Source: Runella slithyformis DSM 19594
Lineage (GTDB): Bacteria; Bacteroidota; Bacteroidia; Cytophagales; Spirosomataceae
Direction of reading: 5' to 3'
DNA length: 64,000 bases
Assembly: GCF_000218895.1 (NCBI RefSeq)
Contig: NC_015703.1
Span: 5,655,001-5,719,000 of the forward strand
Numbering within the stretch: position 1 is the first letter of the stretch; each line of letters begins with the position of its first letter. Both the position numbers and the translations under genes were made by a program. Under the pieces are notes generated by a model that was given only the letters and a program-made list of their open reading frames with translations, had not been told where the DNA came from and did not search any database. Of the stretch, positions 1 to 64,000 are shown in pieces.

Positions 1-471
1 GTTTAGGTCTATGTACCAAAATACCGTAGAACCCTCCCAACGGTTCGACGTTCCAATTTGATAGTGTGCTGTTACCTGTTCCACGTCGGACGCATCAAAG
101 ACTGTTTGCAGGTACTTTACGAAGTTGTTTTGGTGGTATGCCTTCAAACTTGCCTGCATTACTTCGTTAGGAATAAATACAGGCTTTGGCGGTGGTGGTG
201 TCGGTTGCCTTACAATTGGTTTCGGTTTCCAGTCCGTCGGACGTTCCCCGCGTTCCTGCTGCCAAATCATTTTAGCATAGCCATCCTGATACGGGTTTAA
301 CTCGTAGCCGCAATTATTCCGACGTTCGCATTTGCCGTACTCTGTTGGCAGTAGTTCGCCTGTGACAGTATCAATGTACGGGGTAAATGTACGTTTATGG
401 TCACAACTCGGACACGTTACACGGTCTGAGGGGCTTTTGTATCTTTTGAATTGATAGCGATATTCTGACAT
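1..471 (-). CDS. DUF6371-like protein of a mobile element (3' end cut by the window)
   Basis: I translated this by hand from the minus strand: ATG at 471-469, then an open frame of 157 codons that runs off position 1. The protein starts MSEYRYQFKRYK and has two cysteine pairs, TCPSCDH near residues 19-24 and KCERRNNCGYEL near residues 48-58. This looks like a CHC2-type zinc-binding head of a primase-like protein, followed by a proline-rich stretch (PTPPPPKP). The pattern fits the DUF6371 proteins often found next to primase-helicases in Bacteroidota mobile elements. A toprim-like C-terminal half would be expected but lies outside the window. It follows the primase-helicase gene on the same strand after 168 bases. 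The family name comes from memory of the pattern; a partial or primase-like zinc protein is the safe reading. Confidence 0.7.
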   Translation of the reverse strand, partial: MSEYRYQFKRYKSPSDRVTCPSCDHKRTFTPYIDTVTGELLPTEYGKCERRNNCGYELNPYQDGYAKMIWQQERGERPTDWKPKPIVRQPTPPPPKPVFIPNEVMQASLKAYHQNNFVKYLQTVFDASDVEQVTAHYQIGTSNRWEGSTVFWYIDLN

Positions 472-495
472 GATGAAAAAAAAGGTTCGTTTGGG

Positions 496-619
496 GCTTC
501 ACTTTTTTCACCTTTTTCACTTTCTGCCTCAAAATTGTTCACTCGCAAACCTTTCTCTTTTGAGTAGTCGGCCAAAGTTCAGTTTTGGGAAATAGTGAAA
601 AGAGTGAAAAAGGTGAAGC
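496..619. repeat. 26-bp imperfect inverted repeat between the primase and DUF6371 genes
   Basis: The arm at 496-521 (GCTTCACTTTTTTCACC...) and the arm at 594-619 (...AAAAAGGTGAAGC) match as reverse complements at 24 of 26 positions. About 72 bases lie between them. Within each arm the unit TTTTTCAC occurs about twice, so the arms also look like short iterons. Because it sits between a primase-helicase and a primase-like gene, a replication origin or regulator site of the element is a reasonable inference, but nothing in the sequence proves it. Confidence 0.6.
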
Positions 620-639
620 ACGTAGAAGAACTTTATTTT

Positions 640-2223
640 TTACAAGATTGAATGACGTAAGACAAACGCCACGTTTCCAATGTTCTTTTTTTCTACGCTG
701 ATTCCATCGTTTTTTAGTCTTGCAATGAAGTTGGTTTTATTAACGGGCTTAAAACCATCGTCAAGACAAAACGCACGATATTCGCTGTACAACTCTTTAA
801 TCAACTTCCAATCAGTTGGTGAAGCTACAAAACCATTTTCCTCCAAAAACATCTTTACGCTGTCTGATTCCAATTTGTAGCGTTCAAGTTGCTTTGTTAC
901 GGCTTCACTATGCGTGAATTTTTTTTGTGCTAAGAGTCGCCCTAACCCTTCCAACGCCCAATTGAAAACGCCTGATAATTCACTGTCAATAATCTTTTGG
1001 GCCAACTCCTTATCCTGCTTTTCGTCGGGAATGGTAACATCAAAAGGCACAATTAAAAAGCGTCTGAAATAGGCGTTGGTTTGCTCAACGTCTTTTGGTA
1101 GCCCGTTACAATTAAAAATCAACTTGGCGTATTCATGCAAAATAAAGGGCTGACCATAGGGCAATCGTGCCTCTACGGGTTCACCCGAAACCAACTGTTT
1201 GAAAATAGCAGTTTCGAGTGTTCCGTTTATCTCACTCGCATAATTCACTAATTTATTAGCTAACTTTGCCCGGAAGTACCCGCTATCATTGGTCAGGCTT
1301 TGAAGTGAAAAACTACTTACATTTTCTCTTCCCAACAAAGCATTTACAACCTCAAAAAATACGCTCTTACCGTTTGCGCCTTGCCCGTAAAGCAGTAACG
1401 TCTTTTCAAGTTTCAGTACTTTGTGACTTACAAAAACATACCCCAAGTATTCAGCTAATATCTTTTGCCGTTCGGGGTCGGGCTGTACTTTATTGAGAAA
1501 CTCCAGCCAGCGCGGGGCGGTTGCGTCGGGGTCGTACTTGAATGGCAATTGGTAGGTTATAAAATCGGCTTGACTTGGTGGCCTCAATTGCTGACGGTCG
1601 GGGGATATTTCAAACGTACCATTTTCCAAATTTATAAGTATAGTATTCTTTGGCCGTTCGGGGGTAGTAAGATGTGCCACGGCCAAAAACTGCTTTCTAA
1701 GTTTAGCCCTGATTTCAAAATCTTTCGCATCCAAAGGGTTTGCTCCCATTTTTTCAAATGATTTGCCTAAAAATGCCTCAATGTCGTTTTCATCCAACTG
1801 CGACCAAAATGCACCGTTGTATAAATAGACAAATTCAGCATTTCGACACAATCCCCAATTGTTGATTATGGCGGCTTCTAAAACCTCATCAACGGCTATT
1901 ACAATTTTATGACGCTCTTTTACTTTGTACCCCTCAACGATTTTCAATAACTGTTCGAGTCTTGCGGCTTTTTCGGGGGTAAAATTGGGGTTTGGCTTCA
2001 TCCCTCCACCGGGGCTTGCTGCGACGGATTCAGTTTGCAAACGTTTCAATTCCTCTAAGTTTTTAACCGCATCGGGAAACGCTTTTGCCACAAAGTCAAT
2101 TCTATTAATTTGGCTCAATAGCTTTGGCAAAATATCGTTGTGCGATATGGCTTCAAAGAGTTGTGATTCTAATGCCTCCACGTGTCGGTGGAGGTCATTA
2201 GGATTAAATGTATTTTGTATCAT
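640..2223 (-). CDS. P4-family primase-helicase (D5-type, DUF5906)
   Basis: The protein has 527 residues. A superfamily 3 helicase core shows a clear Walker A motif, GQGANGKS, at residues 280-287, after a D5-N-like region around residues 180-270 that contains the usual LAEYLGYVF stretch. The C-terminal part (KYKLESDSVKMFLEENG...) matches the winged-helix tail of phage and plasmid P4-type primases. Such proteins unwind and prime DNA during replication of phages, plasmids and integrative elements. The N-terminal 100 residues are not recognised. The start ATG overlaps the TGA of the upstream small gene by four bases (ATGA at 2220-2223), so translation is probably coupled. It belongs to the element that also carries the integrase at 4534-5676. 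Confidence 0.9.
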   Translation of the reverse strand: MIQNTFNPNDLHRHVEALESQLFEAISHNDILPKLLSQINRIDFVAKAFPDAVKNLEELKRLQTESVAASPGGGMKPNPNFTPEKAARLEQLLKIVEGYKVKERHKIVIAVDEVLEAAIINNWGLCRNAEFVYLYNGAFWSQLDENDIEAFLGKSFEKMGANPLDAKDFEIRAKLRKQFLAVAHLTTPERPKNTILINLENGTFEISPDRQQLRPPSQADFITYQLPFKYDPDATAPRWLEFLNKVQPDPERQKILAEYLGYVFVSHKVLKLEKTLLLYGQGANGKSVFFEVVNALLGRENVSSFSLQSLTNDSGYFRAKLANKLVNYASEINGTLETAIFKQLVSGEPVEARLPYGQPFILHEYAKLIFNCNGLPKDVEQTNAYFRRFLIVPFDVTIPDEKQDKELAQKIIDSELSGVFNWALEGLGRLLAQKKFTHSEAVTKQLERYKLESDSVKMFLEENGFVASPTDWKLIKELYSEYRAFCLDDGFKPVNKTNFIARLKNDGISVEKKNIGNVAFVLRHSIL

Positions 2224-2492
2224 AGCTGCGTAGGGAATGGAATTTGAAGTTGAACGGGGGGGGGGAATTTTTTAGGGTCAGTTGTCAAGAAACCCGCTTC
2301 ATGGTGGGTGATAGGACAAAGTCCTTTTTTGATTACAGCTATTTTCCCCGCTTTACGAAGCTTGCTGACGTACCGGCAAATATTTGCCCGTTCGATTTTC
2401 AAAACCCTTGCCGCTTGCAGCATCGTTAATGGCTCTGCTTCAAACACCTTAAAAGTTTGATTGAATTGGTCAATACGCTTTTTAGTTGTCAT
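2220..2492 (-). CDS. Small winged-helix-like protein of the element
   Basis: Ninety residues from MTTKKRIDQF; a longer frame exists upstream (to 2534), but this start gives a short 11-base overlap with the preceding gene. Residues 20-65 (MLQAARVLKIERANICRYVSKLRKAG) read as a helix-turn-helix with a following wing, a form common in small regulators next to the primase in Bacteroidota elements. The tail is proline-rich. The coding strand has a run of ten C's (positions 2256-2265 as G10 on the plus strand) near the 3' end, which would be prone to slippage. The stop overlaps the primase start. Function beyond DNA binding is not known. Confidence 0.7.
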   Translation of the reverse strand: MTTKKRIDQFNQTFKVFEAEPLTMLQAARVLKIERANICRYVSKLRKAGKIAVIKKGLCPITHHEAGFLTTDPKKFPPPVQLQIPFPTQL

Positions 2493-2682
2493 ACAAAGCC
2501 CCTCCCCTAGCTGCGATATTAAGAAGTAAGGCAAGCATTTCAGGACTAAGTCCGAAGCGCTGCGCCAATAGCAAAATCGTTGAATAATTCAACTTTTCTA
2601 AGGATGGAACAGCTTTTAAAAACGCCAAAAGATTCTTACCTTTGGCATAGCTTCGTTGGGGGTGGATTGGATTAGCGGCCAT
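2482..2682 (-). CDS. Small hypothetical protein of the element
   Basis: A 66-residue basic protein (MAANPIHPQRSYAKGKN...) with a predicted helical core, SLEKLNYSTILLLAQRFGLSPEMLALLLNIAARG. It overlaps both neighbours by 11 bases in the same strand, which supports real translation as part of one transcript running from 3025 to 640. No family is recognised. The pairing with a DNA-binding protein on each side suggests a regulatory or adaptor role, but this is only context. Confidence 0.55.
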   Translation of the reverse strand: MAANPIHPQRSYAKGKNLLAFLKAVPSLEKLNYSTILLLAQRFGLSPEMLALLLNIAARGGALYDN

Positions 2683-3025
2683 TTCTACCCCCCTTTCTTT
2701 TTAGGTAGTCATTAGCTTCGGCGGCGGTTTCGGCATACGTCTTTTTACGGCCTTCTTTTAACCAAAGGTCAATTTCAGACTTTAGAAAGTAGAGTTTTTT
2801 ACCCCGCTTGTGTACGGGTATTAAAGAACTATGCACCCAACCGTAAACGGTGGGCTTTGTAGCCTTTTCAGGTAAGTAAGCGCACAACTCCGAAAGGTCA
2901 AACCATCTATCAGGTTCTACGGGTTGCGATTTTTGAAGTAATAGCACTTTTAGTGCTTCTACCTCTTTGGTAAGTTGCCATACTGCATTTGGCAGTTGGT
3001 CAAAAGTGAATTGTGTTTGTTCCAT
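2672..3025 (-). CDS. Excisionase-like helix-turn-helix protein
   Basis: The protein has 117 residues. The N-terminal third (QLTKEVEALKVLLLQKS) is a likely coiled coil. Residues 43-92 (WFDLSELCAYLPEKATKPTVYGWVHSSLIPVHKRGKKLYFLKSEIDLWL) follow the MerR-like excisionase/AlpA pattern: a helix-turn-helix, then a basic wing (HKRGKK), then a strand that leads into a helix. Such proteins control excision or early genes of integrative elements. The start codon lies inside a 19-bp palindrome (3024-3067), so autoregulation is likely. It heads the run of overlapping genes that ends with the primase-helicase. Confidence 0.8.
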   Translation of the reverse strand: MEQTQFTFDQLPNAVWQLTKEVEALKVLLLQKSQPVEPDRWFDLSELCAYLPEKATKPTVYGWVHSSLIPVHKRGKKLYFLKSEIDLWLKEGRKKTYAETAAEANDYLKRKGGRNGR

Positions 3026-3067
3026 GGTTTTGTGCTATCAAATTGTTTTTTGATAGCACAAAACTAT
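3024..3067. promoter_or_regulatory. 19-bp near-perfect palindrome over the start of the excisionase-like gene
   Basis: The arms 3024-3042 and 3049-3067 (core TTTTGTGCTATCAAA) pair at 18 of 19 positions around a six-base loop. The start codon of the HTH gene (3023-3025, minus strand) touches the first arm. As DNA it could be an operator; as RNA it would be a stem ending at the start codon. No T-run follows on the minus strand, so it does not look like a terminator of the upstream gene. Confidence 0.6.
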
Positions 3068-3153
3068 GGTGGTATTTTAAGCCAATTTAAAACGTAGTAT
3101 TGTAAGTATTAACAAAGTATCAAAAGTATTGAAATAGTACAAACAAAGTTTTT

Positions 3154-4518
3154 TTACTTATTAAAGTTATTAAAAATAGCATCGTATTTGAACCCTTGGA
3201 AATAATCAGTAAGTAACTTTACATACTTGTCTTTCACATTTCTTGTTGATTCATGTTCACGTTGACATGCTAAATAATAGGAATAAAATATTGCTCTAAT
3301 TGTTCCAATCTCTCCATCTCTAAAATTCATTTTTATTTTTGGTTCTGGTATCGTTTTTTCTACAAAGGCGTTTACCAAAAATTGATTTAGCTGCTCTTCT
3401 GTCAAGTGAGGTTCACCGTTTTTACTTCTTAAAGTTGTAAGCTTCACAAAATACGGCCTTATATCCTCATAGTCCATGCTGTTGAAATTATTTTTTAAAA
3501 TGGCTTTTAATTTAGGCTTTGCAGCTTCTTCAACCTGTTTTGAAGTTTGCTTAATTGGCTTAATTTTCTCCTTATCAACTTCGGCGTCCAGTATCGCTAT
3601 ACCTTCATTTATCTTTTTTTCTCGTTCATCTTCACGTAAGCAAAACCATTTTTCGGGGGTATTTCCTTCGTAAGATTCAAAGGCATCCCCTATTTTAATA
3701 AAAATAACATCATACCATAAATTATTATTCTTATAGGGAAACCCTCCAACATATTTCAAAAGCCATCCATACAAAACATGTCTAACCTCTTCGTTAATTG
3801 GTAGCGTTTTAAGGCTGTCTGTAAAAGAACGTGTACTATTCTGACTTTGCAATAATTTCATTAATTGCTCCCAATACAAATTCATAAAAGCCAATGGCTC
3901 AATAAAGCCCGCTCTTTCTCCTGACTGAAAGTACTTTTTGATTGGAAAGATAAAATGTTCTTGTTGCCTTATATTATCTAAATTATGGTAAAAATCCCAA
4001 TCATTATTTGCCGCAAAGCCCTCAAAGTCTTTCCCTGTATATTGATAGCTTTCAGGCAATGGTTCTAATGAAATTAACTTATTATTGAGGTTCTTAGGTA
4101 GGCCTATATTTCGACAATATTCTTTTTCAGGGGTATCCCCTTCATATCTTAGAAAAGCCTCTAAAATCAAAAACAAGGCTGGTTGTCTCTGTTCTACATC
4201 AATGGTTGAAACAGTTAATGGATACCCGCCGAAAAACTTCAAAATAAAACAGTAGAGGACGTGCTTCTGTTCGGCTGTTAACAGAAGTGATTCAAAATGC
4301 TTTAAAGTACTGTGGGGTTTATGAGCATTTTTAATAAAATACTGTAATTGCTTCCAAAACAATTCCATAAATACCAATGGCTCTAAAAAACCTTTTCTTG
4401 CACCTGTTTCAAAGTATTGTTCAGTTTCCAGCACGAAACTTTGATTTCTTATATTTTGGGTATCATAATAATAATCCCAATCGTTGTTTGAAGAAATACT
4501 TTTAAGTTCTTTTTCCAT
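3154..4518 (-). CDS. Unknown protein with a tandemly duplicated domain (element cargo)
   Basis: The protein has 454 residues and no recognised family. A unit of about 125 residues occurs twice, at about 10-135 and 170-293. Both copies share NNDWDxY near the start, NIRxQ, a YFxxGxRxGFxEPLxFMxLxWxQL block, HVLY, GGxP, and YEGxTPEKxxC at the end. The rest (about 300-454) is helical and charged, with a KEKIKPIKQTSKQVEEAAKPK linker and a tail ending YFQGFKYDAIFNNFNK. There is no signal peptide or membrane segment, so it is probably cytoplasmic. It lies 15 bases downstream of the integrase gene on the same strand. It is more AT-rich than the chromosome to the right. It may be cargo, or a regulator of the element. 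Confidence 0.8.
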   Translation of the reverse strand: MEKELKSISSNNDWDYYYDTQNIRNQSFVLETEQYFETGARKGFLEPLVFMELFWKQLQYFIKNAHKPHSTLKHFESLLLTAEQKHVLYCFILKFFGGYPLTVSTIDVEQRQPALFLILEAFLRYEGDTPEKEYCRNIGLPKNLNNKLISLEPLPESYQYTGKDFEGFAANNDWDFYHNLDNIRQQEHFIFPIKKYFQSGERAGFIEPLAFMNLYWEQLMKLLQSQNSTRSFTDSLKTLPINEEVRHVLYGWLLKYVGGFPYKNNNLWYDVIFIKIGDAFESYEGNTPEKWFCLREDEREKKINEGIAILDAEVDKEKIKPIKQTSKQVEEAAKPKLKAILKNNFNSMDYEDIRPYFVKLTTLRSKNGEPHLTEEQLNQFLVNAFVEKTIPEPKIKMNFRDGEIGTIRAIFYSYYLACQREHESTRNVKDKYVKLLTDYFQGFKYDAIFNNFNK

Positions 4519-4533
4519 TTATGCTTTAATGTT

Positions 4534-5676
4534 TTACAAGTCCAGTTTTATTTTGTCGGCTGCGCTCCGTTTGGTTTGGTCTATAATCTTAGCGTAAATC
4601 TGCGTTGTTTTCAATTCACGGTGTCCAAGTAGTTTTGATACGGTGTAAATGTCTGTACCGCTACTAAGCTGTAAAACGGCATAGGTATGCCGGAAACAAT
4701 GGAAGGTAATCTCTTTGGTTATACCTGCGTTTAAAATCCAGTCTTTCAGGTGTCCGTTTTCATAAGCCGAATATTTCAACCCTGCAAATACTTTTTGGTC
4801 GGCTTCTCCCCTTTCGCCCATCAACCCGTATGCCTGTTCAGAGATAGGCAATACTTCTGTACCTTTCGTTTTTTGTTGGGAAAACTGAATAAAGTACCCT
4901 TGCCCCTCAATGGCTTCTATCCTACTCCAAGTAAGGTTTTGAATATCGGAAAAACGCAAACCCGTCAAAGCGGAAAACAAAGCAACTTTTTTCATTAGCG
5001 GGCTTCTGCACTCGGTTTGTGCCAACCGGTTGAGTTCTTCCAGCGTCAAAAAATTACGGTGAGTCTCCAGCGGCTTTATTGACGCTACCTTTGCATTTAG
5101 GTCATAAGGCAGGAATCCATCATTGAACCCTTGCTTTAAAGCCGCTTTGAACTTATTAAAATATGATAAGGCTGTATTTTGGGATAGTGTTTCTTTGTCA
5201 CTTCGGTTACTTTTTGCAGTCAGCAAATAATCTTTGAAGTCATTGCAAAGGCGTTGGTCGAGTTCGGCAAATTTCAGCGAACCTTTGGTAAAATCTACCA
5301 AATAATGATAAGCAGATACCCAATTGTCATGGTTTGACCCGTAACGTTTGTTAGTAAGCTTTTTAAAATACACGACAAAATCCTGTTGCCCCTTTTCCTT
5401 TAGTTTGAGTTGTTCTTTCTCATAATCCGTATAGATTTCGGGCTTGTTCAATTGGTTTTCCCGCTTCTGCTTTATCTGTTCCGCTAAAAGCGTTGTTTGT
5501 TTATTATGCTCCTTCTCTATCAGGCTCTTTGGTTTCTCATAGACATAAATACCCAAAAATTCGCGTCGGGTTGGCTCACTGCTTTCAGGGTGGGGTATCG
5601 GTGGGTAAAAATCCAAATAGAGGCTCTTACGCCCCTTAGAAATAGGTTTTTGCCGTAGTGTTACTTTCGTTGTCAT
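4534..5676 (-). CDS. Tyrosine recombinase / integrase of the element
   Basis: The protein has 380 residues and the layout of Bacteroidota integrases: an arm-type DNA-binding region (1-70), a SAM-like core-binding domain (about 95-200) and a C-terminal catalytic domain. The catalytic residues are visible: R241 in TGLRFSD, K near 271, H326 and R329 in HCFRH, H352 in LLGHRE, and the nucleophile Y361 in QIYAKI. It joins and releases the element at an attachment site. It lies about 1 kb from the mnmE 3' end, the usual distance for an integrase next to its attachment site. All key residues are present, so it should be active. Confidence 0.95.
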   Translation of the reverse strand: MTTKVTLRQKPISKGRKSLYLDFYPPIPHPESSEPTRREFLGIYVYEKPKSLIEKEHNKQTTLLAEQIKQKRENQLNKPEIYTDYEKEQLKLKEKGQQDFVVYFKKLTNKRYGSNHDNWVSAYHYLVDFTKGSLKFAELDQRLCNDFKDYLLTAKSNRSDKETLSQNTALSYFNKFKAALKQGFNDGFLPYDLNAKVASIKPLETHRNFLTLEELNRLAQTECRSPLMKKVALFSALTGLRFSDIQNLTWSRIEAIEGQGYFIQFSQQKTKGTEVLPISEQAYGLMGERGEADQKVFAGLKYSAYENGHLKDWILNAGITKEITFHCFRHTYAVLQLSSGTDIYTVSKLLGHRELKTTQIYAKIIDQTKRSAADKIKLDL

Positions 5677-5696
5677 GGGTCTTTTACGCTTTGGGG

Positions 5697-6428
5697 TTAT
5701 ACTCCTATTTCAAACAATTCGTCAAAGTGTCGCTTTGATATTTTCACATACTTACCTACCCGTTGCTTTGGTATGTTGTTGTCGTACACCCTACCATAGA
5801 TTTGGTCACGGCTTATGCTGTATTTGTGCTGTATTTCTTCTACGGTGTACCAGTCTATAATACTGCTTACATCGCTGCGGGTCTGTTTAAAGTAGCGGTC
5901 AATGTGAGGCTTTGAAACCAGTAGCTTACCGTTATGTACCGTCTTAGGTATATCATTCTCTTTTATAATGCTGTTCAATCGCCCATACTTGACAAAATAC
6001 TTTTCTTCAATCTCTTTAGCCGTGTAAAATTCGCTAACGGGTTGAGGCTCTTTTTTGGGGGTTCTGACAAACGGCCGGTCAAATAGTCGGTCAATGTCCG
6101 AACGTCTTACGATTGTCTTTTTCTCTTTGAGATTTACCGCGTGAAGCTTACCGGAATTAATGAGTTCATAAACTGTTTGCCGGGAACAACCTATCAGCTT
6201 TGAAACCTGTTGAACGCTTAAAAACTCCCTTACTTTCAGAACTTCCATAGGTTGAGTTCTGATACGTTTGGTTTCCTGCTTGCTTGCATCAACCTTTATG
6301 CCCCTTGCTTTTGCTTTATACGCACGTTGGGAACACTTATGACTGCAATACTGCGTTACCGTAGTTCGGGCTGTAAACTCGTTTCCGCAATATTGGCAGA
6401 TTCTTTGTACCTCAATAGTTGAACTCAT
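5697..6428 (-). CDS. Zinc-finger and triple helix-turn-helix DNA-binding protein
   Basis: From MSSTIEVQRI the protein has 243 residues; an in-frame ATG 51 bases upstream (6479) is possible, but the zinc finger begins right after the chosen start. Cysteines 11, 14, 28 and 32 form a CxxC-x13-CxxxC zinc-binding unit. Three excisionase-type helix-turn-helix units follow: EFLSVQQVSKLIGCSRQTVY near 68, YTAKEIEEKYFVKYGRLNS near 131, and YTVEEIQHKYSISRDQIYG near 190, each ending in a basic wing and a (D/H)xxF helix. It probably binds attachment-site DNA or acts as a directionality factor. It ends 21 bases before the integrase gene and shares its strand. Confidence 0.85.
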   Translation of the reverse strand: MSSTIEVQRICQYCGNEFTARTTVTQYCSHKCSQRAYKAKARGIKVDASKQETKRIRTQPMEVLKVREFLSVQQVSKLIGCSRQTVYELINSGKLHAVNLKEKKTIVRRSDIDRLFDRPFVRTPKKEPQPVSEFYTAKEIEEKYFVKYGRLNSIIKENDIPKTVHNGKLLVSKPHIDRYFKQTRSDVSSIIDWYTVEEIQHKYSISRDQIYGRVYDNNIPKQRVGKYVKISKRHFDELFEIGV

Positions 6429-6520
6429 TTTGTACAATAGTGTATTAAAGTGTTTAAAAGTGTCCGGTAATTTCTCCAATTATTCATCATCCGGGATACA
6501 AAATCAGAATTTAGAGGGAT

Positions 6521-6651
6521 GAGGTACAAATGAGGTACAAATATAATCGTAAAAAACCAATAACAAAACAAAACAACAATGAGGTAAACACATAATAAAA
6601 GCCCTATAATCAGGGCTTTATATTACTTTTCTACACGTTTACTATTTGTAC
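6521..6651. repeat. GTACAAAT motif copies between the element's HTH gene and mnmE
   Basis: An exact 11-bp tandem repeat, GAGGTACAAAT, occupies 6521-6531 and 6532-6542. An inverted copy of its core, ATTTGTAC, lies at 6644-6651, and a related TTGTACAA palindrome at 6430-6437 overlaps the HTH gene leader. The 234-bp gap between that gene and mnmE has no coding sequence. Integrase arm sites or excisionase sites at the element end would look like this, but no core crossover site can be fixed because the other element end is outside the window. Confidence 0.45.
6598..6619 (-). terminator. Probable intrinsic terminator of mnmE
   Basis: AAAGCCCT (6598-6605) and AGGGCTTT (6612-6619) form a perfect 8-bp stem with a six-base loop. 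Read on the minus strand it is followed by a T-rich stretch (TTTTATTATG). It lies 44 bases after the mnmE stop. Confidence 0.5.
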
Positions 6652-6662
6652 TTTTTGCAGGG

Positions 6663-7988
6663 TCACTTTCCGATACAAAACTTACTGAAAATATTGGCCA
6701 GCAGATCATCATTGACGATGGTACCCGTAATCTCTCCAAGATGATGTAATGCCACGCGAATATCCTGCGCCAGAAAATCGCCGGTAATACCCATGTCAAG
6801 TCCGTTCAGTGCATCGTGCAGGGCCTGTTGGGTTTTAACCAGGTGTTCATAATGCCGAAGGTTAGTGATAACGGTATCCGTTTTCTTTTCGTTAAAAACA
6901 CGTTGGGTAATGGCTTTTTTGAGTTCTTCCAACCCTTCTTTTTTCTGCGCAGAAATACGAATAAGGTGAGCATTCGAAAAGGTTGTCTCTCCGAGATCGG
7001 TTTTGTTTTGCACCCAGATCGTTTTGGCCTCATCGGCCAAAGGAGCAATGTCGGTGAGGGTTTGTTCGCTGTCAAACAACGCCAACACAATATCCGCCTT
7101 TTCGATGGTTTGCTTTGAGCGCAGGATACCAATGGACTCTACCACATCTTCGGTTTCGCGGATGCCGGCGGTATCAATGATCCGAAATTTGATGCCGTCA
7201 AGGTAGAGCACATCCTCAATGACGTCGCGGGTGGTACCGGCGATGGCGGTCACGATGGCTTTTTCTTCGTTCAATAACGCATTGAGCAGGGTCGACTTGC
7301 CCACATTGGGCGCGCCGATGATGGCGACGGGCACCCCTTCTTTTAACGCATTGCCAAAATCAAAGGAGTCAATCAACGGCGCAATGGCAGTTTGCAGGCG
7401 GCTGATCAGCCGCTTGAGGTCATCGCGGTCGGCAAATTCCACATCTTCTTCGCCAAAGTCCAGCTCCAGCTCCACCATCGACGCAAAATGGATCAGCTCT
7501 TCCCGCAGCGAAGCCAGTTTCTTGGAAAAACCGCCCCGCAATTGATTCAGAGCAGTGCGGTGACTTGCCGCCGAATCGGCCGCAATGAGGTCGGCAACGG
7601 CTTCAGCCTGCACCAGATCAAATTGACCATTGAGAAAGGCCCGTTGGGTAAACTCTCCCGGGCGCGCCAAACGAGCGCCCGCCCGAACCAGCAATTTCAG
7701 GATTTGGCGAATGATATAATCGGAGCCGTGACAGGAAATTTCGACGGTATCTTCTTTCGTAAAAGATTTAGGCGATTTGAAGACCGCCGCAAGGACTTCA
7801 TCTACAATGGCATCACCGTCGCGGATGGTGCCGAAATGCAGGGTGTGGCTTTCTACGTTCCGCAGGTCTTTGCCTTTAAAAATTCGGTTGACCACGTCAA
7901 ACGTGCCCTGCCCCGACACGCGTATTACTCCAATGGCACCCACGCCCGAAGCCGTAGCCAGAGCGCAGATAGGTTCCTGCTGCAGCAT
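6663..7988 (-). CDS. mnmE: tRNA modification GTPase MnmE (TrmE)
   Basis: The protein has 441 residues, near the family's usual 450. The N-terminal folate-binding-like domain begins ICALATASGVGAIGVIRVSG. The inserted G domain has G1 GAPNVGKS at 225-232, the GTTRD loop at 251-255, DTAG at 272-275 and NKTD near 328. The C-terminus is the invariant FCIGK, whose cysteine acts in catalysis. With MnmG it installs the 5-carboxymethylaminomethyl group on U34 of certain tRNAs. It starts two bases after the stop of a DUF4177 gene on the same strand. Its 3' end borders the integrative element, and the last codons are intact. mnmE is a known integration target of Salmonella genomic island 1 and relatives. 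Confidence 0.97.
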   Translation of the reverse strand: MLQQEPICALATASGVGAIGVIRVSGQGTFDVVNRIFKGKDLRNVESHTLHFGTIRDGDAIVDEVLAAVFKSPKSFTKEDTVEISCHGSDYIIRQILKLLVRAGARLARPGEFTQRAFLNGQFDLVQAEAVADLIAADSAASHRTALNQLRGGFSKKLASLREELIHFASMVELELDFGEEDVEFADRDDLKRLISRLQTAIAPLIDSFDFGNALKEGVPVAIIGAPNVGKSTLLNALLNEEKAIVTAIAGTTRDVIEDVLYLDGIKFRIIDTAGIRETEDVVESIGILRSKQTIEKADIVLALFDSEQTLTDIAPLADEAKTIWVQNKTDLGETTFSNAHLIRISAQKKEGLEELKKAITQRVFNEKKTDTVITNLRHYEHLVKTQQALHDALNGLDMGITGDFLAQDIRVALHHLGEITGTIVNDDLLANIFSKFCIGK

Positions 7989-7990
7989 GA

Positions 7991-8194
7991 CTAAAACTCG
8001 CTTGGACGTTTGAAAATAAACATCACTTTAGACGTCTGACCGTAGGCCGACCCGTTGATATCTATTGAATTGACCAATTCCCAGCCCTCCAAAGCAAGTT
8101 GATTAAGGCTTTGCTCAATCATTTCAGGCTCAATCTTGGTTCCCCAAAAGCCTCCGGGCTTTACTTCGATCACTTTGTACTCGTATTTCGGCAT
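7991..8194 (-). CDS. DUF4177-like small protein
   Basis: A 67-residue cytoplasmic protein, MPKYEYKVIEVKPGG..., with the core ALEGWELVNSIDINGS and a final strand KVMFIFKRP. This is the usual shape of the DUF4177 family, whose function is unknown. It lies two bases upstream of mnmE, so the two are likely one transcript; the partnership may be accidental. Confidence 0.8.
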   Translation of the reverse strand: MPKYEYKVIEVKPGGFWGTKIEPEMIEQSLNQLALEGWELVNSIDINGSAYGQTSKVMFIFKRPSEF

Positions 8195-8282
8195 TGTGTT
8201 TTCCGTTTGTTATATACAGTCCTTAGCGTAAACCGTTTTTCGGCTGCGAATGATTCCGCTTTGACCCTAAATAAATAAGCAC

Positions 8283-9041
8283 TCAATAGGGCAAAGATAT
8301 CGCTTTTGGCTTTCTTGGCCTAAAAGCATACCCCAACGCAAAGCCCGCCGAAACACCGGGCATGGTGCCGTAATAACCCGTTCTATCGGGACGAAAGGCC
8401 AGGAATCCCCCTCTTGCCCAAAGGTTATTCTCGGTGGCCCCGCCTGAATTATCCGTTACAGCAAGTTCGCGGATGCCCAACCCCATATAGATTTCCAGCG
8501 TCATTCTGTGTTGTGATTGAAAAGCATATCCCCATTTAAAATGCCCCGCCGATACCCGGCGACGGGTTCGGACGGGCATTTCCTGAAAGTAAGCGCAGGC
8601 TCCCGTTAAAGGATTGCAGTCTCGCCCAACACCCTGTAACTGATCGGTCAACACCATTTTATGGAAATATTCAAGGGCGATGAAAAAGCTACCGTTGGGC
8701 GATGAAATATCGGAAAAATAATAACGTACCTGCGGACGAAAACGCCAGGTTTGGCGGTTGGGATACTGCTCTCGTTCGCTCGAAAATACATTGAATGAAT
8801 TATGCCCCCACCCCACTTCCTGCTGCACACTCCAACGGCCCGCCAACGGCACTTCCAACGCTAATGTAAGCGAATTATCAGGGTCGACCAACGTACTTGG
8901 GATGGTTTTCAAAATGGCTTTAGGCAATGGAATTACCTGAGCCTGAAGAAATGGCAAAGTACCGGTAATCAACGCAATGGTAATAATACATCGAAAAAGT
9001 CGGTTGTTTGTTGACGCCAACCGTTTTGTAGAACGGCTCAT
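8283..9041 (-). CDS. Predicted outer-membrane beta-barrel protein (DUF3575-like)
   Basis: The protein has 252 residues with a signal peptide (about residues 15-35, IITIALITGTLPFLQAQ). The mature part begins VIPLPKAILKTIPSTLVDPDNSLTLALEVPLAGRWSVQQEVGWGHN and alternates short strands with turns, ending GYAFRPRK. The opening resembles DUF3575 proteins, a barrel family of Bacteroidota. It overlaps the stop of the LVIVD lipoprotein gene by four bases, so it is the last gene of that operon. A role as an outer-membrane partner of the two lipoproteins is inferred from context. Confidence 0.7.
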   Translation of the reverse strand: MSRSTKRLASTNNRLFRCIITIALITGTLPFLQAQVIPLPKAILKTIPSTLVDPDNSLTLALEVPLAGRWSVQQEVGWGHNSFNVFSSEREQYPNRQTWRFRPQVRYYFSDISSPNGSFFIALEYFHKMVLTDQLQGVGRDCNPLTGACAYFQEMPVRTRRRVSAGHFKWGYAFQSQHRMTLEIYMGLGIRELAVTDNSGGATENNLWARGGFLAFRPDRTGYYGTMPGVSAGFALGYAFRPRKPKAISLPY

Positions 9042-9805
9042 GGCTCAATGGAAATTTTGCTTAACAGTTCCAATTTCCCCGCATTTTGGTAACTGTACTG
9101 ATAGAAGCCACCGTCTCCCGTAACGAGCAGGGTTTTATTGAGCGGAATCACGTCAAAAGATTTTACATCTTTCATGGTTTCCCTTAAAACAGGCTGTTCG
9201 GGCTTGGTAATGTCAAAGATTTTTAACCCGTTACTGCCTTCACAAACAAACAGTTGCGTTCCATCCACACCGAGCCCATACGGACTTTCCATGGGTTGAG
9301 AATGAATCAATTGAGGGTTGCGCAGATCCGAAATATCCACTACATCCAAGGTACTGACCGACGTAAATTGTCGACAGTTAATGCCTCCCCTCAGCGTAAC
9401 ATAGGCAAAATTGCCCTGTACCACTACGGGATCGCAACTTTGAACGTGGGTAAATCGCGAAAGTAACGCCGGGCTTTCCGGCTGTCGGTTATCAAAAATA
9501 TACATCCCATCGTTGGCCCCGATGAAGAGATTGTCTTTGTACGGAAAAATCGTTTCCAGCCCTACGTTCAGTGTCACCGAACTTTTGGCAACGGGTTCCG
9601 AGGGAGTGCTGATATCGTATACCTGAAGCTTATCGGGAAGGACACAATAAAGTGCATTGCCCACAATGGCAAAACGCGCCATCGAACCTCCGGTACCCGT
9701 TTGACCGTTGGGGGAAACATCTGCGCTTCGGTCAGCGGAACAGGCAACGAACAGACTCCAAAGTACGGCCGTGCTAACTGCATATAGTAGGTTTTTCATG
9801 GTCAT
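9038..9805 (-). CDS. LVIVD-repeat lipoprotein
   Basis: The protein has 255 residues from MTMKNLLYAV; the ATG overlaps the TAA of the previous gene (TAATG). A lipoprotein signal ends at LFVAC, so the mature protein is anchored by a lipidated cysteine. The rest holds several LVIVD-type repeats, short beta blades that read as name-value statements: LQVYDISTPSEPVAKSSV, MYIFDNRQPESPALLSRF, LDVVDISDLRNPQLIHS and LKIFDITKPEQPVLRET. They probably form a beta-propeller on the cell surface or in the periplasm. It follows a second LVIVD lipoprotein gene. The binding partner is unknown. Confidence 0.85.
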   Translation of the reverse strand: MTMKNLLYAVSTAVLWSLFVACSADRSADVSPNGQTGTGGSMARFAIVGNALYCVLPDKLQVYDISTPSEPVAKSSVTLNVGLETIFPYKDNLFIGANDGMYIFDNRQPESPALLSRFTHVQSCDPVVVQGNFAYVTLRGGINCRQFTSVSTLDVVDISDLRNPQLIHSQPMESPYGLGVDGTQLFVCEGSNGLKIFDITKPEQPVLRETMKDVKSFDVIPLNKTLLVTGDGGFYQYSYQNAGKLELLSKISIEP

Positions 9806-10350
9806 TACCGATAACACTTTGGACGATTCATTTTCACTTTTTCCCAGCCAACGACGACGCCTTTCGACTCATCAACGCATTCAAAATAAATAGTTCGATA
9901 CGGAGGATACGACTGCGCCGGAAAGGCATTTTCAATGCGCTTTACTACTTTGACATTGGTCGGGTCGGCAATGTTGAGCACGACAAAATCCCGGGTATTG
10001 TCGGCGTACATTAAATTTCCTTTGACGGCAATATCCACATTGCCGGGAATCTTAATGAACGACACCTTTTGCGGTGCTGCGGGGTTAGTATTATTGATCA
10101 AATGAATGCCTTTCCCCAGCTCGTTGATAAAAAGATAATTGCCCCTTACGTAAATTTTCCCCGGCTTGCGAAGGGCCTGCGGTGCTTCGGTGCTCACTTG
10201 TCTAAACTCCTCCGTGCTGAGATAGATGGGACGGTACCCTTCGCCGCTAAAAGCCGGTGCACCCGGCGGCGCGATGTCATCATTAGTTTCGGTAACACAC
10301 CCTATCAACCCAATAAGACTGACAATCAAAAGAATACTGTTTAATTTCAT
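9805..10350 (-). CDS. Short LVIVD-repeat lipoprotein
   Basis: The protein has 181 residues with a lipobox at residues 15-18 (LIGC). Repeats include IYVRGNYLFINELGKGIHLINNTNPAAPQKVSFI and LMYADNTRDFVVLNIADPTNVKVVKRI, the LVIVD type. It is only about two blades, much shorter than its downstream neighbour, so it may need that neighbour to complete a fold; this is inference. It lies 39 bases after the metallophosphoesterase stop and overlaps the next start by one base. Confidence 0.8.
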   Translation of the reverse strand: MKLNSILLIVSLIGLIGCVTETNDDIAPPGAPAFSGEGYRPIYLSTEEFRQVSTEAPQALRKPGKIYVRGNYLFINELGKGIHLINNTNPAAPQKVSFIKIPGNVDIAVKGNLMYADNTRDFVVLNIADPTNVKVVKRIENAFPAQSYPPYRTIYFECVDESKGVVVGWEKVKMNRPKCYR

Positions 10351-10389
10351 CTTTTTTATCGGTTAATTTACGCTGAAAACACCACCCGT

Positions 10390-11619
10390 TTATTCCATTT
10401 TATCAACCATTCCCGTTTGAATATCAATGGTCCAACGTTCACTCACAACGACTTTGTCCTCTACATCGCGGTACTCAATATTGAGGGTTTCTTTGTCGAA
10501 TTTCAACCCGGCAAAACCGTTGTAACCAATACCGATACGTCTCAAATTTTTTCTTCTCCGTTGGTCGTAAAAAAGGATGGATTCAGTATTGATCTTGGGC
10601 AAATCTATTTCAACGGGCATCCCGCCGTGGCCAATGCAACGACCAAAAACGGGCAATCCGGCCACTTCTCGCTTTTGGTATCCAACCAAGCGATGCTCAT
10701 GCCCCCATATCCACAGTACAGGACGCAAAAAATCGCCAAACAGTTGTCTCAACTGACGGGCCGGGCGCGGAAAGGCCGTTCGAAAAGCAGAGAAAGGGGG
10801 ATGGTGGCTCAGAAAAACAATTCCGCGACGGTCGTCGGGATTCTCCAAATGCAGTTGATTCTTCAACCAGCGAACCTGTTCTTTCCGCAAATGACAATCA
10901 GGTGGCGAAAGTATTTCAACAAAAGGGCGCTCAACGGAGGTATAGCCCGTATCCAGGCCAATCACCCGCCAATAGTCGTTTTCCAGGCAGAAAAAACCCG
11001 CTTTTTGTTCATAGATCATTGACCCGCCTGACGGTTTTTCTACCACAGAATAAATGGAACCGTCGGACGGATTCACGCGCACGCCCATAGTAGGCAAAAG
11101 CATTTTGTAAAATGCCGCTCCGTTGGAGTACATTTCGTGATTGCCCGAAAGTACCAGATTGCCCCATTTCCCACGGGGCCAGGAGGCCGTGGGGCTGATA
11201 AAATTATCGTAAACTTCGGAAGGAGCCCCAACAAAATAAATATCCCCCAAATGAATGGAATAGTCCGGCTTGTGCGAAGCAACAACTGCCCCCACACGGT
11301 CAGACTCGGGCGTATCGGAGGCCCAATCGGAAAGCAGCGCGATAAAGGTCGTTTCGTTGTCGGCCTTCATTCTGTACACACCCGTATCATCACCGGAAGG
11401 ATAAAATTGATAGGGATGGCGAGGACCAAAACGGCTTTTGAGGTAATGAAAGGCAAATCCGAAGATATTGAGCCACAAAAAATCGGTGAGTTTCCGACCG
11501 GCATAGGCCTCTTCCAAAACGCTCTGAAATTGAGCATTTTGGGTACGCAAATGGTTCTCCAGCTCAGAATGGCCAACGTCTACGTACTCTTTTAAATCGC
11601 GTTTGGGAAAATCAGGCAT
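10390..11619 (-). CDS. Metallophosphoesterase
   Basis: The protein has 409 residues and the calcineurin-like two-metal motifs: LLSDWA near residue 98, GDIYF at 125-129, GNHEMY at 159-164, SHHPPF near 270 and WGHEHR near 310. No signal peptide is seen, so a cytoplasmic place is likely. The substrate cannot be told from sequence; the family cleaves phosphomono- and diesters. The motif order is complete, so it should be active. It lies 47 bases after the OmpA/PD40 gene and 39 bases before the first LVIVD lipoprotein gene. A palindrome touches its start codon. Confidence 0.85.
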   Translation of the reverse strand: MPDFPKRDLKEYVDVGHSELENHLRTQNAQFQSVLEEAYAGRKLTDFLWLNIFGFAFHYLKSRFGPRHPYQFYPSGDDTGVYRMKADNETTFIALLSDWASDTPESDRVGAVVASHKPDYSIHLGDIYFVGAPSEVYDNFISPTASWPRGKWGNLVLSGNHEMYSNGAAFYKMLLPTMGVRVNPSDGSIYSVVEKPSGGSMIYEQKAGFFCLENDYWRVIGLDTGYTSVERPFVEILSPPDCHLRKEQVRWLKNQLHLENPDDRRGIVFLSHHPPFSAFRTAFPRPARQLRQLFGDFLRPVLWIWGHEHRLVGYQKREVAGLPVFGRCIGHGGMPVEIDLPKINTESILFYDQRRRKNLRRIGIGYNGFAGLKFDKETLNIEYRDVEDKVVVSERWTIDIQTGMVDKME

Positions 11620-11641
11620 CTGACTTGTTTTTTCAAGTCAG
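11620..11641. promoter_or_regulatory. Palindrome touching the metallophosphoesterase start codon
   Basis: CTGACTTG (11620-11627) and CAAGTCAG (11634-11641) form a perfect 8-bp stem with a six-T loop, ending directly at the ATG (11617-11619, minus strand). It could be an operator or an RNA hairpin that limits ribosome access. No T-run follows, so it is not a standard terminator of the upstream gene. Confidence 0.4.
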
Positions 11642-11666
11642 CGAAGTAAAGAAAAAAAAGCTAAAA

Positions 11667-13691
11667 TCAAACTTTCAAAATCGTAAACTCTACCCGTCGA
11701 TTTTTTTTACGGGTTTCTTCGAGTTCGTTACTTGCCACAGGTTTGGTAGACCCCCACCCTTTGACTTGAAGACGGGTTTCGGGAATACCTTTGCTCACCA
11801 GGTATTTTTTTACCTCTTTCACCCGATTTTCGGAGAGTTCCATATTGAGTTTAAAATCCCCCTGATTGTCGGTATGTCCCTCAATAAGGATTTCCATATT
11901 CGCATATTTGAGCATCATTTCGGCAATACGATTCAAATCAGGCAATGACTCCGTGAGCAGTTCAAACTTACTCTGCTCAAACATAATGCTGTTGGTCGTA
12001 ATTTTCTTGCCTTCTTTGATAGGTACCAAAAGGATATTACGTTTTATGTCCCTGAAACGCTTATCTTTTGAAAGGTCCACAATTTCGTCTAACGGAAAAA
12101 AACCGTCTTTGATCGCACTCAGGCGGTAAGACTGCTGTAGGGGCAATATGATCTTGTATTCGCCTGTTTCAGGGTCGTATTCTATTTTTGATACGTTGGA
12201 ATTATCCTTCAACAGATTGGCTACAATTTCTGTCGTCACAGGTTTACGGGTATCGGCATCGATGACACTTCCCGAAATAATGGCCACCGGCTCCGGTCGA
12301 ATGGCATTGTAAACCTTAAATCGAAACAGGTCTTCTCCGCCCATTGAATTCTGCATCGAACTCACATATGCATATTCGCCGGAGGCGGGAATACTCAGGA
12401 ACCCATCCCACTGAGTGGTATTGATGGCGGGGCCAAGGTTTTCGGGTTGGCTCCATTTGGTCCATGATTCGTCGAGTCGACGGGTCATAAAAATATCTCC
12501 ACCGCCATAACCCGCATGACCGTACGAAGTAAAATAAAGGGTTTTATTATCCGTAGCGATAAAAGGGGCGCTTTCTACATCAGCAGTATTGATGATGGAG
12601 CCCATATTGAGGGGTTTGCTCCAGGTAGCATCTCCTTTCAAAAAACTGACGTATAAATCGCGGTCGCCGTTGGTGTCCTCCCGTTTGACCGACATAACCA
12701 GCACATTTCCTTTCGGAGAAAGCGTAAACTCGGTATTGTTTTTTTTATCAAGGTTATAAATATTTTCGATCTTACATTCCACAGGTGCCGTCCACCCTGT
12801 TTTTGTCCGCGTAGCTTTGGATAAGCCAAAGGTCATGGTACCGTCGGGACGATACACATTCATTAAATAAAGCGTCTTTCCATCGGGAGAGATACTTACA
12901 ATGGCGTTGTTGTCGGCGTTGTTGATAGGCGCGCCCATGTTTTGGGCTTCATTCCAAATGTCGCCCTGGCGCGTCGAAAACCACACATCCTGGGTTTCGG
13001 CACTGCCTACGTTTTTTTCGTATTTTCCACGGGTAAAAAAGATAGTTTTTCCGTCGGGGGAAATAACGGGGGCCACTTCCTGAGATTTGGTATTTACTCC
13101 CCCCCCCAGATTTTCCTTGACGATTTCCTTAGGCGCATCTTTGAATACATTGATCATAGGCTCATAAGGTTTGTCTCCCGCATTGAGTCCGATGGCGTCG
13201 ATCTGATTATAGCCTTTGACACGCGCCGGATTCAGGGCCACTTTCACCGAACTGATGATCATGGAAGAATCCGGAACCGTAATGGTCAGCACACGCCCTA
13301 CATCGGCCACAGCAGGTCCGCTGCCGGTCCATACCAACATTTCTTTGCCGGCAGGGTCATAGGCATATACCTGAGTGATACACCCCGGGTTGAAATTTTC
13401 GACAATAAGAATTTGGCGTGCTTTTTGCGGTTTATCAAAAGCCACTCGAATCCATTCTTCCACGTTGGAATCAGCATTATAAGGTGACCACGCACAGGCA
13501 CTTTCTCCAAACGGAGGTATGGTATTGGGAACACCCAACGCCTGAGTGGCCCGGTATTCCAAGCCTACGTTTTCTTTACGAAATTCGGAGGAGAACCCTA
13601 CTAACTTACCGGCCCACTGAACTTCCTGCGCCTGACTCACGCCAATCGAAGCGAAAACACACCACCACCACCCGATATGTTTGGCCATCAT
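11667..13691 (-). CDS. OmpA-family protein with PD40 repeats
   Basis: The protein has 674 residues. A signal peptide (residues 1-22, ending SQAQ) leads to an N-terminal beta-sandwich-like region (about 25-165), then five PD40/WD40-like blades such as PVISPDGKTIFFTRG and VSISPDGKTLYLMN (about 205-455). A carboxypeptidase-regulatory-like domain follows (SGSVIDADTRKPV, near 465). The C-terminal OmpA domain binds peptidoglycan (IEGHTDNQGDFKLN and NRVKEVKKYL, near 595-620). The layout fits proteins that tie the outer membrane to the wall. A run of nine G's on the coding strand (13099-13107) is inside the gene. Confidence 0.85.
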   Translation of the reverse strand: MMAKHIGWWWCVFASIGVSQAQEVQWAGKLVGFSSEFRKENVGLEYRATQALGVPNTIPPFGESACAWSPYNADSNVEEWIRVAFDKPQKARQILIVENFNPGCITQVYAYDPAGKEMLVWTGSGPAVADVGRVLTITVPDSSMIISSVKVALNPARVKGYNQIDAIGLNAGDKPYEPMINVFKDAPKEIVKENLGGGVNTKSQEVAPVISPDGKTIFFTRGKYEKNVGSAETQDVWFSTRQGDIWNEAQNMGAPINNADNNAIVSISPDGKTLYLMNVYRPDGTMTFGLSKATRTKTGWTAPVECKIENIYNLDKKNNTEFTLSPKGNVLVMSVKREDTNGDRDLYVSFLKGDATWSKPLNMGSIINTADVESAPFIATDNKTLYFTSYGHAGYGGGDIFMTRRLDESWTKWSQPENLGPAINTTQWDGFLSIPASGEYAYVSSMQNSMGGEDLFRFKVYNAIRPEPVAIISGSVIDADTRKPVTTEIVANLLKDNSNVSKIEYDPETGEYKIILPLQQSYRLSAIKDGFFPLDEIVDLSKDKRFRDIKRNILLVPIKEGKKITTNSIMFEQSKFELLTESLPDLNRIAEMMLKYANMEILIEGHTDNQGDFKLNMELSENRVKEVKKYLVSKGIPETRLQVKGWGSTKPVASNELEETRKKNRRVEFTILKV

Positions 13692-13814
13692 GAGAAATTA
13701 AAAAATATTTATGGAGTATTTGTCCTGTAAAATTAATCAAAAATCATTCCGGAAACAGCCTCTGTATTCCGAAAAGCACTTATTCGTTTACCTTTTGGTA
13801 TAATAGAAAGGAAC

Positions 13815-15182
13815 TCACTTACGCCCAACATTACCCAACAGCAACAGCCAATCGTCGTCCAGGCTTGGCGGAGTCAGTTCTCTGATGCCCTGTGGTTTAA
13901 AATAGCCGCCGATAAACCGGTTATTGGTACGGGGGCTTATCCATAAGGCTCTGATATTACTTCCGTTGATTTTGCTGACATCCACCTTTATGGTTCGGCC
14001 GGAAGGCAAATAGATCATAGCCATCCGGTTATTAGGCAATACCGACACCACCCCATAATCATCACTACCGTAGGCCCCCCTGCCTTCCACCAATAATTGC
14101 GAAGTGGTATCGGGTCGGGAAAGGTACCAGGGCAATCCATTCATGATCTTATAGAACAGGCTCATTTGCGATGCCCCGGGCAATGCAAGCTTTTCCCGCC
14201 AGTTAGGAGCAAAAGACCACACTGAACTTCCGTAGCAATGACCGCTTCCGCCGCTTAAAAGCGCCCAATACGCCTGCCTCCGCATCATCAGTGCATTTCC
14301 GAAATTTTCATCTTCATACTGCGACTCACCCAGAATAAAAGCCTTCCGAGGCATTTTTTGCATTTCTTTCCATGCCGCTTCATATACTTGGGGTATATGG
14401 GCCGTCCAAACGCCCTGCTTTTCCCTAAAATAGGTACACAACATGCTAAAGTCCGGCCATTGTTCTACAGAAAATACCTCCGTACCTGAATTCAAACCGG
14501 CTGAATGGCAGGTCAAAGGCTGATAAGGCGAACTTTCTTTGATCCCTTCAGCCATGGCCCGCTGCAAGACTTCGTCTTTCAGCGGGTCACGGTCCCCCCC
14601 CATGACCCAAATTACGTTTGTATAATTCCCCAATCGGTGCCCAAGATACAGTCCGAAATTTCGGCATTTGTCAGCTCCGTTCGTCGTTTGTACGGCAAAC
14701 CAATTGGTCCCGCAGCACCCCGACCATGCCGGCACTATCGCGACCAATAACTGCTTTTGAGAGGCCAATTTTATCACCTGCTCCACGTACGCAAAGTATT
14801 TTTCATCGGGAGTGGCAAAGTTTCCCTGCTGCACAAAGGGCGCATCGCCATACGCGTTGGTCTGATTGGGTTCCGGGGGTAACAACTGCAAAAAGACCGT
14901 ATTAAAATGTTGGTCGCGCCGTGTGTCCAAATAATAGCGGACCTCCTCCAGTTTGAGTTTATGGAAAAGCGTCCAGCCGGCATCGGCATTCATCAGAAAA
15001 GGCTGTCCGAAACGATTGGTCAGATACCGCCCGTCACGGCTTATTTTCAGGGGAAATATGCTCTGATTGACCGTCGACGCAACAACCGGCTTGGCTTTTT
15101 TTTTCACTCGCCGCTTTTTTTGGGCGAATAAAGAAGGTACGACTAATAAAAGGAGTACTAAAATACGTAACGATGGCATCAT
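13815..15182 (-). CDS. Secreted apiosidase-like / DUF4038 glycoside hydrolase
   Basis: The protein has 455 residues with a signal peptide (MMPSLRILVLLLLVVPSLFAQ). A basic stretch, KKRRVKKKAK, follows. The catalytic barrel opens ISRDGRYLTNRFGQPFLMNADAGWTLFHKL, the hallmark of DUF4038 (apiosidase-like) proteins, and has NTVFLQLLPPEPN, VIWVMGGDRDP and ILGESQYEDE as likely active-site strands; the acidic residues D and E in these are candidates. The C-terminal 90 residues look like the collagenase collagen-binding-type domain that often follows. It probably cleaves a plant cell-wall side chain. It has a promoter match of its own upstream. The exact substrate is unknown. Confidence 0.85.
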   Translation of the reverse strand: MMPSLRILVLLLLVVPSLFAQKKRRVKKKAKPVVASTVNQSIFPLKISRDGRYLTNRFGQPFLMNADAGWTLFHKLKLEEVRYYLDTRRDQHFNTVFLQLLPPEPNQTNAYGDAPFVQQGNFATPDEKYFAYVEQVIKLASQKQLLVAIVPAWSGCCGTNWFAVQTTNGADKCRNFGLYLGHRLGNYTNVIWVMGGDRDPLKDEVLQRAMAEGIKESSPYQPLTCHSAGLNSGTEVFSVEQWPDFSMLCTYFREKQGVWTAHIPQVYEAAWKEMQKMPRKAFILGESQYEDENFGNALMMRRQAYWALLSGGSGHCYGSSVWSFAPNWREKLALPGASQMSLFYKIMNGLPWYLSRPDTTSQLLVEGRGAYGSDDYGVVSVLPNNRMAMIYLPSGRTIKVDVSKINGSNIRALWISPRTNNRFIGGYFKPQGIRELTPPSLDDDWLLLLGNVGRK

Positions 15183-15217
15183 GAGGTAAAGTCAATAGGT
15201 AATCGGCTAGGAAACGC

Positions 15218-15250
15218 CAAATCTACTAAAAAAGCGGAGATATATACAAA
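15218..15250 (-). promoter_or_regulatory. Bacteroidota-type promoter of the apiosidase-like gene
   Basis: Read on the minus strand, TTTG (15250-15247) and TAGATTTG (15225-15218) are 21 bases apart, matching the -33/-7 pattern TTTG-N17-23-TAnnTTTG of Bacteroides. The -7 box ends 35 bases before the gene's first ATG. Confidence 0.55.
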
Positions 15251-15356
15251 CAGGGCGCTTTTCGCCCCATTAACAGGCATATACCCGGTGTTTTCTTTCT
15301 TCCCGGCCCTTTCTCGTCCTAAAAACCCAATTCTATGCCTCTCACTGGTCCGAAGA

Positions 15357-15395
15357 ACAAAAGCCGCGCAACGATCCTATTGCGCGGCTTTTGTT
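15357..15395 (-). terminator. Strong intrinsic terminator after korB
   Basis: ACAAAAGCCGCGCAA (15357-15371) pairs perfectly with TTGCGCGGCTTTTGT (15380-15394) around an eight-base loop. The GC-rich core and T-rich arm ends suit termination in both directions. It starts 20 bases after the korB stop. Confidence 0.85.
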
Positions 15396-15414
15396 GAAGA
15401 AAAAACTATACTTA

Positions 15415-16467
15415 TTACCTGAATTCGTCGTTCAGCAGAGCTAAAACGCCTGAGCCCGGACATAGATCTTCCTCATTTAAACTGTTGAGCGGTCGGGTAT
15501 CTGACTTGATGATCTCGTGCAGGTCTTTACTTTCGGGGTCAACATATACCAAGCCCGTCAGGATCTCGCCTTCGGCTTTGGCTTGCTGCAATCGCCGCAT
15601 CGCTGCCTGACGGTCGCGCGGGTCCCAGCCGTCGGCCAGCTTGTGCAACTGCACCGAGGAGCCGTCGTGGAGTTCTACATCGACCGAGCTGCCGCTGTCG
15701 TATGAAATCGTGATCTCTTCTTTTTCGGGTACGTAGCCTATTTCCGCCAAGGCCTCAATGTGATCGCGCACGTAATCGTACGATTTGGTGGAGCCTGCGT
15801 TGTTATTGAACGTTACGCAGGGAGAAAGCACGTCGATAAGCGCAAATCCTTTGTGCGAAAGCGCCGCTTTGATGAGCGGGACCAACTGGGTTTTGTCACC
15901 CGAAAAGCTGCGCGCCACGAAGGTAGCGCCCAACTCCAACGCCATACCTACTAAATCAATGCCTTCAAACGGATTGACGGAGCCGCTTTTGCTGACCGAG
16001 CCGGCATCGGCCGTGGCCGAGTCCTGTCCTTTGGTCAGGCCGTAGCAGCCGTTGTTCATCACGATGTACAGCATGTTGAGGTTGCGGCGAATGGCATGCA
16101 CAAACTGCCCCATTCCGATCGACGCGGTGTCGCCGTCGCCGGATACGCCGAGGTAGATCAGGTCGCGGTTGGCCATATTGGCCCCCGTGGCTACCGACGG
16201 CATCCGCCCGTGAACGGAGTTGAACCCGTGTGAGTTGTTGAGGAAATAATTGGGTGTTTTGGAAGAGCACCCGATCCCTGACAGTTTTGCCACGCGGTGC
16301 GGTTCGATCGACATCTCATAGCACGCCTGTACGATGGAGCCGCTGATGGAATCATGCCCACAGCCGGCACAAAGCGTCGAGATCACCCCTTCATAGTCTG
16401 ATTTAGAATAACCTACCGCGTTTTTGGGCAGGTCGGGGTGACGGAATTTTGGTTTTATATACGTCAT
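15415..16467 (-). CDS. korB: 2-oxoacid:ferredoxin oxidoreductase beta subunit
   Basis: The protein has 350 residues. The beta subunit holds thiamine diphosphate and an Fe-S cluster: CAGCGH at 33-38 and GIGCSSKTP near 65 supply cluster ligands, and GDGD (110-113) with NN (138-139) forms the thiamine-binding motif. The pair with KorA converts 2-oxoglutarate (or another 2-oxoacid) and CoA to an acyl-CoA, CO2 and reduced ferredoxin. KorA lies 2 kb upstream on the same strand, separated by two unrelated genes, which is unusual for this pair. An intrinsic terminator follows. Confidence 0.93.
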   Translation of the reverse strand: MTYIKPKFRHPDLPKNAVGYSKSDYEGVISTLCAGCGHDSISGSIVQACYEMSIEPHRVAKLSGIGCSSKTPNYFLNNSHGFNSVHGRMPSVATGANMANRDLIYLGVSGDGDTASIGMGQFVHAIRRNLNMLYIVMNNGCYGLTKGQDSATADAGSVSKSGSVNPFEGIDLVGMALELGATFVARSFSGDKTQLVPLIKAALSHKGFALIDVLSPCVTFNNNAGSTKSYDYVRDHIEALAEIGYVPEKEEITISYDSGSSVDVELHDGSSVQLHKLADGWDPRDRQAAMRRLQQAKAEGEILTGLVYVDPESKDLHEIIKSDTRPLNSLNEEDLCPGSGVLALLNDEFR

Positions 16468-16554
16468 TACCGTTAAATGTGTTTACTCGTTTAAAAGGTT
16501 TTCAATTTCAGAACCCAAAATCGGAATGTACTGCATTACAATTCTACTTTATTA

Positions 16555-16610
16555 TTAGGCTTCAAGCCTCTTAATAGCTGTTATGACTCACTCAGTGCGC
16601 TGCTGCGGGG
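16555..16610. repeat. Dispersed repeat, copy A (3' side of fic)
   Basis: The block starts with the 13-base palindrome AGGCTTCAAGCCT, then nTTAAnAGnTGT, then a GC-rich end with CTGCGG. It matches the block at 17838-17890 base by base over most of its length. It runs into the last codons of the fic gene, so the two copies bracket fic. Confidence 0.6.
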
Positions 16611-17709
16611 ATTTTAATTCATAATTGGTACTTCTTCCTCCGGCAGTCTCTTTTTGTAGCACTCCCTTATTTATCAAATCATTAATATCTCTAATGGCCG
16701 TATCTTTTGAGCATTTTGCCATCTTAGCCCATTTCATTGAGGTCAGTTTGCCTTCAAATCCGTCCAGTAATTTATTTAAAATCTTCGTTTGTCTTTCATT
16801 AATGATTGTTTTTGAATGCCTGTTCCAAAAATCAGCTTTAAGCATCACTCGGGTCAAAAGGGTATCGGTTGCTTTTAAAGCATTGATCAGGCAGCTTAAA
16901 AACCATTGTATCCACTCGGTTATGTCAAGGTCTCCTTTTTGCGTTTTTTCAAGATTTTCGTAGTATTCTTTTCTTTCTACCCTAATTTGAGCAGACATAC
17001 TATAAAACCGTTGAGTGCTTTTATCCGATTGGGCTAACAACATATCGGTCAGCGCTCTGGTAATTCGACCGTTTCCATCCTGAAATGGATGAATGGTTAC
17101 AAACCAAAGATGAGCAATGGCCGCTTTTATCACCAAATCAATGGTATGTTCTTCATTAAACCATTCCAAAAATCGGCTCATTTCCATCTCAACCAAATCA
17201 GCATCCGGGGCTTGAAAATGCACTTTCTCTCTTCCCGCCGCACCCGATACCACCTGCATTTTTCCCATGGTATCTTTTCTCCAATCAGCAACGGTTATTT
17301 TGAATATTCCGCTTCTCCAGATGGGGAATAACCCCGCATGCCAATCAAAAAGTCGCTCTTTCGTTAACGGTTCGAAACAATGACGGGTGGCATCAATCAT
17401 CATATCAACCATTCCGTCAACATTTCTGTCTGACGTTATTGCACCTGCGAAATCCATCCCCAATCGTTGGGCAATCGACGACCGAACCTGCTCCGGATTT
17501 AACAGCTCTCCTTCAATTTCTGCCGACTTCAATACATCGGAAGTCAAGGTTTCAAGTAAGGCTTCATCACGCAACTCAAAACCCAAAGATTCCATTTTAC
17601 CCATTAATCGGCCCTGTAGATTTCTTGCTTCACTCAGCAGATGAATCAAGTCATCAGTATGCCACGTAAAATGAGGCCAATGATGGTGTTGATGTATAAA
17701 TAAACCCAT
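16588..17709 (-). CDS. Fic-family AMPylase-like protein with C-terminal winged helix
   Basis: From the ATG at 17709 the protein has 373 residues (MGLFIHQHHHWPHF...). A TTG at 17727 is an in-frame alternative but overlaps a repeated motif in the leader. The N-terminal region resembles DUF4172. The Fic core has the full motif HPFQDGNGR (residues 207-215), so AMP transfer to a target hydroxyl is likely. The inhibitory motif SAEIEG (residues 62-67, matching (S/T)xxxE(G/N)) lies N-terminal, making this a self-inhibited class II Fic. The tail (INERQTKILNKLLDGFEGKLTSMKWAKMAK...) is a winged helix that could bind DNA. It sits between korB and korA and is flanked by dispersed repeats. Confidence 0.92.
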   Translation of the reverse strand: MGLFIHQHHHWPHFTWHTDDLIHLLSEARNLQGRLMGKMESLGFELRDEALLETLTSDVLKSAEIEGELLNPEQVRSSIAQRLGMDFAGAITSDRNVDGMVDMMIDATRHCFEPLTKERLFDWHAGLFPIWRSGIFKITVADWRKDTMGKMQVVSGAAGREKVHFQAPDADLVEMEMSRFLEWFNEEHTIDLVIKAAIAHLWFVTIHPFQDGNGRITRALTDMLLAQSDKSTQRFYSMSAQIRVERKEYYENLEKTQKGDLDITEWIQWFLSCLINALKATDTLLTRVMLKADFWNRHSKTIINERQTKILNKLLDGFEGKLTSMKWAKMAKCSKDTAIRDINDLINKGVLQKETAGGRSTNYELKSPQQRTE

Positions 17710-17722
17710 TCGACTTAAAATT

Positions 17723-17804
17723 TGCAACGAATATACCCCTTAATCGTTGCAAACCCAAGTAATCGTTGCACTTTTTGCGTTGAATACGCCGATTATTCGT
17801 TGCT
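17723..17804. promoter_or_regulatory. Four-copy operator-like array upstream of fic
   Basis: TAATCGTTGCA occurs exactly at 17741-17751 and 17760-17770. TATTCGTTGCT lies at 17794-17804, and the reverse complement of TATTCGTTGCA at 17723-17733. The first copy is 14 bases upstream of the chosen fic ATG. The unit is absent from the other intergenic regions I read. The winged helix of the Fic protein is a natural candidate to bind it, but this is inference. Confidence 0.6.
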
Positions 17805-17837
17805 TGGTCCTGCTTGCAGGTAACGTTTCTTCTTATT

Positions 17838-17890
17838 TTAGGCTAGAAGCCTGTTAAAAGTTGTCCCTCGCGAGACGCGAGCGACTGCGG
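17838..17890. repeat. Dispersed repeat, copy B (5' side of fic)
   Basis: It begins AGGCTAGAAGCCTGTTAAAAG and ends in the GC-rich stretch with the self-complementary CTCGCGAGACGCGAG, then CGACTGCGG. It aligns with copy A at 16555-16610 in the same direction. Its GC-rich end also matches parts of 53833-53865 and 63733-63772. Confidence 0.6.
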
Positions 17891-17898
17891 AGAAATAA

Positions 17899-18381
17899 TT
17901 ACATAAAAACAATGTCGCATGGTCTCATATTTTTTATCTCCTTTTTTGAATCTAAAATTCGACGTATTTCAAGTACTATTTTTTCAAAACGATCTGACAT
18001 TTTCTGTTGCACTTTCGAATCACAATATGAAGTATTTATAGATTTTTTTAACTTACCATTAACTATTACTTCGAGAGTTGTACTAAATGATGGCATAGTA
18101 AATGAACCATATTGTGAACACTCAAATTTTTCAGGAAAGTCGTTAAAGTTTTGATTTTCAATCAATGTATAAATTATTTGAAGCTCCTCTTTGTTAAGTA
18201 ATCCATTTACCGATGAGTCTTTCCCAATATATTTTCTTGTATATTCCCCTGTTATAGAATTATACTCAGAGGTACCCTCATTAATTTTAAATGAGAAGTC
18301 TTTAGGATATTCTGTCTTCTTTTTCACACATGAAAATGCAAGCAAACTGAAATAAAATACAATTAATATTTTGTAAGTCAT
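17899..18381 (-). CDS. Hypothetical lipoprotein
   Basis: The protein has 160 residues from MTYKILIVFYFSL, with a lipobox LLAFSC near residue 18 and a charged linker KKKTEYPKD. The rest shows mixed strand and helix (KEELQIIYTLIENQNFNDFPEKF, VIVNGKLKKSINTSYCDSKVQQKM). The gene is clearly more AT-rich than the flanking kor genes, a sign of transfer. No family is recognised. It lies between fic and korA; with fic it makes the insertion that separates the kor genes. Confidence 0.75.
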   Translation of the reverse strand: MTYKILIVFYFSLLAFSCVKKKTEYPKDFSFKINEGTSEYNSITGEYTRKYIGKDSSVNGLLNKEELQIIYTLIENQNFNDFPEKFECSQYGSFTMPSFSTTLEVIVNGKLKKSINTSYCDSKVQQKMSDRFEKIVLEIRRILDSKKEIKNMRPCDIVFM

Positions 18382-18504
18382 TTCAATCATTTCAGTATCA
18401 TTTCATGCAAATTCATTTTCATTTCAGTATTGCAATCAAGAGGCTTACATAACCGCCACAAATATCATTTCTAACATCTATGGCGGTTATATATCCTTTA
18501 CGTA

Positions 18505-20334
18505 TCAGAGCTTAATCGCTTCCAAATGCTTGGCAATGCCGTTACGGATGGCATCGGCCGTGATGGGCATGCCGTCGTAATTCAGGATTTTAATCAATTT
18601 TTTGGGATTGATTTCCAATTCGTTGATCAATAATGTACGGAATTGAGCGTCACGGTTTTGTTCCACCACAAATACCTGATCGTGGGCTTCGATAAAAGCC
18701 TCGACGGAAGCGTGGAACGGAAAGGCCGTGGCACGCATGGCATCCAAGGTAATGCCTTCTTCTTCTTTCAGCAGGTCGATGGCTTCCAGGGCCGCGTAGG
18801 TAGTGGTTCCGAAAAAGATCATCCCGATGTTGCTTTCGTTTTGCGCCTGATAAAACTCCGGCAACGGCAGAATTTCCTTGGCGGTATCCCATTTCTTAGA
18901 CAAACGGTCCAGCACCTGCGCATTTTTTACACCGTCTTCGGTATAGCGCGCGTATTCGTCGTGGGAAGTGCCCCGCGTAAAGAAAGAGCCTTTGGTCGGG
19001 TGCGTGGCCGGGAGCGTACGGTACGGAATGCCGTCACCGTCTACGTCCAGGTAGCGCCCGAACTGCTTGCCCATGGCGCTCAACGCGTCCAGGTCTTCGG
19101 CGGTATAGACTTTCCCCCGGTCATAGCGGCGGGTGTCGTCCCACTTCAGGGGAGCCGTCAGGTGGTCGTTCATCCCCAGATCCAGGTCGGTCATCACGAT
19201 GACGGGGGTTTGGAGGCGCTCGGCCAAATCAAAGGCATCCGCCATGAACTCAAAGCATTCCGTAGGCGTGCTCGGGATCACCAATACGTGCTTGGTGTCG
19301 CCGTGCGACGCATAGGCTGCCAAGAGTAAATCCGACTGCTGCGTCCGCGTAGGCATACCCGTCGACGGACCGCCGCGCTGCACATCCACCAATACGGCGG
19401 GGATCTCGGCAAAGTAGGCCAATCCCAAAAATTCATTCATCAGCGAAAGCCCCGGACCGCTCGTAGCCGTAAACGCCCGGGCACCGTTCCAGTTGGCACC
19501 CAACACCATACCAAGCGCTGCCAACTCGTCTTCGGCCTGCACGATCGCGACTTTTTTAAGGCCTGTGGCGGGGTCAACGCGCAAACGGTTGGAATACTTG
19601 GCAAAGGCTTCCACCAACGACGTAGAAGGCGTGATGGGGTACCATCCCGCTACCGTAGCGCCGGCGTAGACCGCACCGATACCGCAGGCCGTGTTGCCGT
19701 CGATCACAATGGCATCTCCCACCAGATCACGGCGCTCCACGCGCAGTCCGAGCGGATGGTCGTAGTTTTCTTTGATATAAGTCACGCCCGCCATCATGGC
19801 CTGTACGTTGGGCTCGATGAGCTTTGGCTTTTTCACAAATTCATCGGCGATGATTCCTTTCACTACGTCCAGTTCAATGTCCAACAGGGCCGCCAAAGCG
19901 CCCACGTAGATCATGTTTTTGAACAACTGACGCTGCCGGGCATCAGAATACAGGCGCATACAGATCCCGATCATCGGAATGCCGATGTAATGAATATCGT
20001 CGCGGATAAAATCCTTGTGGAGGTTTTTGGTATTGTCGTACACAAAATACCCGCCCGGCTTGACCGAGGCCACATCCTGTTTCATGCTTTGCGGGTTGAC
20101 ACACAGCATGATATCCACTCCTTCGCGACGGCCTAAATAGCCTTTTTCGCTGACCCTCACCTCATACCAGGTCGGTAAGCCCTGAATATTGGAAGGAAAA
20201 ATATTTTTGGCGGTCATGGGGATGCCCATTCGAAAAATAGACATCGCAAACATATTATTGGCACTGGCCGAACCCGTCCCGTTGACGTTGGCAAACCGTA
20301 CTACTAAGTCGTTAACTGCGGTAAGTTGTTGCAT
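18505..20334 (-). CDS. korA: 2-oxoacid:ferredoxin oxidoreductase alpha (gamma-alpha fused) subunit
   Basis: The protein has 609 residues. The N-terminal 190 residues are the gamma domain (FANVNGTGSASANNMF, then MLCVNPQSM); the rest is the pyrimidine-binding alpha domain, with GNTACGIGAVYAGATVAGWYPITPSTSLVE and ATSGPGLSLMNEF, both typical. A C-terminal domain with VVEQNRDAQ follows. Gamma-alpha fusion is the usual form in this family. Together with KorB it reduces ferredoxin while oxidising a 2-oxoacid. The upstream FAD/Fe-S oxidoreductase probably takes up the electrons. The alpha and beta genes are separated here by fic and a lipoprotein gene. Confidence 0.93.
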   Translation of the reverse strand: MQQLTAVNDLVVRFANVNGTGSASANNMFAMSIFRMGIPMTAKNIFPSNIQGLPTWYEVRVSEKGYLGRREGVDIMLCVNPQSMKQDVASVKPGGYFVYDNTKNLHKDFIRDDIHYIGIPMIGICMRLYSDARQRQLFKNMIYVGALAALLDIELDVVKGIIADEFVKKPKLIEPNVQAMMAGVTYIKENYDHPLGLRVERRDLVGDAIVIDGNTACGIGAVYAGATVAGWYPITPSTSLVEAFAKYSNRLRVDPATGLKKVAIVQAEDELAALGMVLGANWNGARAFTATSGPGLSLMNEFLGLAYFAEIPAVLVDVQRGGPSTGMPTRTQQSDLLLAAYASHGDTKHVLVIPSTPTECFEFMADAFDLAERLQTPVIVMTDLDLGMNDHLTAPLKWDDTRRYDRGKVYTAEDLDALSAMGKQFGRYLDVDGDGIPYRTLPATHPTKGSFFTRGTSHDEYARYTEDGVKNAQVLDRLSKKWDTAKEILPLPEFYQAQNESNIGMIFFGTTTYAALEAIDLLKEEEGITLDAMRATAFPFHASVEAFIEAHDQVFVVEQNRDAQFRTLLINELEINPKKLIKILNYDGMPITADAIRNGIAKHLEAIKL

Positions 20335-20350
20335 TATCTATAAGTTTGAA

Positions 20351-20426
20351 CCCCGCCCCAACCCCTCCCCTGCAAGGAGGGGGAGAATCCCTTTCCCTAC
20401 AGGGGAAAGGGCTAGGGATAGGGGTT
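20351..20426. repeat. GC-rich palindromic intergenic element (three-way fold)
   Basis: AACCCCT (20360-20366) pairs with AGGGGTT (20420-20426). Inside lie two hairpins: CCCTCC/GGAGGG around CTGCAA, and CCCTTTCC with GGAAAGGG around TACAG (approximate). It fills the gap between two kor-cluster genes and covers the stop codon of the upstream gene. I recall similar CCCTTTCCC-type elements scattered between genes in many Bacteroidota, which points to a repeat family, but only one copy is in the window. Confidence 0.55.
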
Positions 20427-22221
20427 AAATAGTTTCTAAAACACTCGTTTGACACCCTGCTTTGGTGACTGAATACAAATATTTCTGCATATCCCAGGCG
20501 GAAGTGGGGCAACGCTCGGCACACAGCCCGCAGTGAAGACAAACGTCTTCATCCTTGACCATGACCCGACCCGTTTTAAGCGTATCCGACACGTAGAGGT
20601 CTTGGGTAAGATTGGTGGCCGGCACGAGCAGCCGCGACCGCAAATCCTCCTCTTCACCGTTGATCGTAAACGTAATGCATGACGTAGGACATACATCCAT
20701 ACAGGCATCACATTCAATGCATTTATTTTCGGTAAAGACGGTTTGCACATCGCAGTTGAGACAACGTTGTGCCTCTTTGAATCCGGTATCGGGGCTGAAG
20801 CCCAACTCCACTTCTTTTTTACGGTCTTTTAGGGTCAACGCTTTGTCAGCGTGCGGCACTTTAAAGCGCTCATCGTCCGAGACGGGGCTATCATAGATCC
20901 ACTCGTGGATTCCCATTTTCTGACTGATCAGGTTCGTAAACGGAGAAGGCCGCTCGTGAAGCGATTGTTCGTTACAAAACAGATCAATGGAAACCGCCGC
21001 CGTATGCCCCTGTGCCACCGCCGTGATGACGTTTTTAGGCCCCATGGCCGAGTCACCGCCAAAAAATACGTTGGGGATGGTCGATTGGAAAGTCACTTCA
21101 TCCAGCACGGGCAAGCCCCATTCGTTGAACTGAAGGCCCAGATCGCGCTCGATCCACGGGAAGGAGTTTTCCTGTCCGATGGCCACGAGCACATCATCGG
21201 CTTCGATGAATACGTCCGGCTCACCCGTCGAAACGAGTTTGCGGCGGCCGTTTTCGTATTTGGCTTCCACTTTCTCAAAGGTCATTCCTTTGAGTTTGCC
21301 GTCTTCCACCACAAACGATTTCGGCACGTGGCATTCCAGGATCGGAATATCTTCGTGAAGCGCATCCTCGATTTCCCACGGCGACGCTTTCATTTCTTTG
21401 AACGGACTGCGAACCACCACTTTCACTTCCTCTCCTCCTAAGCGGCGGGAAGTACGGCAGCAATCCATGGCGGTGTTTCCACCACCCAGCACGATCACTT
21501 TCTTGCCGATTTTCGCGGTATGTTCAAACGCCACACTCGCCAGCCATTCGATCCCGATGTGGATGTTGGCCTTGGCTTCCCAGCGACCGGGCAGATCTGC
21601 CAGGTCTTTTCCTTTTGGTGCCCCCGTTCCGATAAAGACCGCGTCGTAGCCTTGGTTCAGCACTTCGCGCAGGCTATTGACGCGGGTATTGAAATGCGTA
21701 TGAATGCCCAGATCAAGGATATAACCTACTTCTTCGTTCAACACACTGTCAGGCAAACGGAACGACGGAATCTGACTCCGCATCATTCCACCGCCCATCG
21801 GCTGGTCATCGTAGAGATGCACTTCATACCCCAACGGGGCCAGATCACGCGCCACCGTCAGCGCGGCAGGACCGCCGCCGATGAGGGCTATTTTCTTCCC
21901 GTTCGGCAGAAAGGGACCTTGGGGCATAAAGCTTGCCACATCCCCTTTATTATCAGCCGCTACACGCTTAAGGCGGCAGATCGCCACCGGCTCTTCTTCC
22001 ACGCGCCCGCGTCGGCAGGCAGGTTCACAGGGACGGTCGCAGGTACGACCCAACACACCCGGAAAAACGTTGGATTCCCAGTTGACCATGTACGCCTCGG
22101 TGTAGCGTTCGGCCGCAATGAGCCGAATGTACTCAGGTACAGGTGTATGCGCCGGACACGCGTATTGACAGTCCACAACCTTGTGGAAATATTCCGGATT
22201 TTTAATGTCAGTCGGTTTCAA
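20425..22221 (-). CDS. FAD-dependent NAD(P) oxidoreductase with bacterial ferredoxin domain (GltD-like)
   Basis: The protein has 598 residues. The N-terminal Fe-S domain has VDCQYACPAHTPV and CDRPCEPACRRG. The FAD site reads ALIGGGPAALTVARDL and the NAD(P) site VIVLGGGNTAMDC, both in glutamate synthase small-subunit style. The C-terminus is a two-cluster ferredoxin: CIECDACMDVCPTSC and CLHCGLCAERCP. It probably moves electrons between the kor ferredoxin pool and NAD(P)H. It is the first gene of the kor locus; a TAAATTTG box on the minus strand (22258-22251) lies 30 bases upstream of its ATG and may be the promoter -7 site. Confidence 0.88.
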   Translation of the reverse strand: MKPTDIKNPEYFHKVVDCQYACPAHTPVPEYIRLIAAERYTEAYMVNWESNVFPGVLGRTCDRPCEPACRRGRVEEEPVAICRLKRVAADNKGDVASFMPQGPFLPNGKKIALIGGGPAALTVARDLAPLGYEVHLYDDQPMGGGMMRSQIPSFRLPDSVLNEEVGYILDLGIHTHFNTRVNSLREVLNQGYDAVFIGTGAPKGKDLADLPGRWEAKANIHIGIEWLASVAFEHTAKIGKKVIVLGGGNTAMDCCRTSRRLGGEEVKVVVRSPFKEMKASPWEIEDALHEDIPILECHVPKSFVVEDGKLKGMTFEKVEAKYENGRRKLVSTGEPDVFIEADDVLVAIGQENSFPWIERDLGLQFNEWGLPVLDEVTFQSTIPNVFFGGDSAMGPKNVITAVAQGHTAAVSIDLFCNEQSLHERPSPFTNLISQKMGIHEWIYDSPVSDDERFKVPHADKALTLKDRKKEVELGFSPDTGFKEAQRCLNCDVQTVFTENKCIECDACMDVCPTSCITFTINGEEEDLRSRLLVPATNLTQDLYVSDTLKTGRVMVKDEDVCLHCGLCAERCPTSAWDMQKYLYSVTKAGCQTSVLETI

Positions 22222-22616
22222 GGAGGTACGGTTTGAATAATCTATTTACGCAAATTTATCAACAATATACAAAGGTTAAGGAAGATAGCCGAAGGTTTTT
22301 GTCGGAAGAAAAGCAGACGATTTGACGAGTATTTTCATTAGTTAATTATGCTTAATTTGCTACTTTTCAGCAATTAATATATTTTGTTTGGTATTACAAA
22401 GACCATATTATCCAAATGTTACTTGAACACCGACCTATTTTTTCACCGGCATTTTGCATAACCTTTAAAATGAAATGGAATGAGAAGAAAACACCCTTTG
22501 TCTGCTTTAAACGTCGTATGTACTCCCCGTTTAGCCAATGAATTCACTCCATTTCGTTTTCATTTTTGGACAGTACAAAAAAGTAAGAACTTGATTTTGA
22601 ATAAATAACCTCCGTA
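22222..22616. other. Divergent intergenic region (395 bp)
   Basis: No gene is seen. It separates the leftward kor locus from the rightward GDPD-GH16 gene. A minus-strand TAAATTTG box is at 22258-22251. On the plus strand TTTG (22565-22568) and TGATTTTG (22592-22599) are 23 bases apart, one mismatch from the Bacteroidota promoter pattern, and end 18 bases before the next ATG. An imperfect inverted repeat (around 22468-22485 and 22546-22565, core GAAATGGA/TCCATTTC) may be a regulator site. Confidence 0.4.
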
Positions 22617-24125
22617 ATGAATCAGCAAACCATCTTTCTGTTTCTCTTTTTTTCGGTCCTCATCGGCACGCATGGCTCACAGGCCCAATCCTTTCATACC
22701 AATAAAATCGTGGCCCATCGGGGAGCGTGGAAAAGTCAGGGGTTGCCCCAAAACTCCATTGCCTCCCTTCAAAATGCGATAAAACTGGGCTGTGTCGGCT
22801 CTGAATTCGACGTTCGGATGACCAAAGATGAGGTCCTGGTCATCAATCACGACGCGCATTACGAAGGCATGGACATTGAAACCACCGATTACGCCGATCT
22901 GATCACAAAGCCGTTGAAAAACGGTGAGCCACTGCCCACGTTGGAAGATTATTTGAAAGAAGGGAAAAAGCAGAGTAAAACCATGCTCGTGACGGAGATC
23001 AAGCCCTCGCCTGCGGGGAAAAAACGGGCATTGCTTTTGGCCGAAAAAGTGGTGCAGACCGTCCGCAAATTGAAAGCTCAAAAGTGGGTGGTGTATATCA
23101 GTTTTGATTATGATATTTTGAAAAAAGTACGGGAATTGGACAAAAACGCCAAACTTCAATACCTTAACGGAAATCTCTCGGCGGAACAGCTCCAAGCCGA
23201 CAACATCGACGGATTGGATTATCACTTCAGTGTGTTGCAAAAAGACGAACAATGGATCGCCAACGCCAAAAAACACGGACTCGTAACCAACGCCTGGACG
23301 GTCAATGATACCTTAGTGATGGATTACTTTTTTGTACGAAACATTGATTTTATCACCACCGATGAGCCCGAAAAAGCTCTTGTGCGTGACGCACGGTTTG
23401 CCAAAGAAAAACGCAAACTGGTTTGGAGTGATGAATTTAATTATGCCGGGTTGCCGGACCCCGCCAAATGGGGCTACGATGTAGGCGGAAAAGGCTGGGG
23501 GAACAATGAGTTGCAATACTACACCCACGCCGATACCAACAATGCACTGGTTAAGAACGGTGTACTTTCCATCACGGCCCGCAAAGCTAAGTTTGAGAAT
23601 CGAGACTATACCTCCGCTCGGCTCCTGACCAAAGGAAAAGCGGAATGGACCTACGGACGCTTTGAAATACGCGCAAAGCTGCCCAAAGGGCGCGGCACCT
23701 GGCCGGCGATCTGGATGCTGGGCAGCAACATCGAAACCGCCGGCTGGCCCAAATGCGGTGAAATTGACATCATGGAACACGTAGGGTACGACCCGGACAC
23801 ACTCGTGGGTACTATCCATACCCAATCCTACAATCACGTGAAGGGTACTCAGAAATCGAAGAAGATTTTCATTAAAAACCCTTACACCGAGTTTCACGTT
23901 TTTGCCGTCGATTGGACGCCCGACAAAATGGATTTTCTGCTGGACGGCAACGTCTATCTGAGTATCCCCAACGAGCATAAAACCGTTGACGAATGGCCGT
24001 TTGACAAGCCGGAGCACTTACTGCTCAACGTAGCGGTGGGCGGCAATTGGGGCGGGGCCAAGGGCATCGACGAAAGCGTTTTCCCGGCGGCTATGCAGGT
24101 GGATTATGTACGGGTGTTTCAATAA
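22617..24125 (+). CDS. Fused glycerophosphodiester phosphodiesterase and GH16 glycosidase, secreted
   Basis: The protein has 502 residues with a signal peptide ending near residue 24 (SQAQ). Residues 28-260 are a GDPD barrel: IVAHRGAW with H34, the QNS variant of the usual ENS at 45-47, EFDVR (63-67) and HD at 78-79. Residues 264-502 are a GH16 jelly roll: KLVWSDEFN, then the catalytic motif GEIDIMEH with likely nucleophile E382 and acid/base E387. GH16 enzymes cut beta-1,3- or beta-1,4-glucans or galactans. Both active sites look complete, so one chain may cut a polysaccharide and a glycerophosphodiester. It is followed by a terminator, so it is probably a single-gene unit. Confidence 0.9.
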   Translation: MNQQTIFLFLFFSVLIGTHGSQAQSFHTNKIVAHRGAWKSQGLPQNSIASLQNAIKLGCVGSEFDVRMTKDEVLVINHDAHYEGMDIETTDYADLITKPLKNGEPLPTLEDYLKEGKKQSKTMLVTEIKPSPAGKKRALLLAEKVVQTVRKLKAQKWVVYISFDYDILKKVRELDKNAKLQYLNGNLSAEQLQADNIDGLDYHFSVLQKDEQWIANAKKHGLVTNAWTVNDTLVMDYFFVRNIDFITTDEPEKALVRDARFAKEKRKLVWSDEFNYAGLPDPAKWGYDVGGKGWGNNELQYYTHADTNNALVKNGVLSITARKAKFENRDYTSARLLTKGKAEWTYGRFEIRAKLPKGRGTWPAIWMLGSNIETAGWPKCGEIDIMEHVGYDPDTLVGTIHTQSYNHVKGTQKSKKIFIKNPYTEFHVFAVDWTPDKMDFLLDGNVYLSIPNEHKTVDEWPFDKPEHLLLNVAVGGNWGGAKGIDESVFPAAMQVDYVRVFQ

Positions 24126-24161
24126 ACGCTGTATTCATTTGAACAATGAATACGAATGGAT

Positions 24162-24196
24162 AAAGCCGACGTTTCTCATGGGACGTCGGCTTTTTT
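24162..24196 (+). terminator. Intrinsic terminator of the GDPD-GH16 gene
   Basis: AAAGCCGACGT (24162-24172) pairs perfectly with ACGTCGGCTTT (24183-24193), followed by more T's. It lies 37 bases after the stop. Confidence 0.85.
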
Positions 24197-24222
24197 GTGC
24201 CTGAAACCGTATTTCAGCTCCT

Positions 24223-24240
24223 TTGAATAAGATTATTCAA
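24223..24240. promoter_or_regulatory. Palindrome upstream of sigma gene 1
   Basis: TTGAATAA-GA-TTATTCAA is an 8+8 perfect inverted repeat, 67 bases before the sigma ATG. It could be an operator. No clear TAnnTTTG box lies near, so the sigma gene may need another form of promoter. Confidence 0.35.
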
Positions 24241-24306
24241 TTATTTTTCAAAACTTTTTAGGGATTTTTCGGAGTTGTTCTACTGTACAGGTAAATGGGG
24301 TAAATC

Positions 24307-24864
24307 ATGAATGTAAAGCAACTCGACGATACGCATTTGGTAGAATTTCTTCAGGAAGGCAGGATCTCGGCCTTTGAGGAAATCTACCGTCGGTATTGGT
24401 ATAAGCTTTTCGGGATTGCCTACCACCAAACGGGCATCAGGGAAGAAGCCGAGGAACTGGTGCAGGAGGTGTTTCTTACCGTCTGGAATCGGCGCTCAGA
24501 GGTTGTTATCAGGCACTTAGACCTCTATCTGACCATTGCCATCAAGAATCAGGTCTATGATTACATCAAGTCGCAGATCAGCTACCGGAAGTACCAGGAA
24601 TACCTCATTTTTCAGGAAATCCATCAGCATTACGCCACCGACGAAATTGTCAATTTTATTGAACTGTCGGAGGCAGTTGAGAAAGTATTGAGTCTTTTAC
24701 CCGAAAAAAGCGCCGAGGTATTCAAACGCAGCCGCTTCGAGAATCAATCCGTTCGGGAAATCGCCCTTGATCTCAATCTCAGCGAAAAAGCCGTGGAATA
24801 CCACATCACCAAATCGTTGAAATTCCTGAAAGAGAATCTAAAATCCTACCAATCCGACAACTAA
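24307..24864 (+). CDS. ECF sigma factor 1 (Bacteroidota FecI-like)
   Basis: The protein has 185 residues. Region 2 reads FEEIYRRYWYKLFGIAYHQTG...EEAEELVQEVFLTVWNRR; region 4 ends SVREIALDLNLSEKAVEYHITKSLKFLKENL, a helix-turn-helix that reads the -35 box. It lacks regions 1 and 3, as ECF factors do. It is followed by fecR after 21 bases, so a FecIR pair is clear. It is closest in motif to sigma 2 (42824-43381), which also has SEKAVEYHITKSL or TEKAVEYHITKSL. It should drive the downstream susC1 unit. Confidence 0.93.
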   Translation: MNVKQLDDTHLVEFLQEGRISAFEEIYRRYWYKLFGIAYHQTGIREEAEELVQEVFLTVWNRRSEVVIRHLDLYLTIAIKNQVYDYIKSQISYRKYQEYLIFQEIHQHYATDEIVNFIELSEAVEKVLSLLPEKSAEVFKRSRFENQSVREIALDLNLSEKAVEYHITKSLKFLKENLKSYQSDN

Positions 24865-24885
24865 AAGCCATAACACACCTACGAT

Positions 24886-25884
24886 ATGACTCAGCAGGAA
24901 TTCAATGATTTGTCGAAACGCTATCTGGAAGGCAAAACGACCGAAAAGGAAGACAATCAGTTGATGGATTGGTTCAATACCCAGCCCAAGCAGCTTCCTC
25001 TCCCCCCTTTTCAATCACAAAAAAAAGAAATCGAAAAACGAATATGGCAAAATATACAAGCCCGGATTCGACCAGCATCCAACGGCTTAACCATTAAAAT
25101 GGCATGGTTGGTTGGAATCGCAGCCTGTTTTGTATGCGGATTTAGTTGGTTATCTACCCATAAACTTCCCCAAGACAACAATACAACCGTACTTAAGAAC
25201 CCCGAACAGGTAGGCATCGAAATGAAGAACACGACCATGATAGAACAGAAAGTCCGATTGGAAGATGGTACCGAGATTATGCTGAAACAAAACAGCAGTA
25301 TTATTTATGACAAAAATTATAACAAAACCAAACGGGAAGTACACCTGATCGGCGAAGCTTTTTTTATCGTAAAACGAAACGTAACCAAACCCTTTGTGGT
25401 GCATACGGGCGACCTGACAACAGAAGTACTGGGTACAAGTTTTCGTATCAAACATCACCAAAAAGCCAACACCATTGAAGTAGCCGTAACGACAGGAAAA
25501 GTCTCCGTTTATGCCGAAAAATCAACCCGAAAATCCGAACGAAACGGGGTTATACTTACCCCAAATCAGCGGGTTGTGTTTGATGTTGTTTCCAAAAACA
25601 TGGTTCCCGGCATCGTTGAAATCCCTATCCCCATCGCGATCAATGAAGAAAGCCCTCCGCAACTGATCTTCAAAGAAGCCTCTCTAGAACATGTCCTGGA
25701 AGAACTTTCAAAGCTATACGGAATTGAATTTATGATTGCCAATCCCAACGCCAAAGATTGCCACATCACCGCCGACCTCAACGGTCTTTCTCTATTTACC
25801 CAACTGGAGCTCATCTGTAAATCCATCGACGCTACCTACGAAAAACGCGGCACGGTGGTATTTATTTACGGCGAAGGGTGTTAA
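24886..25884 (+). CDS. FecR-type anti-sigma factor 1
   Basis: The protein has 332 residues. An N-terminal cytoplasmic part that would bind the sigma factor is followed by one membrane segment at about 72-89 (AWLVGIAACFVCGFSWL). The periplasmic FecR domain shows LEDGTEIMLKQNSSI, REVHLIGEAFF and TEVLGTSFRI. The C-terminal DUF4974 domain (LIFKEASLEHVLEELSKLYG) resembles the STN fold. It should take a signal from the STN domain of the SusC product downstream. The stop is followed by the conserved hairpin described at 25883. Confidence 0.92.
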   Translation: MTQQEFNDLSKRYLEGKTTEKEDNQLMDWFNTQPKQLPLPPFQSQKKEIEKRIWQNIQARIRPASNGLTIKMAWLVGIAACFVCGFSWLSTHKLPQDNNTTVLKNPEQVGIEMKNTTMIEQKVRLEDGTEIMLKQNSSIIYDKNYNKTKREVHLIGEAFFIVKRNVTKPFVVHTGDLTTEVLGTSFRIKHHQKANTIEVAVTTGKVSVYAEKSTRKSERNGVILTPNQRVVFDVVSKNMVPGIVEIPIPIAINEESPPQLIFKEASLEHVLEELSKLYGIEFMIANPNAKDCHITADLNGLSLFTQLELICKSIDATYEKRGTVVFIYGEGC

Positions 25885-25988
25885 AAAAAGAGTCAAAAAT
25901 GCTATGAACATTTTTGACTCAAAAGTAAACTCCTCTACAAACGCCAATCTGTGGGAGGAGCCTGTTTTTCAATCTATTTCTATTAAAA
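25883..25988 (-). ncRNA. Putative cis-antisense RNA of the susC1 leader, ending at a conserved hairpin
   Basis: Stem 25890-25901 (GAGTCAAAAATG) pairs with 25909-25920 without mismatch around a seven-base loop. On its plus-strand 5' side is A7 (25883-25889), so on the minus strand it is a textbook terminator. A minus-strand TAGATTTA box (26002-25995), one base from TAnnTTTG, and TTTG (26027-26024) lie 21 bases apart, predicting a start near 25988. The RNA would be about 105 nt, covering the susC leader. No transcript data are visible. Confidence 0.4.
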
Positions 25989-26001
25989 AACAAGTAAATC
26001 T

Positions 26002-29000
26002 ATGAAAAAACCCGTACCGATTCCAAAAATCATGTGGAAGGTTATGAAAATTACATTTTCACAATTGCTCCTGTCGGTCGTATGTGCCGGCATGATCCGG
26101 GCCCACGACGCCCAAGCGCAGGAAATACTCAACAGACCTATATCGGTAATCGGCGAACGCCTAGAACTGAGAGATGTTCTGAGTCAAATAGAGAACCAGG
26201 CCGAGATAAAATTTGTGTACAGCACCAAGATAAAGTCCAACCAACGCCTGACCCTGAATATCAGTAAACGTAAACTCTCAACGGTATTGGATGAAATTCT
26301 GAAGCCGATCGCCATCGAATACGAAGTGATTGAAAACCGTATTCTGCTAAAAAAAAGTAAATACGAACAAAGCTTACTCCCAAACGAAGAAGAGCAGGCA
26401 ACGACGGTCGTTCAGCCCATTGAACTACCCGTCAGCGGCACTGTTAAAGACGAAAAGGGCGTCACTATGGCGGGTGTGAGTATTGTGATCAAAGGAACCT
26501 CCCGAGGCACCACAACCGATGCCAACGGCAACTTTAAGATTGACGTACCCGACAAAAACACGACCTTGATTATCAGTTATGTGGGGTATTTTTCCCAGCA
26601 AATCACGGTGGGAAATCGGAGTCAAATCAACCTCTCCCTTCTGCCCGACGAGCGCTCGCTCAATGAAGTGCAGGTGGTGGCCTTTGGCGAACAGCGCAAG
26701 CGCGATGTAACCGGCTCCATCGCCTCACTGAAAGCGGCCGATATTCGCGCCAACACGGCGGCCAGCCCGGATGTGGCCTTGCAGGGGCGCGCTGCGGGCG
26801 TGCAAATCACGCAGTCGGGCGGAACTCCCGGCGGCGCAGTGCGTATCAATGTACGAGGAGTGGCCTCCATCAATTCCAACTCCCAGCCGCTTATTGTCAT
26901 TGACGGACAGCCCGTAAACAGCTCTGCTTTCGGAACCGGCGGGGTGGCCATGAACCCATTGGCTGAAATCAACCCCGACGACATTGAATCAATGGAAGTA
27001 CTGAAAGATGCTTCGGCTTCTATATTGTTCGGTTCAAGAGCCGCCAACGGGGTTATTCTGATTACCACAAAAAAAGGAATCAAAGGCAAACCTACTATTG
27101 ATTTCAGCTACCAACAGGGCATTAATACGGCCACCAACCGTGTAGACTTTATTGACAACGGGGCCGACCATTTCAACATTTTGAAACGGGCCGCCCGCAA
27201 CAACGTGCCGGCAGGGTTAGCCCCTGCTTCTTCCAACTTGACAAGCTTAGTGCCCACGGGTATTTTACGAGGCTCGTTGCCCGCTTCATTTGATAATCAA
27301 TTGATTGACTCTACCACTCTCTATAACACCCGCACCAATTGGCTCGACCAAGTGCTGCGACAGGGAGGATTTCAACAGGCAACGCTAAGCGCCGGCGGCG
27401 GACTGAAAAACCTGACAATTTACGGCAGCGGGTCGTATCGCAAAGAAGACGGGATTGTGATCGGACAGGGCCTGCGCCGTTTGAGCGGACGCGTAAATGT
27501 AGAATACAACCCTATCAAAATCCTCAAACTGGGGGCCAACGTAGCACTCAACAGCATTGATAACGAAGCCATTCCGCTGGCAAATTCGTACCAATACGGC
27601 CTAACCTCCGCTTTGCCTGCCTACCCGATTCAGTTGCCCGATGGTTCATACTTCAACGGTATTGCCAACGGCACCAACAATACCCTGAGCATAGGTACCA
27701 ACCCCGTTTTTTACCGCAACAATTATTCTAACAAATCCAACACTTTCAGAAATATTAACACCTTTTTTGCCCAAATTGAGCCACTGAAAGGTTTAACTAT
27801 CCGTTCGGAATTCGGCACGGATTACCAAAAAACCAAGAACGATATTTTGCTCAATCCCACACTGTATCCTACGGGAATTCAAGGGGCCGAACGGACGGGA
27901 GGAGGCCGCGCTGAAAACCGCGATGTACTGAACCGTAATTCTAACTGGAACAATACGATCAACTACGTACGGGAATTGGGCAAAGATCATCGCATCGGCC
28001 TTTTAGTGGGAAACAGCCTGCAAAACCGCATTTCCGATAATGAAACCTACATCACAGAGCGCGTGCCGCCCGGTGCCAAAACGGGCTTGGACACCACCCG
28101 AACCATTCTTTTCAACGATGAAATATCGTTTCGGTTTGTCTCTTATTTTGGCCGAATCAACTACGCCTATAAAGACAAATACCTGTTTGAAGTCAGTCTG
28201 CGCTCCGACGGCTCCTCGCGCTTCGGTCCCGAAAACCGCTGGGCTACCTTTCCGGGAATGTCTGTCGGCTGGGTCATCAGCGATGAGAGCTTCCTGAGCA
28301 ACAGCTCCTTTGTTAATTTCCTGAAACTGCGCGCCAGTTATGGCCGCACCGGAAACGCCGAAATCGGCAATTTTTCATGGCAAAAAAACTTTACGTTTGT
28401 GGGGTACAATGCCGCGATTTACGGAGGGATTCAGGGAGGACAATTTACCAATCCGGGAAACACCGCCCTGACGTGGGAGTCCACCAAGCAATTTGATGCG
28501 GGCATTGAATTTACCCTGTGGAACAAACGCATCAGCGGGACGTTGGATTATTACAACAAAGATTCCGAAGGATTGCTGCTTGATTACGCGTTGGGACCGC
28601 TGTTTGGCACCATCAACAATTCCATGACCATCAACTTAGGTTCTGTTCGCAATCGAGGGGTAGAGTTCAGCCTCACCACGCGCAACATCATGAAAAAGGA
28701 CTTCCGCTGGACGACGGATTTTAACATCAGCCGCAATAAGAACACCGTCCTGAGCACCTACACGGCACCGTTCCTCAATTTCCCCTTCCAGGTCATTGCC
28801 GGACCGAGCATTGCCACTCCGGGCTATCCGTTAGGCAATTATTACATGGCGCAGTTTGCAGGATTTGACCCCAATACCGGCAACGAGCTGTTTTATGAGC
28901 GCGATCGGGTCGTTTTTAATAATACCGGTCAGACAGTAAGAACGGGTGCTTTATGGGACGGAACCATTGCAAACAATGCCGGCAATAATCAATTCATTCT

Positions 29001-29541
29001 CGAAAATCGCACGCCGTACCCGGTCCTTTTCGGCGGATTGACCAACAGTTTTCAATTTCGTAAAATTGATTTTAATTTCCTGTTTTACTACCAATACGGC
29101 AACTGGATCTATGACCAGGCCCAACGTGCACAGAGTTATGCCACCACCGGTCAGGTATTACGGGCTGAAAGCCCGGGCATCGGGAGTCTGCGTGATGAAC
29201 TTAACAAAACCGAAGGGGCCTTCCGGATGCAGTGGAACTCCAACGCCCGCAGTTTTGAATCTTCCCGCTTTTTGCACGACGGCTCATTCATCCGACTCAA
29301 AAACGTTCAGCTTGGATATACACTTCCCGCATCGGTGGCCAAAAAACTACGCCTTCGTACAGCGCGTATTTCTTTGACGGGTCAAAACCTGCTCACGTTT
29401 ACCAAGTTCAGAGGCTGGGATCCCGAAGTATTTCGCAACGGCGGGGCCGAGGGCTCCACGGCTACGCTTTCACCGGGCGTAACCAACAACGACTTGCCGC
29501 AGGTTCGGACTATTTTGGTTGGGGTTAATTTCGGTTTCTAA
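26002..29541 (+). CDS. SusC/RagA-family TonB-dependent transporter 1 (with STN domain)
   Basis: The protein has 1179 residues. The signal peptide ends DAQAQ near residue 41. An STN domain (ILNRPISVIGERLELRDVLSQIEN..., about 42-110) shows it can signal to FecR. A carboxypeptidase-like domain (VSGTVKDEKGVTMAGVSIVI, near 145-220) precedes the plug domain (DVTGSIASLKAADIRAN, RINVRGVASINSNSQPLIVIDG) and the barrel, which ends VGVNFGF with the usual final aromatic residue. It moves a carbohydrate across the outer membrane with TonB energy. It pairs with the SusD-like gene 24 bases downstream. Start codon at 26002; ATGs a little further in are possible. Confidence 0.95.
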   Translation: MKKPVPIPKIMWKVMKITFSQLLLSVVCAGMIRAHDAQAQEILNRPISVIGERLELRDVLSQIENQAEIKFVYSTKIKSNQRLTLNISKRKLSTVLDEILKPIAIEYEVIENRILLKKSKYEQSLLPNEEEQATTVVQPIELPVSGTVKDEKGVTMAGVSIVIKGTSRGTTTDANGNFKIDVPDKNTTLIISYVGYFSQQITVGNRSQINLSLLPDERSLNEVQVVAFGEQRKRDVTGSIASLKAADIRANTAASPDVALQGRAAGVQITQSGGTPGGAVRINVRGVASINSNSQPLIVIDGQPVNSSAFGTGGVAMNPLAEINPDDIESMEVLKDASASILFGSRAANGVILITTKKGIKGKPTIDFSYQQGINTATNRVDFIDNGADHFNILKRAARNNVPAGLAPASSNLTSLVPTGILRGSLPASFDNQLIDSTTLYNTRTNWLDQVLRQGGFQQATLSAGGGLKNLTIYGSGSYRKEDGIVIGQGLRRLSGRVNVEYNPIKILKLGANVALNSIDNEAIPLANSYQYGLTSALPAYPIQLPDGSYFNGIANGTNNTLSIGTNPVFYRNNYSNKSNTFRNINTFFAQIEPLKGLTIRSEFGTDYQKTKNDILLNPTLYPTGIQGAERTGGGRAENRDVLNRNSNWNNTINYVRELGKDHRIGLLVGNSLQNRISDNETYITERVPPGAKTGLDTTRTILFNDEISFRFVSYFGRINYAYKDKYLFEVSLRSDGSSRFGPENRWATFPGMSVGWVISDESFLSNSSFVNFLKLRASYGRTGNAEIGNFSWQKNFTFVGYNAAIYGGIQGGQFTNPGNTALTWESTKQFDAGIEFTLWNKRISGTLDYYNKDSEGLLLDYALGPLFGTINNSMTINLGSVRNRGVEFSLTTRNIMKKDFRWTTDFNISRNKNTVLSTYTAPFLNFPFQVIAGPSIATPGYPLGNYYMAQFAGFDPNTGNELFYERDRVVFNNTGQTVRTGALWDGTIANNAGNNQFILENRTPYPVLFGGLTNSFQFRKIDFNFLFYYQYGNWIYDQAQRAQSYATTGQVLRAESPGIGSLRDELNKTEGAFRMQWNSNARSFESSRFLHDGSFIRLKNVQLGYTLPASVAKKLRLRTARISLTGQNLLTFTKFRGWDPEVFRNGGAEGSTATLSPGVTNNDLPQVRTILVGVNFGF

Positions 29542-29565
29542 CAATTATTCTATAAGCAATTGATA

Positions 29566-31206
29566 ATGAAAAGAATACATAGCATTATGGGAATGGCAGC
29601 CGTAGCGATCGGCAGTGTTTCCTGCGATAAATACTTAGACGAAGTTTCTTCCAAAACCCTCATTCAGGCACAAAATGTACGCACGGTACAGGAATTGGAC
29701 ATTTTGATGACCGGGGCGTATTCGGGCATTGCCCGGGAAGTGGCCTTTGGCGGCAATGCGCTTGTCATTGGCGAAACATTCGGTGATCTGGTAGCTGTGA
29801 ACAACGTCAACTACCGTAACAGTCCAAGCCGCTCTTCGAGAGTATATACCTGGACGCACCGGGAGGAAGATTACGGGTATCAGGCGGAATTTTTGCAATG
29901 GTCTACGTTTGGGCTCAACAATGCCAACAACGTGCTGGAAATCCTGCAAAGCAATCAGGTACAAACCCCGGGAGAAACTGACCCCCGAAAAGACATCAGC
30001 CTGCAAAAGGGCCGCATCGAAGGAGATGCCCGTTTTGTGCGTGCGTTGTGCATTTTTGAACAAACACGCCTTATCGGTTATCCGTGGGGATACACCCCGG
30101 ACAACTCGCATCCCGGGCCCGTCGGAAATTACAGATCAGTGTCTGAGTTTGGCGATCTGGCCTATCCCCGCCTGAGCGTTAAAGCCGCCTATGACAGTGT
30201 CTTGAACGATTTGCGTATTGCCGAACGACTCCTGCCGGAAAACTACAATCCGGCACAACACCTACCCGACATGCAGCCACGCGCCAATAAATACGCTGCC
30301 CTGGCCCTCATGGCACGGGTGTATTGGCAGCAGGACAACGTAGACAGCTGTCTGGCGGTTTGTAACCGTCTGCTTGGGCCCGGCAATGCCAATCGTTTTC
30401 CCTTAGTGCCGGGCAGTCAGATGTTGACGCAGCTTTTTCAGCGTACCGGCATCATGCCGAGTACCAATTCCGCCAATCGTGACGAGGTAATTTTTGAACT
30501 GGTCAACGTCGTGGGACGAAACTCCCGGACTACCAACGGAGCACCGTTGCGTACGCATTATACCCTCCAAAGTGTGTATACCGCCGCGCAATTGGCCAAT
30601 GTCAACAGCCTTACTTCGGGGCCCAACTTACGCATGAGTCAGCGGTTTAAAACGGTAGCCAATTTTGACCGCCAAAGCGATTTGCGGTATCGTACGCTCT
30701 TGGACACTACGCAGGCAACCACGGCGGCTACGGCCTGGAACAGCCCCAATCGGCTGTGGTTTTCGAGAAAATGGGGTTCTTTGGGCACAACCAATTTAGG
30801 GCCGGTGCAGGGCGTCAATTCCAATATTGTGCTCTTCCGCTCTGCTGAATTTTTATTGATGCGTGCCGAAATGAACCAACGCAAAGGCAATACGGCCTTG
30901 GCCTTGGCCGACCTGAATGCCGTTCGTACGCGGGCGGGCCTCTCGGCGTTGACCACGGCACCGGCCAACCTGTTGGAAGAAATCAGAACGGAATTTGTGC
31001 GCGAAACCTTCAGCGAAGGCAATCGGATCCACAACATCAAACGACTGAAACAACCGCTTAACCCCGGCGACCGGCCCTCCTCACCCGGCGGCGTAGACTG
31101 CGCCTTGGGCAACTGCACTGACGTGCCTTGGAACAGTCGTTTACTGGTGTTTTTGGTACCCCAAACCATGATTGACCGCAATCCGCTTTTAGTACAAAAT
31201 GATTAA
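29566..31206 (+). CDS. SusD/RagB-family lipoprotein 1
   Basis: The protein has 546 residues from the ATG at 29566 (MKRIHSIMGMAA). The lipobox SVSC puts the lipidated cysteine near residue 20, then DKYLDEVSSKT, the typical N-terminus. Helical repeat parts (RAEMNQRKGNTALALADLNAVRTRAG, REFSEGNRIHNIKRL-like) are the SusD core. The last residues are PLLVQND rather than the QNPGY ending of the other three SusD proteins here. It captures the glycan on the cell surface and hands it to SusC1. It overlaps a frame of the next gene slightly. Confidence 0.93.
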   Translation: MKRIHSIMGMAAVAIGSVSCDKYLDEVSSKTLIQAQNVRTVQELDILMTGAYSGIAREVAFGGNALVIGETFGDLVAVNNVNYRNSPSRSSRVYTWTHREEDYGYQAEFLQWSTFGLNNANNVLEILQSNQVQTPGETDPRKDISLQKGRIEGDARFVRALCIFEQTRLIGYPWGYTPDNSHPGPVGNYRSVSEFGDLAYPRLSVKAAYDSVLNDLRIAERLLPENYNPAQHLPDMQPRANKYAALALMARVYWQQDNVDSCLAVCNRLLGPGNANRFPLVPGSQMLTQLFQRTGIMPSTNSANRDEVIFELVNVVGRNSRTTNGAPLRTHYTLQSVYTAAQLANVNSLTSGPNLRMSQRFKTVANFDRQSDLRYRTLLDTTQATTAATAWNSPNRLWFSRKWGSLGTTNLGPVQGVNSNIVLFRSAEFLLMRAEMNQRKGNTALALADLNAVRTRAGLSALTTAPANLLEEIRTEFVRETFSEGNRIHNIKRLKQPLNPGDRPSSPGGVDCALGNCTDVPWNSRLLVFLVPQTMIDRNPLLVQND

Positions 31207-31219
31207 AAGAAACAAAGAT

Positions 31220-31909
31220 ATGAAAATAGCTCATCCGATTTTGGCCGTTTGCTGCGCCTTATTACTCGTTTCTTCCTTTTGGGCGTGCGAAAATCCACCA
31301 TTTCCTACGGTCACCAACGATGCCTCCCTGCGCGCCCAAATCAAGGGCGTTTGGGTGCCCGTCTCACTCACGATGAAGTATCAGGTCGGTATAGTTCCCC
31401 GCTCCCGCGACACCGTCGTTACCATCACGCCTACTACAGCACCGCTGTTGGTTGCCGGGCGTGCCAATCCCGTCATGCCCTTTACCGATACGCTTTATTT
31501 GGCCGCGCGCACCGCTACCGCTGATACCTTTTGGCTGGCCAATCGGGGCATTCGTCAACAGGGAAATTTTTCGTTGGCAAAAGTCAATAACGAAGGTCAG
31601 GAAGCCACGCTGCTGCGTTTCGGTCGCCCAACGTATACGCGGGGACAAATCAGTCGTTGGAACTATGACTTTGTGTTTCACGGAACCGTAGCCCCCAACG
31701 CTGCCGGCGCACCCGTCTATACCTCAGCGACTTACACCAATTACTCACCGACCATTACTTCGCTCACAGACCGTCAAATGGTCGTAACGTTTAATACTCA
31801 GGCAAACATCAACGTGCCGGTAGTTCCCATCACGACCGCCAATCAAACCCTGAATGCCTCTTGGGGGGGACGGCTGATTGTGTTTACGGCCACCTATTCA
31901 AAACAATAA
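31220..31909 (+). CDS. Hypothetical lipoprotein of PUL module 1
   Basis: The protein has 229 residues from MKIAHPILAV. The signal sequence ends SFWAC near residue 22. Mature strands with many T, V and N residues (TTAPLLVAGRANPVMPFTDTLYL, YTSATYTNYSPTITSL) suggest a beta-sandwich. An earlier ATG at 31199 overlaps the susD stop, but the later one gives a normal signal peptide. Its place right after susD fits a SusE/SusF-like surface glycan-binding role, but no family is recognised. It is followed by about 100 bases without a gene. Confidence 0.7.
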   Translation: MKIAHPILAVCCALLLVSSFWACENPPFPTVTNDASLRAQIKGVWVPVSLTMKYQVGIVPRSRDTVVTITPTTAPLLVAGRANPVMPFTDTLYLAARTATADTFWLANRGIRQQGNFSLAKVNNEGQEATLLRFGRPTYTRGQISRWNYDFVFHGTVAPNAAGAPVYTSATYTNYSPTITSLTDRQMVVTFNTQANINVPVVPITTANQTLNASWGGRLIVFTATYSKQ

Positions 31910-32007
31910 CGCTATTAACAGCCATGAATTCAGTAAAAGTATAGACTAAAGCCCGGTGCCTTTTGCCACAGAGACAGGATGTCCGTACTGAACGACTTTT
32001 TTTCCAG

Positions 32008-32883
32008 ATGATCACTCCCCGACAATGGCACGCAAAAGGACGCCATTTCACTTACAAAAATTATCAGATCTTTTACCGAACCGAAGGTGCGGGCGAAACA
32101 TTGGTTCTTATTCACGGGTTTCCCACTTCCTCCTGGGACTGGTATCGCGTTTGGGATCAACTCACCGGCAAGTACCGGGTCATTGGATTTGATATGATTG
32201 GATTTGGCCTGTCGGACAAACCGCGTCGCTACTGTTATTCTATCCACGACCAAGCCGACCTGTTTGAAGCCCTGATGACGCACCTGAATGTTATGGAGTG
32301 CCATTTATTGGTACATGATTATGGCAACACGGTGGCTCAGGAACTGCTGGCCCGTTGGGAAGAACGCAAAAATGAAACAGAGTCACTTCCCGCTATCCGG
32401 TCGGTTTGCTTTTTGAACGGTGGCCTTTTTCCGGAAAAGCACCGGGCCCTGTGGGTTCAGAAATGGATGAAAGGCCCGTTGGGGGTGCTGCTGACAAAAC
32501 TGAATAACAAAGACCGATTGAGAAAATCGTTCGATAAACTGTATGGCCCCAAAGGCATTGATGATGCTGAAATGGATGGATTCTGGGAAATCATTCAGTA
32601 CCAAAACGGACATCTCCTGTTTCATAAACTCATTCATTACATCGAAGACCGACGACGGAATAGGGCACGTTGGGTGGGCGTTTTACAACGTAGCACCGTC
32701 CCGCTCCGCCTTATCAACGGCCCGGAAGACCCCGTTTCGGGAAGGCATTTGGCTGATTATTACACACAGATGATTCCCGATCCGGACGTGGTCATTATTG
32801 AAGGTGCGGGACATTACCCCCAAAACGAAGCCCCCGAGGAAGTAGTGAAACATTATTTTGAATTTCGACAAAAGCAACGCTGA
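32008..32883 (+). CDS. Alpha/beta hydrolase, haloalkane dehalogenase-like
   Basis: The protein has 291 residues from MITPRQWHAKG; an ATG at 31963 is less likely. The oxyanion-hole motif is HGFPTSS (36-42). The nucleophile elbow is VHDYGN with Asp104, not serine, as in haloalkane dehalogenases and epoxide hydrolases. The other parts are VIGFDMIGFGLSDKP and the catalytic histidine in EGAGHYPQNE near residue 270. No signal peptide is seen, so it is cytoplasmic. It lies between the PUL lipoprotein and a secreted beta-helix protein; the context does not reveal the substrate. Confidence 0.85.
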   Translation: MITPRQWHAKGRHFTYKNYQIFYRTEGAGETLVLIHGFPTSSWDWYRVWDQLTGKYRVIGFDMIGFGLSDKPRRYCYSIHDQADLFEALMTHLNVMECHLLVHDYGNTVAQELLARWEERKNETESLPAIRSVCFLNGGLFPEKHRALWVQKWMKGPLGVLLTKLNNKDRLRKSFDKLYGPKGIDDAEMDGFWEIIQYQNGHLLFHKLIHYIEDRRRNRARWVGVLQRSTVPLRLINGPEDPVSGRHLADYYTQMIPDPDVVIIEGAGHYPQNEAPEEVVKHYFEFRQKQR

Positions 32884-32911
32884 GCATTTGTTTACCGGCA
32901 CCACAACTGAC

Positions 32912-34075
32912 ATGAAGTTCTTCTTATTTTGCTTATTCTTACCGATTTTCAGCCTTGCCCAATTTCAAATCGGCGATGCAGGACAGGTCTTTGACGAGAC
33001 CCGCTTCGACCCGCGCTTTCCCGACATGAAAGAATGGGCCAAAGCGGGAGTACAGGGCGGGATTCCGTTAAGAAATACGTTAAAAATCCAAAAGACCCTC
33101 ACGCCCCAAGATGACTTACAGAAGGCCATTGACGACGTATCCGGACAGGGCGGCGGGGTTATTTTGCTCAAAAAGGGAGAGTATATAATTTCAAAAACGG
33201 TTACCCTGAAATCCAATGTGGTACTGCGCGGCGAAAGCAAAGAACAGACGGTACTGAAGGTGGTCATGAAAAAGATGTTCTTTAAATACGCCCCTGACCA
33301 AAAACACCTCGTTGCGTTCGAAATAAACGATGCCGAACGCGTAGGATTGGAAGACCTCAGTTTTCGATACGCCGCCGTTGATTTTGAACCTTACGACAAA
33401 TCCGATTTCAATGCTGCCTGGGACCGCCGGGTCTTTCACGAGCACGAAACCCGCGACACCACCCTTTTTGTCCATTTGGTCATTTTCAGAAACAGCCGCA
33501 ATTCGTGGGTGGACAACTGTAACTTTCTGTGGGCCGGTACGCATCCGTTGGGTTTGGGCAATTGTGAACACATCACCTGTCGCAATAACTTCATGGATCG
33601 GGCATACGTCAAGAAGGACTCCTTTCACGGTGGCTACTACGGATGTTGGGGTTCGAGGTACTGCCTGTTTTATAACGAAAAGGTACGCCGAATCCGACAT
33701 TTTGCCATCATGAACCCCGGCGCAGCCTACAACGTGGTCTATCGCTGTGATTTTGAGGTGGATGTCAACTTTCACGACCAAGACAGCGGTCATAACCTGG
33801 TGGAGCAATGCCGCATTGCCACGCCCGTTTGGCACAGTTGGGATGCTATCGGCATCGGAGCCCCCGACAAACATCGCCCCCCGGGTCCCGGGAATCTGTT
33901 GTTCAACAACGTCGTCATTTCCAAAGGCGTAGCCGGATACAACCGAAAAATAGGCGCAGTCCAACCCAATACGGTGTATCAGGTCACGACGGAGTTTGGC
34001 AAACCTAACGTTTTTATTCGCCCCGATGCTCCCCCGCAGGGAGGCACATTTTACGCCGTTAAAGCTCAATACTAA
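32912..34075 (+). CDS. Secreted pectate-lyase-superfamily beta-helix protein
   Basis: The protein has 387 residues from MKFFLFCLFLPIFSLAQ, a clear signal peptide; an earlier ATG overlaps the hydrolase gene. The motif GGGVILLKKGEYIISKTVTLKSNVVLRGE is the first turns of a right-handed beta-helix, and later rungs carry NSRNSWVDNCNFLWAGT, CEHITCRNNFMDRAY and VVYRCDFEVDVNFHDQDSGHNLVEQCRI, with several D and H that could be catalytic. It is likely a pectin or uronan lyase or a GH with the same fold. It is followed 11 bases later by the GH42-like gene, so they form one unit. Confidence 0.8.
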   Translation: MKFFLFCLFLPIFSLAQFQIGDAGQVFDETRFDPRFPDMKEWAKAGVQGGIPLRNTLKIQKTLTPQDDLQKAIDDVSGQGGGVILLKKGEYIISKTVTLKSNVVLRGESKEQTVLKVVMKKMFFKYAPDQKHLVAFEINDAERVGLEDLSFRYAAVDFEPYDKSDFNAAWDRRVFHEHETRDTTLFVHLVIFRNSRNSWVDNCNFLWAGTHPLGLGNCEHITCRNNFMDRAYVKKDSFHGGYYGCWGSRYCLFYNEKVRRIRHFAIMNPGAAYNVVYRCDFEVDVNFHDQDSGHNLVEQCRIATPVWHSWDAIGIGAPDKHRPPGPGNLLFNNVVISKGVAGYNRKIGAVQPNTVYQVTTEFGKPNVFIRPDAPPQGGTFYAVKAQY

Positions 34076-34086
34076 GCCCCTTACTC

Positions 34087-36285
34087 ATGAAATTCACCGC
34101 ATTTTCCTTTTTTTTCTTCCTGTTTTTCAGCTTTCTAACCCCAATCCACGCCCAAAACGACCCGTACCTGCACCGGCGGTACGACGCCCTGCACGACTCA
34201 CCCATGCAGCAGAAGTTTCGCAAGTTGGCTCCTATGCCGGCGGGGGTCGTCTATGTACAACAACCCAACGAAGGCGAAAAAGAAATGCGGGAGCACTTCA
34301 GAAACATGAAAAAACTGGGATTCAACGCATTAAAGCAGATCATGCCCTTGCCGACCTGGACCATTGAGCAGATTTCGTCGGTGGCGCTGGAAGAAGGCAT
34401 TATTCCGTGGTGGTACGGCGAAGGCGGTTACGAAGAGATTACCCCGGCGCTTTTGGAACAACTTGGCATAGCCAAAAGCCTATCAATGAACGACATAATT
34501 CAGCACCCCAAGATGGTGAATTATCAAAAAGAGGTTGCCAAAAAACGAATTCAGAACATTGAAAAATACATCCAAAACAGCCCCGACAAAAAATTCATGC
34601 GAGTCACGAGCGTGGCCTACGACCCCGAAATCGGTGGGCGCGGCGTAGAGCTCAGTGACAAAGGCGAAGCATTGTTTTTGGATTGGCTCAAAAAGCGCTA
34701 CCGCACGGTAGAAAACCTGAATCAAGCCTGGAATCAGTACCACGCGGGGCTTTTCCTGAACGAACAGCGGGTGTTGAGTGATTGGGACGATGTAGCAAAA
34801 AATTGGCGCAATCTCACGGGCAGAGAATACAATCATGTCAAAGACATTTATCGGTTTAAGGTTGAGCACAATCTCGGCCGAATCCGCGAATCTGCCGCCC
34901 AATTCAATCGCTTCGACCCCAACGCACCGTACCGAGGCGGCGGCGAATTGGCCGTTTTTCACCCCTTTGCGTGGTACGGAGTGGACATGGAAGGCATCGC
35001 CGACGTGTTGACGCAATACGGCTCCTTTTACCCCTCCATGCATTTTTCGTGGCATTATAATTTGGTCAAAGGTGAAATCACCAAGTCACTCTATCAGCAG
35101 GCTTCGCTGATGAATGACTTCAATAAAGGCGGCTGGACGGGCGGCTGGGAAAGCACCGGCGGCCCCATGCAGATGGATGGTGAAAAAAATCCGGGTCACA
35201 ACAACTCCTACTACGTTGGCCCGGATGAATTAATGCAGCTCTACCTCAGTCAGTTGGCGGCGGGCTTCAAAGGTTTTGGGATTTGGTGCTGGAATGCCCG
35301 AAGTGCGGGAAAAGAAGGCGGTGAGTATAGCCTGCTGGATCGAAACGGACAAATCACCGACCGCGCCGTGGCCATCGGGCAATTGGGAAAAGCCATGCAA
35401 AAATACCGTTTTGAACTCTGGAATGCCCACAAAGAGCCGCTCGTGGGTATCCTGTACGACTGGGAAAATGAGGCCACTTGGGGAGCTATGAGCATTCCGG
35501 GACGCGAAGATTTTAGATTTCAGCCCGTTAAAGCCCGAATTGGAATCAGCAATCTTCTCATGACCAACAACGTCCCTTTTGAATACCTTACCCCCAACGA
35601 TCTTTTTAAAGGCTTAGCCGGGCGCTACAAAGTGCTGTATCTGCCGGCCATGCTCACGATGCGAAAAGAACTGTTGCCCCTGTTGAAAAAATACGTGCAG
35701 GAAGGCGGACGTTTGGTCATGGACTTACCTTCCGGCTGGTACGACGAAAATACCGTCAACCTCCCGACCGGCAAAGGCTCGGAGTTTGAGCAGCTTTTTG
35801 GGGCTACGATTGATGATTTTCAATTTTCGGGCACCAATCGGCAACTGCGTATTTCGGGGAAAGAAGTACAGGGTTTTACCATCAATTCAACGGCTACCAA
35901 GGCCCGTGTGGCAGAAAGATACGACAATGGTAAACCCGCCATTTTAGAACATTCTATCGGCAAAGGGAAAGCCATCTTACTCGGCTTTCAGGCAGCCCTT
36001 AACGCATTTGAAACCTCTGCAAAGGCTTCATTTCCCCTTTTGCAGTACACACTCGGTGCTTATTCATCTTCCTATTCCTGCCTTAACGCCCTCGTATATC
36101 GTTTGGCGGCACCCGAAGCCGACCATTATTTTGTGTTGAATGAGTCGACCGCCCAAACGGTTGCGCTGACCTTTAAGAATCACAGCTATAAACGTATCAC
36201 CGATGCCGTCACCGGTGCGCCGGTCAACATCAGCCAAATCACATTGACGACCAAGGGCGGGCGTTGGCTACGGGCGGAAAAATAA
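34087..36285 (+). CDS. GH42-like secreted beta-galactosidase candidate
   Basis: The protein has 732 residues with a signal peptide (FSFLTPIHAQ). The N-terminal barrel has KKLGFNALKQIMPLPTW, VAYDPEIGGRG (acid/base candidate E near 181) and GGWESTGGPMQ (nucleophile candidate E near 355), the order of clan A GH42 enzymes. A flavodoxin-like trimerisation-type domain follows (YKVLYLPAMLTMRKELLPLLKKYVQEGG, near 515-545). The last region is a beta-sandwich ending TTKGGRWLRAEK. A decayed copy of the last 60 codons lies at 43646-43832. The substrate is inferred as a galactoside. Confidence 0.8.
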   Translation: MKFTAFSFFFFLFFSFLTPIHAQNDPYLHRRYDALHDSPMQQKFRKLAPMPAGVVYVQQPNEGEKEMREHFRNMKKLGFNALKQIMPLPTWTIEQISSVALEEGIIPWWYGEGGYEEITPALLEQLGIAKSLSMNDIIQHPKMVNYQKEVAKKRIQNIEKYIQNSPDKKFMRVTSVAYDPEIGGRGVELSDKGEALFLDWLKKRYRTVENLNQAWNQYHAGLFLNEQRVLSDWDDVAKNWRNLTGREYNHVKDIYRFKVEHNLGRIRESAAQFNRFDPNAPYRGGGELAVFHPFAWYGVDMEGIADVLTQYGSFYPSMHFSWHYNLVKGEITKSLYQQASLMNDFNKGGWTGGWESTGGPMQMDGEKNPGHNNSYYVGPDELMQLYLSQLAAGFKGFGIWCWNARSAGKEGGEYSLLDRNGQITDRAVAIGQLGKAMQKYRFELWNAHKEPLVGILYDWENEATWGAMSIPGREDFRFQPVKARIGISNLLMTNNVPFEYLTPNDLFKGLAGRYKVLYLPAMLTMRKELLPLLKKYVQEGGRLVMDLPSGWYDENTVNLPTGKGSEFEQLFGATIDDFQFSGTNRQLRISGKEVQGFTINSTATKARVAERYDNGKPAILEHSIGKGKAILLGFQAALNAFETSAKASFPLLQYTLGAYSSSYSCLNALVYRLAAPEADHYFVLNESTAQTVALTFKNHSYKRITDAVTGAPVNISQITLTTKGGRWLRAEK

Positions 36286-36323
36286 GCAGTAGAGCTGCTC
36301 AAATGGATGGGAAAAGCAGCTAA

Positions 36324-36369
36324 AAAAGCCGACTCCGACTGAAAGTATTTTCAATCGGAGTCGGCTTTT
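36324..36369. terminator. Bidirectional intrinsic terminator between convergent genes
   Basis: AAAAGCCGACTCCGA (36324-36338) pairs perfectly with TCGGAGTCGGCTTTT (36355-36369), 16-base loop. A-rich and T-rich ends serve both the GH42-like gene (plus) and the susD2 gene (minus), which ends at 36396. Confidence 0.85.
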
Positions 36370-36395
36370 CTCAGTTAACCACCGGAAACGAATGA

Positions 36396-38168
36396 CTAAT
36401 AGCCCGGATTTTGGCTTAGCGTAGCGGTTCCTTCGGCCGTTTTGGTCGCATCTATTTGGCGTTGCGGCACGGGAAAAACGATATTGTGGTCTTTAAATGC
36501 AGCACCGCGAAGATTCGAGCGTTTGGTGACTTCGTAGGCCAAGTATTTGTTCAGTACGTCTTTGGCAATACCCCAGCGCACTAAATCAAAAAACCGCTGG
36601 CCTTCCATGGCCAATTCTAAGCGCCGTTCAAAACGCATGGCTTTGAGAGCGGTTTCTTTGTTGGTCCAGGGGGTTTTATATTCCGAAATAACATAATTGG
36701 CCGCCGGCTTACCATCAGGCAGCTTGACAAAACCGTCAGGATTGGCAGCCCGGCGGCGAATGAGATTGACGTACTCTCGGCCTTTTTCAAGGTTGCCCAG
36801 TTCAATTTCAGTTTCAGCAGCCATCAGAAGTACCTCAGCATAGCGTATAAGTCGAAAATTATTGGCCGAAGTGCGGCGGTCGGGATCTACCAAACCACTC
36901 ATTTCGTCGGTTTTATAATACACGTTTTTCTTAGGCTGAAACGGCCCCGCATAGTTTTGGTCGCGCACCCACGCTTTGCCGGGGTGTAAGCCCCAATCCA
37001 GGTACGGGATGCCCCGCCGGCCGACGGAATGATCCAAGCGGGGGTCAAGGTTGCCCGCATCCGGCACAAAAGCCTGTGAACTTTCAATACCCTGGTCATT
37101 TTTAACTTCAAACCTATTGTAATCATCCAAAAACGGCATACCGTCCGGGTCGGTGCGGTGAGCATTTACCAAATCTTGCGAAGGTTGAAAATAGCCGCAG
37201 CAGCCCGCAGGTTGCGAGGCCAGGCCACCGTGTGGAAAATTTAGATTTTCGCCCAAACCGCCGTTAAAGCCCCTACTGTTGTCATTGGCCGAGTAGTTTA
37301 CATCCAGCACTGCTTCTGTGTCAATGGTACTGCCTTGAGTCGCAATCCTGAAATTGTCGTGATAGCGCGCTAAAAGATTGTATTTTAAACCTTTAGTGGT
37401 ACGCCCATTGGCAACTATGGCATCCAAAACGCTTTTTGCTTCCGACCATTTTTTCTGAAAAATCAAAATTTTCGCCAACAGCGAACCCGCCGCCCACTTG
37501 TTTATGCGGCCTGTTTCGGGGAATGTTTCGGCCAAATTGGCGTAGGCATACTGCAGATCGGCCTCCATTTCCTTCCACAATACCCGCTCGTTGGGCTGGC
37601 GGTAGTCAGTGGTTTTTTCATCGATCCAGGGCATTCGTCCGAAGATAATCGTACCATGAAAATAGTACAACGCCCTCAACGCCCGCGCTTGCCCCGTCAG
37701 GTTTCTGATTTCGACATCGGTCAACCCTTTTATTTCGGGGACCAGGCGCAGCACGTCATTGCAGCGGGCAATGCCGTCATAACAGAAGCGCCAACGGTCA
37801 TCGAGTTTGGTACTGGCGGGGGTTACTTCGTAGCGTTCAATGTCAGAGCGGCTGCCACCTACATCTGCGCCTTTCTGGGCATCATCGGAGGTAATTCCGC
37901 CAAATACCCAATTGGAAAACGAGTTGACATCGGCCCCCGCACTTGAACCGTTGCCATACATCGCACCGTTCAAACCCGCATAAGCGCCCACCAAAATACC
38001 GTTGATGCCCGAACGGGTTTTGAGGGCTTCTTCACTGAAAACACCTATAGGCTGACGGTCTAAAAATGCTTCTTTGCAGGAATTACTAAAAAAGATCAAA
38101 GCCGCCAAACCCCCGATAGGGGCTTTTTTACGCAACCAAGTACCAATGCTGCAAACTATGTTTTTCAT
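36396..38168 (-). CDS. SusD/RagB-family lipoprotein 2
   Basis: The protein has 590 residues. The lipobox FFSNSC puts the lipidated cysteine at about 31, followed by KEAFLDRQPIG. The SusD core is visible in NLTGQARALRALYYFHGTIIFGRMPWI and in RLIRYAEVLLMAAETEIELGN. The end is TLSQNPGY, the common SusD tail. It lies 84 bases downstream of susC2 on the same strand and is the last gene of the module. The ligand is unknown. Confidence 0.95.
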   Translation of the reverse strand: MKNIVCSIGTWLRKKAPIGGLAALIFFSNSCKEAFLDRQPIGVFSEEALKTRSGINGILVGAYAGLNGAMYGNGSSAGADVNSFSNWVFGGITSDDAQKGADVGGSRSDIERYEVTPASTKLDDRWRFCYDGIARCNDVLRLVPEIKGLTDVEIRNLTGQARALRALYYFHGTIIFGRMPWIDEKTTDYRQPNERVLWKEMEADLQYAYANLAETFPETGRINKWAAGSLLAKILIFQKKWSEAKSVLDAIVANGRTTKGLKYNLLARYHDNFRIATQGSTIDTEAVLDVNYSANDNSRGFNGGLGENLNFPHGGLASQPAGCCGYFQPSQDLVNAHRTDPDGMPFLDDYNRFEVKNDQGIESSQAFVPDAGNLDPRLDHSVGRRGIPYLDWGLHPGKAWVRDQNYAGPFQPKKNVYYKTDEMSGLVDPDRRTSANNFRLIRYAEVLLMAAETEIELGNLEKGREYVNLIRRRAANPDGFVKLPDGKPAANYVISEYKTPWTNKETALKAMRFERRLELAMEGQRFFDLVRWGIAKDVLNKYLAYEVTKRSNLRGAAFKDHNIVFPVPQRQIDATKTAEGTATLSQNPGY

Positions 38169-38252
38169 TTTAAAAAATTTTTGAATTGAATGTTATATTA
38201 TTTGGGCATAACGCAAACTGTCAAAAGTTGCCCCATCAGGGGCAGAGAGCCT

Positions 38253-41200
38253 TTAGAAACTTACGCTGATGCCACCCAAAAGCTGCCGTGGATTGGGTAC
38301 GCGCCCATGATCTACGCCCAGGCCGATGTCGCCGCGTCCTACGTCAAGTAAGTCAGGATCGGGACCTGTATAGTTGGTGATGGTGAACAGGTTTTGCGTC
38401 TGGATATACACCCTGCAACGACTCATACCCAATTTTTCGGCGAATGTTTTCGACAAAGTATAGCCCAGCTGTAAGGTTTTAGCCCTAAAATAAGACCCTG
38501 ATTCTACGTAGTAGGTATTGGGTACACTGCTTGTAATGTTATCATTTACGTCCAGTTTAGGCAAACTTGCGGTTTTGTTTTCAGGGGTCCAGCTATCATA
38601 CAGCATTTTTTTGGAACGGTTGCCCGCAAAAGCCCCGTTCATGTCGGTCCACCATTTAGTGTTGTTATAAATTTGGTTGCCGTAGTTCCAGAAAAAGAAC
38701 ATACTCAAATCAAAGTTTTTGTAATTGAAATCCAAATTGTACCCCATCTGAAACTTGGGGTGCGGGCTGCCAATAAAAGCACGGTCGTTGGCATTGATCA
38801 CCCCATCGGCGTTAATGTCTTTGTAGCGCCAGCGACCTACCGAGTTACGGGCATTGGCCTCAGTGGTCTTATTGACACCGGGTTGTGCCGGGGCGGCCAT
38901 TACCTCCGCTGCATCGTTAAAAAAACCGTCAATCACAAAACCATAAAACTGACCGATGGCCTCCCCCGTGAGGGTGCGCGACACTTGACCGTAGCGAACG
39001 CTGTTGGTAAAGAAATCTACCCCGGGACTGGATACTCTGTTACGATAGGCGGAAAAATTACCCGACAGCGAATATTGAACTTGATTAAGCCGACCTCGGT
39101 AGGTCAATGCCAAGTCTATACCCTTGTTTTCGGTGTTACCGATGTTGACAAAAGGGGCATTGAAATCGCCTTCTGCCCCGGGACGCGGAATCTGCACCAG
39201 TAAATCGGACGTTTTTTTCTGATACAGGTCCAGGTTCATTTCCAGGGCATTGTTAAACATTGCCAAGTCTAGACCTACGTTAAAAGTAGCGGTTTCTTCC
39301 CATTTCGACTGCGAATTGCCCTTGCGGTCGAGGTCGTAGCCTGCCACGATGGTGGTATTTGAGCCGGTAAGGTCATAAAAAGAACGCTGCGGATCGGAGC
39401 GATAAAACGTAAACTGGTTGTTGGCATCAATCTGGTCATTGCCTACTACACCATAACCCGCACGGAGTTTCAAATCACTGATGACGGCTGCGTTTTTCAT
39501 AAAATTTTCCTGCGAAATGCGCCAGCCCGCGCTCACCGACGGAAACGTACCGTAACGCACGTCTTTGGCAAACTTGCTCGAACCGTCGCGGCGAACGGTG
39601 GCATTGAACAGATACTTGCCGTCGAAAGAGTAATCTACGCGTCCAAAAGTGGAATACAAAGACTCGACGCTCACCTGTGATGCATTGTTTTGGCCCACCG
39701 GTTGGCCCCGGTCGAGTACCCAAAAGCTTTCGTCTGTAAAAGGATAATATCCCACGCGATCGCCGCTGATCTGCTCAAAGCGATAATCTACAGCTTCCAT
39801 CCCCACCAATGCTTTAAAATTGTGTTTGCCCACAGTTTTGTCATAATTAAGGGTATTGGCAAACGTCCAGCGGTACTGGTAATTGCTGCGAATGGCCAGG
39901 CTCGTGTTGAATCCGCCCTCGGAGTGTTCGGGGTTGATGTCTGAGAATGCCTTACGATAGCTGTTATTGTAGTCGATGCCAAAACTACTCCGGAAACGGA
40001 GGTCTTTCAGGATATCCACTTCGGCATACACACTGCCCAAAAGCCGAATGTCTTTGTCAGCATTTTTTCGTTGGCGGTACAAAATAGCCACGGGATTCTG
40101 GCCATTGCCGGTACCGGTAGCTTTCGACCCCGCAAAATTGCCCGCAATGTCATAGACGGGTACGATGGGTTGCATCCGGTAGGCTTGCGACCAGGGCGAA
40201 CCTTCGTCGTTGTCGGTAGAACCTTTGCGGTTGCGAAACGAGCCAAAAAGGGTTTCGCCAAAACGTATGCGTTTTCCCAGCTTAAATTCGGAGTTGGCTC
40301 GGATACTGTAACGATCGTAGAAGGTATATTTTTGCAAACCTGCTTCGTTGTAATAACCCAGACTCAAGCTGTAAACAGCGCGGTCTGTGCCACCTGAGGC
40401 ACTGATATTGTGGCTCTGTGTAGGAGCGGCCTGCGTCATTTCCTTAAACCAATCGGTGCCTTGTTTATTGGCTTTAACAATTTGGTAAAAATTGGCCTGC
40501 TCAAAACTGTACCTGGACGGATCAACAAGGGGATTTCCTTCAAAAAGGCCACCCGCCGAACCTGCCAAAATATAGTCGGGAATGACGGGTTCTGCGCCTC
40601 GTCCAAACTGCGTAGAACCCGGCGTAAGCCCGGCACCTTTTTGCTGCCCCCATATCAACTGTCCCAGTTCAGCGGTGTTAAGCATTTCGGGGTAACGCGT
40701 TACTTTTGATACCCCATAAAAGCCGTCATAGCTGATACGCGTACTGTTCGCTTTACCTTTTTTGGTCGTAATAATTATAACCCCACCCGCACCTCTTGCA
40801 CCGTAAATCGCCGCAGATGATGCGTCTTTTAAGATATTCATACTCTCTATATCATTGGGATTGAGCGAATTGGTACTTGTAGTCTGCACCCCGTCAATGA
40901 TGACGAGCGGACTGTTGTTTCCAAATGAATTGATGCCCCGAATACGCACGTAGCCATCCCCCCCCGGCTGATTAGACCCTGAAGCCACCACACCCGCCAC
41001 ACGGCCCTGGAGCATATTGGTAACGTCGGCGGCAGGGCGCGTAAGCAACTGCTCAATTTCGACGGTAGCTACCGAGCCTGTTAAATCAGCCTTCTTTTGT
41101 GTACCATAGCCTACCACCACTACTTCCTGCAGGGATTTGGTATCGGCTTTGAGCGCAATATTGACAGTCGTTTGATTGCCCACAGCGACTTCCTGTGACA

Positions 41201-41783
41201 AATAACCCACGTAGCTGAATACCAGCGTAGCGTTGTCAGGAACACTCAGGACGTAGTCGCCGTTGGCGTTGGTGGTCGTACCGCGCTGCGTACCGCGCAC
41301 CAACACACTCACCCCCGGCAGGGCTTCGCCTTTTTCAGCGTCAGAGATACGTCCTTTTACGAGCTGTTCCGTTGGTACTGACTTTTCGGCCTTCTCGGCG
41401 AATGCGTTTGGGACTACCCCCGTTTCGGCTTTCAGCAAGATACGGTTTTCTGACACCACATATTTGATGGCGATAGGCTTAAAGATCTCCTCTAAGACCA
41501 ATTCCAGGCGCTTGTTGGTGGCTTTGATGCTCAACTTTTGCCGGGTATTGATGGCACTCGAACTATACACAAACCGCACGTTGACTTGTTTTTCAAGGAG
41601 CGTCAGCACTTGCTTCATTTCCGCGTTTTCGACCGCCAGCGACACCGACTGACTCAGTATTTCCTGGCTGTGCGACTTGTGCGCCCGCGACAACCCGTAA
41701 AACAGTACGCAGAACAGCATTTGTTGTATTGATATTTTCATAAACAGCCAAAGTGGTTTTGAAAATTGTAAATGTTGACTCAT
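38253..41783 (-). CDS. SusC/RagA-family TonB-dependent transporter 2 (with STN domain)
   Basis: The protein has 1176 residues from MSQHLQFSKPLWLFMKIS. The frame is open further to 41963, but that would overlap fecR2 by 130 bases; this start leaves a 50-base gap. STN domain (ILSQSVSLAVENAEMKQVLTLLEKQVN), regulatory-like domain (VSDAEKGEALPGVSVLVRG-like), VVVVGYGTQKKADLTGSVA linker, plug (YVRIRGINSFGNNSPLVIIDG) and barrel ending GGISVSF. It should pair with SusD2. The upstream gap lacks the hairpin present in the other three modules. Confidence 0.95.
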   Translation of the reverse strand: MSQHLQFSKPLWLFMKISIQQMLFCVLFYGLSRAHKSHSQEILSQSVSLAVENAEMKQVLTLLEKQVNVRFVYSSSAINTRQKLSIKATNKRLELVLEEIFKPIAIKYVVSENRILLKAETGVVPNAFAEKAEKSVPTEQLVKGRISDAEKGEALPGVSVLVRGTQRGTTTNANGDYVLSVPDNATLVFSYVGYLSQEVAVGNQTTVNIALKADTKSLQEVVVVGYGTQKKADLTGSVATVEIEQLLTRPAADVTNMLQGRVAGVVASGSNQPGGDGYVRIRGINSFGNNSPLVIIDGVQTTSTNSLNPNDIESMNILKDASSAAIYGARGAGGVIIITTKKGKANSTRISYDGFYGVSKVTRYPEMLNTAELGQLIWGQQKGAGLTPGSTQFGRGAEPVIPDYILAGSAGGLFEGNPLVDPSRYSFEQANFYQIVKANKQGTDWFKEMTQAAPTQSHNISASGGTDRAVYSLSLGYYNEAGLQKYTFYDRYSIRANSEFKLGKRIRFGETLFGSFRNRKGSTDNDEGSPWSQAYRMQPIVPVYDIAGNFAGSKATGTGNGQNPVAILYRQRKNADKDIRLLGSVYAEVDILKDLRFRSSFGIDYNNSYRKAFSDINPEHSEGGFNTSLAIRSNYQYRWTFANTLNYDKTVGKHNFKALVGMEAVDYRFEQISGDRVGYYPFTDESFWVLDRGQPVGQNNASQVSVESLYSTFGRVDYSFDGKYLFNATVRRDGSSKFAKDVRYGTFPSVSAGWRISQENFMKNAAVISDLKLRAGYGVVGNDQIDANNQFTFYRSDPQRSFYDLTGSNTTIVAGYDLDRKGNSQSKWEETATFNVGLDLAMFNNALEMNLDLYQKKTSDLLVQIPRPGAEGDFNAPFVNIGNTENKGIDLALTYRGRLNQVQYSLSGNFSAYRNRVSSPGVDFFTNSVRYGQVSRTLTGEAIGQFYGFVIDGFFNDAAEVMAAPAQPGVNKTTEANARNSVGRWRYKDINADGVINANDRAFIGSPHPKFQMGYNLDFNYKNFDLSMFFFWNYGNQIYNNTKWWTDMNGAFAGNRSKKMLYDSWTPENKTASLPKLDVNDNITSSVPNTYYVESGSYFRAKTLQLGYTLSKTFAEKLGMSRCRVYIQTQNLFTITNYTGPDPDLLDVGRGDIGLGVDHGRVPNPRQLLGGISVSF

Positions 41784-41833
41784 AAGTAACTTTATATTTA
41801 AGTTTAAAAAATAGATTGAACAGTATAAAATAC

Positions 41834-42811
41834 TCAGCGACAACCATTTCCAAGCACAAAAATGGTGGTGCCGCGTATTTCGTATTGGGCATTGATAGCT
41901 CCACAAATCAAATCCAACTGTTGGTACATTCCCAAGCCGTTTAAATCGCCCGTAAAAGCGCACTGCGATAAAATGGGATTAGCAACCATTATTTCTACGC
42001 CAAAAGCAGTTTGCATCACTTTGACCACTTCGCCCAGCGCCACTTCTTCAAATTCAAAATTAGACTTGGGCAAATCGGCTACCAGCAGCGTAGGTTGCGC
42101 TACAATGCCCTGCCGAATGGTTTTGAGTTCGGTATCAAACAGTACTTTTTGGTTGGGGGTTAAAATAACTCCATTGAGGTGCTGTGTGGCCTCAGCCGCA
42201 TAGACCGACACCCGCCCCGAAACCACTGCCACCTCAATGGTTTTGCCGTTAGTACGGGGCTTGATGTGAAAACTCGTTCCCAGCACCTCGGTCACCAAAC
42301 TGCCGGACCTGACCAAAAAGGGGACTTTTTCATTGCGCTTCACGTCAAAAAATGCTTCTCCCTTTAAGAAAACAGTCCTGTTTTGCTTACCGTAATTTTG
42401 GTCAGTAATCAGACTGGCTCCTTTTTCCAACACCACAACACTGCCGTCAGGAAGCACTATTTTTTGGCGTATAGCGGTCGTATTTTTGCTTTCAATACCT
42501 TGTTTCGGCAACTCCGCAGTCACTTGATCTGGCGCAAATACCCCCCCTAAATAGCCTGCTAAAAGCACTAAAGAAGCCGCTATGCCAATCGCCCAAGCGG
42601 GTAGGGAATAACTTTTTGACGATCGTATCTGCGCCTTGAGGCGGAGGCGTTTCCAAAGCCGATTTTGTATTATTTTGGCTTCCGTTTCTTCCAGAAAATC
42701 AGTTTTGGCAAGTTGTTCGGCCGTCCATTTATTGAGCAGATCCAATTCATCGGGGGTACAATGGCCCGTCAGGTATTTTTCGGAAAGTAAGTCAAACTCG
42801 TGCTGTGTCAT
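41834..42811 (-). CDS. FecR-type anti-sigma factor 2
   Basis: The protein has 325 residues. One membrane segment at 71-90 (PAWAIGIAASLVLLAGYLGG). The FecR core reads LPDGSVVVLEKGASLI, RTVFLKGEAFF and TEVLGTSFHI, with the DUF4974 end NFEFEEVALGEVVKVMQTAFGVEIMV. Motif style matches FecR1 more than FecR3 and FecR4, like the sigma pair. It begins 12 bases after the sigma 2 stop. Confidence 0.92.
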   Translation of the reverse strand: MTQHEFDLLSEKYLTGHCTPDELDLLNKWTAEQLAKTDFLEETEAKIIQNRLWKRLRLKAQIRSSKSYSLPAWAIGIAASLVLLAGYLGGVFAPDQVTAELPKQGIESKNTTAIRQKIVLPDGSVVVLEKGASLITDQNYGKQNRTVFLKGEAFFDVKRNEKVPFLVRSGSLVTEVLGTSFHIKPRTNGKTIEVAVVSGRVSVYAAEATQHLNGVILTPNQKVLFDTELKTIRQGIVAQPTLLVADLPKSNFEFEEVALGEVVKVMQTAFGVEIMVANPILSQCAFTGDLNGLGMYQQLDLICGAINAQYEIRGTTIFVLGNGCR

Positions 42812-42823
42812 AGAACATAGACT

Positions 42824-43381
42824 TTAATTGTGGGATTGAAACCGCTGCAATTGTTGACGCAACATTTGCAGCGATTTAGTGATGTGGTATTCTACGGCTT
42901 TTTCGGTGAGGTTTAGGGTAGCGGCTATTTTCTTGACAGGCATCTCTTCTATTTTACTGAGCCTGAATATCCTCGCCGTTTTTTCGGGCATTTGTTGCAT
43001 CACGCGCTCTACCGCCTGCAACAAATCTTCGGGATTACCGATTTCCTCAGGCTGGGTACTTTCTACAATCCGGTGCAGGAGTTGATATTCCCGGTATTTG
43101 CGCAGGTTTATTTTCGACTTAATAAACTTATTGGTAAGGTTGCGAACGGCCACAAACAGATACACGGAAAGTTGCTGAATGTGCACTTTATCTCGGTTTT
43201 GCCAAAGGCTCAAAAACAAGTCGTGTAAGATCTCTTCCGCATCTTGCTTTGATCCCAATTGCTGATAAACAAATCCGTAAAGGGGCCGCCAATAACGCAC
43301 ATAAATGGCCTTAAATGCACCGGCATCTCCTTTGCGAAGATGTTCAATCAATACGTCGTCGGTTGGATGTTGAGCGGGCAT
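42824..43381 (-). CDS. ECF sigma factor 2 (Bacteroidota FecI-like)
   Basis: The protein has 185 residues. Region 2: FKAIYVRYWRPLYGFVYQQLGSKQDAEEILHDLFLSLWQNR. Region 4: PVKKIAATLNLTEKAVEYHITKSLQMLRQQL. The same length and region 4 core as sigma 1 show they are close paralogues. It heads the minus-strand module fecR2-susC2-susD2. No clear TAnnTTTG box is seen in the 250 bases upstream. Confidence 0.93.
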   Translation of the reverse strand: MPAQHPTDDVLIEHLRKGDAGAFKAIYVRYWRPLYGFVYQQLGSKQDAEEILHDLFLSLWQNRDKVHIQQLSVYLFVAVRNLTNKFIKSKINLRKYREYQLLHRIVESTQPEEIGNPEDLLQAVERVMQQMPEKTARIFRLSKIEEMPVKKIAATLNLTEKAVEYHITKSLQMLRQQLQRFQSHN

Positions 43382-43590
43382 TGGGTTTAGATTTGCTTTA
43401 AAGTTCTGCTTTGTACCCCAATCCCTAAGAAAAATGTAATATTTTTTTGATAAATCTTATTTTTTCAAAGATTCTCCCAAAAAGCCACCCGTCTAAAACC
43501 GTCAGAAATACCTTAGAATTGCTCTTGTTTGCCCCCAAGCCTCGGCTCTCCGTCCAATGAGATTTATACTGAGAAAACTTTTTGATTTTT

Positions 43591-43604
43591 GCAAAAGCTT
43601 TTGC
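43591..43604. promoter_or_regulatory. Perfect 14-bp palindrome in the divergent sigma 2 / sigma 3 gap
   Basis: GCAAAAGCTTTTGC is fully self-complementary and lies in the 559-bp gap between two divergent sigma genes (43382-43940). The rest of the gap holds the GH42 remnant and the sigma 3 promoter; 43382-43590 shows no gene. Confidence 0.3.
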
Positions 43605-43645
43605 CTTTACACCTAAATGGAAGAATTGTAATTTTTAAGCTCAGG

Positions 43646-43832
43646 CAGCGCCCGAAGCCGACCATTATATTTATTGCAGGAAGCTGCCCCTAAAACGGTG
43701 ACCCTTAGTTTTAAAAATCACAGCTATAAACGTATGACCGACGCCGTCACCGGCGAGACCCTCAACATCAGTCAAACCAAATCGGCAACCAAGGGCGGTG
43801 GCTTCGGGCGGACAAAGAAAACCGGATGTTAG
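43646..43832 (+). pseudogene. Decayed 3' end of a GH42-like gene
   Basis: Six-frame reading gives APEADHY, then a shift, then VTLSFKNHSYKRMTDAVTGE, NISQTKS and TKGGGFGR. This matches the end of the intact GH42-like protein (APEADHY..., ALTFKNHSYKRITDAVTG, NISQI, TTKGGRWLR) over about 60 codons, in the same direction. A frameshift or small deletion near APEADHY and a TAG at 43830-43832 show it is not functional. The nucleotide match ends close to the same point in both copies. Confidence 0.85.
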
Positions 43833-43876
43833 CGGTACTTCACCAACGGCATTGGCGGCTGTACTGATTTAAAATC

Positions 43877-43906
43877 TTTGCAAAGTTTAATTTATTCCTA
43901 ATTTTG
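43877..43906 (+). promoter_or_regulatory. Bacteroidota-type promoter of sigma gene 3
   Basis: TTTG (43877-43880) and TAATTTTG (43899-43906) are 18 bases apart, an exact match to the TTTG-N17-23-TAnnTTTG pattern. The box ends 34 bases before the GTG start of the sigma gene. Confidence 0.6.
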
Positions 43907-43940
43907 TTGAATTTTAAGTAAAATATAACCCGTATCTGTT

Positions 43941-44534
43941 GTGGTAAACTCCTCAATCACCGACGAAACGCTCTGGCAACGCCTCAAATCAGGCGATGAA
44001 TGGGCTTTCTCTGCCCTGTTTGAGCGGTATTATCGTTCGTTGATTAGCTACGGAAATTCCTTGAGTGCCTACCCCGAACGGGTACAGGACTGCGTTCAGG
44101 ATGTATTTGTCAATGTATGGTTGTACCGCAACTCCCTGAGCGAGAACGTAGTTGTAAAAGCATACTTGCTGTCAAGCGTGCGAAAACGCATTGCCCGCCT
44201 GCACGAGCGCGACACGGTTTTTCGGCAAACCGCATCGTTGGAATCCGTCCAATTCTCACTGGATTTTTCCATTGAAGATCAGCTCATTGCCGACGAAGAA
44301 ACCGCCGCTCGGGTTTCGCAACTCAATCGGTTGATCAACACACTGCCCGCCCGCCAAAAAGAAGCCCTGTACCTCCGATACCATCAGGGCCTGAGCATAG
44401 AGCAGATCGGTGAAATGCTCGACATCAATCATCAATCCGTTTCCAATCTCCTCCACCGCTGCATCCAACATCTCCGCAAAGAATGGAAGGGCGATCTGAC
44501 GCTTCTGCTGTTGCTCTTTTCGAGAATACTTTAA
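43941..44534 (+). CDS. ECF sigma factor 3 (Bacteroidota FecI-like)
   Basis: The protein has 197 residues and starts at GTG (43941). Region 2: FSALFERYYRSLISYGNSLSAYPERVQDCVQDVFVNVW. Region 4: LSIEQIGEMLDINHQSVSNLLHRCIQHLRKEW. The QSVSNLL core groups it with sigma 4 and away from sigmas 1 and 2. A hydrophobic tail, LTLLLLLFSRIL, ends the protein, as in sigma 4. FecR3 starts 77 bases downstream. A good promoter lies directly upstream. Confidence 0.93.
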   Translation: MVNSSITDETLWQRLKSGDEWAFSALFERYYRSLISYGNSLSAYPERVQDCVQDVFVNVWLYRNSLSENVVVKAYLLSSVRKRIARLHERDTVFRQTASLESVQFSLDFSIEDQLIADEETAARVSQLNRLINTLPARQKEALYLRYHQGLSIEQIGEMLDINHQSVSNLLHRCIQHLRKEWKGDLTLLLLLFSRIL

Positions 44535-44611
44535 ATTTTTCAAAAAAAAGTACCGGAAAGTGAGTATCGGCCCGAAAGCCTGTCCTCTCTGCTTTTGAAA
44601 CACTTTTTCAG

Positions 44612-45715
44612 ATGCAGCAGCGCAATCAATATAAAAACATTGACGACTTTCTGACCGATGAATCCTTCCAAAAATGGGTTCGGGAGGGAGATCAACGTAA
44701 TCATTGGGAGGAATGGACAGTAGAAAACCCCGAACGTGCTAAACTCGTGGCTGAAGCACGCTTGTGGGTACTAGCCATGCGAGTACCTGAATCACCCCTT
44801 TCTTCGTCCGAAATCACCGCTGCGCTACAAGCCTCCCTTATCAAAATTAAATCCATTGAGAAAGAGACTGCCACTCTTTCGGTTCCGTTGTGGAATCGTA
44901 TCGGCTGGCGCAGTATTGCGGCAGTTCTGGTGCTGGGGCTCGCGCTGGGATGGCTGTACCGGCGTCAGGCAGTATCGCAGGATACACTTACCTACGCTGA
45001 ACTCATCAACCGTGATGCCGATGGCCTGATCGAACAGACCAACAACTCCAACAAACCACAATTGATTACCCTGTCGGACGGCAGTTCGGTGCTTCTGCAA
45101 CCCAAAAGCAAATTGAGTTATCCTAAAAGTTTTGAGGGCAACGAGCGCAACGTGTACCTTTTGGGCGAAGGCTTTTTTGAGATCAGTAAAAATCCGAAGA
45201 AACCCTTTTATGTTTTTGCCAATGAGATTGTCACCAAGGTTGTCGGGACGAGTTTTCGGATAAAAGCGTATACCGATCAACCCAACGTGGAAGTGGTCGT
45301 CCGCACCGGGAAGGTGAACGTGAGTTCGAATCAATCCCTTACCCAATCAAGTAAGGCAAGCGTTCAGCTATTGCCTAATCAGGCCGTTCGCTTTGTCCGA
45401 GACCGACTGGTCTTTGAAAAAATAACCGATATAACCCAAGAAAAACAAATCATCAAAACCGTCACGGCTATCGAACAGATCAGTTTTGAATTTTCGGATG
45501 TTCCCGTGGCCCAAATCCTCAAAACCATTGAAGAAGCGTATTTAGTGGAGATCGACTACCCGCAGGAAAAGTTAAAAGACTGCTATCTTACAACTTCCCT
45601 CAGCGATCAGCCGCTGCCCGAAAAACTCAAGATTATCTGCGAGAGTTTGGGCAGCACGACCCGTTATGAAATGAACGGCAACCGAATCACAATCTTATCT
45701 ACCGGATGTAACTAA
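44612..45715 (+). CDS. FecR-type anti-sigma factor 3
   Basis: The protein has 367 residues with a membrane segment at 101-115 (SIAAVLVLGLALGWL). The FecR core shows LSDGSSVLLQPKSKLSY, NVYLLGEGFFEI and TKVVGTSFRIKAY; the C-terminal DUF4974 part is ISFEFSDVPVAQILKTIEEAYLVEI. The N-terminal 95 residues are longer than in FecR1 and FecR2. It lies between sigma 3 and susC3, with a hairpin-bearing gap of 191 bases after it. Confidence 0.92.
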   Translation: MQQRNQYKNIDDFLTDESFQKWVREGDQRNHWEEWTVENPERAKLVAEARLWVLAMRVPESPLSSSEITAALQASLIKIKSIEKETATLSVPLWNRIGWRSIAAVLVLGLALGWLYRRQAVSQDTLTYAELINRDADGLIEQTNNSNKPQLITLSDGSSVLLQPKSKLSYPKSFEGNERNVYLLGEGFFEISKNPKKPFYVFANEIVTKVVGTSFRIKAYTDQPNVEVVVRTGKVNVSSNQSLTQSSKASVQLLPNQAVRFVRDRLVFEKITDITQEKQIIKTVTAIEQISFEFSDVPVAQILKTIEEAYLVEIDYPQEKLKDCYLTTSLSDQPLPEKLKIICESLGSTTRYEMNGNRITILSTGCN

Positions 45716-45764
45716 CCCCCACTTTCAACTGCCTATGGTTTAAAGAATATCCCTGCTTACCCAT

Positions 45765-45893
45765 AAAAAAGCGTCGAAATGCTGCTACATTTTCGACGCC
45801 CGATGCTTCCCCAAACGTGTTGCGTTGACATGCCCTCTGCTAAGGGCACGGGAAGGATTTTGTCAATACCTCCGAAAAAAGTATTTACCAAAA
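45765..45893 (-). ncRNA. Putative cis-antisense RNA of the susC3 leader, ending at a conserved hairpin
   Basis: GCGTCGAAATG (45771-45781) pairs with CATTTTCGACGC (45788-45799) with one bulged base, loop CTGCTA. A6 at 45765-45770 gives a T-run on the minus strand. The promoter match is the best of the three: TTTG (45930-45927), a 19-base spacer, then TACTTTTG (45907-45900), which overlaps the susC start codon. The RNA would be about 128 nt. Confidence 0.45.
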
Positions 45894-45906
45894 ACAAATC
45901 AAAAGT

Positions 45907-48900
45907 ATGAAAAAAACATTGACCAACAAACGATTACTATATCGAATTGTGCAGACGTCACTCTTACAACTCACCTTAGCCATTTTGTTTTCGAGCATCA
46001 CCATGGCTACCCCGGTAAAAGGGCAGAATATGCTTGACCGAAAGGTAAGTGTACACATTACAGATACCTCGTTGGAAAAAGTATTGCGGCAACTCGAAAA
46101 AGAAGCGCAGGTAAAATTTTCGTTCAATTCGAGGGCCTTACAGCTCGACCGTCCGGTAAGCATCAATGCCACCAATGAATCGTTGTCGAGCGTACTGAAT
46201 CGACTTTTGAAACCGTTAAAGATCAAACATATACAGGTAAGCAACCGCATCGTATTGCGAAAAGACGATGCCGCCGCAACGGGTTTGTGGGAAAATGACC
46301 TGCCCGCAAAAATGTTGGAATATCAACTGACCGAATCAATTATCACGGGAACCGTGAGCGATGAAAACGGGATGGGTTTGCCGGGCGTGAGTGTGCTCAT
46401 CAAAGGAACCCAACGCGGCACCACTACCGATGCCGTCGGGAAGTTCAAACTGGCGTTATCCGATAATAACGAAGTACTTGTTTTTTCGTTTGTGGGATAC
46501 CTTTCGCAGGAAATCAAAATCGGTACCCAAACCACCCTGAATGTTTCCTTAAAGCTAGACACCAAAGCATTGGAAGAAGTGGTGGTGGTAGGTTACGGCG
46601 TTCAGCGCAAAAAAGACCTGACGGGAGCCGTATCAACGATAAACGGTGATATGTTTAAAGAGCGCAAAGAAACCCAGGTGGCGCAAGCTCTCCAAGGGGC
46701 TGTGTCGGGCGTAATGGTGACCCGCAACGGGGCCAACGGTGCCATGGGCGGAGCCACTATTCGCATAAGAGGGGTGACCACCATCGGCAACTCCGACCCG
46801 TTGGTGATCGTGGATGGCGTACCCGTGAGCGACGTAAATCAGGTCAACCCCAACGACATCGAAAACCTCTCAGTCCTGAAAGATGCGGCTTCAGCTTCTA
46901 TTTACGGTTCGCGGGCGGCATCGGGGGTGATTTTGATCACCACCAAAAGAGCCAAAAACGATCAGGCCTCCATTCAGTACAGCTACGAAAATGGGTTTGA
47001 TACGCCCACCCAATTGCCCGAGTATATGCGTGCGCAGCGCTACATGGAGTTGGTCAACGAACTCCGCTGGAACGATGCCGGCAACGGTACCAACCGCTTC
47101 CCCACGTTCAGTCAGGATTTGTTGACGGATTATAACCAAAAACACCTTTCTGACCCCGACAGATACCCGGACACCGATTGGATGTCTCTGACCCTGAACA
47201 AAATCGCCCCACGGGAGGCGCACAGTGTCAGTATCATCGGAGGGTCTAAATTTGTAAAATCCAATGCTTCAGTGCGTTATGAAAAAGTGGGCGGTTTTTA
47301 CGACAACAAAAACTACAATCGGATTTTTGTTCGATCCAACAACGATTTTACCATTAATAAACTCATTGGCGGAACGGTCGATTTTAACTTCAAAAGAACC
47401 AATGCCTTAGACCCTACGGCCGCTGATCCGCTGTACCGCACCCGAATTTCATCCCCTATCTATCCGGCAATCTGGGCCGATGGCCGCATTGCCGACGGAA
47501 AGGCGGGTGAGAACGTGTATGCCAAAATTAAATACGGCGGCACCGATCGTAACACATATAATCAGGTTGGCGGACGCCTTGCGCTTGACATTAAACCCAT
47601 TGAAGGTCTGAAACTGTCGGGGATCATTGCTCCGATATTTGACTTCAATAATCAAAAACGCTTCAACCGAAAGGTAGATATCTATGCCTCCAATGACCCC
47701 AACCAATACGTCGTATCGTTGATCGGCGGGGGCCTGACTACGCGCTTGGACGAAAACCGTACCACCAACTACAGCATCACGACCCAGCTTTTGGCCAATT
47801 ACCTCAAAACCGTTGGAAACCATGACTTTACAGTGTTAGCAGGTTATGAGAATTATTACTTCAAAGGCGAGTCGATGGGTGCCTCGCGTGACCAGTTCCT
47901 TTTTGATACCTACCCTTATCTGAACCAGGGCCCGGCCGCCTTCCGGGACAATTTCGGATCGGCATTTGAAACCGCCTACCGTTCGTATTTCGGGCGTCTG
48001 ACGTATAGCTTTAAAGACAAATACCTGATTCAGGCAAATATCCGCCGCGATGGTTCCTCCCGATTCAACGCCAATTATCGTTGGGGTACATTTCCATCAA
48101 TATCAGCGGGTTGGGTAATCAGCGAAGAGGAGTTCTTCAAAAAACAGAACTTGGTTTCTTTCCTCAAACTTCGGGCCTCCTGGGGTACCCTCGGCAATGA
48201 GCGTATCGGAAATTACCCTTCAGTGGGAATCATGAATTTTGGCAATGCTCTTTTTTATCAAAACAACATTGCCACCGCACAGCAAACCGCCGCTCAGGTA
48301 CAGTATGCCATTCAGGATATTTCCTGGGAGAAAACGGCCTCTACCGACCTTGGACTCGACGCTTATTTCTTAAAAAATCGCCTGCGCCTAACCGCCGATG
48401 TGTATTATAAAGAAACCAAAGACATGCTGCTGGCGTTGCAGATCCCAATTTTTGTGGGTTTTGAAAACCCCAACCAAAACACGGGGGTAATGACCACCAA
48501 AGGCATCGACCTTGATCTGGGCTGGACCGACAACATCGGCAAACTGAGGTACTCGGCTTCCGTAAATCTATCGCAATTTCAGTCGATCATGGGTGATTTA
48601 GGCGGTACCGAATTTATCGGCGACCGCATCAAAAAGTTAGGAAGTCAGTTTGACGAATGGTACGGTTATCGTTCCGAAGGAATTTACCAAACCCAGGAAG
48701 ACGTCAACAATTCACCCAAACTCAATGCCAACGTAAAAGTGGGCGATATGAAATACACCGACATCAGCGGCCCCAACGGCGTACCCGACGGAAAAATCTC
48801 CCCCGAATACGACCGCGTACTGCTCGGCAGCTCGCAGCCACAGTGGATGTACGGCGGAAACTTCAAGTTAGACTACCAAGGATTTGATTTAGGTGTTACT

Positions 48901-49308
48901 TTCCAAGGCATTGGGTATCAAAACACTTCTCTGCTTTCGTATACCGATTACAATGCCGAAAACTGGGGTGTGTTTCCGGTATATATGGATGGCAGTACTT
49001 GGAGTTTGAACAATACGGCAGATCAGAATTTAGCGGCCAAATACCCCCGATTTACCGAAACAAACAAAGGACTGAACCGCGCGTTATCTGATTTTTGGTT
49101 GTTTAACGGAGGCTATTTTCGGTTGAAAAACATCACATTGGGTTACACTCTTCCCCAAAATATCTCTCGGAAAATCATGGCAAACAACATACGTTTTTAC
49201 ATCAATGCCACCGATATTTTCTCGCTCAACAGATACCCAAAAGGCTGGGATCCCGAAGGACTGGGGATTGTTTCGACATTTTTGGGCGGCTTTACAATTG
49301 GTTTTTAA
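45907..49308 (+). CDS. SusC/RagA-family TonB-dependent transporter 3 (with STN domain)
   Basis: The protein has 1133 residues. Signal peptide ends near residue 38 (VKGQN). STN domain (MLDRKVSVHITDTSLEKVLRQLEKEAQVKFSFNS), regulatory-like domain (ITGTVSDENGMGLPGVSVLIKG), linker EVVVVGYGVQRKKDLTGAVS, plug (TIRIRGVTTIGNSDPLVIVDG) and barrel ending GGFTIGF. It pairs with the SusD-like gene 19 bases downstream. The STN domain should signal to FecR3. Confidence 0.95.
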   Translation: MKKTLTNKRLLYRIVQTSLLQLTLAILFSSITMATPVKGQNMLDRKVSVHITDTSLEKVLRQLEKEAQVKFSFNSRALQLDRPVSINATNESLSSVLNRLLKPLKIKHIQVSNRIVLRKDDAAATGLWENDLPAKMLEYQLTESIITGTVSDENGMGLPGVSVLIKGTQRGTTTDAVGKFKLALSDNNEVLVFSFVGYLSQEIKIGTQTTLNVSLKLDTKALEEVVVVGYGVQRKKDLTGAVSTINGDMFKERKETQVAQALQGAVSGVMVTRNGANGAMGGATIRIRGVTTIGNSDPLVIVDGVPVSDVNQVNPNDIENLSVLKDAASASIYGSRAASGVILITTKRAKNDQASIQYSYENGFDTPTQLPEYMRAQRYMELVNELRWNDAGNGTNRFPTFSQDLLTDYNQKHLSDPDRYPDTDWMSLTLNKIAPREAHSVSIIGGSKFVKSNASVRYEKVGGFYDNKNYNRIFVRSNNDFTINKLIGGTVDFNFKRTNALDPTAADPLYRTRISSPIYPAIWADGRIADGKAGENVYAKIKYGGTDRNTYNQVGGRLALDIKPIEGLKLSGIIAPIFDFNNQKRFNRKVDIYASNDPNQYVVSLIGGGLTTRLDENRTTNYSITTQLLANYLKTVGNHDFTVLAGYENYYFKGESMGASRDQFLFDTYPYLNQGPAAFRDNFGSAFETAYRSYFGRLTYSFKDKYLIQANIRRDGSSRFNANYRWGTFPSISAGWVISEEEFFKKQNLVSFLKLRASWGTLGNERIGNYPSVGIMNFGNALFYQNNIATAQQTAAQVQYAIQDISWEKTASTDLGLDAYFLKNRLRLTADVYYKETKDMLLALQIPIFVGFENPNQNTGVMTTKGIDLDLGWTDNIGKLRYSASVNLSQFQSIMGDLGGTEFIGDRIKKLGSQFDEWYGYRSEGIYQTQEDVNNSPKLNANVKVGDMKYTDISGPNGVPDGKISPEYDRVLLGSSQPQWMYGGNFKLDYQGFDLGVTFQGIGYQNTSLLSYTDYNAENWGVFPVYMDGSTWSLNNTADQNLAAKYPRFTETNKGLNRALSDFWLFNGGYFRLKNITLGYTLPQNISRKIMANNIRFYINATDIFSLNRYPKGWDPEGLGIVSTFLGGFTIGF

Positions 49309-49327
49309 TTTAATTCTCCGACTCACA

Positions 49328-51040
49328 ATGAAAAAAAAGATATTCAGCGCAGCCTTAAGCTTAATTTTATTAGCTTCCTGCCAAAACTCATTAGACCTTT
49401 ATCCCCTTGCGGAGCCTTCGGCCGAGAAGTGGTATTCTACCGAAACAGAAATTCAATTGGCCCTCAATGACCTCTATCGTATTGATTTCTGGCAATGGGA
49501 TGAGGATGGAACGAGCAACAACTTTATATCGGATGATGGCTTTTATCGCCAAACCCTCACGCCTGTCAAATCGGGTACAATAACGAGTCAGTGGGCGTTT
49601 TCGACCACCCTCTGGCGTAATTCTTACAAAGCCATTGCCCGGGCCAACCGAGCCATTTTGGCCCTCAACAGCGATGAAACGAAAGCAAAGGTCAACAAAG
49701 CTAAGTTGGACGTTTATTTGGCAGAAGCGCGTTTGCATCGAGCCGGGCAGTATGCTAAGCTGGTCGATAAATTTGGCGATGTAGTGTACAGCGACGAGGT
49801 CATCAGCATCGAAGATGCTTACACCAAAGGCCGTACCGACAAAAAAACGGTAATAACCAAAATCTACGAAGATTTTGATTACGCCATTACCAACTTACCT
49901 GCGAGTTATCCCGTTTCGGCCGTAAAACGAGCCACCAAAGGCGTAGCAATGGCCCTAAAAGCCCGTTTTGCACTTTATCAAAAAGACTATAAAGTAGCCG
50001 GAGATGCCGCCAAAGCCTGCATGGATCTGAACCAATACGTACTGCATCCCGACTACGGAAATTTATTTTTGCAAAGTACCAAAAACTCAAAAGAGATTAT
50101 CTTCTCCATTCCCCGTTCGCTGGAATTGAAAGTGACCGCCGGCCCTACTTCCGACATTATCAGTCGAAACTCGGGAGGCTTTGCGGCGGCCAATCCTACT
50201 TGGGATCTCTTTTGCTCCTACCTCTGTACTGACGGAAAAACCATTGATAAATCCCCGCTGTATGACCCTCGCAATCCCTTCAAAAACCGTGACCCGCGCT
50301 GTACAGCCACCATCGTTGAGTTTGGGCAACCGCACTTAGGATTTATCTATGACCCCCACCCTAACGCCCTTCAGGTAACGCGCGTCAGCACCAACACCAA
50401 AGTAACCAACAACGACAACCGTGCCAATGCGCAGTTTGCTTCGTTCAATGGGCTGATTTGGAAAAAAGGCGTGGACGATTCGTGGCTGCTCAACGGCCGT
50501 TTGATTGAGCCGGAGCAAACCATTGTACGCTATGCCGATGTATTATTGATGTATGCCGAAGCCAAAATCGAACAAAATCAAATTGACAAATCAGTATTGG
50601 ATGCCATCAATTCCGTGCGGGCAAGGGCCTACAAAGCAGCCCTTTCGGCTACCACCGCTTATCCCGCGATCACCACTACCAATCAGGCCGAATTGCGCCG
50701 CGAATTGCGCATGGAGCGTCGCATGGAATTGGCCTTTGAAGGACTTCGCTACATGGACATCGTACGCTGGGGCATTGCGGGTAAAGTGCTCAATCGTCCC
50801 ATTTACGGGATGCTCGACCCCGTAGACCTGCGATCAAAAGTTGTCAATCAAAACCTATGGTTTTTCCCGGGCACACCTACCATTGACGAAGACGGAACGC
50901 CGGATTTCAGCGAAATGGGAAAAACAGGTCTCATTAAAAATCTGGTACCTACCACTTGGAACGACCGTCAGTATTTGTGGCCGATTCCTACGTCCGAAAT
51001 TCAGATCAATCCCAACATGAAGCAAAACCCGGGGTATTAA
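49328..51040 (+). CDS. SusD/RagB-family lipoprotein 3
   Basis: The protein has 570 residues from MKKKIFSAALSLI (the frame is open upstream inside susC, but this ATG precedes the signal). Lipobox LLASC at 14-18, then QNSLDLYPLAEPSAEKWY. SusD core: YLAEARLHRAGQYAKLVDKFGDVVY and RYADVLLMYAEAKIEQNQ; tail MKQNPGY. It is the surface partner of SusC3. About 100 bases, including a hairpin, separate it from the next gene. Confidence 0.95.
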   Translation: MKKKIFSAALSLILLASCQNSLDLYPLAEPSAEKWYSTETEIQLALNDLYRIDFWQWDEDGTSNNFISDDGFYRQTLTPVKSGTITSQWAFSTTLWRNSYKAIARANRAILALNSDETKAKVNKAKLDVYLAEARLHRAGQYAKLVDKFGDVVYSDEVISIEDAYTKGRTDKKTVITKIYEDFDYAITNLPASYPVSAVKRATKGVAMALKARFALYQKDYKVAGDAAKACMDLNQYVLHPDYGNLFLQSTKNSKEIIFSIPRSLELKVTAGPTSDIISRNSGGFAAANPTWDLFCSYLCTDGKTIDKSPLYDPRNPFKNRDPRCTATIVEFGQPHLGFIYDPHPNALQVTRVSTNTKVTNNDNRANAQFASFNGLIWKKGVDDSWLLNGRLIEPEQTIVRYADVLLMYAEAKIEQNQIDKSVLDAINSVRARAYKAALSATTAYPAITTTNQAELRRELRMERRMELAFEGLRYMDIVRWGIAGKVLNRPIYGMLDPVDLRSKVVNQNLWFFPGTPTIDEDGTPDFSEMGKTGLIKNLVPTTWNDRQYLWPIPTSEIQINPNMKQNPGY

Positions 51041-51104
51041 TTCATTCCCGCATCATTATTCAATAACCGCTAAAATCTGCATTGGGTTAAAACGGAAGAA
51101 AGTA

Positions 51105-51122
51105 GCCTGTGGAGACACAGGC
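51105..51122 (+). other. Short hairpin between susD3 and the 834-residue protein gene
   Basis: GCCTGTG (51105-51111) pairs with CACAGGC (51116-51122) around GAGA. There is no T-run, so it is more likely a processing or stability element than a terminator; the downstream gene may be part of the susCD3 transcript. Confidence 0.4.
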
Positions 51123-51143
51123 CACGGCACAAAAAGTAAACAC

Positions 51144-53648
51144 ATGAATTTAAGTCAACCAATGAATACAAAAAAGATCAAGTTTATCTCGGCAGGATTG
51201 GCCTCCGGATTGTTTTTGAGCACTTTTGTCGCCCAAGCGCAGCCCAAGTCCACCTACCCCCAATTCAGCGGCATCTACCCCCACCTTGCTTATTATAATA
51301 ATGAAGGCGAGTGCGGCACGGGAGCGGTGGTCCCTTGGGCTGACCGCCTGTGGGTGATTACCTACGGGCCTCATTTACCCTTTGGCTCTTCGGACAAACT
51401 CTACGAGATCACGCCCGGATTGCAGCGTACCATCCGTCCCGAAAGTACCGGAGGCACCCCTGCCAACCGAATGATCCACAAAGAGAGCAACCAATTGTTC
51501 ATTGGTCCATACGCCATTGATGCACAGCGCAACGTGCGCACCATTCCCTACACCGAAGCTCCGGGTCGCTACACAGGGCTGGCGCGGGGATTGACCGATC
51601 CGCATAACAAAATCCTGATTGCCACGATGGAAGAAGGATTTTATGAAATGGACGTTAAGAGCCTGAAGACTAAGCTGTTGTATCAAGACGGCAACGTAAA
51701 GGAAAAGAAAGGAGAAGATACCTCCAACAACCACAATGGGCTACTTCTTCCGGGTGCGCACGGCAAAGGCGTGTATTCCGGCCAGGGCGTCATGGTGTAT
51801 TCCAACAACGGCGAATCGGGTCCGCAGGCGCTGAAACAGTTTGATATTGAATCAGGCGTTTTGGCCGAATGGAACGGAAAAGACTGGAAGGTCGTTCGTC
51901 GCAATCAGTTTGTCGAAGTCACGGGCCCGGGCGGAATTTACGGCAACAAAAATCCCGAAACCGACCCCATTTGGACCACCGGATGGGATCATAAATCAGT
52001 CCTTTTGGGCGTACGTGACGGCGGCAAATGGTCATTTTTCAGATTGCCCAAAGCCAGTCACAGCTACGACGGTGCCCACGGCTGGAACACCGAATGGCCC
52101 CGCATCCGCGACATCGGCACAGACATGCAGCCCGATTATCTGATGACCATGCACGGACTATTTTGGCGTTTCCCTCAAACATTTACGTCCAAAAACACCG
52201 CCGGCATTCGTCCCCGCTCGGCCTATCTGAAAGTCATCGGCGACTATACCCGTTGGCAAAACGGACTCGTTTTTGGCTGCGATGATTCGGCACAAAAGGA
52301 ATTTTTGAACAAACGCAACACCAAAGGAAACATCGAAGGCCCGGGCCAATCCAATTCCAATCTTTGGTTTACCTCCTTTAATACACCCGATCAATTGGGA
52401 CCAAACACCGCGCAAGGGGCCGTTTGGCTGGCCGAAAAAATTGAGGCCAACGCGGTATCCGAGCCGTTTCTTTTTGCGGGTTGGGACAAACGAATGGCTT
52501 GGGCCCATAACGCAGGGAATGAGAGCGTTAACTTCAGTTTTGAAACAGACACCGACGGAAAAGGCAATTGGAAACCGTTGCGCTCTGTAGAAGTTCCGGC
52601 AGGGCAAAGCGTCGCTGTTACCTTTACGGCCGCTGAAAACGGCGAATGGATTCGGGTCAAGAGCAATCGCGCCACCACGGCCACCGTCAACTTTAATTAC
52701 AGCGACGCCTCCCGATTTACAACGAAAGCTGACAAAATGTTCAACGGTTTGGCCGGTATTAATGCTTCAAATTACTCCGGCGGACTCATGTACGGCTTGG
52801 GGGAAAATCGTCGGGCAATGGGCCTATTGGCAGGACAATTCTCCAACGGAACATTCACCGAAAATGGCTACTACGAATTGGACAGTGCCATGCACTTGGT
52901 CAAAAAAGAAGATGCTGAAACGGCACAATTTATCCACGACAAGTTTGCCATTCCCAAAGAAGTCATTTCGGTTGATGGGGCCTCCGTGCTTATCATTGAC
53001 GACAGCGGCCGAAGATGGCGATTGCCTAAAGGCAACGAAGCATTTACTAATAAAACCAATAGTACTTCGCTCCGCATTTGTCGAGAAGTAGCCACCGAGC
53101 GCGACTTGTTGAACGCCCACGGCACTTTCTACGAACTGCCCGCCGAAAATGCCGACGGTTTTGCCAAAATCCGCCCCGTTGCCTCACATTCGCTGAGTGT
53201 CCATGATTACGCCTCCTACCGTGGCTTATTGGTGATGACGGGCCTTGACAATCAAACCGCTGCTAATGAGCACATCATTGCCTCCAACGACGGCAAAGCA
53301 AAAGTATGGGCAGGCACCATTGACGACCTCTGGAAATTGGGCAAACCCGTTGGACAAGGCGGTCCGTGGAAAAACAGCCAAGTAAAAGCCGGCACTCCCT
53401 CAGACCCTTATTTGATTGGTTTTTACGACAAAAAAAGTCTGAGAATTTCTCACAACGCCAAGCAGCCCGTTACGTTCGCCATACAGGCAGAGCCCATCGG
53501 CCACGGACCTTGGATGAACTACAAACAAGTAACCGTTAAGCCGGGCGAAACCTTTACGTTTACCTTCCCGGATGATTTCCAAGCCCGTTGGATTCGTTTT
53601 GCCGCTGATAAAGATTGCGAAGCTACTGCGTGGCTGACGTATCAATAA
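51144..53648 (+). CDS. Secreted protein of unknown function, 834 residues (PUL module 3)
   Basis: The signal peptide ends near residue 32 (FVAQAQ). The mature protein begins STYPQFSGIYPHLAYYNNEGECGTGAVVPWADRLWVITYGPH, and the first half reads as beta-propeller-like blades with repeated WxTGWDHKS and GxxRSAYLKV stretches. The second half has two matching beta-sandwich-like parts: VNFSFETDTDGKGNWKPL...GEWIRVKSN (near 450-505) and VTFAIQAEPIGHGPWMNY...ARWIRFAAD (near 770-825). It has no recognised family. It is the sole cargo of module 3, so it probably processes or binds the module's substrate. Catalytic residues cannot be assigned. Confidence 0.85.
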   Translation: MNLSQPMNTKKIKFISAGLASGLFLSTFVAQAQPKSTYPQFSGIYPHLAYYNNEGECGTGAVVPWADRLWVITYGPHLPFGSSDKLYEITPGLQRTIRPESTGGTPANRMIHKESNQLFIGPYAIDAQRNVRTIPYTEAPGRYTGLARGLTDPHNKILIATMEEGFYEMDVKSLKTKLLYQDGNVKEKKGEDTSNNHNGLLLPGAHGKGVYSGQGVMVYSNNGESGPQALKQFDIESGVLAEWNGKDWKVVRRNQFVEVTGPGGIYGNKNPETDPIWTTGWDHKSVLLGVRDGGKWSFFRLPKASHSYDGAHGWNTEWPRIRDIGTDMQPDYLMTMHGLFWRFPQTFTSKNTAGIRPRSAYLKVIGDYTRWQNGLVFGCDDSAQKEFLNKRNTKGNIEGPGQSNSNLWFTSFNTPDQLGPNTAQGAVWLAEKIEANAVSEPFLFAGWDKRMAWAHNAGNESVNFSFETDTDGKGNWKPLRSVEVPAGQSVAVTFTAAENGEWIRVKSNRATTATVNFNYSDASRFTTKADKMFNGLAGINASNYSGGLMYGLGENRRAMGLLAGQFSNGTFTENGYYELDSAMHLVKKEDAETAQFIHDKFAIPKEVISVDGASVLIIDDSGRRWRLPKGNEAFTNKTNSTSLRICREVATERDLLNAHGTFYELPAENADGFAKIRPVASHSLSVHDYASYRGLLVMTGLDNQTAANEHIIASNDGKAKVWAGTIDDLWKLGKPVGQGGPWKNSQVKAGTPSDPYLIGFYDKKSLRISHNAKQPVTFAIQAEPIGHGPWMNYKQVTVKPGETFTFTFPDDFQARWIRFAADKDCEATAWLTYQ

Positions 53649-53691
53649 AAAACGATTAGAATAAATAAAGAGATAGGTAATGAACAACATT

Positions 53692-53727
53692 AATCCCCGG
53701 CGGGCTTCTGTCGGGGATTTGTTTTTT
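53692..53727 (+). terminator. Intrinsic terminator of PUL module 3
   Basis: AATCCCCG (53692-53699) pairs with CGGGGATT (53712-53719), followed by TTGTTTTTT. It lies 44 bases after the last gene of the module. Confidence 0.8.
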
Positions 53728-53739
53728 AGACGCAGTCAC

Positions 53740-53886
53740 TTGGCTCTGCCGACGGGGCAGCCCAAGCGGTGACGACTATGACGAGGCCTCCGGCCTAAAT
53801 AGAACAGCCGATTGAAAGCCTCGTTATTGTCGTCACTCGCCAGACGCGAGCGACTCGACTGCGAATAAGCATCTCGGCAGAGCCAA
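53740..53886. repeat. Nested palindromic element (dispersed-repeat family)
   Basis: Three nested pairs make one long imperfect hairpin: TTGGCTCTGCCGA (53740-53752) with TCGGCAGAGCCAA (53874-53886), GTGACGAC (53769-53776) with GTCGTCAC (53829-53836), and ACGAGGC (53781-53787) with GCCTCGT (53818-53824). Parts match the fic-flanking repeat and the block at 63727-63775 (core AGACGCGAGCGACT). It has no coding frame of note. The form fits a non-autonomous (MITE- or REP-like) element. It precedes sigma gene 4; the rest of the gap, 53887-54033, shows no gene. Confidence 0.6.
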
Positions 53887-54033
53887 TCGATGATTTTTGT
53901 ATTTTCAAAAAAATAGTTCGGAAAAAAGGGTATTTTTTGAAAAACCAGGCACCTGTACTTATAGGCAAGTTTTATAACTTGATTTAGAATAAATGGTAAT
54001 ATGTCAGGCAAATTGTAAAGTGTTTGGAAAAGT

Positions 54034-54645
54034 ATGAAAAGAAATACCCAAAATACCACTGACGAGACAATCCTTTGGAGCGCTTTCAAAAAAGGCGACG
54101 TACGGGCGTTTGAGCAGTTGTACAATCGCTATTTTGAGGTATTGGCCAACTATGGCTATCGGTTCTGTACCGACAAACAACAGCTCGAAGATGCCATTCA
54201 GGATGTATTTGTGGATGTCTGGCGACGCCGACAGCACCTGGCCGACGTAGAAAGTGTAAAATTTTACCTGTTTAGGGCATTACGTCATCAGGTAATCCGT
54301 AACTCCCGCAACGACCTGCTCGAAACCTCCGAAGATATCAACGATTTTCTTGATTTTTTGGTGGCGTTTTCATCAGAACAGCAATCTATCGAACAGGAAA
54401 CGCATTTCACCCAAACGCAGGCTGTAACCAAAGCCATTGCCCAACTGAGCCAACGACAACAGGAAGCCATCAACCTGCGTTTTTATCACGGGATGAGCCT
54501 CAACGAAATGACCCAACTCATGAGCCTCAGCAAACAGTCGGTCAGCAATCTGCTTTTTAAAGCCTACACCGTATTGCGCCTTACCATCAAAGACTTACAC
54601 CCACTTTTGCTGCTATTTTTGCAAGTATCCCACCTTATTAAATAA
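54034..54645 (+). CDS. ECF sigma factor 4 (Bacteroidota FecI-like)
   Basis: The protein has 203 residues. Region 2: FEQLYNRYFEVLANYGYRFCTDKQQLEDAIQDVFVDVWRRR. Region 4: MSLNEMTQLMSLSKQSVSNLLFKAYTVLRLTI. The QSVSNLL core and the hydrophobic tail (LLLLFLQVSHLIK) link it to sigma 3. FecR4 starts 22 bases downstream. It should control the susC4-susD4 unit. Confidence 0.93.
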   Translation: MKRNTQNTTDETILWSAFKKGDVRAFEQLYNRYFEVLANYGYRFCTDKQQLEDAIQDVFVDVWRRRQHLADVESVKFYLFRALRHQVIRNSRNDLLETSEDINDFLDFLVAFSSEQQSIEQETHFTQTQAVTKAIAQLSQRQQEAINLRFYHGMSLNEMTQLMSLSKQSVSNLLFKAYTVLRLTIKDLHPLLLLFLQVSHLIK

Positions 54646-54667
54646 CCACCTTTTTTGCTTCGACCAC

Positions 54668-55762
54668 ATGAACTATGACCATTTTCAACGCAAAGATTTC
54701 CTGCACAACGACTCATTTGTACGGTGGGTATTGTTTCAGGAAAACGACCCTTTTTGGCAGGAGTTCCTGAAACAACACCCTGCCAAAACCAATGAAGTTA
54801 CTCAGGCCAAACAATTGATTTTGACCGTTAAAAAAGCCGAAGGTCAAAATATGCCGGTACTTAATCAAAAAGCTGTTTGGGCCAACATCGAAGACATCAT
54901 TTCTGAAGTAAAAGAAGCAGAAGAACAAACCGGAGCGGTACAACGCTTTTGGCATTCAATGGCTTTCCGATGGGCGGCAAGTTTGTTGTTTTTGGCGGGC
55001 GCAGCTTGGTTTTGGACCGTAAGGAAGCCCGACCACCAAGTCAGTTACCAAGACTTGATAACCGCAGCTGAAGAAAAAAGCCCCCGTCAGGAAGTGGCAA
55101 ACAATGACCCAATCACCAAAACAATACACCTCGAAGATGGTACAACGGTACATTTAGAAAAAGGAGGCCGGCTTAGTTTTCCCGTGCATTTTGAAACCAA
55201 ACGCCGTGAAGTGGTACTGAGCGGAGAAGCGTTTTTTGAAGTAGCCGAAAATCCTGCCAAACCGTTTTATGTATACGCCAATGAGCTGATTACCAGAGTG
55301 TTGGGAACAAGCTTTAGAATATCAGCCTTAGAGAATGGCAAGCAGGTAACGGTAAAAGTACAGACGGGCAGGGTGTCGGTTTTTAAACAAAATCGCGTAG
55401 ACATCGCCGACCCCGAAACCAAAGGACTGCTTCTGTTACCCAATCAGCAGGCTGTTTTTAACCGAACCAACGAAGCTTTGAACCGGAGTTTGGTAGAAGT
55501 GCCCGTACCTATTATAGCACAAAGCCCGCGGGTAAAAAGACAATTTGAGGAAGTGAAGGTATCCGAGGTGTTTAAAGAATTGGAAAAATTGTTTGGCGTT
55601 GAAATCCGCTACAATGAAGACGCACTTTCCGACTGTATTTTGACCACCACCATCAGCGATGATTCTCTGTACGACCAACTCGAAGTGATTTGTCAGACCA
55701 TCGGCGCGGGTTACAAAGAAATCGATGCTCAGATTATTATAGAATCAAAAGGATGTAAGTAA
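54668..55762 (+). CDS. FecR-type anti-sigma factor 4
   Basis: The protein has 364 residues with a membrane segment at 100-118 (FRWAASLLFLAGAAWFWTV). FecR core: LEDGTTVHLEKGGRLSF, REVVLSGEAFFEV and TRVLGTSFRISAL. C-terminal DUF4974 part: QFEEVKVSEVFKELEKLFGVEI. Size and long N-terminus match FecR3. It is followed by a 167-base gap with the conserved hairpin. Confidence 0.92.
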   Translation: MNYDHFQRKDFLHNDSFVRWVLFQENDPFWQEFLKQHPAKTNEVTQAKQLILTVKKAEGQNMPVLNQKAVWANIEDIISEVKEAEEQTGAVQRFWHSMAFRWAASLLFLAGAAWFWTVRKPDHQVSYQDLITAAEEKSPRQEVANNDPITKTIHLEDGTTVHLEKGGRLSFPVHFETKRREVVLSGEAFFEVAENPAKPFYVYANELITRVLGTSFRISALENGKQVTVKVQTGRVSVFKQNRVDIADPETKGLLLLPNQQAVFNRTNEALNRSLVEVPVPIIAQSPRVKRQFEEVKVSEVFKELEKLFGVEIRYNEDALSDCILTTTISDDSLYDQLEVICQTIGAGYKEIDAQIIIESKGCK

Positions 55763-55819
55763 ATAAGCTGTCAATAAACCCAATAACTATGTAAACCAAA
55801 AATCACTTACCCCCCAATC

Positions 55820-55916
55820 AAAAAAAGAGGAAAGATGCTGTCACATCTTTCCCTTACTGAATCTGCGGGTGTGTACGAAGCACCGCATTTTCATGTCCTG
55901 CCTTTTTCAAAACAAA
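55820..55916 (-). ncRNA. Putative cis-antisense RNA of the susC4 leader, ending at a conserved hairpin
   Basis: GGAAAGATG (55829-55837) pairs with CATCTTTCC (55844-55852), loop CTGTCA; A7 at 55820-55826 gives a T-run on the minus strand. A minus-strand TAAATTTG box (55930-55923) overlaps the susC start codon, as in module 3, and a weak TTTC stands at the -33 distance. The RNA would be about 97 nt. Confidence 0.4.
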
Positions 55917-55929
55917 AACAATCAAATTT

Positions 55930-58900
55930 ATGTCAAATTTATTTACCGGAAAAAAGATTTTCTACCTTATGAAAATCACCCTCACGCCGTTGCTGTTTAT
56001 TTGTCTGCTGACTACCCTCAGCTTTGCGGAAAATACCTTTGGCCAGGAACGGCTGCAGGAAAAAATTACGCTCAATCTGAAAAACACGGATCTCAAAGCT
56101 GTGCTCAAAAGCATAGAACGAAAAGCAGACGTTGTTTTTTCTTATCAAAAAGGTGTACTCAGCACCAACGAAAAGCTTAGCATTGATATCAAAAACGAAA
56201 CCTTGGAGTGGGTGTTACAGCACATTCTTCTCCCACGACAAATCAATTATCAAGTCATTAAAGCCAACAAGATTGTTTTGACACGGCGTGTATTGGGGAA
56301 TCTCTCCGAAGATTCTGCCCCTAAGACTATTATCACTACCCGGGACGTTTATACAGAACAAATCATTACCGGAATCGTCTCCGACGAAAACGGTACAGGA
56401 TTACCAGGTGTCAGTATTTTGATCAAAGGGACGCAGAAAGGTACAACTACCGACCCAAACGGCAAGTACCGAATTGCGGTGGCTGACGGTGCTGCGGTAT
56501 TAGTTTTTTCCTTTGTAGGTTATATTTCACAGGAAATTACGGCAGGAAATCGAACAAACATTGACATTATCCTAGAACCGGACCTGAAAGCGCTGGAAGA
56601 AGTGGTGGTCGTAGGTTACGGAACTCAAAGCCGCCGCAACGTAACGGGGTCAGTCACGAAGGTAGATATGAAACAGATGGAAGGGCTGCCCAATACCAAT
56701 ATCTCACAAGCCCTGCGTGGGCGAGTAGCAGGGGTGCAGTTTACCGACAATGGCCGCCCAGGGCAAGGTGGAGGACTTTTAATCAGAGGCCAACGCTCCA
56801 TTACGGCAGGAAATAATCCCCTCATCATTTTGGATGGTATCTTCTTCGAAGGAAGCCTCAACGACATCAACCCCGGCGATATTGAGTCAATGGAGGTATT
56901 GAAAGATGCTTCGGCAACCGCCATTTATGGAGCACGGGCTGCCAATGGCGTTATTTTGGTTACTTCAAAAAGAGGCACAACCGAAAAACCCCAAATCAGA
57001 TTTAGTGCCCTCTACGGTACTTCGCAATGGAGTCATAAGCCTACTTTGCTCAGCCCCGAACGATACCTTCAAAAAATCTTAGATTACCGCAGCCAAGCCG
57101 GGTTGGTTGCTGACCCCGGCAAAGTAGCCGACTATTTAGACGCTACCGAAAAGAAGAATTATTTGGCAGGTAATGCCATTGACCCTTGGAAGCTTGTGTC
57201 GCAATCGGCGGGTATTCAAAACTATGATTTGAGTGTGTCGGGACGTTCAGAGAAATCTAATTATTTTATTTCAACCAACTATAATATTGATAAGGGCCTG
57301 ATTTTCAATGATAACGCAAACCGAAAAAGCGTGAGGGTGAATTTAGAAAACCAAATATTTGATTGGTTCAAAATTGGCACAAACACACAATATGCCGAAC
57401 GGGATTTATCAGGCATAAACGGTAGCGTAACGAGTGCTTTTTGGACTTCTCCGTTTATCTCGCCTTGGTTAGATGCTGACCCAACCCAGCCCAACCCGTT
57501 TCCTACTGAAGACCAGTTGGCAGGCCCTGTGCTTTTCAACGCCATCATCAACCAAAATGAAGAAGTACAGCGCAATTTGTTTGCCAACTTTTACGCTGCC
57601 ATTGAGATACCTTTTGTCAACGGCTTGGCCTATCGCATCAATTACTCACCTAATTATCGTTGGTTTGACCTCAATAATTTTAGCCCTGTCTATCAACGAA
57701 ACGGCGTAAACAATACAGGGAGTGCCAGCCGTAGGGCGGATTTTAACCGTACTTGGGTCCTCGAAAACATCGTTACTTATACCAAACAATTGAATCAAAA
57801 CCACGCCTTTGACCTAACCTTGCTCTACGGACGCAACCAAAACTTCAACCGTTCGTTGGTGGGCTCGGGGGTTGATTTTACGGGGTCGAGCGATGCCAAT
57901 GGCTGGAACAACCTGTCGTTGGCTAAAATTCAAACGACAACTTCCAATGCCTCGCAGGTTGATGCCATATCGTCAATGGCTCGAATCAACTACCGCTTTA
58001 AAGACAAGTACCTGTTTACATTAACAGCTCGTCGGGACGGAAATTCAGTGTTTGGAGCAAATAACAAATTCGGGACATTCCCATCGGCTGCCGTAGCTTG
58101 GATTGTGAGCGACGAACCATTCATGAAAAAGTTACCAGCCGTTAACTCCCTCAAATTCAGGGCTTCTTATGGCTCGGTGGGCAATCAGGCCGTGTCGCCC
58201 TATCAGTCGTTGATCAGACAATCGCAAAGCCAATATGTATTCGGTGACGGCGGGGCTACTTCGGTGGGGTTGTTTCCTGCCAACATGGCCAATCCCAGTT
58301 TGACTTGGGAAACTACCACCACCGCGAATATTGCGCTTGATTTCGATCTTTTCAAAGGGCGAGTTGGCGGTACTGTCGAGTGGTACAATCTGGATACCAA
58401 AGACCTGCTGTTAAACCGCCAATTGCCCACGCCCACGGGTTTTGGCAGTGTACTTACCAACGTGGGGGCTACCAACAACCGAGGTGTGGAAATATCGCTC
58501 AATACCCAAAACGTAAAAAGTGGAAAACTTGAATGGACTTCTTCATTGGCGTTTTCGAGAAACATCAACAAGATTGTTCATATCTACAAGAGTGATGTAA
58601 ACAATGATGGCAGGGAAGACGACGACATCGGCAACGGCTGGTTTATTGGAAAACCTATCCAAATCATTTATGACTATACCTTCGACGGTATCTATCAGGT
58701 AGGCGATCAAATCCCGGTTGGACAAAGGGCAGGATTTGTCAGAATGAAAGACCTTAACGGCGATGGCAAAATCAGCGCCGACGATCGCAGTGTTGTTGGA
58801 AACAAAGATGCCAAGTACCGATGGAGCTTTACCAATAATCTGAAATACGGCAATTTCAATTTGATGATTATGCTCAACTCACTCATGGGCTGGCAAAGAG

Positions 58901-59295
58901 AAAACTATTTGGGGGCTTTGTTTGAGCGGGCAGGAAACACCAGCGGAAACTTCCCGAGTCGAGTTACTAATTTTCAGGATTTAGGCTGGTGGACTCCCGA
59001 AAACCAATCCAATACTCGCTCGTCTTTGGTTTATACCAATCCCTTTGCATCGGCGGCAGAGCTTATCGAGAGCAGAGACTTTGTGAGGATTCAGGAGGTT
59101 TCGCTTTCATATCATTTACCTAAAACCTTACTCAACAACTGGAAAATCAACAGCGCATCTGTTTTTTTGAGTGTTAGGAATCTCCATACTTTCACCAAAT
59201 GGACAGGCATGGACCCCGAAAGTGGCTACAATGACCGAGGCAATATATTCCCCACGCCCCGTACCGGTTCTTTGGGTTTATCGGTAAGTTTTTAA
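55930..59295 (+). CDS. SusC/RagA-family TonB-dependent transporter 4 (with STN domain)
   Basis: The protein has 1121 residues, the shortest of the four. Signal peptide ends near residue 39 (NTFGQ). STN domain (ERLQEKITLNLKNTDLKAVLKSIERKADVVFSYQ), regulatory-like domain (ITGIVSDENGTGLPGVSILIKG), linker EVVVVGYGTQSRRNVTGSVT, plug (LLIRGQRSITAGNNPLIILDG) and barrel ending LGLSVSF. SusD4 starts 20 bases downstream. The STN domain should signal to FecR4. Confidence 0.95.
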   Translation: MSNLFTGKKIFYLMKITLTPLLFICLLTTLSFAENTFGQERLQEKITLNLKNTDLKAVLKSIERKADVVFSYQKGVLSTNEKLSIDIKNETLEWVLQHILLPRQINYQVIKANKIVLTRRVLGNLSEDSAPKTIITTRDVYTEQIITGIVSDENGTGLPGVSILIKGTQKGTTTDPNGKYRIAVADGAAVLVFSFVGYISQEITAGNRTNIDIILEPDLKALEEVVVVGYGTQSRRNVTGSVTKVDMKQMEGLPNTNISQALRGRVAGVQFTDNGRPGQGGGLLIRGQRSITAGNNPLIILDGIFFEGSLNDINPGDIESMEVLKDASATAIYGARAANGVILVTSKRGTTEKPQIRFSALYGTSQWSHKPTLLSPERYLQKILDYRSQAGLVADPGKVADYLDATEKKNYLAGNAIDPWKLVSQSAGIQNYDLSVSGRSEKSNYFISTNYNIDKGLIFNDNANRKSVRVNLENQIFDWFKIGTNTQYAERDLSGINGSVTSAFWTSPFISPWLDADPTQPNPFPTEDQLAGPVLFNAIINQNEEVQRNLFANFYAAIEIPFVNGLAYRINYSPNYRWFDLNNFSPVYQRNGVNNTGSASRRADFNRTWVLENIVTYTKQLNQNHAFDLTLLYGRNQNFNRSLVGSGVDFTGSSDANGWNNLSLAKIQTTTSNASQVDAISSMARINYRFKDKYLFTLTARRDGNSVFGANNKFGTFPSAAVAWIVSDEPFMKKLPAVNSLKFRASYGSVGNQAVSPYQSLIRQSQSQYVFGDGGATSVGLFPANMANPSLTWETTTTANIALDFDLFKGRVGGTVEWYNLDTKDLLLNRQLPTPTGFGSVLTNVGATNNRGVEISLNTQNVKSGKLEWTSSLAFSRNINKIVHIYKSDVNNDGREDDDIGNGWFIGKPIQIIYDYTFDGIYQVGDQIPVGQRAGFVRMKDLNGDGKISADDRSVVGNKDAKYRWSFTNNLKYGNFNLMIMLNSLMGWQRENYLGALFERAGNTSGNFPSRVTNFQDLGWWTPENQSNTRSSLVYTNPFASAAELIESRDFVRIQEVSLSYHLPKTLLNNWKINSASVFLSVRNLHTFTKWTGMDPESGYNDRGNIFPTPRTGSLGLSVSF

Positions 59296-59315
59296 TCTCT
59301 AAACGACATCTCATC

Positions 59316-60932
59316 ATGAAAAATAAAATTGCAAAGTACCTTAAAATAGCCCTGTTTGTTCCGTTTTTAATGTTATCTCAGGCCTGTGATGAAAAGGTTT
59401 TGGTAGAAAAACCGCTGTCATTTCTATCTCCCGATGTGACGTTGGTCAACAACACAGGCTTTCAAAGTGCCATTGTGGGGCTTCATCAAGGGTTTCGAGA
59501 AGTATTCTCACAAGACAACGCAAATGCCGACGGCTGGTGGTCGCTGCATTTCGGAACTGATATTGGAACAATCGGTACACGAGATGCTCATTTACGAGAT
59601 TATGCCACCCAGCTCACACCCACATTTTTTGGGGTAACCTGGTTTTGGAACTGGGGCTATTTGACCATGCTGCCCCGTGCCAACCAGATTGTTGAATACG
59701 CCGAAAAACCAACCGCCGTCTGGACTGATAATGCCCAAAAGAACGCCGTAATAGCCGAAGCAAGGTTTTTCAGAGCTTATACACTCAATCTACTCACCAA
59801 CTTGTACGGTGACGTACCCATTGCCGATAAAGTTTATACCGAACCCAAAATAGATTTTGCCCGTTCTCCTCGCAAGGATGTATTGAGTTTTGTCAAAGCT
59901 GATTTGGAGTTTGCTTCGCAAAATCTGCCGCTTACGGCCTCAGCACAGGGGCGCATAACCAAAGATTGCGCCGACCACCTACTTGCCGAGGTCTATATCA
60001 GCACAGGCGAATACGACAAAGCCATTGCCGCAGCTTCATCTGTGATTTCGTCGGGTAGAAACAGGTTAATGACAGAGCGCTTCGGTGCTTTCAGAACCCA
60101 GCCGGGCGATGTGTATTCAGATATGTTCAAGGAAGGAAACTACAACCGCTCGTCGGGCAACGTCGAGAATCTATGGGTGATCCAATATGAATTTCAAACC
60201 CCTGGTGGTGTGGCCTCTACGGGTGTGGGCAAGCCCTGGCTACGGTGTTTTGGCCCCCGCTATTTTGATGCCCGCGACCCCGACAATGCCCTCGGCGGCA
60301 CCGTCGTGGACAGCTTGGGAAGAGGGGTAAGTTGGATGCGCCCCAATAACCACGTTTTGCACAATATCTGGAGGGAAGACCCCAACGACATGCGCAACTC
60401 ACCCCACAACATCAGACGAACATGGTATTACACCAACCCTGCCTCAAAGTATTTTAGGCAGGAAATCAAACCTCATAGATTTTTGGATACTTTGTACCAC
60501 GTCTATCCGGGCTTCAGAAAAGTCGAGGGTGCAGATCCTGCCCGGGGTGGACGTACATTCAGCGACTGGCCTATCATGCGCTTGGCCGAAACATATTTGT
60601 TACGAGCTGAGGCGTATTTAATGAAAGGCGACAAAATCAACGCAGCTGCTGATGTAAATGCCGTGCGGAGCCGAGCCAAAGCAAAACCGGCCACCGCTGC
60701 CCAAGTTGATTTGGATTATATTTTGGATGAAAGATTGCGTGAGTTAATTGTAGAAGAACCGCGCCGCTTAACCCTCAACCGCATGGGCAAACTGGTAGAA
60801 CGTACCAAAAAATACAACGGATTTGCCCTGACAGTCAGTACCATCAAAGAAACCAATGCGTTGTTCCCCATTCCACAAACCTTCATTGATGCCAACTTTG
60901 GCAATAAAATCCCACAAAATCCGGGCTATTAA
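59316..60932 (+). CDS. SusD/RagB-family lipoprotein 4
   Basis: The protein has 538 residues. The lipobox LSQAC puts the cysteine at 24, then DEKVLVEKPLSFLSPDV. SusD core: VIAEARFFRAYTLNLLTNLYGDVPI and MRLAETYLLRAEAYLMKGD; tail KIPQNPGY. It is the surface partner of SusC4. A terminator follows, which separates it from the Gfo/Idh/MocA gene. Confidence 0.95.
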   Translation: MKNKIAKYLKIALFVPFLMLSQACDEKVLVEKPLSFLSPDVTLVNNTGFQSAIVGLHQGFREVFSQDNANADGWWSLHFGTDIGTIGTRDAHLRDYATQLTPTFFGVTWFWNWGYLTMLPRANQIVEYAEKPTAVWTDNAQKNAVIAEARFFRAYTLNLLTNLYGDVPIADKVYTEPKIDFARSPRKDVLSFVKADLEFASQNLPLTASAQGRITKDCADHLLAEVYISTGEYDKAIAAASSVISSGRNRLMTERFGAFRTQPGDVYSDMFKEGNYNRSSGNVENLWVIQYEFQTPGGVASTGVGKPWLRCFGPRYFDARDPDNALGGTVVDSLGRGVSWMRPNNHVLHNIWREDPNDMRNSPHNIRRTWYYTNPASKYFRQEIKPHRFLDTLYHVYPGFRKVEGADPARGGRTFSDWPIMRLAETYLLRAEAYLMKGDKINAAADVNAVRSRAKAKPATAAQVDLDYILDERLRELIVEEPRRLTLNRMGKLVERTKKYNGFALTVSTIKETNALFPIPQTFIDANFGNKIPQNPGY

Positions 60933-60938
60933 TGAAAC

Positions 60939-60976
60939 AGACTTCACAGGTTAGCCTGTGAAGTCTTTCTTATTTT
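60939..60976 (+). terminator. Intrinsic terminator after susD4
   Basis: AGACTTCACAGG (60939-60950) pairs perfectly with CCTGTGAAGTCT (60955-60966), loop TTAG, then TTCTTATTTT. Some read-through into the next gene is possible. Confidence 0.8.
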
Positions 60977-60997
60977 CCATTAATCAATTCTTCAACC

Positions 60998-62317
60998 ATG
61001 TATCAGCGTAGAGATTTTATCAAGAAAACCGCCTTGGCAGGTTCAGGGCTTTTGGCCACCCCTCATCTTTTTGCCTACAATGGCTCTCCCAACGAAAAAG
61101 TGGTCATTGGCATCATGGGCACCAATAGCCGAGGGATGTTCCTGGCACAATCTTTTGCCAAACTTAAAAATGTTGAAGTAGGCTATATCTGTGATGTAGA
61201 CACCGATGTGTTGGCAAAGACAATTTCCGAAATCGAAAAACAAACGGGAAAAAAGCCACAAGCATTTACGGATGTCCGTAAGATGTTGGAACAAAAAGAC
61301 TTAGACGGAATGGCCGTTTCCGCCCCCGACCATTGGCATGCCCCCGCTGCTATTATGGGCTTACAGGCAGGCAAAAATGTGTATGTAGAAAAACCGTGCA
61401 GCCACAATCCACGAGAGGGTGAATTACTGGTAGAGGCCACCAACAAGTACAAAAAACTGGTACAGATGGGCAGTCAGCGACGAACTTTCACCAACGTAAA
61501 TGAGATGATTACGAAGCTGCATAACGGCGTAATCGGCAGGGTTTACTTTGCCCGAGGCTGGTATGTGAACAATAGAAAGAGCATTGGAAAAGGCAAAATT
61601 GTGGCACCGCCCGTCAACCTAGACTTTGATTTATGGCAGGGACCGGCTCCCCGAAAATCATATCAAGACAATCTGGTACACTACAATTGGCATTGGTTTT
61701 GGAACTGGGGAACAGGCGAAGCCCTCAACAATGGCACACACGAGTTGGATGTGATTCGCTGGGGTTTGGGGGTGGATTATCCCACCAAAGTAGTATCGGG
61801 CGGAGGACGCTTTCATTTTCAAGACGACTGGGAAACTCCTGATACGCAAACCATTACTTATAATTTTGCCAACAATACAGGTTGTACTTGGGAAGGTAGA
61901 AGTTGTAATGGGTTAAACTCAGAAGGGAGCGGCAGAGGGGTGATTTTTTACGGCGAAAAGGGCAGCGTGGTTTATCCCGGGGCAAATGATTACAAAATTT
62001 TTGACCAGAACAACAAACTCATTTTTGAAGCCAAAGACGATACTCCTTTTGACCCAAGTAATAAAGTAAGTCCGACGGCGCTGCTGGATTCTTTACACTT
62101 AGCTAATTTTTGCGAAGCCATCAGAGGAAAAGAGAAAATCAATGCGCCTATTTTGGAAGGACACAAATCAACACTTTTGCCCCAACTTGGTAACATTGCC
62201 TATCGAGTAGGACGTACCTTGAACTGTGACCCGACCAACGGGCATATACTAAACGATAAGGAGGCCATGAAACTTTGGTCAAGGGATTATGAAAGGGGTT
62301 GGGAAATTAAAATTTAA
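60998..62317 (+). CDS. Exported Gfo/Idh/MocA-family oxidoreductase
   Basis: The protein has 439 residues. The N-terminus MYQRRDFIKKTALAGSGLLA is a twin-arginine signal, so it is exported folded with its cofactor. The Rossmann motif is VIGIMGTNSRG (near 35) and the conserved EKPCSHNPREG (near 132) is the lysine-containing EKP motif. The family oxidises or reduces sugars with bound NAD(P). Next to an exported isomerase-like protein it suggests a periplasmic 3-keto-sugar or similar pathway for the module's ligand. Both lie after a terminator and are probably co-transcribed. Confidence 0.9.
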   Translation: MYQRRDFIKKTALAGSGLLATPHLFAYNGSPNEKVVIGIMGTNSRGMFLAQSFAKLKNVEVGYICDVDTDVLAKTISEIEKQTGKKPQAFTDVRKMLEQKDLDGMAVSAPDHWHAPAAIMGLQAGKNVYVEKPCSHNPREGELLVEATNKYKKLVQMGSQRRTFTNVNEMITKLHNGVIGRVYFARGWYVNNRKSIGKGKIVAPPVNLDFDLWQGPAPRKSYQDNLVHYNWHWFWNWGTGEALNNGTHELDVIRWGLGVDYPTKVVSGGGRFHFQDDWETPDTQTITYNFANNTGCTWEGRSCNGLNSEGSGRGVIFYGEKGSVVYPGANDYKIFDQNNKLIFEAKDDTPFDPSNKVSPTALLDSLHLANFCEAIRGKEKINAPILEGHKSTLLPQLGNIAYRVGRTLNCDPTNGHILNDKEAMKLWSRDYERGWEIKI

Positions 62318-62331
62318 ATAACCCACTGATA

Positions 62332-63180
62332 ATGAATCAAAAATCAACATTTATCGCCCTGCTATTGGGTATCTCGGTAGCCGCATTTGCCCAACAGCGT
62401 TTTGGAAAGCTGATGAAAGCCCCCCCCGGATTGGTGTCTTATACTTTTAGAAACGAATTTGCCAAAGACATGCCCGGAACCTTAGATAACATCAAAGCGA
62501 TGGGCTTTACCAACATGGAGTTTTCTAACTTGTTTGGCAAAACTGCCGTCGAACTACGCTCGCTTTTAGACGCCCGTGGCATGATTTGTACCGGCTACGG
62601 GGTCAGTTACGATGCACTGCTCGCCAAACCCGAAGCCGTGATTCAAGAAGCCAAAACGCTGGGGGCTGAATTTGTGCGGGTGGCTTGGATTCCTCACACG
62701 CCGCCATTCGATGCTGAAATGGCCAAAAAAACGGTGGATGATTTTAATAAATTTGGGCAAAAACTGAAAGAAAGCGGCCTTACGTTTTGCTATCACAACC
62801 ACGGCTTTGAATTTGCACCGTTGGGTAAAGGCACGTATTTTGACTATATCGTTCAAAACACCAACCCCGACTACGTTTCTTTTGAAATAGATATTTTGTG
62901 GGTATTCCACCCGGGCCAAGACCCCGCCAAACTGCTCAAAAAGTATCCTGACCGTTTCAAGTTAATGCACGTAAAAGACCTCAAAAAAGGCGTAGCCCAC
63001 GACCTGACGGGTAAGACTCCTCCCGAAAACGACATTACGCTTGGTACAGGTCAGCTCAATTTGCCCCAAATTTTGAAAGCCGCCCAAAAGACCAATATCA
63101 AGTATTTTTATATCGAAGACGAAAACCCCAAAGCCGCCGAGCAAGTACCGCTGAGTTTGGCATATTTGAAAGGACTATAG
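62332..63180 (+). CDS. Exported sugar phosphate isomerase/epimerase-like TIM barrel protein
   Basis: The protein has 282 residues with a signal peptide (AFAQ near 22). The barrel matches the xylose isomerase-like family: LVSYTFRNEF, GFTNMEFSN, FVRVAWIPH, FCYHNHGFEFAPL, VSFEIDILWVFHPGQDP, LMHVKDLKKG and YFYIEDENP. The H, E and D in these strands are the expected metal ligands. It starts 14 bases after the oxidoreductase stop. In related genomes such pairs act on keto-sugars; here the substrate is inferred only. After it comes a broken glycosidase gene. Confidence 0.88.
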   Translation: MNQKSTFIALLLGISVAAFAQQRFGKLMKAPPGLVSYTFRNEFAKDMPGTLDNIKAMGFTNMEFSNLFGKTAVELRSLLDARGMICTGYGVSYDALLAKPEAVIQEAKTLGAEFVRVAWIPHTPPFDAEMAKKTVDDFNKFGQKLKESGLTFCYHNHGFEFAPLGKGTYFDYIVQNTNPDYVSFEIDILWVFHPGQDPAKLLKKYPDRFKLMHVKDLKKGVAHDLTGKTPPENDITLGTGQLNLPQILKAAQKTNIKYFYIEDENPKAAEQVPLSLAYLKGL

Positions 63181-63249
63181 AGGCCTTTGCTTATCTAAAG
63201 GCTCCTTTCTCAAATACCCTGCGCAAATTGAACTTTCCGGTCAAAAGCT

Positions 63250-63726
63250 TTTGGAATTACACCAAGGGTGAAAAACAACCAACTCAACCGGAAAGTACCC
63301 AAAGGGAATTGGAAATTGATGCAATTTAACGGTATCACTGCCAAAGCAAGCGGTGGGGAGCTGGATTATCCGACGGCAACCGGCTATATGGACCCCGAAG
63401 CTGCCAAATAGTTTGTTGACAAAGTGCATGAACCGCACGCCAAAGCCATGGACGAACACGTAGGCACCACCGTTTTTCAAACTTTCTTTGATGATGTGGG
63501 CATATTTGATGAAGAACGTACGTGAACGGCAAAGTTCAACGAAAAATTTAAAGCCCGTTTTGGCGTTAATCCCGCTGTGTACTATCCCGCTTTGTGGGAA
63601 AATATCGGTCATGAAACAAACGCCGCGCGAGTTGCCTTTTTTGAAACCCGTACCGAATTGCTGGCCGATGGATTTCCAAAAGTTGTGACCGGCCATTTTT
63701 TATCCGACTTACCGACTTGGAAGCTT
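63250..63726 (+). pseudogene. Broken glycoside hydrolase gene fragment (GH106/PF17132-like)
   Basis: Frame reading from about 63270 gives VPKGNWKLMQFNGITAKASG, GGELDYPTATGYMDPEAAK, then a TAG (63409-63411), FVDKVHEPHAKAMDEHVG, QTFFDDVGIFDEERT, then a TGA (63523-63525), and FNEKFKARFGVNPAVYYPALWENIG to HF. The layout W-LM-F-G..., YMDPEA and FFDD matches large rhamnosidase-type hydrolases. Both stops lie in the same frame, and both ends of the gene are missing. It follows the isomerase gene after 69 bases, so a lost PUL enzyme is likely. Confidence 0.8.
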
Positions 63727-63775
63727 ACCCGTCGGCAGAGCCGAGCGACTGCAACGATGCGAATAACTGCGGCAA
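63727..63775. repeat. Dispersed repeat fragment at the 3' end of the rRNA methyltransferase gene
   Basis: GTCGGCAGAGCCGAGCGACT (63731-63750) and GATGCGAATAACTGCGG share the pattern of the element at 53740-53886 (CAGACGCGAGCGACT, TGCGAATAAGC). The block ends where the methyltransferase stop codon begins. Its left end coincides with the last readable codons of the broken hydrolase gene. Confidence 0.5.
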
Positions 63776-64000
63776 CTATTTCTTTTCCAGCAGCACCACA
63801 TTCTCGACGTGGTGCGTATGCGGAAACATATCGACGGGACGCACCCTCGTTACTGAGTATTTTTCATCCAACCACGCCAAATCCCGCGCCTGCGTAGCGG
63901 AGTTACAGCTTACGTACACGATTTTGGTCGGTTCCATATTCAGCAATGTCCGCACGACCGGCTCATCCATGCCGGCACGGGGTGGATCGGTGATGACCAC
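63776..64000 (-). CDS. rlmD: 23S rRNA (uracil-5)-methyltransferase RlmD/TrmA family, C-terminal part
   Basis: Only the last 74 codons lie in the window. They show DPPRAGMD, VYVSCNSAT with the catalytic cysteine, and HHVENVVLLEKK with the general base glutamate, the order of the RlmD/TrmA C-terminal methyltransferase core. The enzyme methylates C5 of a uracil in 23S rRNA (RlmD) or tRNA; the choice cannot be made from this part, so the gene symbol is tentative. The gene ends where the dispersed repeat at 63727-63775 begins. Confidence 0.75.
   Translation of the reverse strand: MVITDPPRAGMDEPVVRTLLNMEPTKIVYVSCNSATQARDLAWLDEKYSVTRVRPVDMFPHTHHVENVVLLEKK

Follow-up and report, generated by a model that had tools for sequence, protein, structure and literature searches.

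The window, a 64,000-nucleotide stretch of Runella slithyformis DSM 19594 (NC_015703.1, positions 5,655,001 to 5,719,000), contains three plus-strand modules, numbered 1, 3 and 4, in which a fecR gene is followed by a gap and a susC gene. Module 1 comprises an ECF sigma factor (24307..24864; Pfam Sigma70_r2 and Sigma70_r4_2), a FecR anti-sigma factor (24886..25884; Pfam FecR and FecR_C) and a SusC-type TonB-dependent transporter (26002..29541; Plug and beta-barrel, TIGR04056). In module 3, an ECF sigma factor assigned by domain match (43941..44534) precedes a FecR anti-sigma factor (44612..45715; PF16344) and a SusC-type transporter (45907..49308; TIGR04056); the FecR and SusC genes of module 4 lie at 54668..55762 (PF16344) and 55930..59295 (TIGR04056). 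The fecR stops (25884, 45715 and 55762) and susC starts (26002, 45907 and 55930) border the gaps exactly as given in an earlier sequence-only reading of this DNA. Each of these three sugar-uptake clusters appears to carry a small antisense RNA gene across the start of its uptake gene.

That reading had claimed one hairpin per gap (here H1), preceded by six or seven A, with ATG and then CT towards the loop, CAT on the other side, and stem differences between the gaps that are matched from arm to arm. We found such a hairpin in all three gaps, at 25890..25920, 45771..45799 and 55829..55852, after A runs at 25883-25889, 45765-45770 and 55820-55826. On the minus strand each is an intrinsic terminator, with T7 in module 1 and T6 in module 3. 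The arm-to-arm changes and the claimed lack of a T run directly after H1 in the sense direction were also seen; the U run of H1 is present in the antisense RNA only. The stem has 9-12 bp in all three gaps (12 bp on the plus and 14 on the minus strand in module 1), and the plus-strand loop of module 3 reads CTGCTA. For modules 1, 3 and 4, the minus-strand folds had energies of -16.4, -16.5 and -16.6 kcal/mol (z -6.6, -5.0 and -3.7), and the plus-strand folds gave z values of -6.7, -4.4 and -4.7.

The form of H1 is that of an ordinary terminator, not one specific to these gaps, because H1-like hairpins end ordinary genes too; its special features are position and strand. The RTG...CAY hairpin top likewise occurs outside fecR-susC gaps. 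An H1 model was rejected as a specific detector: its eight best matches included the six H1-bearing gaps of the genome, which were among its training sequences, and two sites (L261 and L263) immediately downstream of a same-strand gene, so gene-end terminators were matched too. Among its weaker matches, L266 and L267 were inspected. We also rejected a match of the module-1 H1 loop (CTATGAA) to the susC start codon (shuffle fraction 0.005), because orthologues alter the loop and keep the start. A search for nearby reverse-complement copies of the H1 loop gave no value below 0.05 in any of 77 gaps.

To cover relatives, we read the frame downstream of fecR in 125 of 127 loci (L134 and L012 gave none), taking the first ATG as the susC start, which is wrong in some cases (e.g. 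L002, L062, L093, L094 and L095). These loci included 55 of 58 named loci (L087, L102 and L103 left out) and the best 60 of 200 same-genus FecR_C matches by score. Five more of the same-genus matches and, for the class, 47 of the 50 matches listed were read in addition. With a cut-off of -11 kcal/mol or lower, a terminator on the antisense strand was called in 36/41 Runella-genus gaps and 37/39 named-relative gaps of at least 60 nt (near-duplicates removed). In the wider class sample it was called in 15/27 gaps (near-duplicates kept), 14 of the 15 positives coming from three genomes and 12 gaps having none. Dinucleotide-shuffled sets contained 2.0 (Runella), 1.75 (named) and 1.75 (class) such terminators per set. 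The Runella gaps without a call were L005, L136, L141, L155 and L158, as well as L045 (gap 159), which lies outside the 41-gap set; in the two named-set misses, L094 and L095, the hairpin lies past the called susC start. No H1 was found in four loci of order-level relatives with gaps of 4-57 nt (G015, G016 and G018), nor in five of this genome's 12 fecR loci (gaps 13-79 nt; L012 unread). Sought in orthologous gaps of relatives, as had been proposed, the hairpin was present for all three modules. Module 1 kept H1 in 10/10 loci including its own, with compensatory stem changes, and module 4 in 10/11 including its own, the eleventh (L299) ending inside fecR; L282 and L293 both carry H1. Many of the loci counted are orthologues and hence non-independent.

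The minus strand bears a -7 box of the type TAnnTTTG that overlaps the start codon of susC. It reads TAGATTTA in module 1 (25995..26002; one mismatch), TACTTTTG in module 3 (45900..45907; exact, with TTTG 19 nt upstream) and TAAATTTG in module 4 (55923..55930; exact), in agreement with the earlier description. The TTTA ending of the module-1 box is kept in the module-1 orthologues as well. Near the susC start, 77 gaps held 59 antisense TAnnTTTG boxes and one on the sense strand, and local shuffles gave a mean of 16.2 and a maximum of 28 antisense boxes. All but two of the 59 lie 60-109 nt after H1. The H1-to-box distance had an sd of 9.1 versus 63.2 for fecR to H1, the box for distance and length estimates being sought 45-115 nt after H1. 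An exact box in the expected range is missing from 20/77 gaps, module 1 included. In Runella-genus gaps the -33 element is weak: 5/21 have TTG where it would be expected, and the columns show T 71, T 62 and G 57 per cent. Of the ten susC genes of this genome with the N-terminal extension of the FecR-coupled ones, five have H1 and four of these five the box. The 37 without it include one with an antisense terminator at 40-130 nt upstream and a different one with the box. Hairpin and box are thus more than chance, since shuffles and other susC genes give far fewer.

A strand-neutral search yielded 46 distinct A-preceded hairpins, in which wobble pairs were G·U on the antisense strand in 46 cases and on the sense strand in four. 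A first strand count (77:15) and the H1 counts of 32:7 and 33:2 (antisense:sense) lean antisense because the hairpins had been picked by antisense-strand folding; 46:4 is the neutral count. The excess of antisense G·U in the neutral count suggests that selection acts on the antisense RNA. Alignment A1 held 32 of 36 sequences (without L062, L082, L084 and L086) and alignment A2 44 of 50 (without L051, L104, L108, L117, L122 and L127). In the module-3 family, both sides had changed in 14/29 predicted pairs among orthologues, and one H1 pair was UA in 18 and CG in 14 sequences, with none broken. In module-1 orthologues, GAGTC is replaced by GGCCG, the opposite arm changing with it. These orthologue comparisons are fair covariation results. 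The covariation score over 43 distinct sequences (0.766 vs 0.284 shuffled and at most 0.223 slid) largely follows from selection, because paralogues picked as hairpins were mixed.

We placed the antisense starts 5 nt past the box, because the TAnnTTTG box of Flavobacterium psychrophilum is described as lying at -12 to -5 (PMC9723704). The predicted minus-strand RNAs would then span 25883..25990 in module 1 (~108 nt, from a start near 25990 into the T run 25889-25883), 45765..45895 in module 3 (~131 nt) and 55820..55918 in module 4 (~99 nt), all three starts being set from the box. Lengths of 97-128 nt had been predicted in the earlier reading. In 57 of the 77 gaps the predicted length was 91-135 nt (median 116). 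The earlier proposal of a minus-strand promoter across the susC start, a leader antisense RNA of about 100-130 nt and a hairpin terminator, with DonS as its parallel, is supported by sequence tests, namely wobble bias, compensatory changes, steady H1-box distance, near absence at other susC genes and presence in orthologues. We consider it about 80 % probable that each gap holds a DonS-like cis-antisense RNA gene that covers the susC leader and would repress susC. Such genes, a kind known from Bacteroides, are here predicted in Runella, Flavobacterium and others. Visible in the DNA are a terminator, an apparently selected strand, steadily spaced promoter-like boxes, conservation and, in this genome, near restriction to FecR-linked susC genes; from these we infer transcription, repression and the manner of repression by the antisense RNA.

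Polymerase carrying the housekeeping sigma factor would initiate on the minus strand at the TAnnTTTG promoter, which would coincide with the start codon and earliest codons of susC and have a TTG-like element ~20 nt further up. It would copy the susC leader backwards for ~91-135 nt and stop at H1, yielding an RNA whose complementarity to the leader would extend from the A run to ~12 nt short of the start codon. As long as FecR sequesters the ECF sigma factor, susC would be kept low by this RNA and the polymerase that makes it, via leader pairing and head-on interference. Substrate would free the sigma factor, and a sense promoter upstream of H1 would then outcompete the antisense promoter.

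The gaps of modules 1 and 3 also contain a second hairpin, H2. In module 1 (25930..25969) it has the form CTCCTC...GAGGAG, followed by CCTGTTTTTC, and resembles a sense terminator by eye, though the sense scan did not call it; in module 3 (45806..45864) its loop repeats the H1 loop CTGCTA, ATTTTGTC follows, and the sense call was -10.2 kcal/mol. Such 'twin' loops, in which H1 and H2 of a gap share a string of 6-9 letters, occurred in 5/43 gaps, whereas permutation gave a mean of 0.92 (fraction 0.0005); three of the five are from one family. In the module-3 family they co-vary by eye in four states (CTGTAA, CTGCTA, CTGCAA and CTCTAA; exceptions L073, L076, L080 and L088), and two unrelated gaps have twin loops with other letters (GATTCCAGC in L142 and CAGCGAA in L097). 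Each gap might be a two-hairpin cassette for both strands, in which H1 ends the antisense RNA, H2 ends or shapes the leader of susC, and there is communication between them. This doubtful reading is supported by the twin loops, by the 9/41 Runella gaps with a sense terminator after H1 and by the lack of strand bias in H2, and it would imply cross-kissing of antisense H1 and sense H2 or one factor binding both loops. Another unlikely reading, akin to the antisense attenuation of plasmid copy number, has some of the Runella gaps controlled in both directions: H2 with its T run would attenuate sense transcription, and the antisense RNA would decide whether H2 terminates susC. Sense-strand terminators of -11 or lower were called in 12/41 Runella gaps vs 0.25 per shuffled set (nine after H1, two overlapping H1 and one in L141, where no H1 was called). 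TTTT lies 30-85 nt after H1 in 31/37 Runella gaps vs 15/37 upstream of H1, and the wobbles of H2 favour neither strand (10:15 and 22:19, sense:antisense). However, only 1/39 named-set gaps has a sense terminator, -11 is not reached on the sense strand in any of the window's three gaps, H2 is by eye not retained as a terminator in module-4 orthologues, and a general antiterminator was not found.

The hairpins could also act on the sense strand alone, H1 (and H2) being mRNA structures that serve susC stability or translation or end fecR transcription, with a silent antisense strand. H1 does fold as a hairpin on the sense RNA. A sense leader may well hold both hairpins, because a promoter-like AACY-N13..21-TATG, a motif chosen post hoc, sits upstream of H1 in 11/37 Runella and 20/40 named gaps vs a shuffled mean of 1.0. 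The 46:4 wobble count, the U run exclusive to the antisense RNA and the steady spacing of the antisense TAnnTTTG from H1 nevertheless make this reading distinctly improbable. The sequence-only reading had itself voiced the worry that an A-rich translation start might mimic the -7 box; starts are A-rich in these genomes and single boxes easily arise by chance. The worry is largely answered, because the box is rare at other susC starts and is complete when moved off the ATG (CAAAnnTA, then ATG), as in 8/21 box-bearing Runella-genus gaps. A chance hairpin beside a start posing as a promoter is extremely improbable given also the wobble bias, the box and terminator counts against shuffles, and conservation in orthologues.

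Cis-antisense RNAs of this kind switch sugar-uptake clusters off in gut Bacteroides. If the predictions of susC-leader antisense RNAs are true, antisense control of susC would be regular in ECF sigma/FecR-linked uptake of environmental Bacteroidota, among them Runella and Flavobacterium, and such genes could be sought from genomes alone by the strand-specific wobble test. The predictions supply exact 5' and 3' ends for these RNAs. In the available portions of the literature, susC-facing antisense RNAs are reported from gut Bacteroides.

DonS is located in a sigma/anti-sigma PUL after an anti-sigma gene. DonS-like RNAs have an intrinsic terminator at the 3' end, as predicted here at H1. DonS and the Runella predictions both face the 5' region of a susC homologue from the other strand. 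DonS and PUL-associated cis-antisense RNAs of Bacteroides were reportedly described by Cao et al. in 2016. The Bacteroides RNAs are treated in PMC7366714 and PMC10994844; according to the former, the DonS family is 78-128 nt long and antisense to susC homologues, and 52% of B. thetaiotaomicron cis-antisense RNAs have a housekeeping-type promoter. The lengths predicted here are 91-135 nt, the 131 nt of module 3 falling just outside the DonS range. The promoter of the DonS kind is of Bacteroidota sigma-A type, and here an exact TAnnTTTG is found in 57/77 gaps, with one mismatch in module 1. Unlike DonS, the candidates belong to other genera (Runella, Flavobacterium and others), are predicted genes and have a second conserved hairpin that is sense-terminator-like in some Runella gaps. 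The FopS/GibS sRNAs are reported to repress susC near the start codon with RbpB (PMC11697453). They resemble the Runella predictions as small RNAs with that target, but FopS is described as acting in trans via a shared seed, whereas each Runella RNA would come from the strand facing its own susC. The FopS family is reported as deposited in Rfam (PMC11697453). An Rfam search of the window, with a copy in which the presence of FopS is unconfirmed, gave no match at gathering scores and, in the module-3 gap, two sub-threshold matches to families other than FopS. In F. psychrophilum, 287 antisense regions are reported, with the Bacteroides PUL RNAs cited as a prompt for further study; the available part of that account likewise describes flavobacterial antisense transcripts, without any named susC-leader family (PMC9723704). 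The likeness of the Runella predictions to DonS is one of position, size, promoter and terminator.

The window, a 64 kb piece (G000:C4:5655001-5719000) of the 6.92 Mb Runella slithyformis genome, contains four fecR-susC modules; the proteins checked comprised sigma factors, FecR, SusC and SusD. Re-reading and folding the gaps bore out what the sequence-only reading had described in three of them: a hairpin preceded by A6-A7 (H1) with the form of a minus-strand terminator, upstream of the susC starts at 26002 (module 1), 45907 (module 3) and 55930 (module 4), all on the plus strand. H1 was absent from the ~50 nt gap of the fourth module (L011, minus strand). FecR_C matched the genome 17 times; five matches inside frames of 1051-1241 aa were taken as susC, leaving 12 fecR loci. 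Among the 11 that were read (all except L012), six carry H1 (L001, L002, L004, L006, L007 and L008), and the other five (L003, L005, L009, L010 and L011), with gaps of 13-79 nt, do not.

Absence of H1 from orthologous gaps of close relatives, set beforehand as a refutation of the sequence-only reading, was not observed: we found it there for modules 1, 3 and 4. It was present in 10/10 module-1 loci (our own and those with FecR 64-83% identical) and in 10/11 module-4 loci (our own and those with FecR 50-83% identical), the eleventh of which ends within fecR. In the module-3 family, 37 aligned sequences share one order: a GCCTATG element, the A run, H1, a second hairpin (H2), AATAC...GTATT, an A-rich stretch, and a putative promoter box with the start codon. 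The nearest named relatives of the module-3 FecR are from Runella (81-82% identity). Relatives of 57-64% identity occur in many Flavobacterium genomes (L048-L093), and some Runella proteins are about equally distant (61-64%); transfer of this module between orders is possible.

We then compared the two strands of the gaps. At ≤-8 kcal/mol, terminators were found on the antisense strand (relative to susC) in 112 of 125 gaps and on the sense strand in 34. The strict count was confined to gaps of at least 60 nt at a cut-off of -11, with near-duplicates removed from the Runella-genus and named sets. Antisense-strand terminators were then present in 36/41 Runella-genus gaps (drawn from this genome and from 60 regions of 11 same-genus genomes, 60 of 200 matches) and in 37/39 named gaps, compared with 2.0 and 1.75 per dinucleotide-shuffled set. 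The named set (55 of 58 loci read) spans Runella, Flavobacterium, Arcicella, Dyadobacter and Pedobacter, with Chitinophaga, Flammeovirgaceae and other Cytophagales assemblies. A class sample of other families, not de-duplicated, gave 15/27 (shuffles: 1.75 per set), 14 of them from three genomes (G050, G053 and G058); 60 genomes had been drawn, 17 had a FecR_C match at threshold, and 47 of the 50 matches listed were read. No antisense-strand terminator was found in four loci of order-level relatives, whose gaps measure 4-57 nt.

An RNA under selection to fold is expected to show wobble pairs as G·U, and the same pairs read as A·C on the opposite strand. In a search scoring both strands alike, the 46 distinct A-preceded hairpins had G·U wobbles at 46:4 (antisense:sense). 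The ratio was 5:4 in 12 hairpins followed by a T run, 0:2 in the single hairpin with both runs and 72:37 in 72 hairpins with neither. The p values of this test overstate certainty because many loci share ancestry. Among module-3 orthologues, 14 of 29 predicted pairs were changed on both sides; at a single position of the H1 stem, 18 sequences have UA and 14 have CG, and the pair is intact throughout. In module-1 orthologues, GAGTC became GGCCG in one H1 arm and the opposite arm changed to match. A larger covariation count over paralogues follows in part from how the hairpins were picked.

The exact box TAnnTTTG occurred 59 times on the antisense strand and once on the sense strand within 170 nt after H1 in 77 gaps (locally shuffled sequence: mean 16.2, maximum 28), and 57 of the 59 sit 60-109 nt past H1. 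The box lies on the susC start (CAAAnnTATG) or directly before it (CAAAnnTAATG); in the latter form, found in 8 of 21 Runella-genus boxes, the start codon is not shared and the box is still complete. Spacing from H1 to the box was 83±9.1 nt (mean±sd; 57/77 gaps), compared with 89.5±63.2 from fecR to H1. The predicted antisense RNAs of these 57 gaps are 91-135 nt long. TTG stood 20 nt before the box in 31/36 named loci, mostly orthologues, and in 5/21 Runella-genus loci.

As a control we used the 47 full-length SusC genes of the genome. FecR-coupled SusC proteins are marked by a long N-terminal extension, taken as STN, which 10 of these genes have and 37 lack. One of the 37 (L232) and six of the 10 showed an antisense terminator at 40-130 nt upstream, although the start of L184, among the six, is doubtful; the box was found in one other of the 37 and in four of the 10. 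That one other gene, L229 (C4:5744033-5747062), has its box and a weak antisense terminator at 38 nt despite having no extension.

The sense strand may also be used. Upstream of H1, the GCCTATG element reads GCCTATGG in module 3 (45731-45738); GCCTAT occurred in 32/40 named gaps, and AACY-N13..21-TATG in 20/40 named and 11/37 Runella gaps. This is a candidate sense promoter of susC. H2, conserved between H1 and the susC start, showed no strand bias in its wobbles in either count (15:10 and 19:22, antisense:sense); with its T run it may act as a sense attenuator of susC in part of the Runella gaps. Sense terminators at -11 were found in 12/41 Runella gaps (0.25 expected): nine after H1 (L107, L108, L114, L117, L118, L129, L143, L162 and L007), two overlapping H1 and one in a gap where H1 was not called. 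There were none in the three window gaps and one in 39 named gaps; we consider attenuation improbable. The module-1 H2 core CTCTACAAACGCCAATCTGTGGGAGG (25933-25958) is identical in every letter in the 10 loci read, down to 64% FecR identity, a conservation that exceeds the need of a plain hairpin.

It is also conceivable, if unlikely, that the gap is a two-hairpin cassette used by both strands, with H1 and H2 communicating. In the module-3 family (45771-45864 in the window; L008, L046-L093) the two loops carry one shared hexamer that varies in step between the hairpins through four states (exceptions: L073, L076, L080 and L088), and L142 and L097 have similarly matched loops in other letters. 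Twin loops occurred in 5/43 gaps, from three families (permuted mean 0.92); most Runella paralogues are without them (8% of 37 gaps below 0.05). The partly built-in covariation of paralogues, and the position of no more than 9/12 sense terminators at H2, slightly lower the odds that we give to the antisense, attenuation and two-hairpin readings.

Because fecR and susC are plus-strand genes, the one evident transcript that a conserved minus-strand terminator in their gap could serve is one that begins over the susC start. We conclude that the gaps most likely (probability about 0.80) carry cis-antisense RNA genes like DonS of Bacteroides fragilis, whose transcript would begin over the susC start and end at H1. 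Transcription of this RNA, repression of susC and the mechanism are what we infer from the conserved anatomy and strand of the element. In the article texts searched, we found no such RNAs described for Runella and no susC-leader family for Flavobacterium; flavobacterial antisense RNAs in general have been reported, with the Bacteroides work named as a starting point for similar studies (PMC9723704). Since DonS-like RNAs have been described in Bacteroides, the kind is already known and, within the texts searched, the places are new. DonS is a family of cis-antisense RNAs of 78-128 nt opposite susC homologues that lower their expression, and in B. thetaiotaomicron ten RNAs have this orientation, five confirmed by Northern blot (PMC7366714); 32 PUL-associated antisense RNAs are also on record (PMC10994844). 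The anatomy predicted here, a transcript that starts over the susC start and runs antisense to its leader, matches that of DonS.
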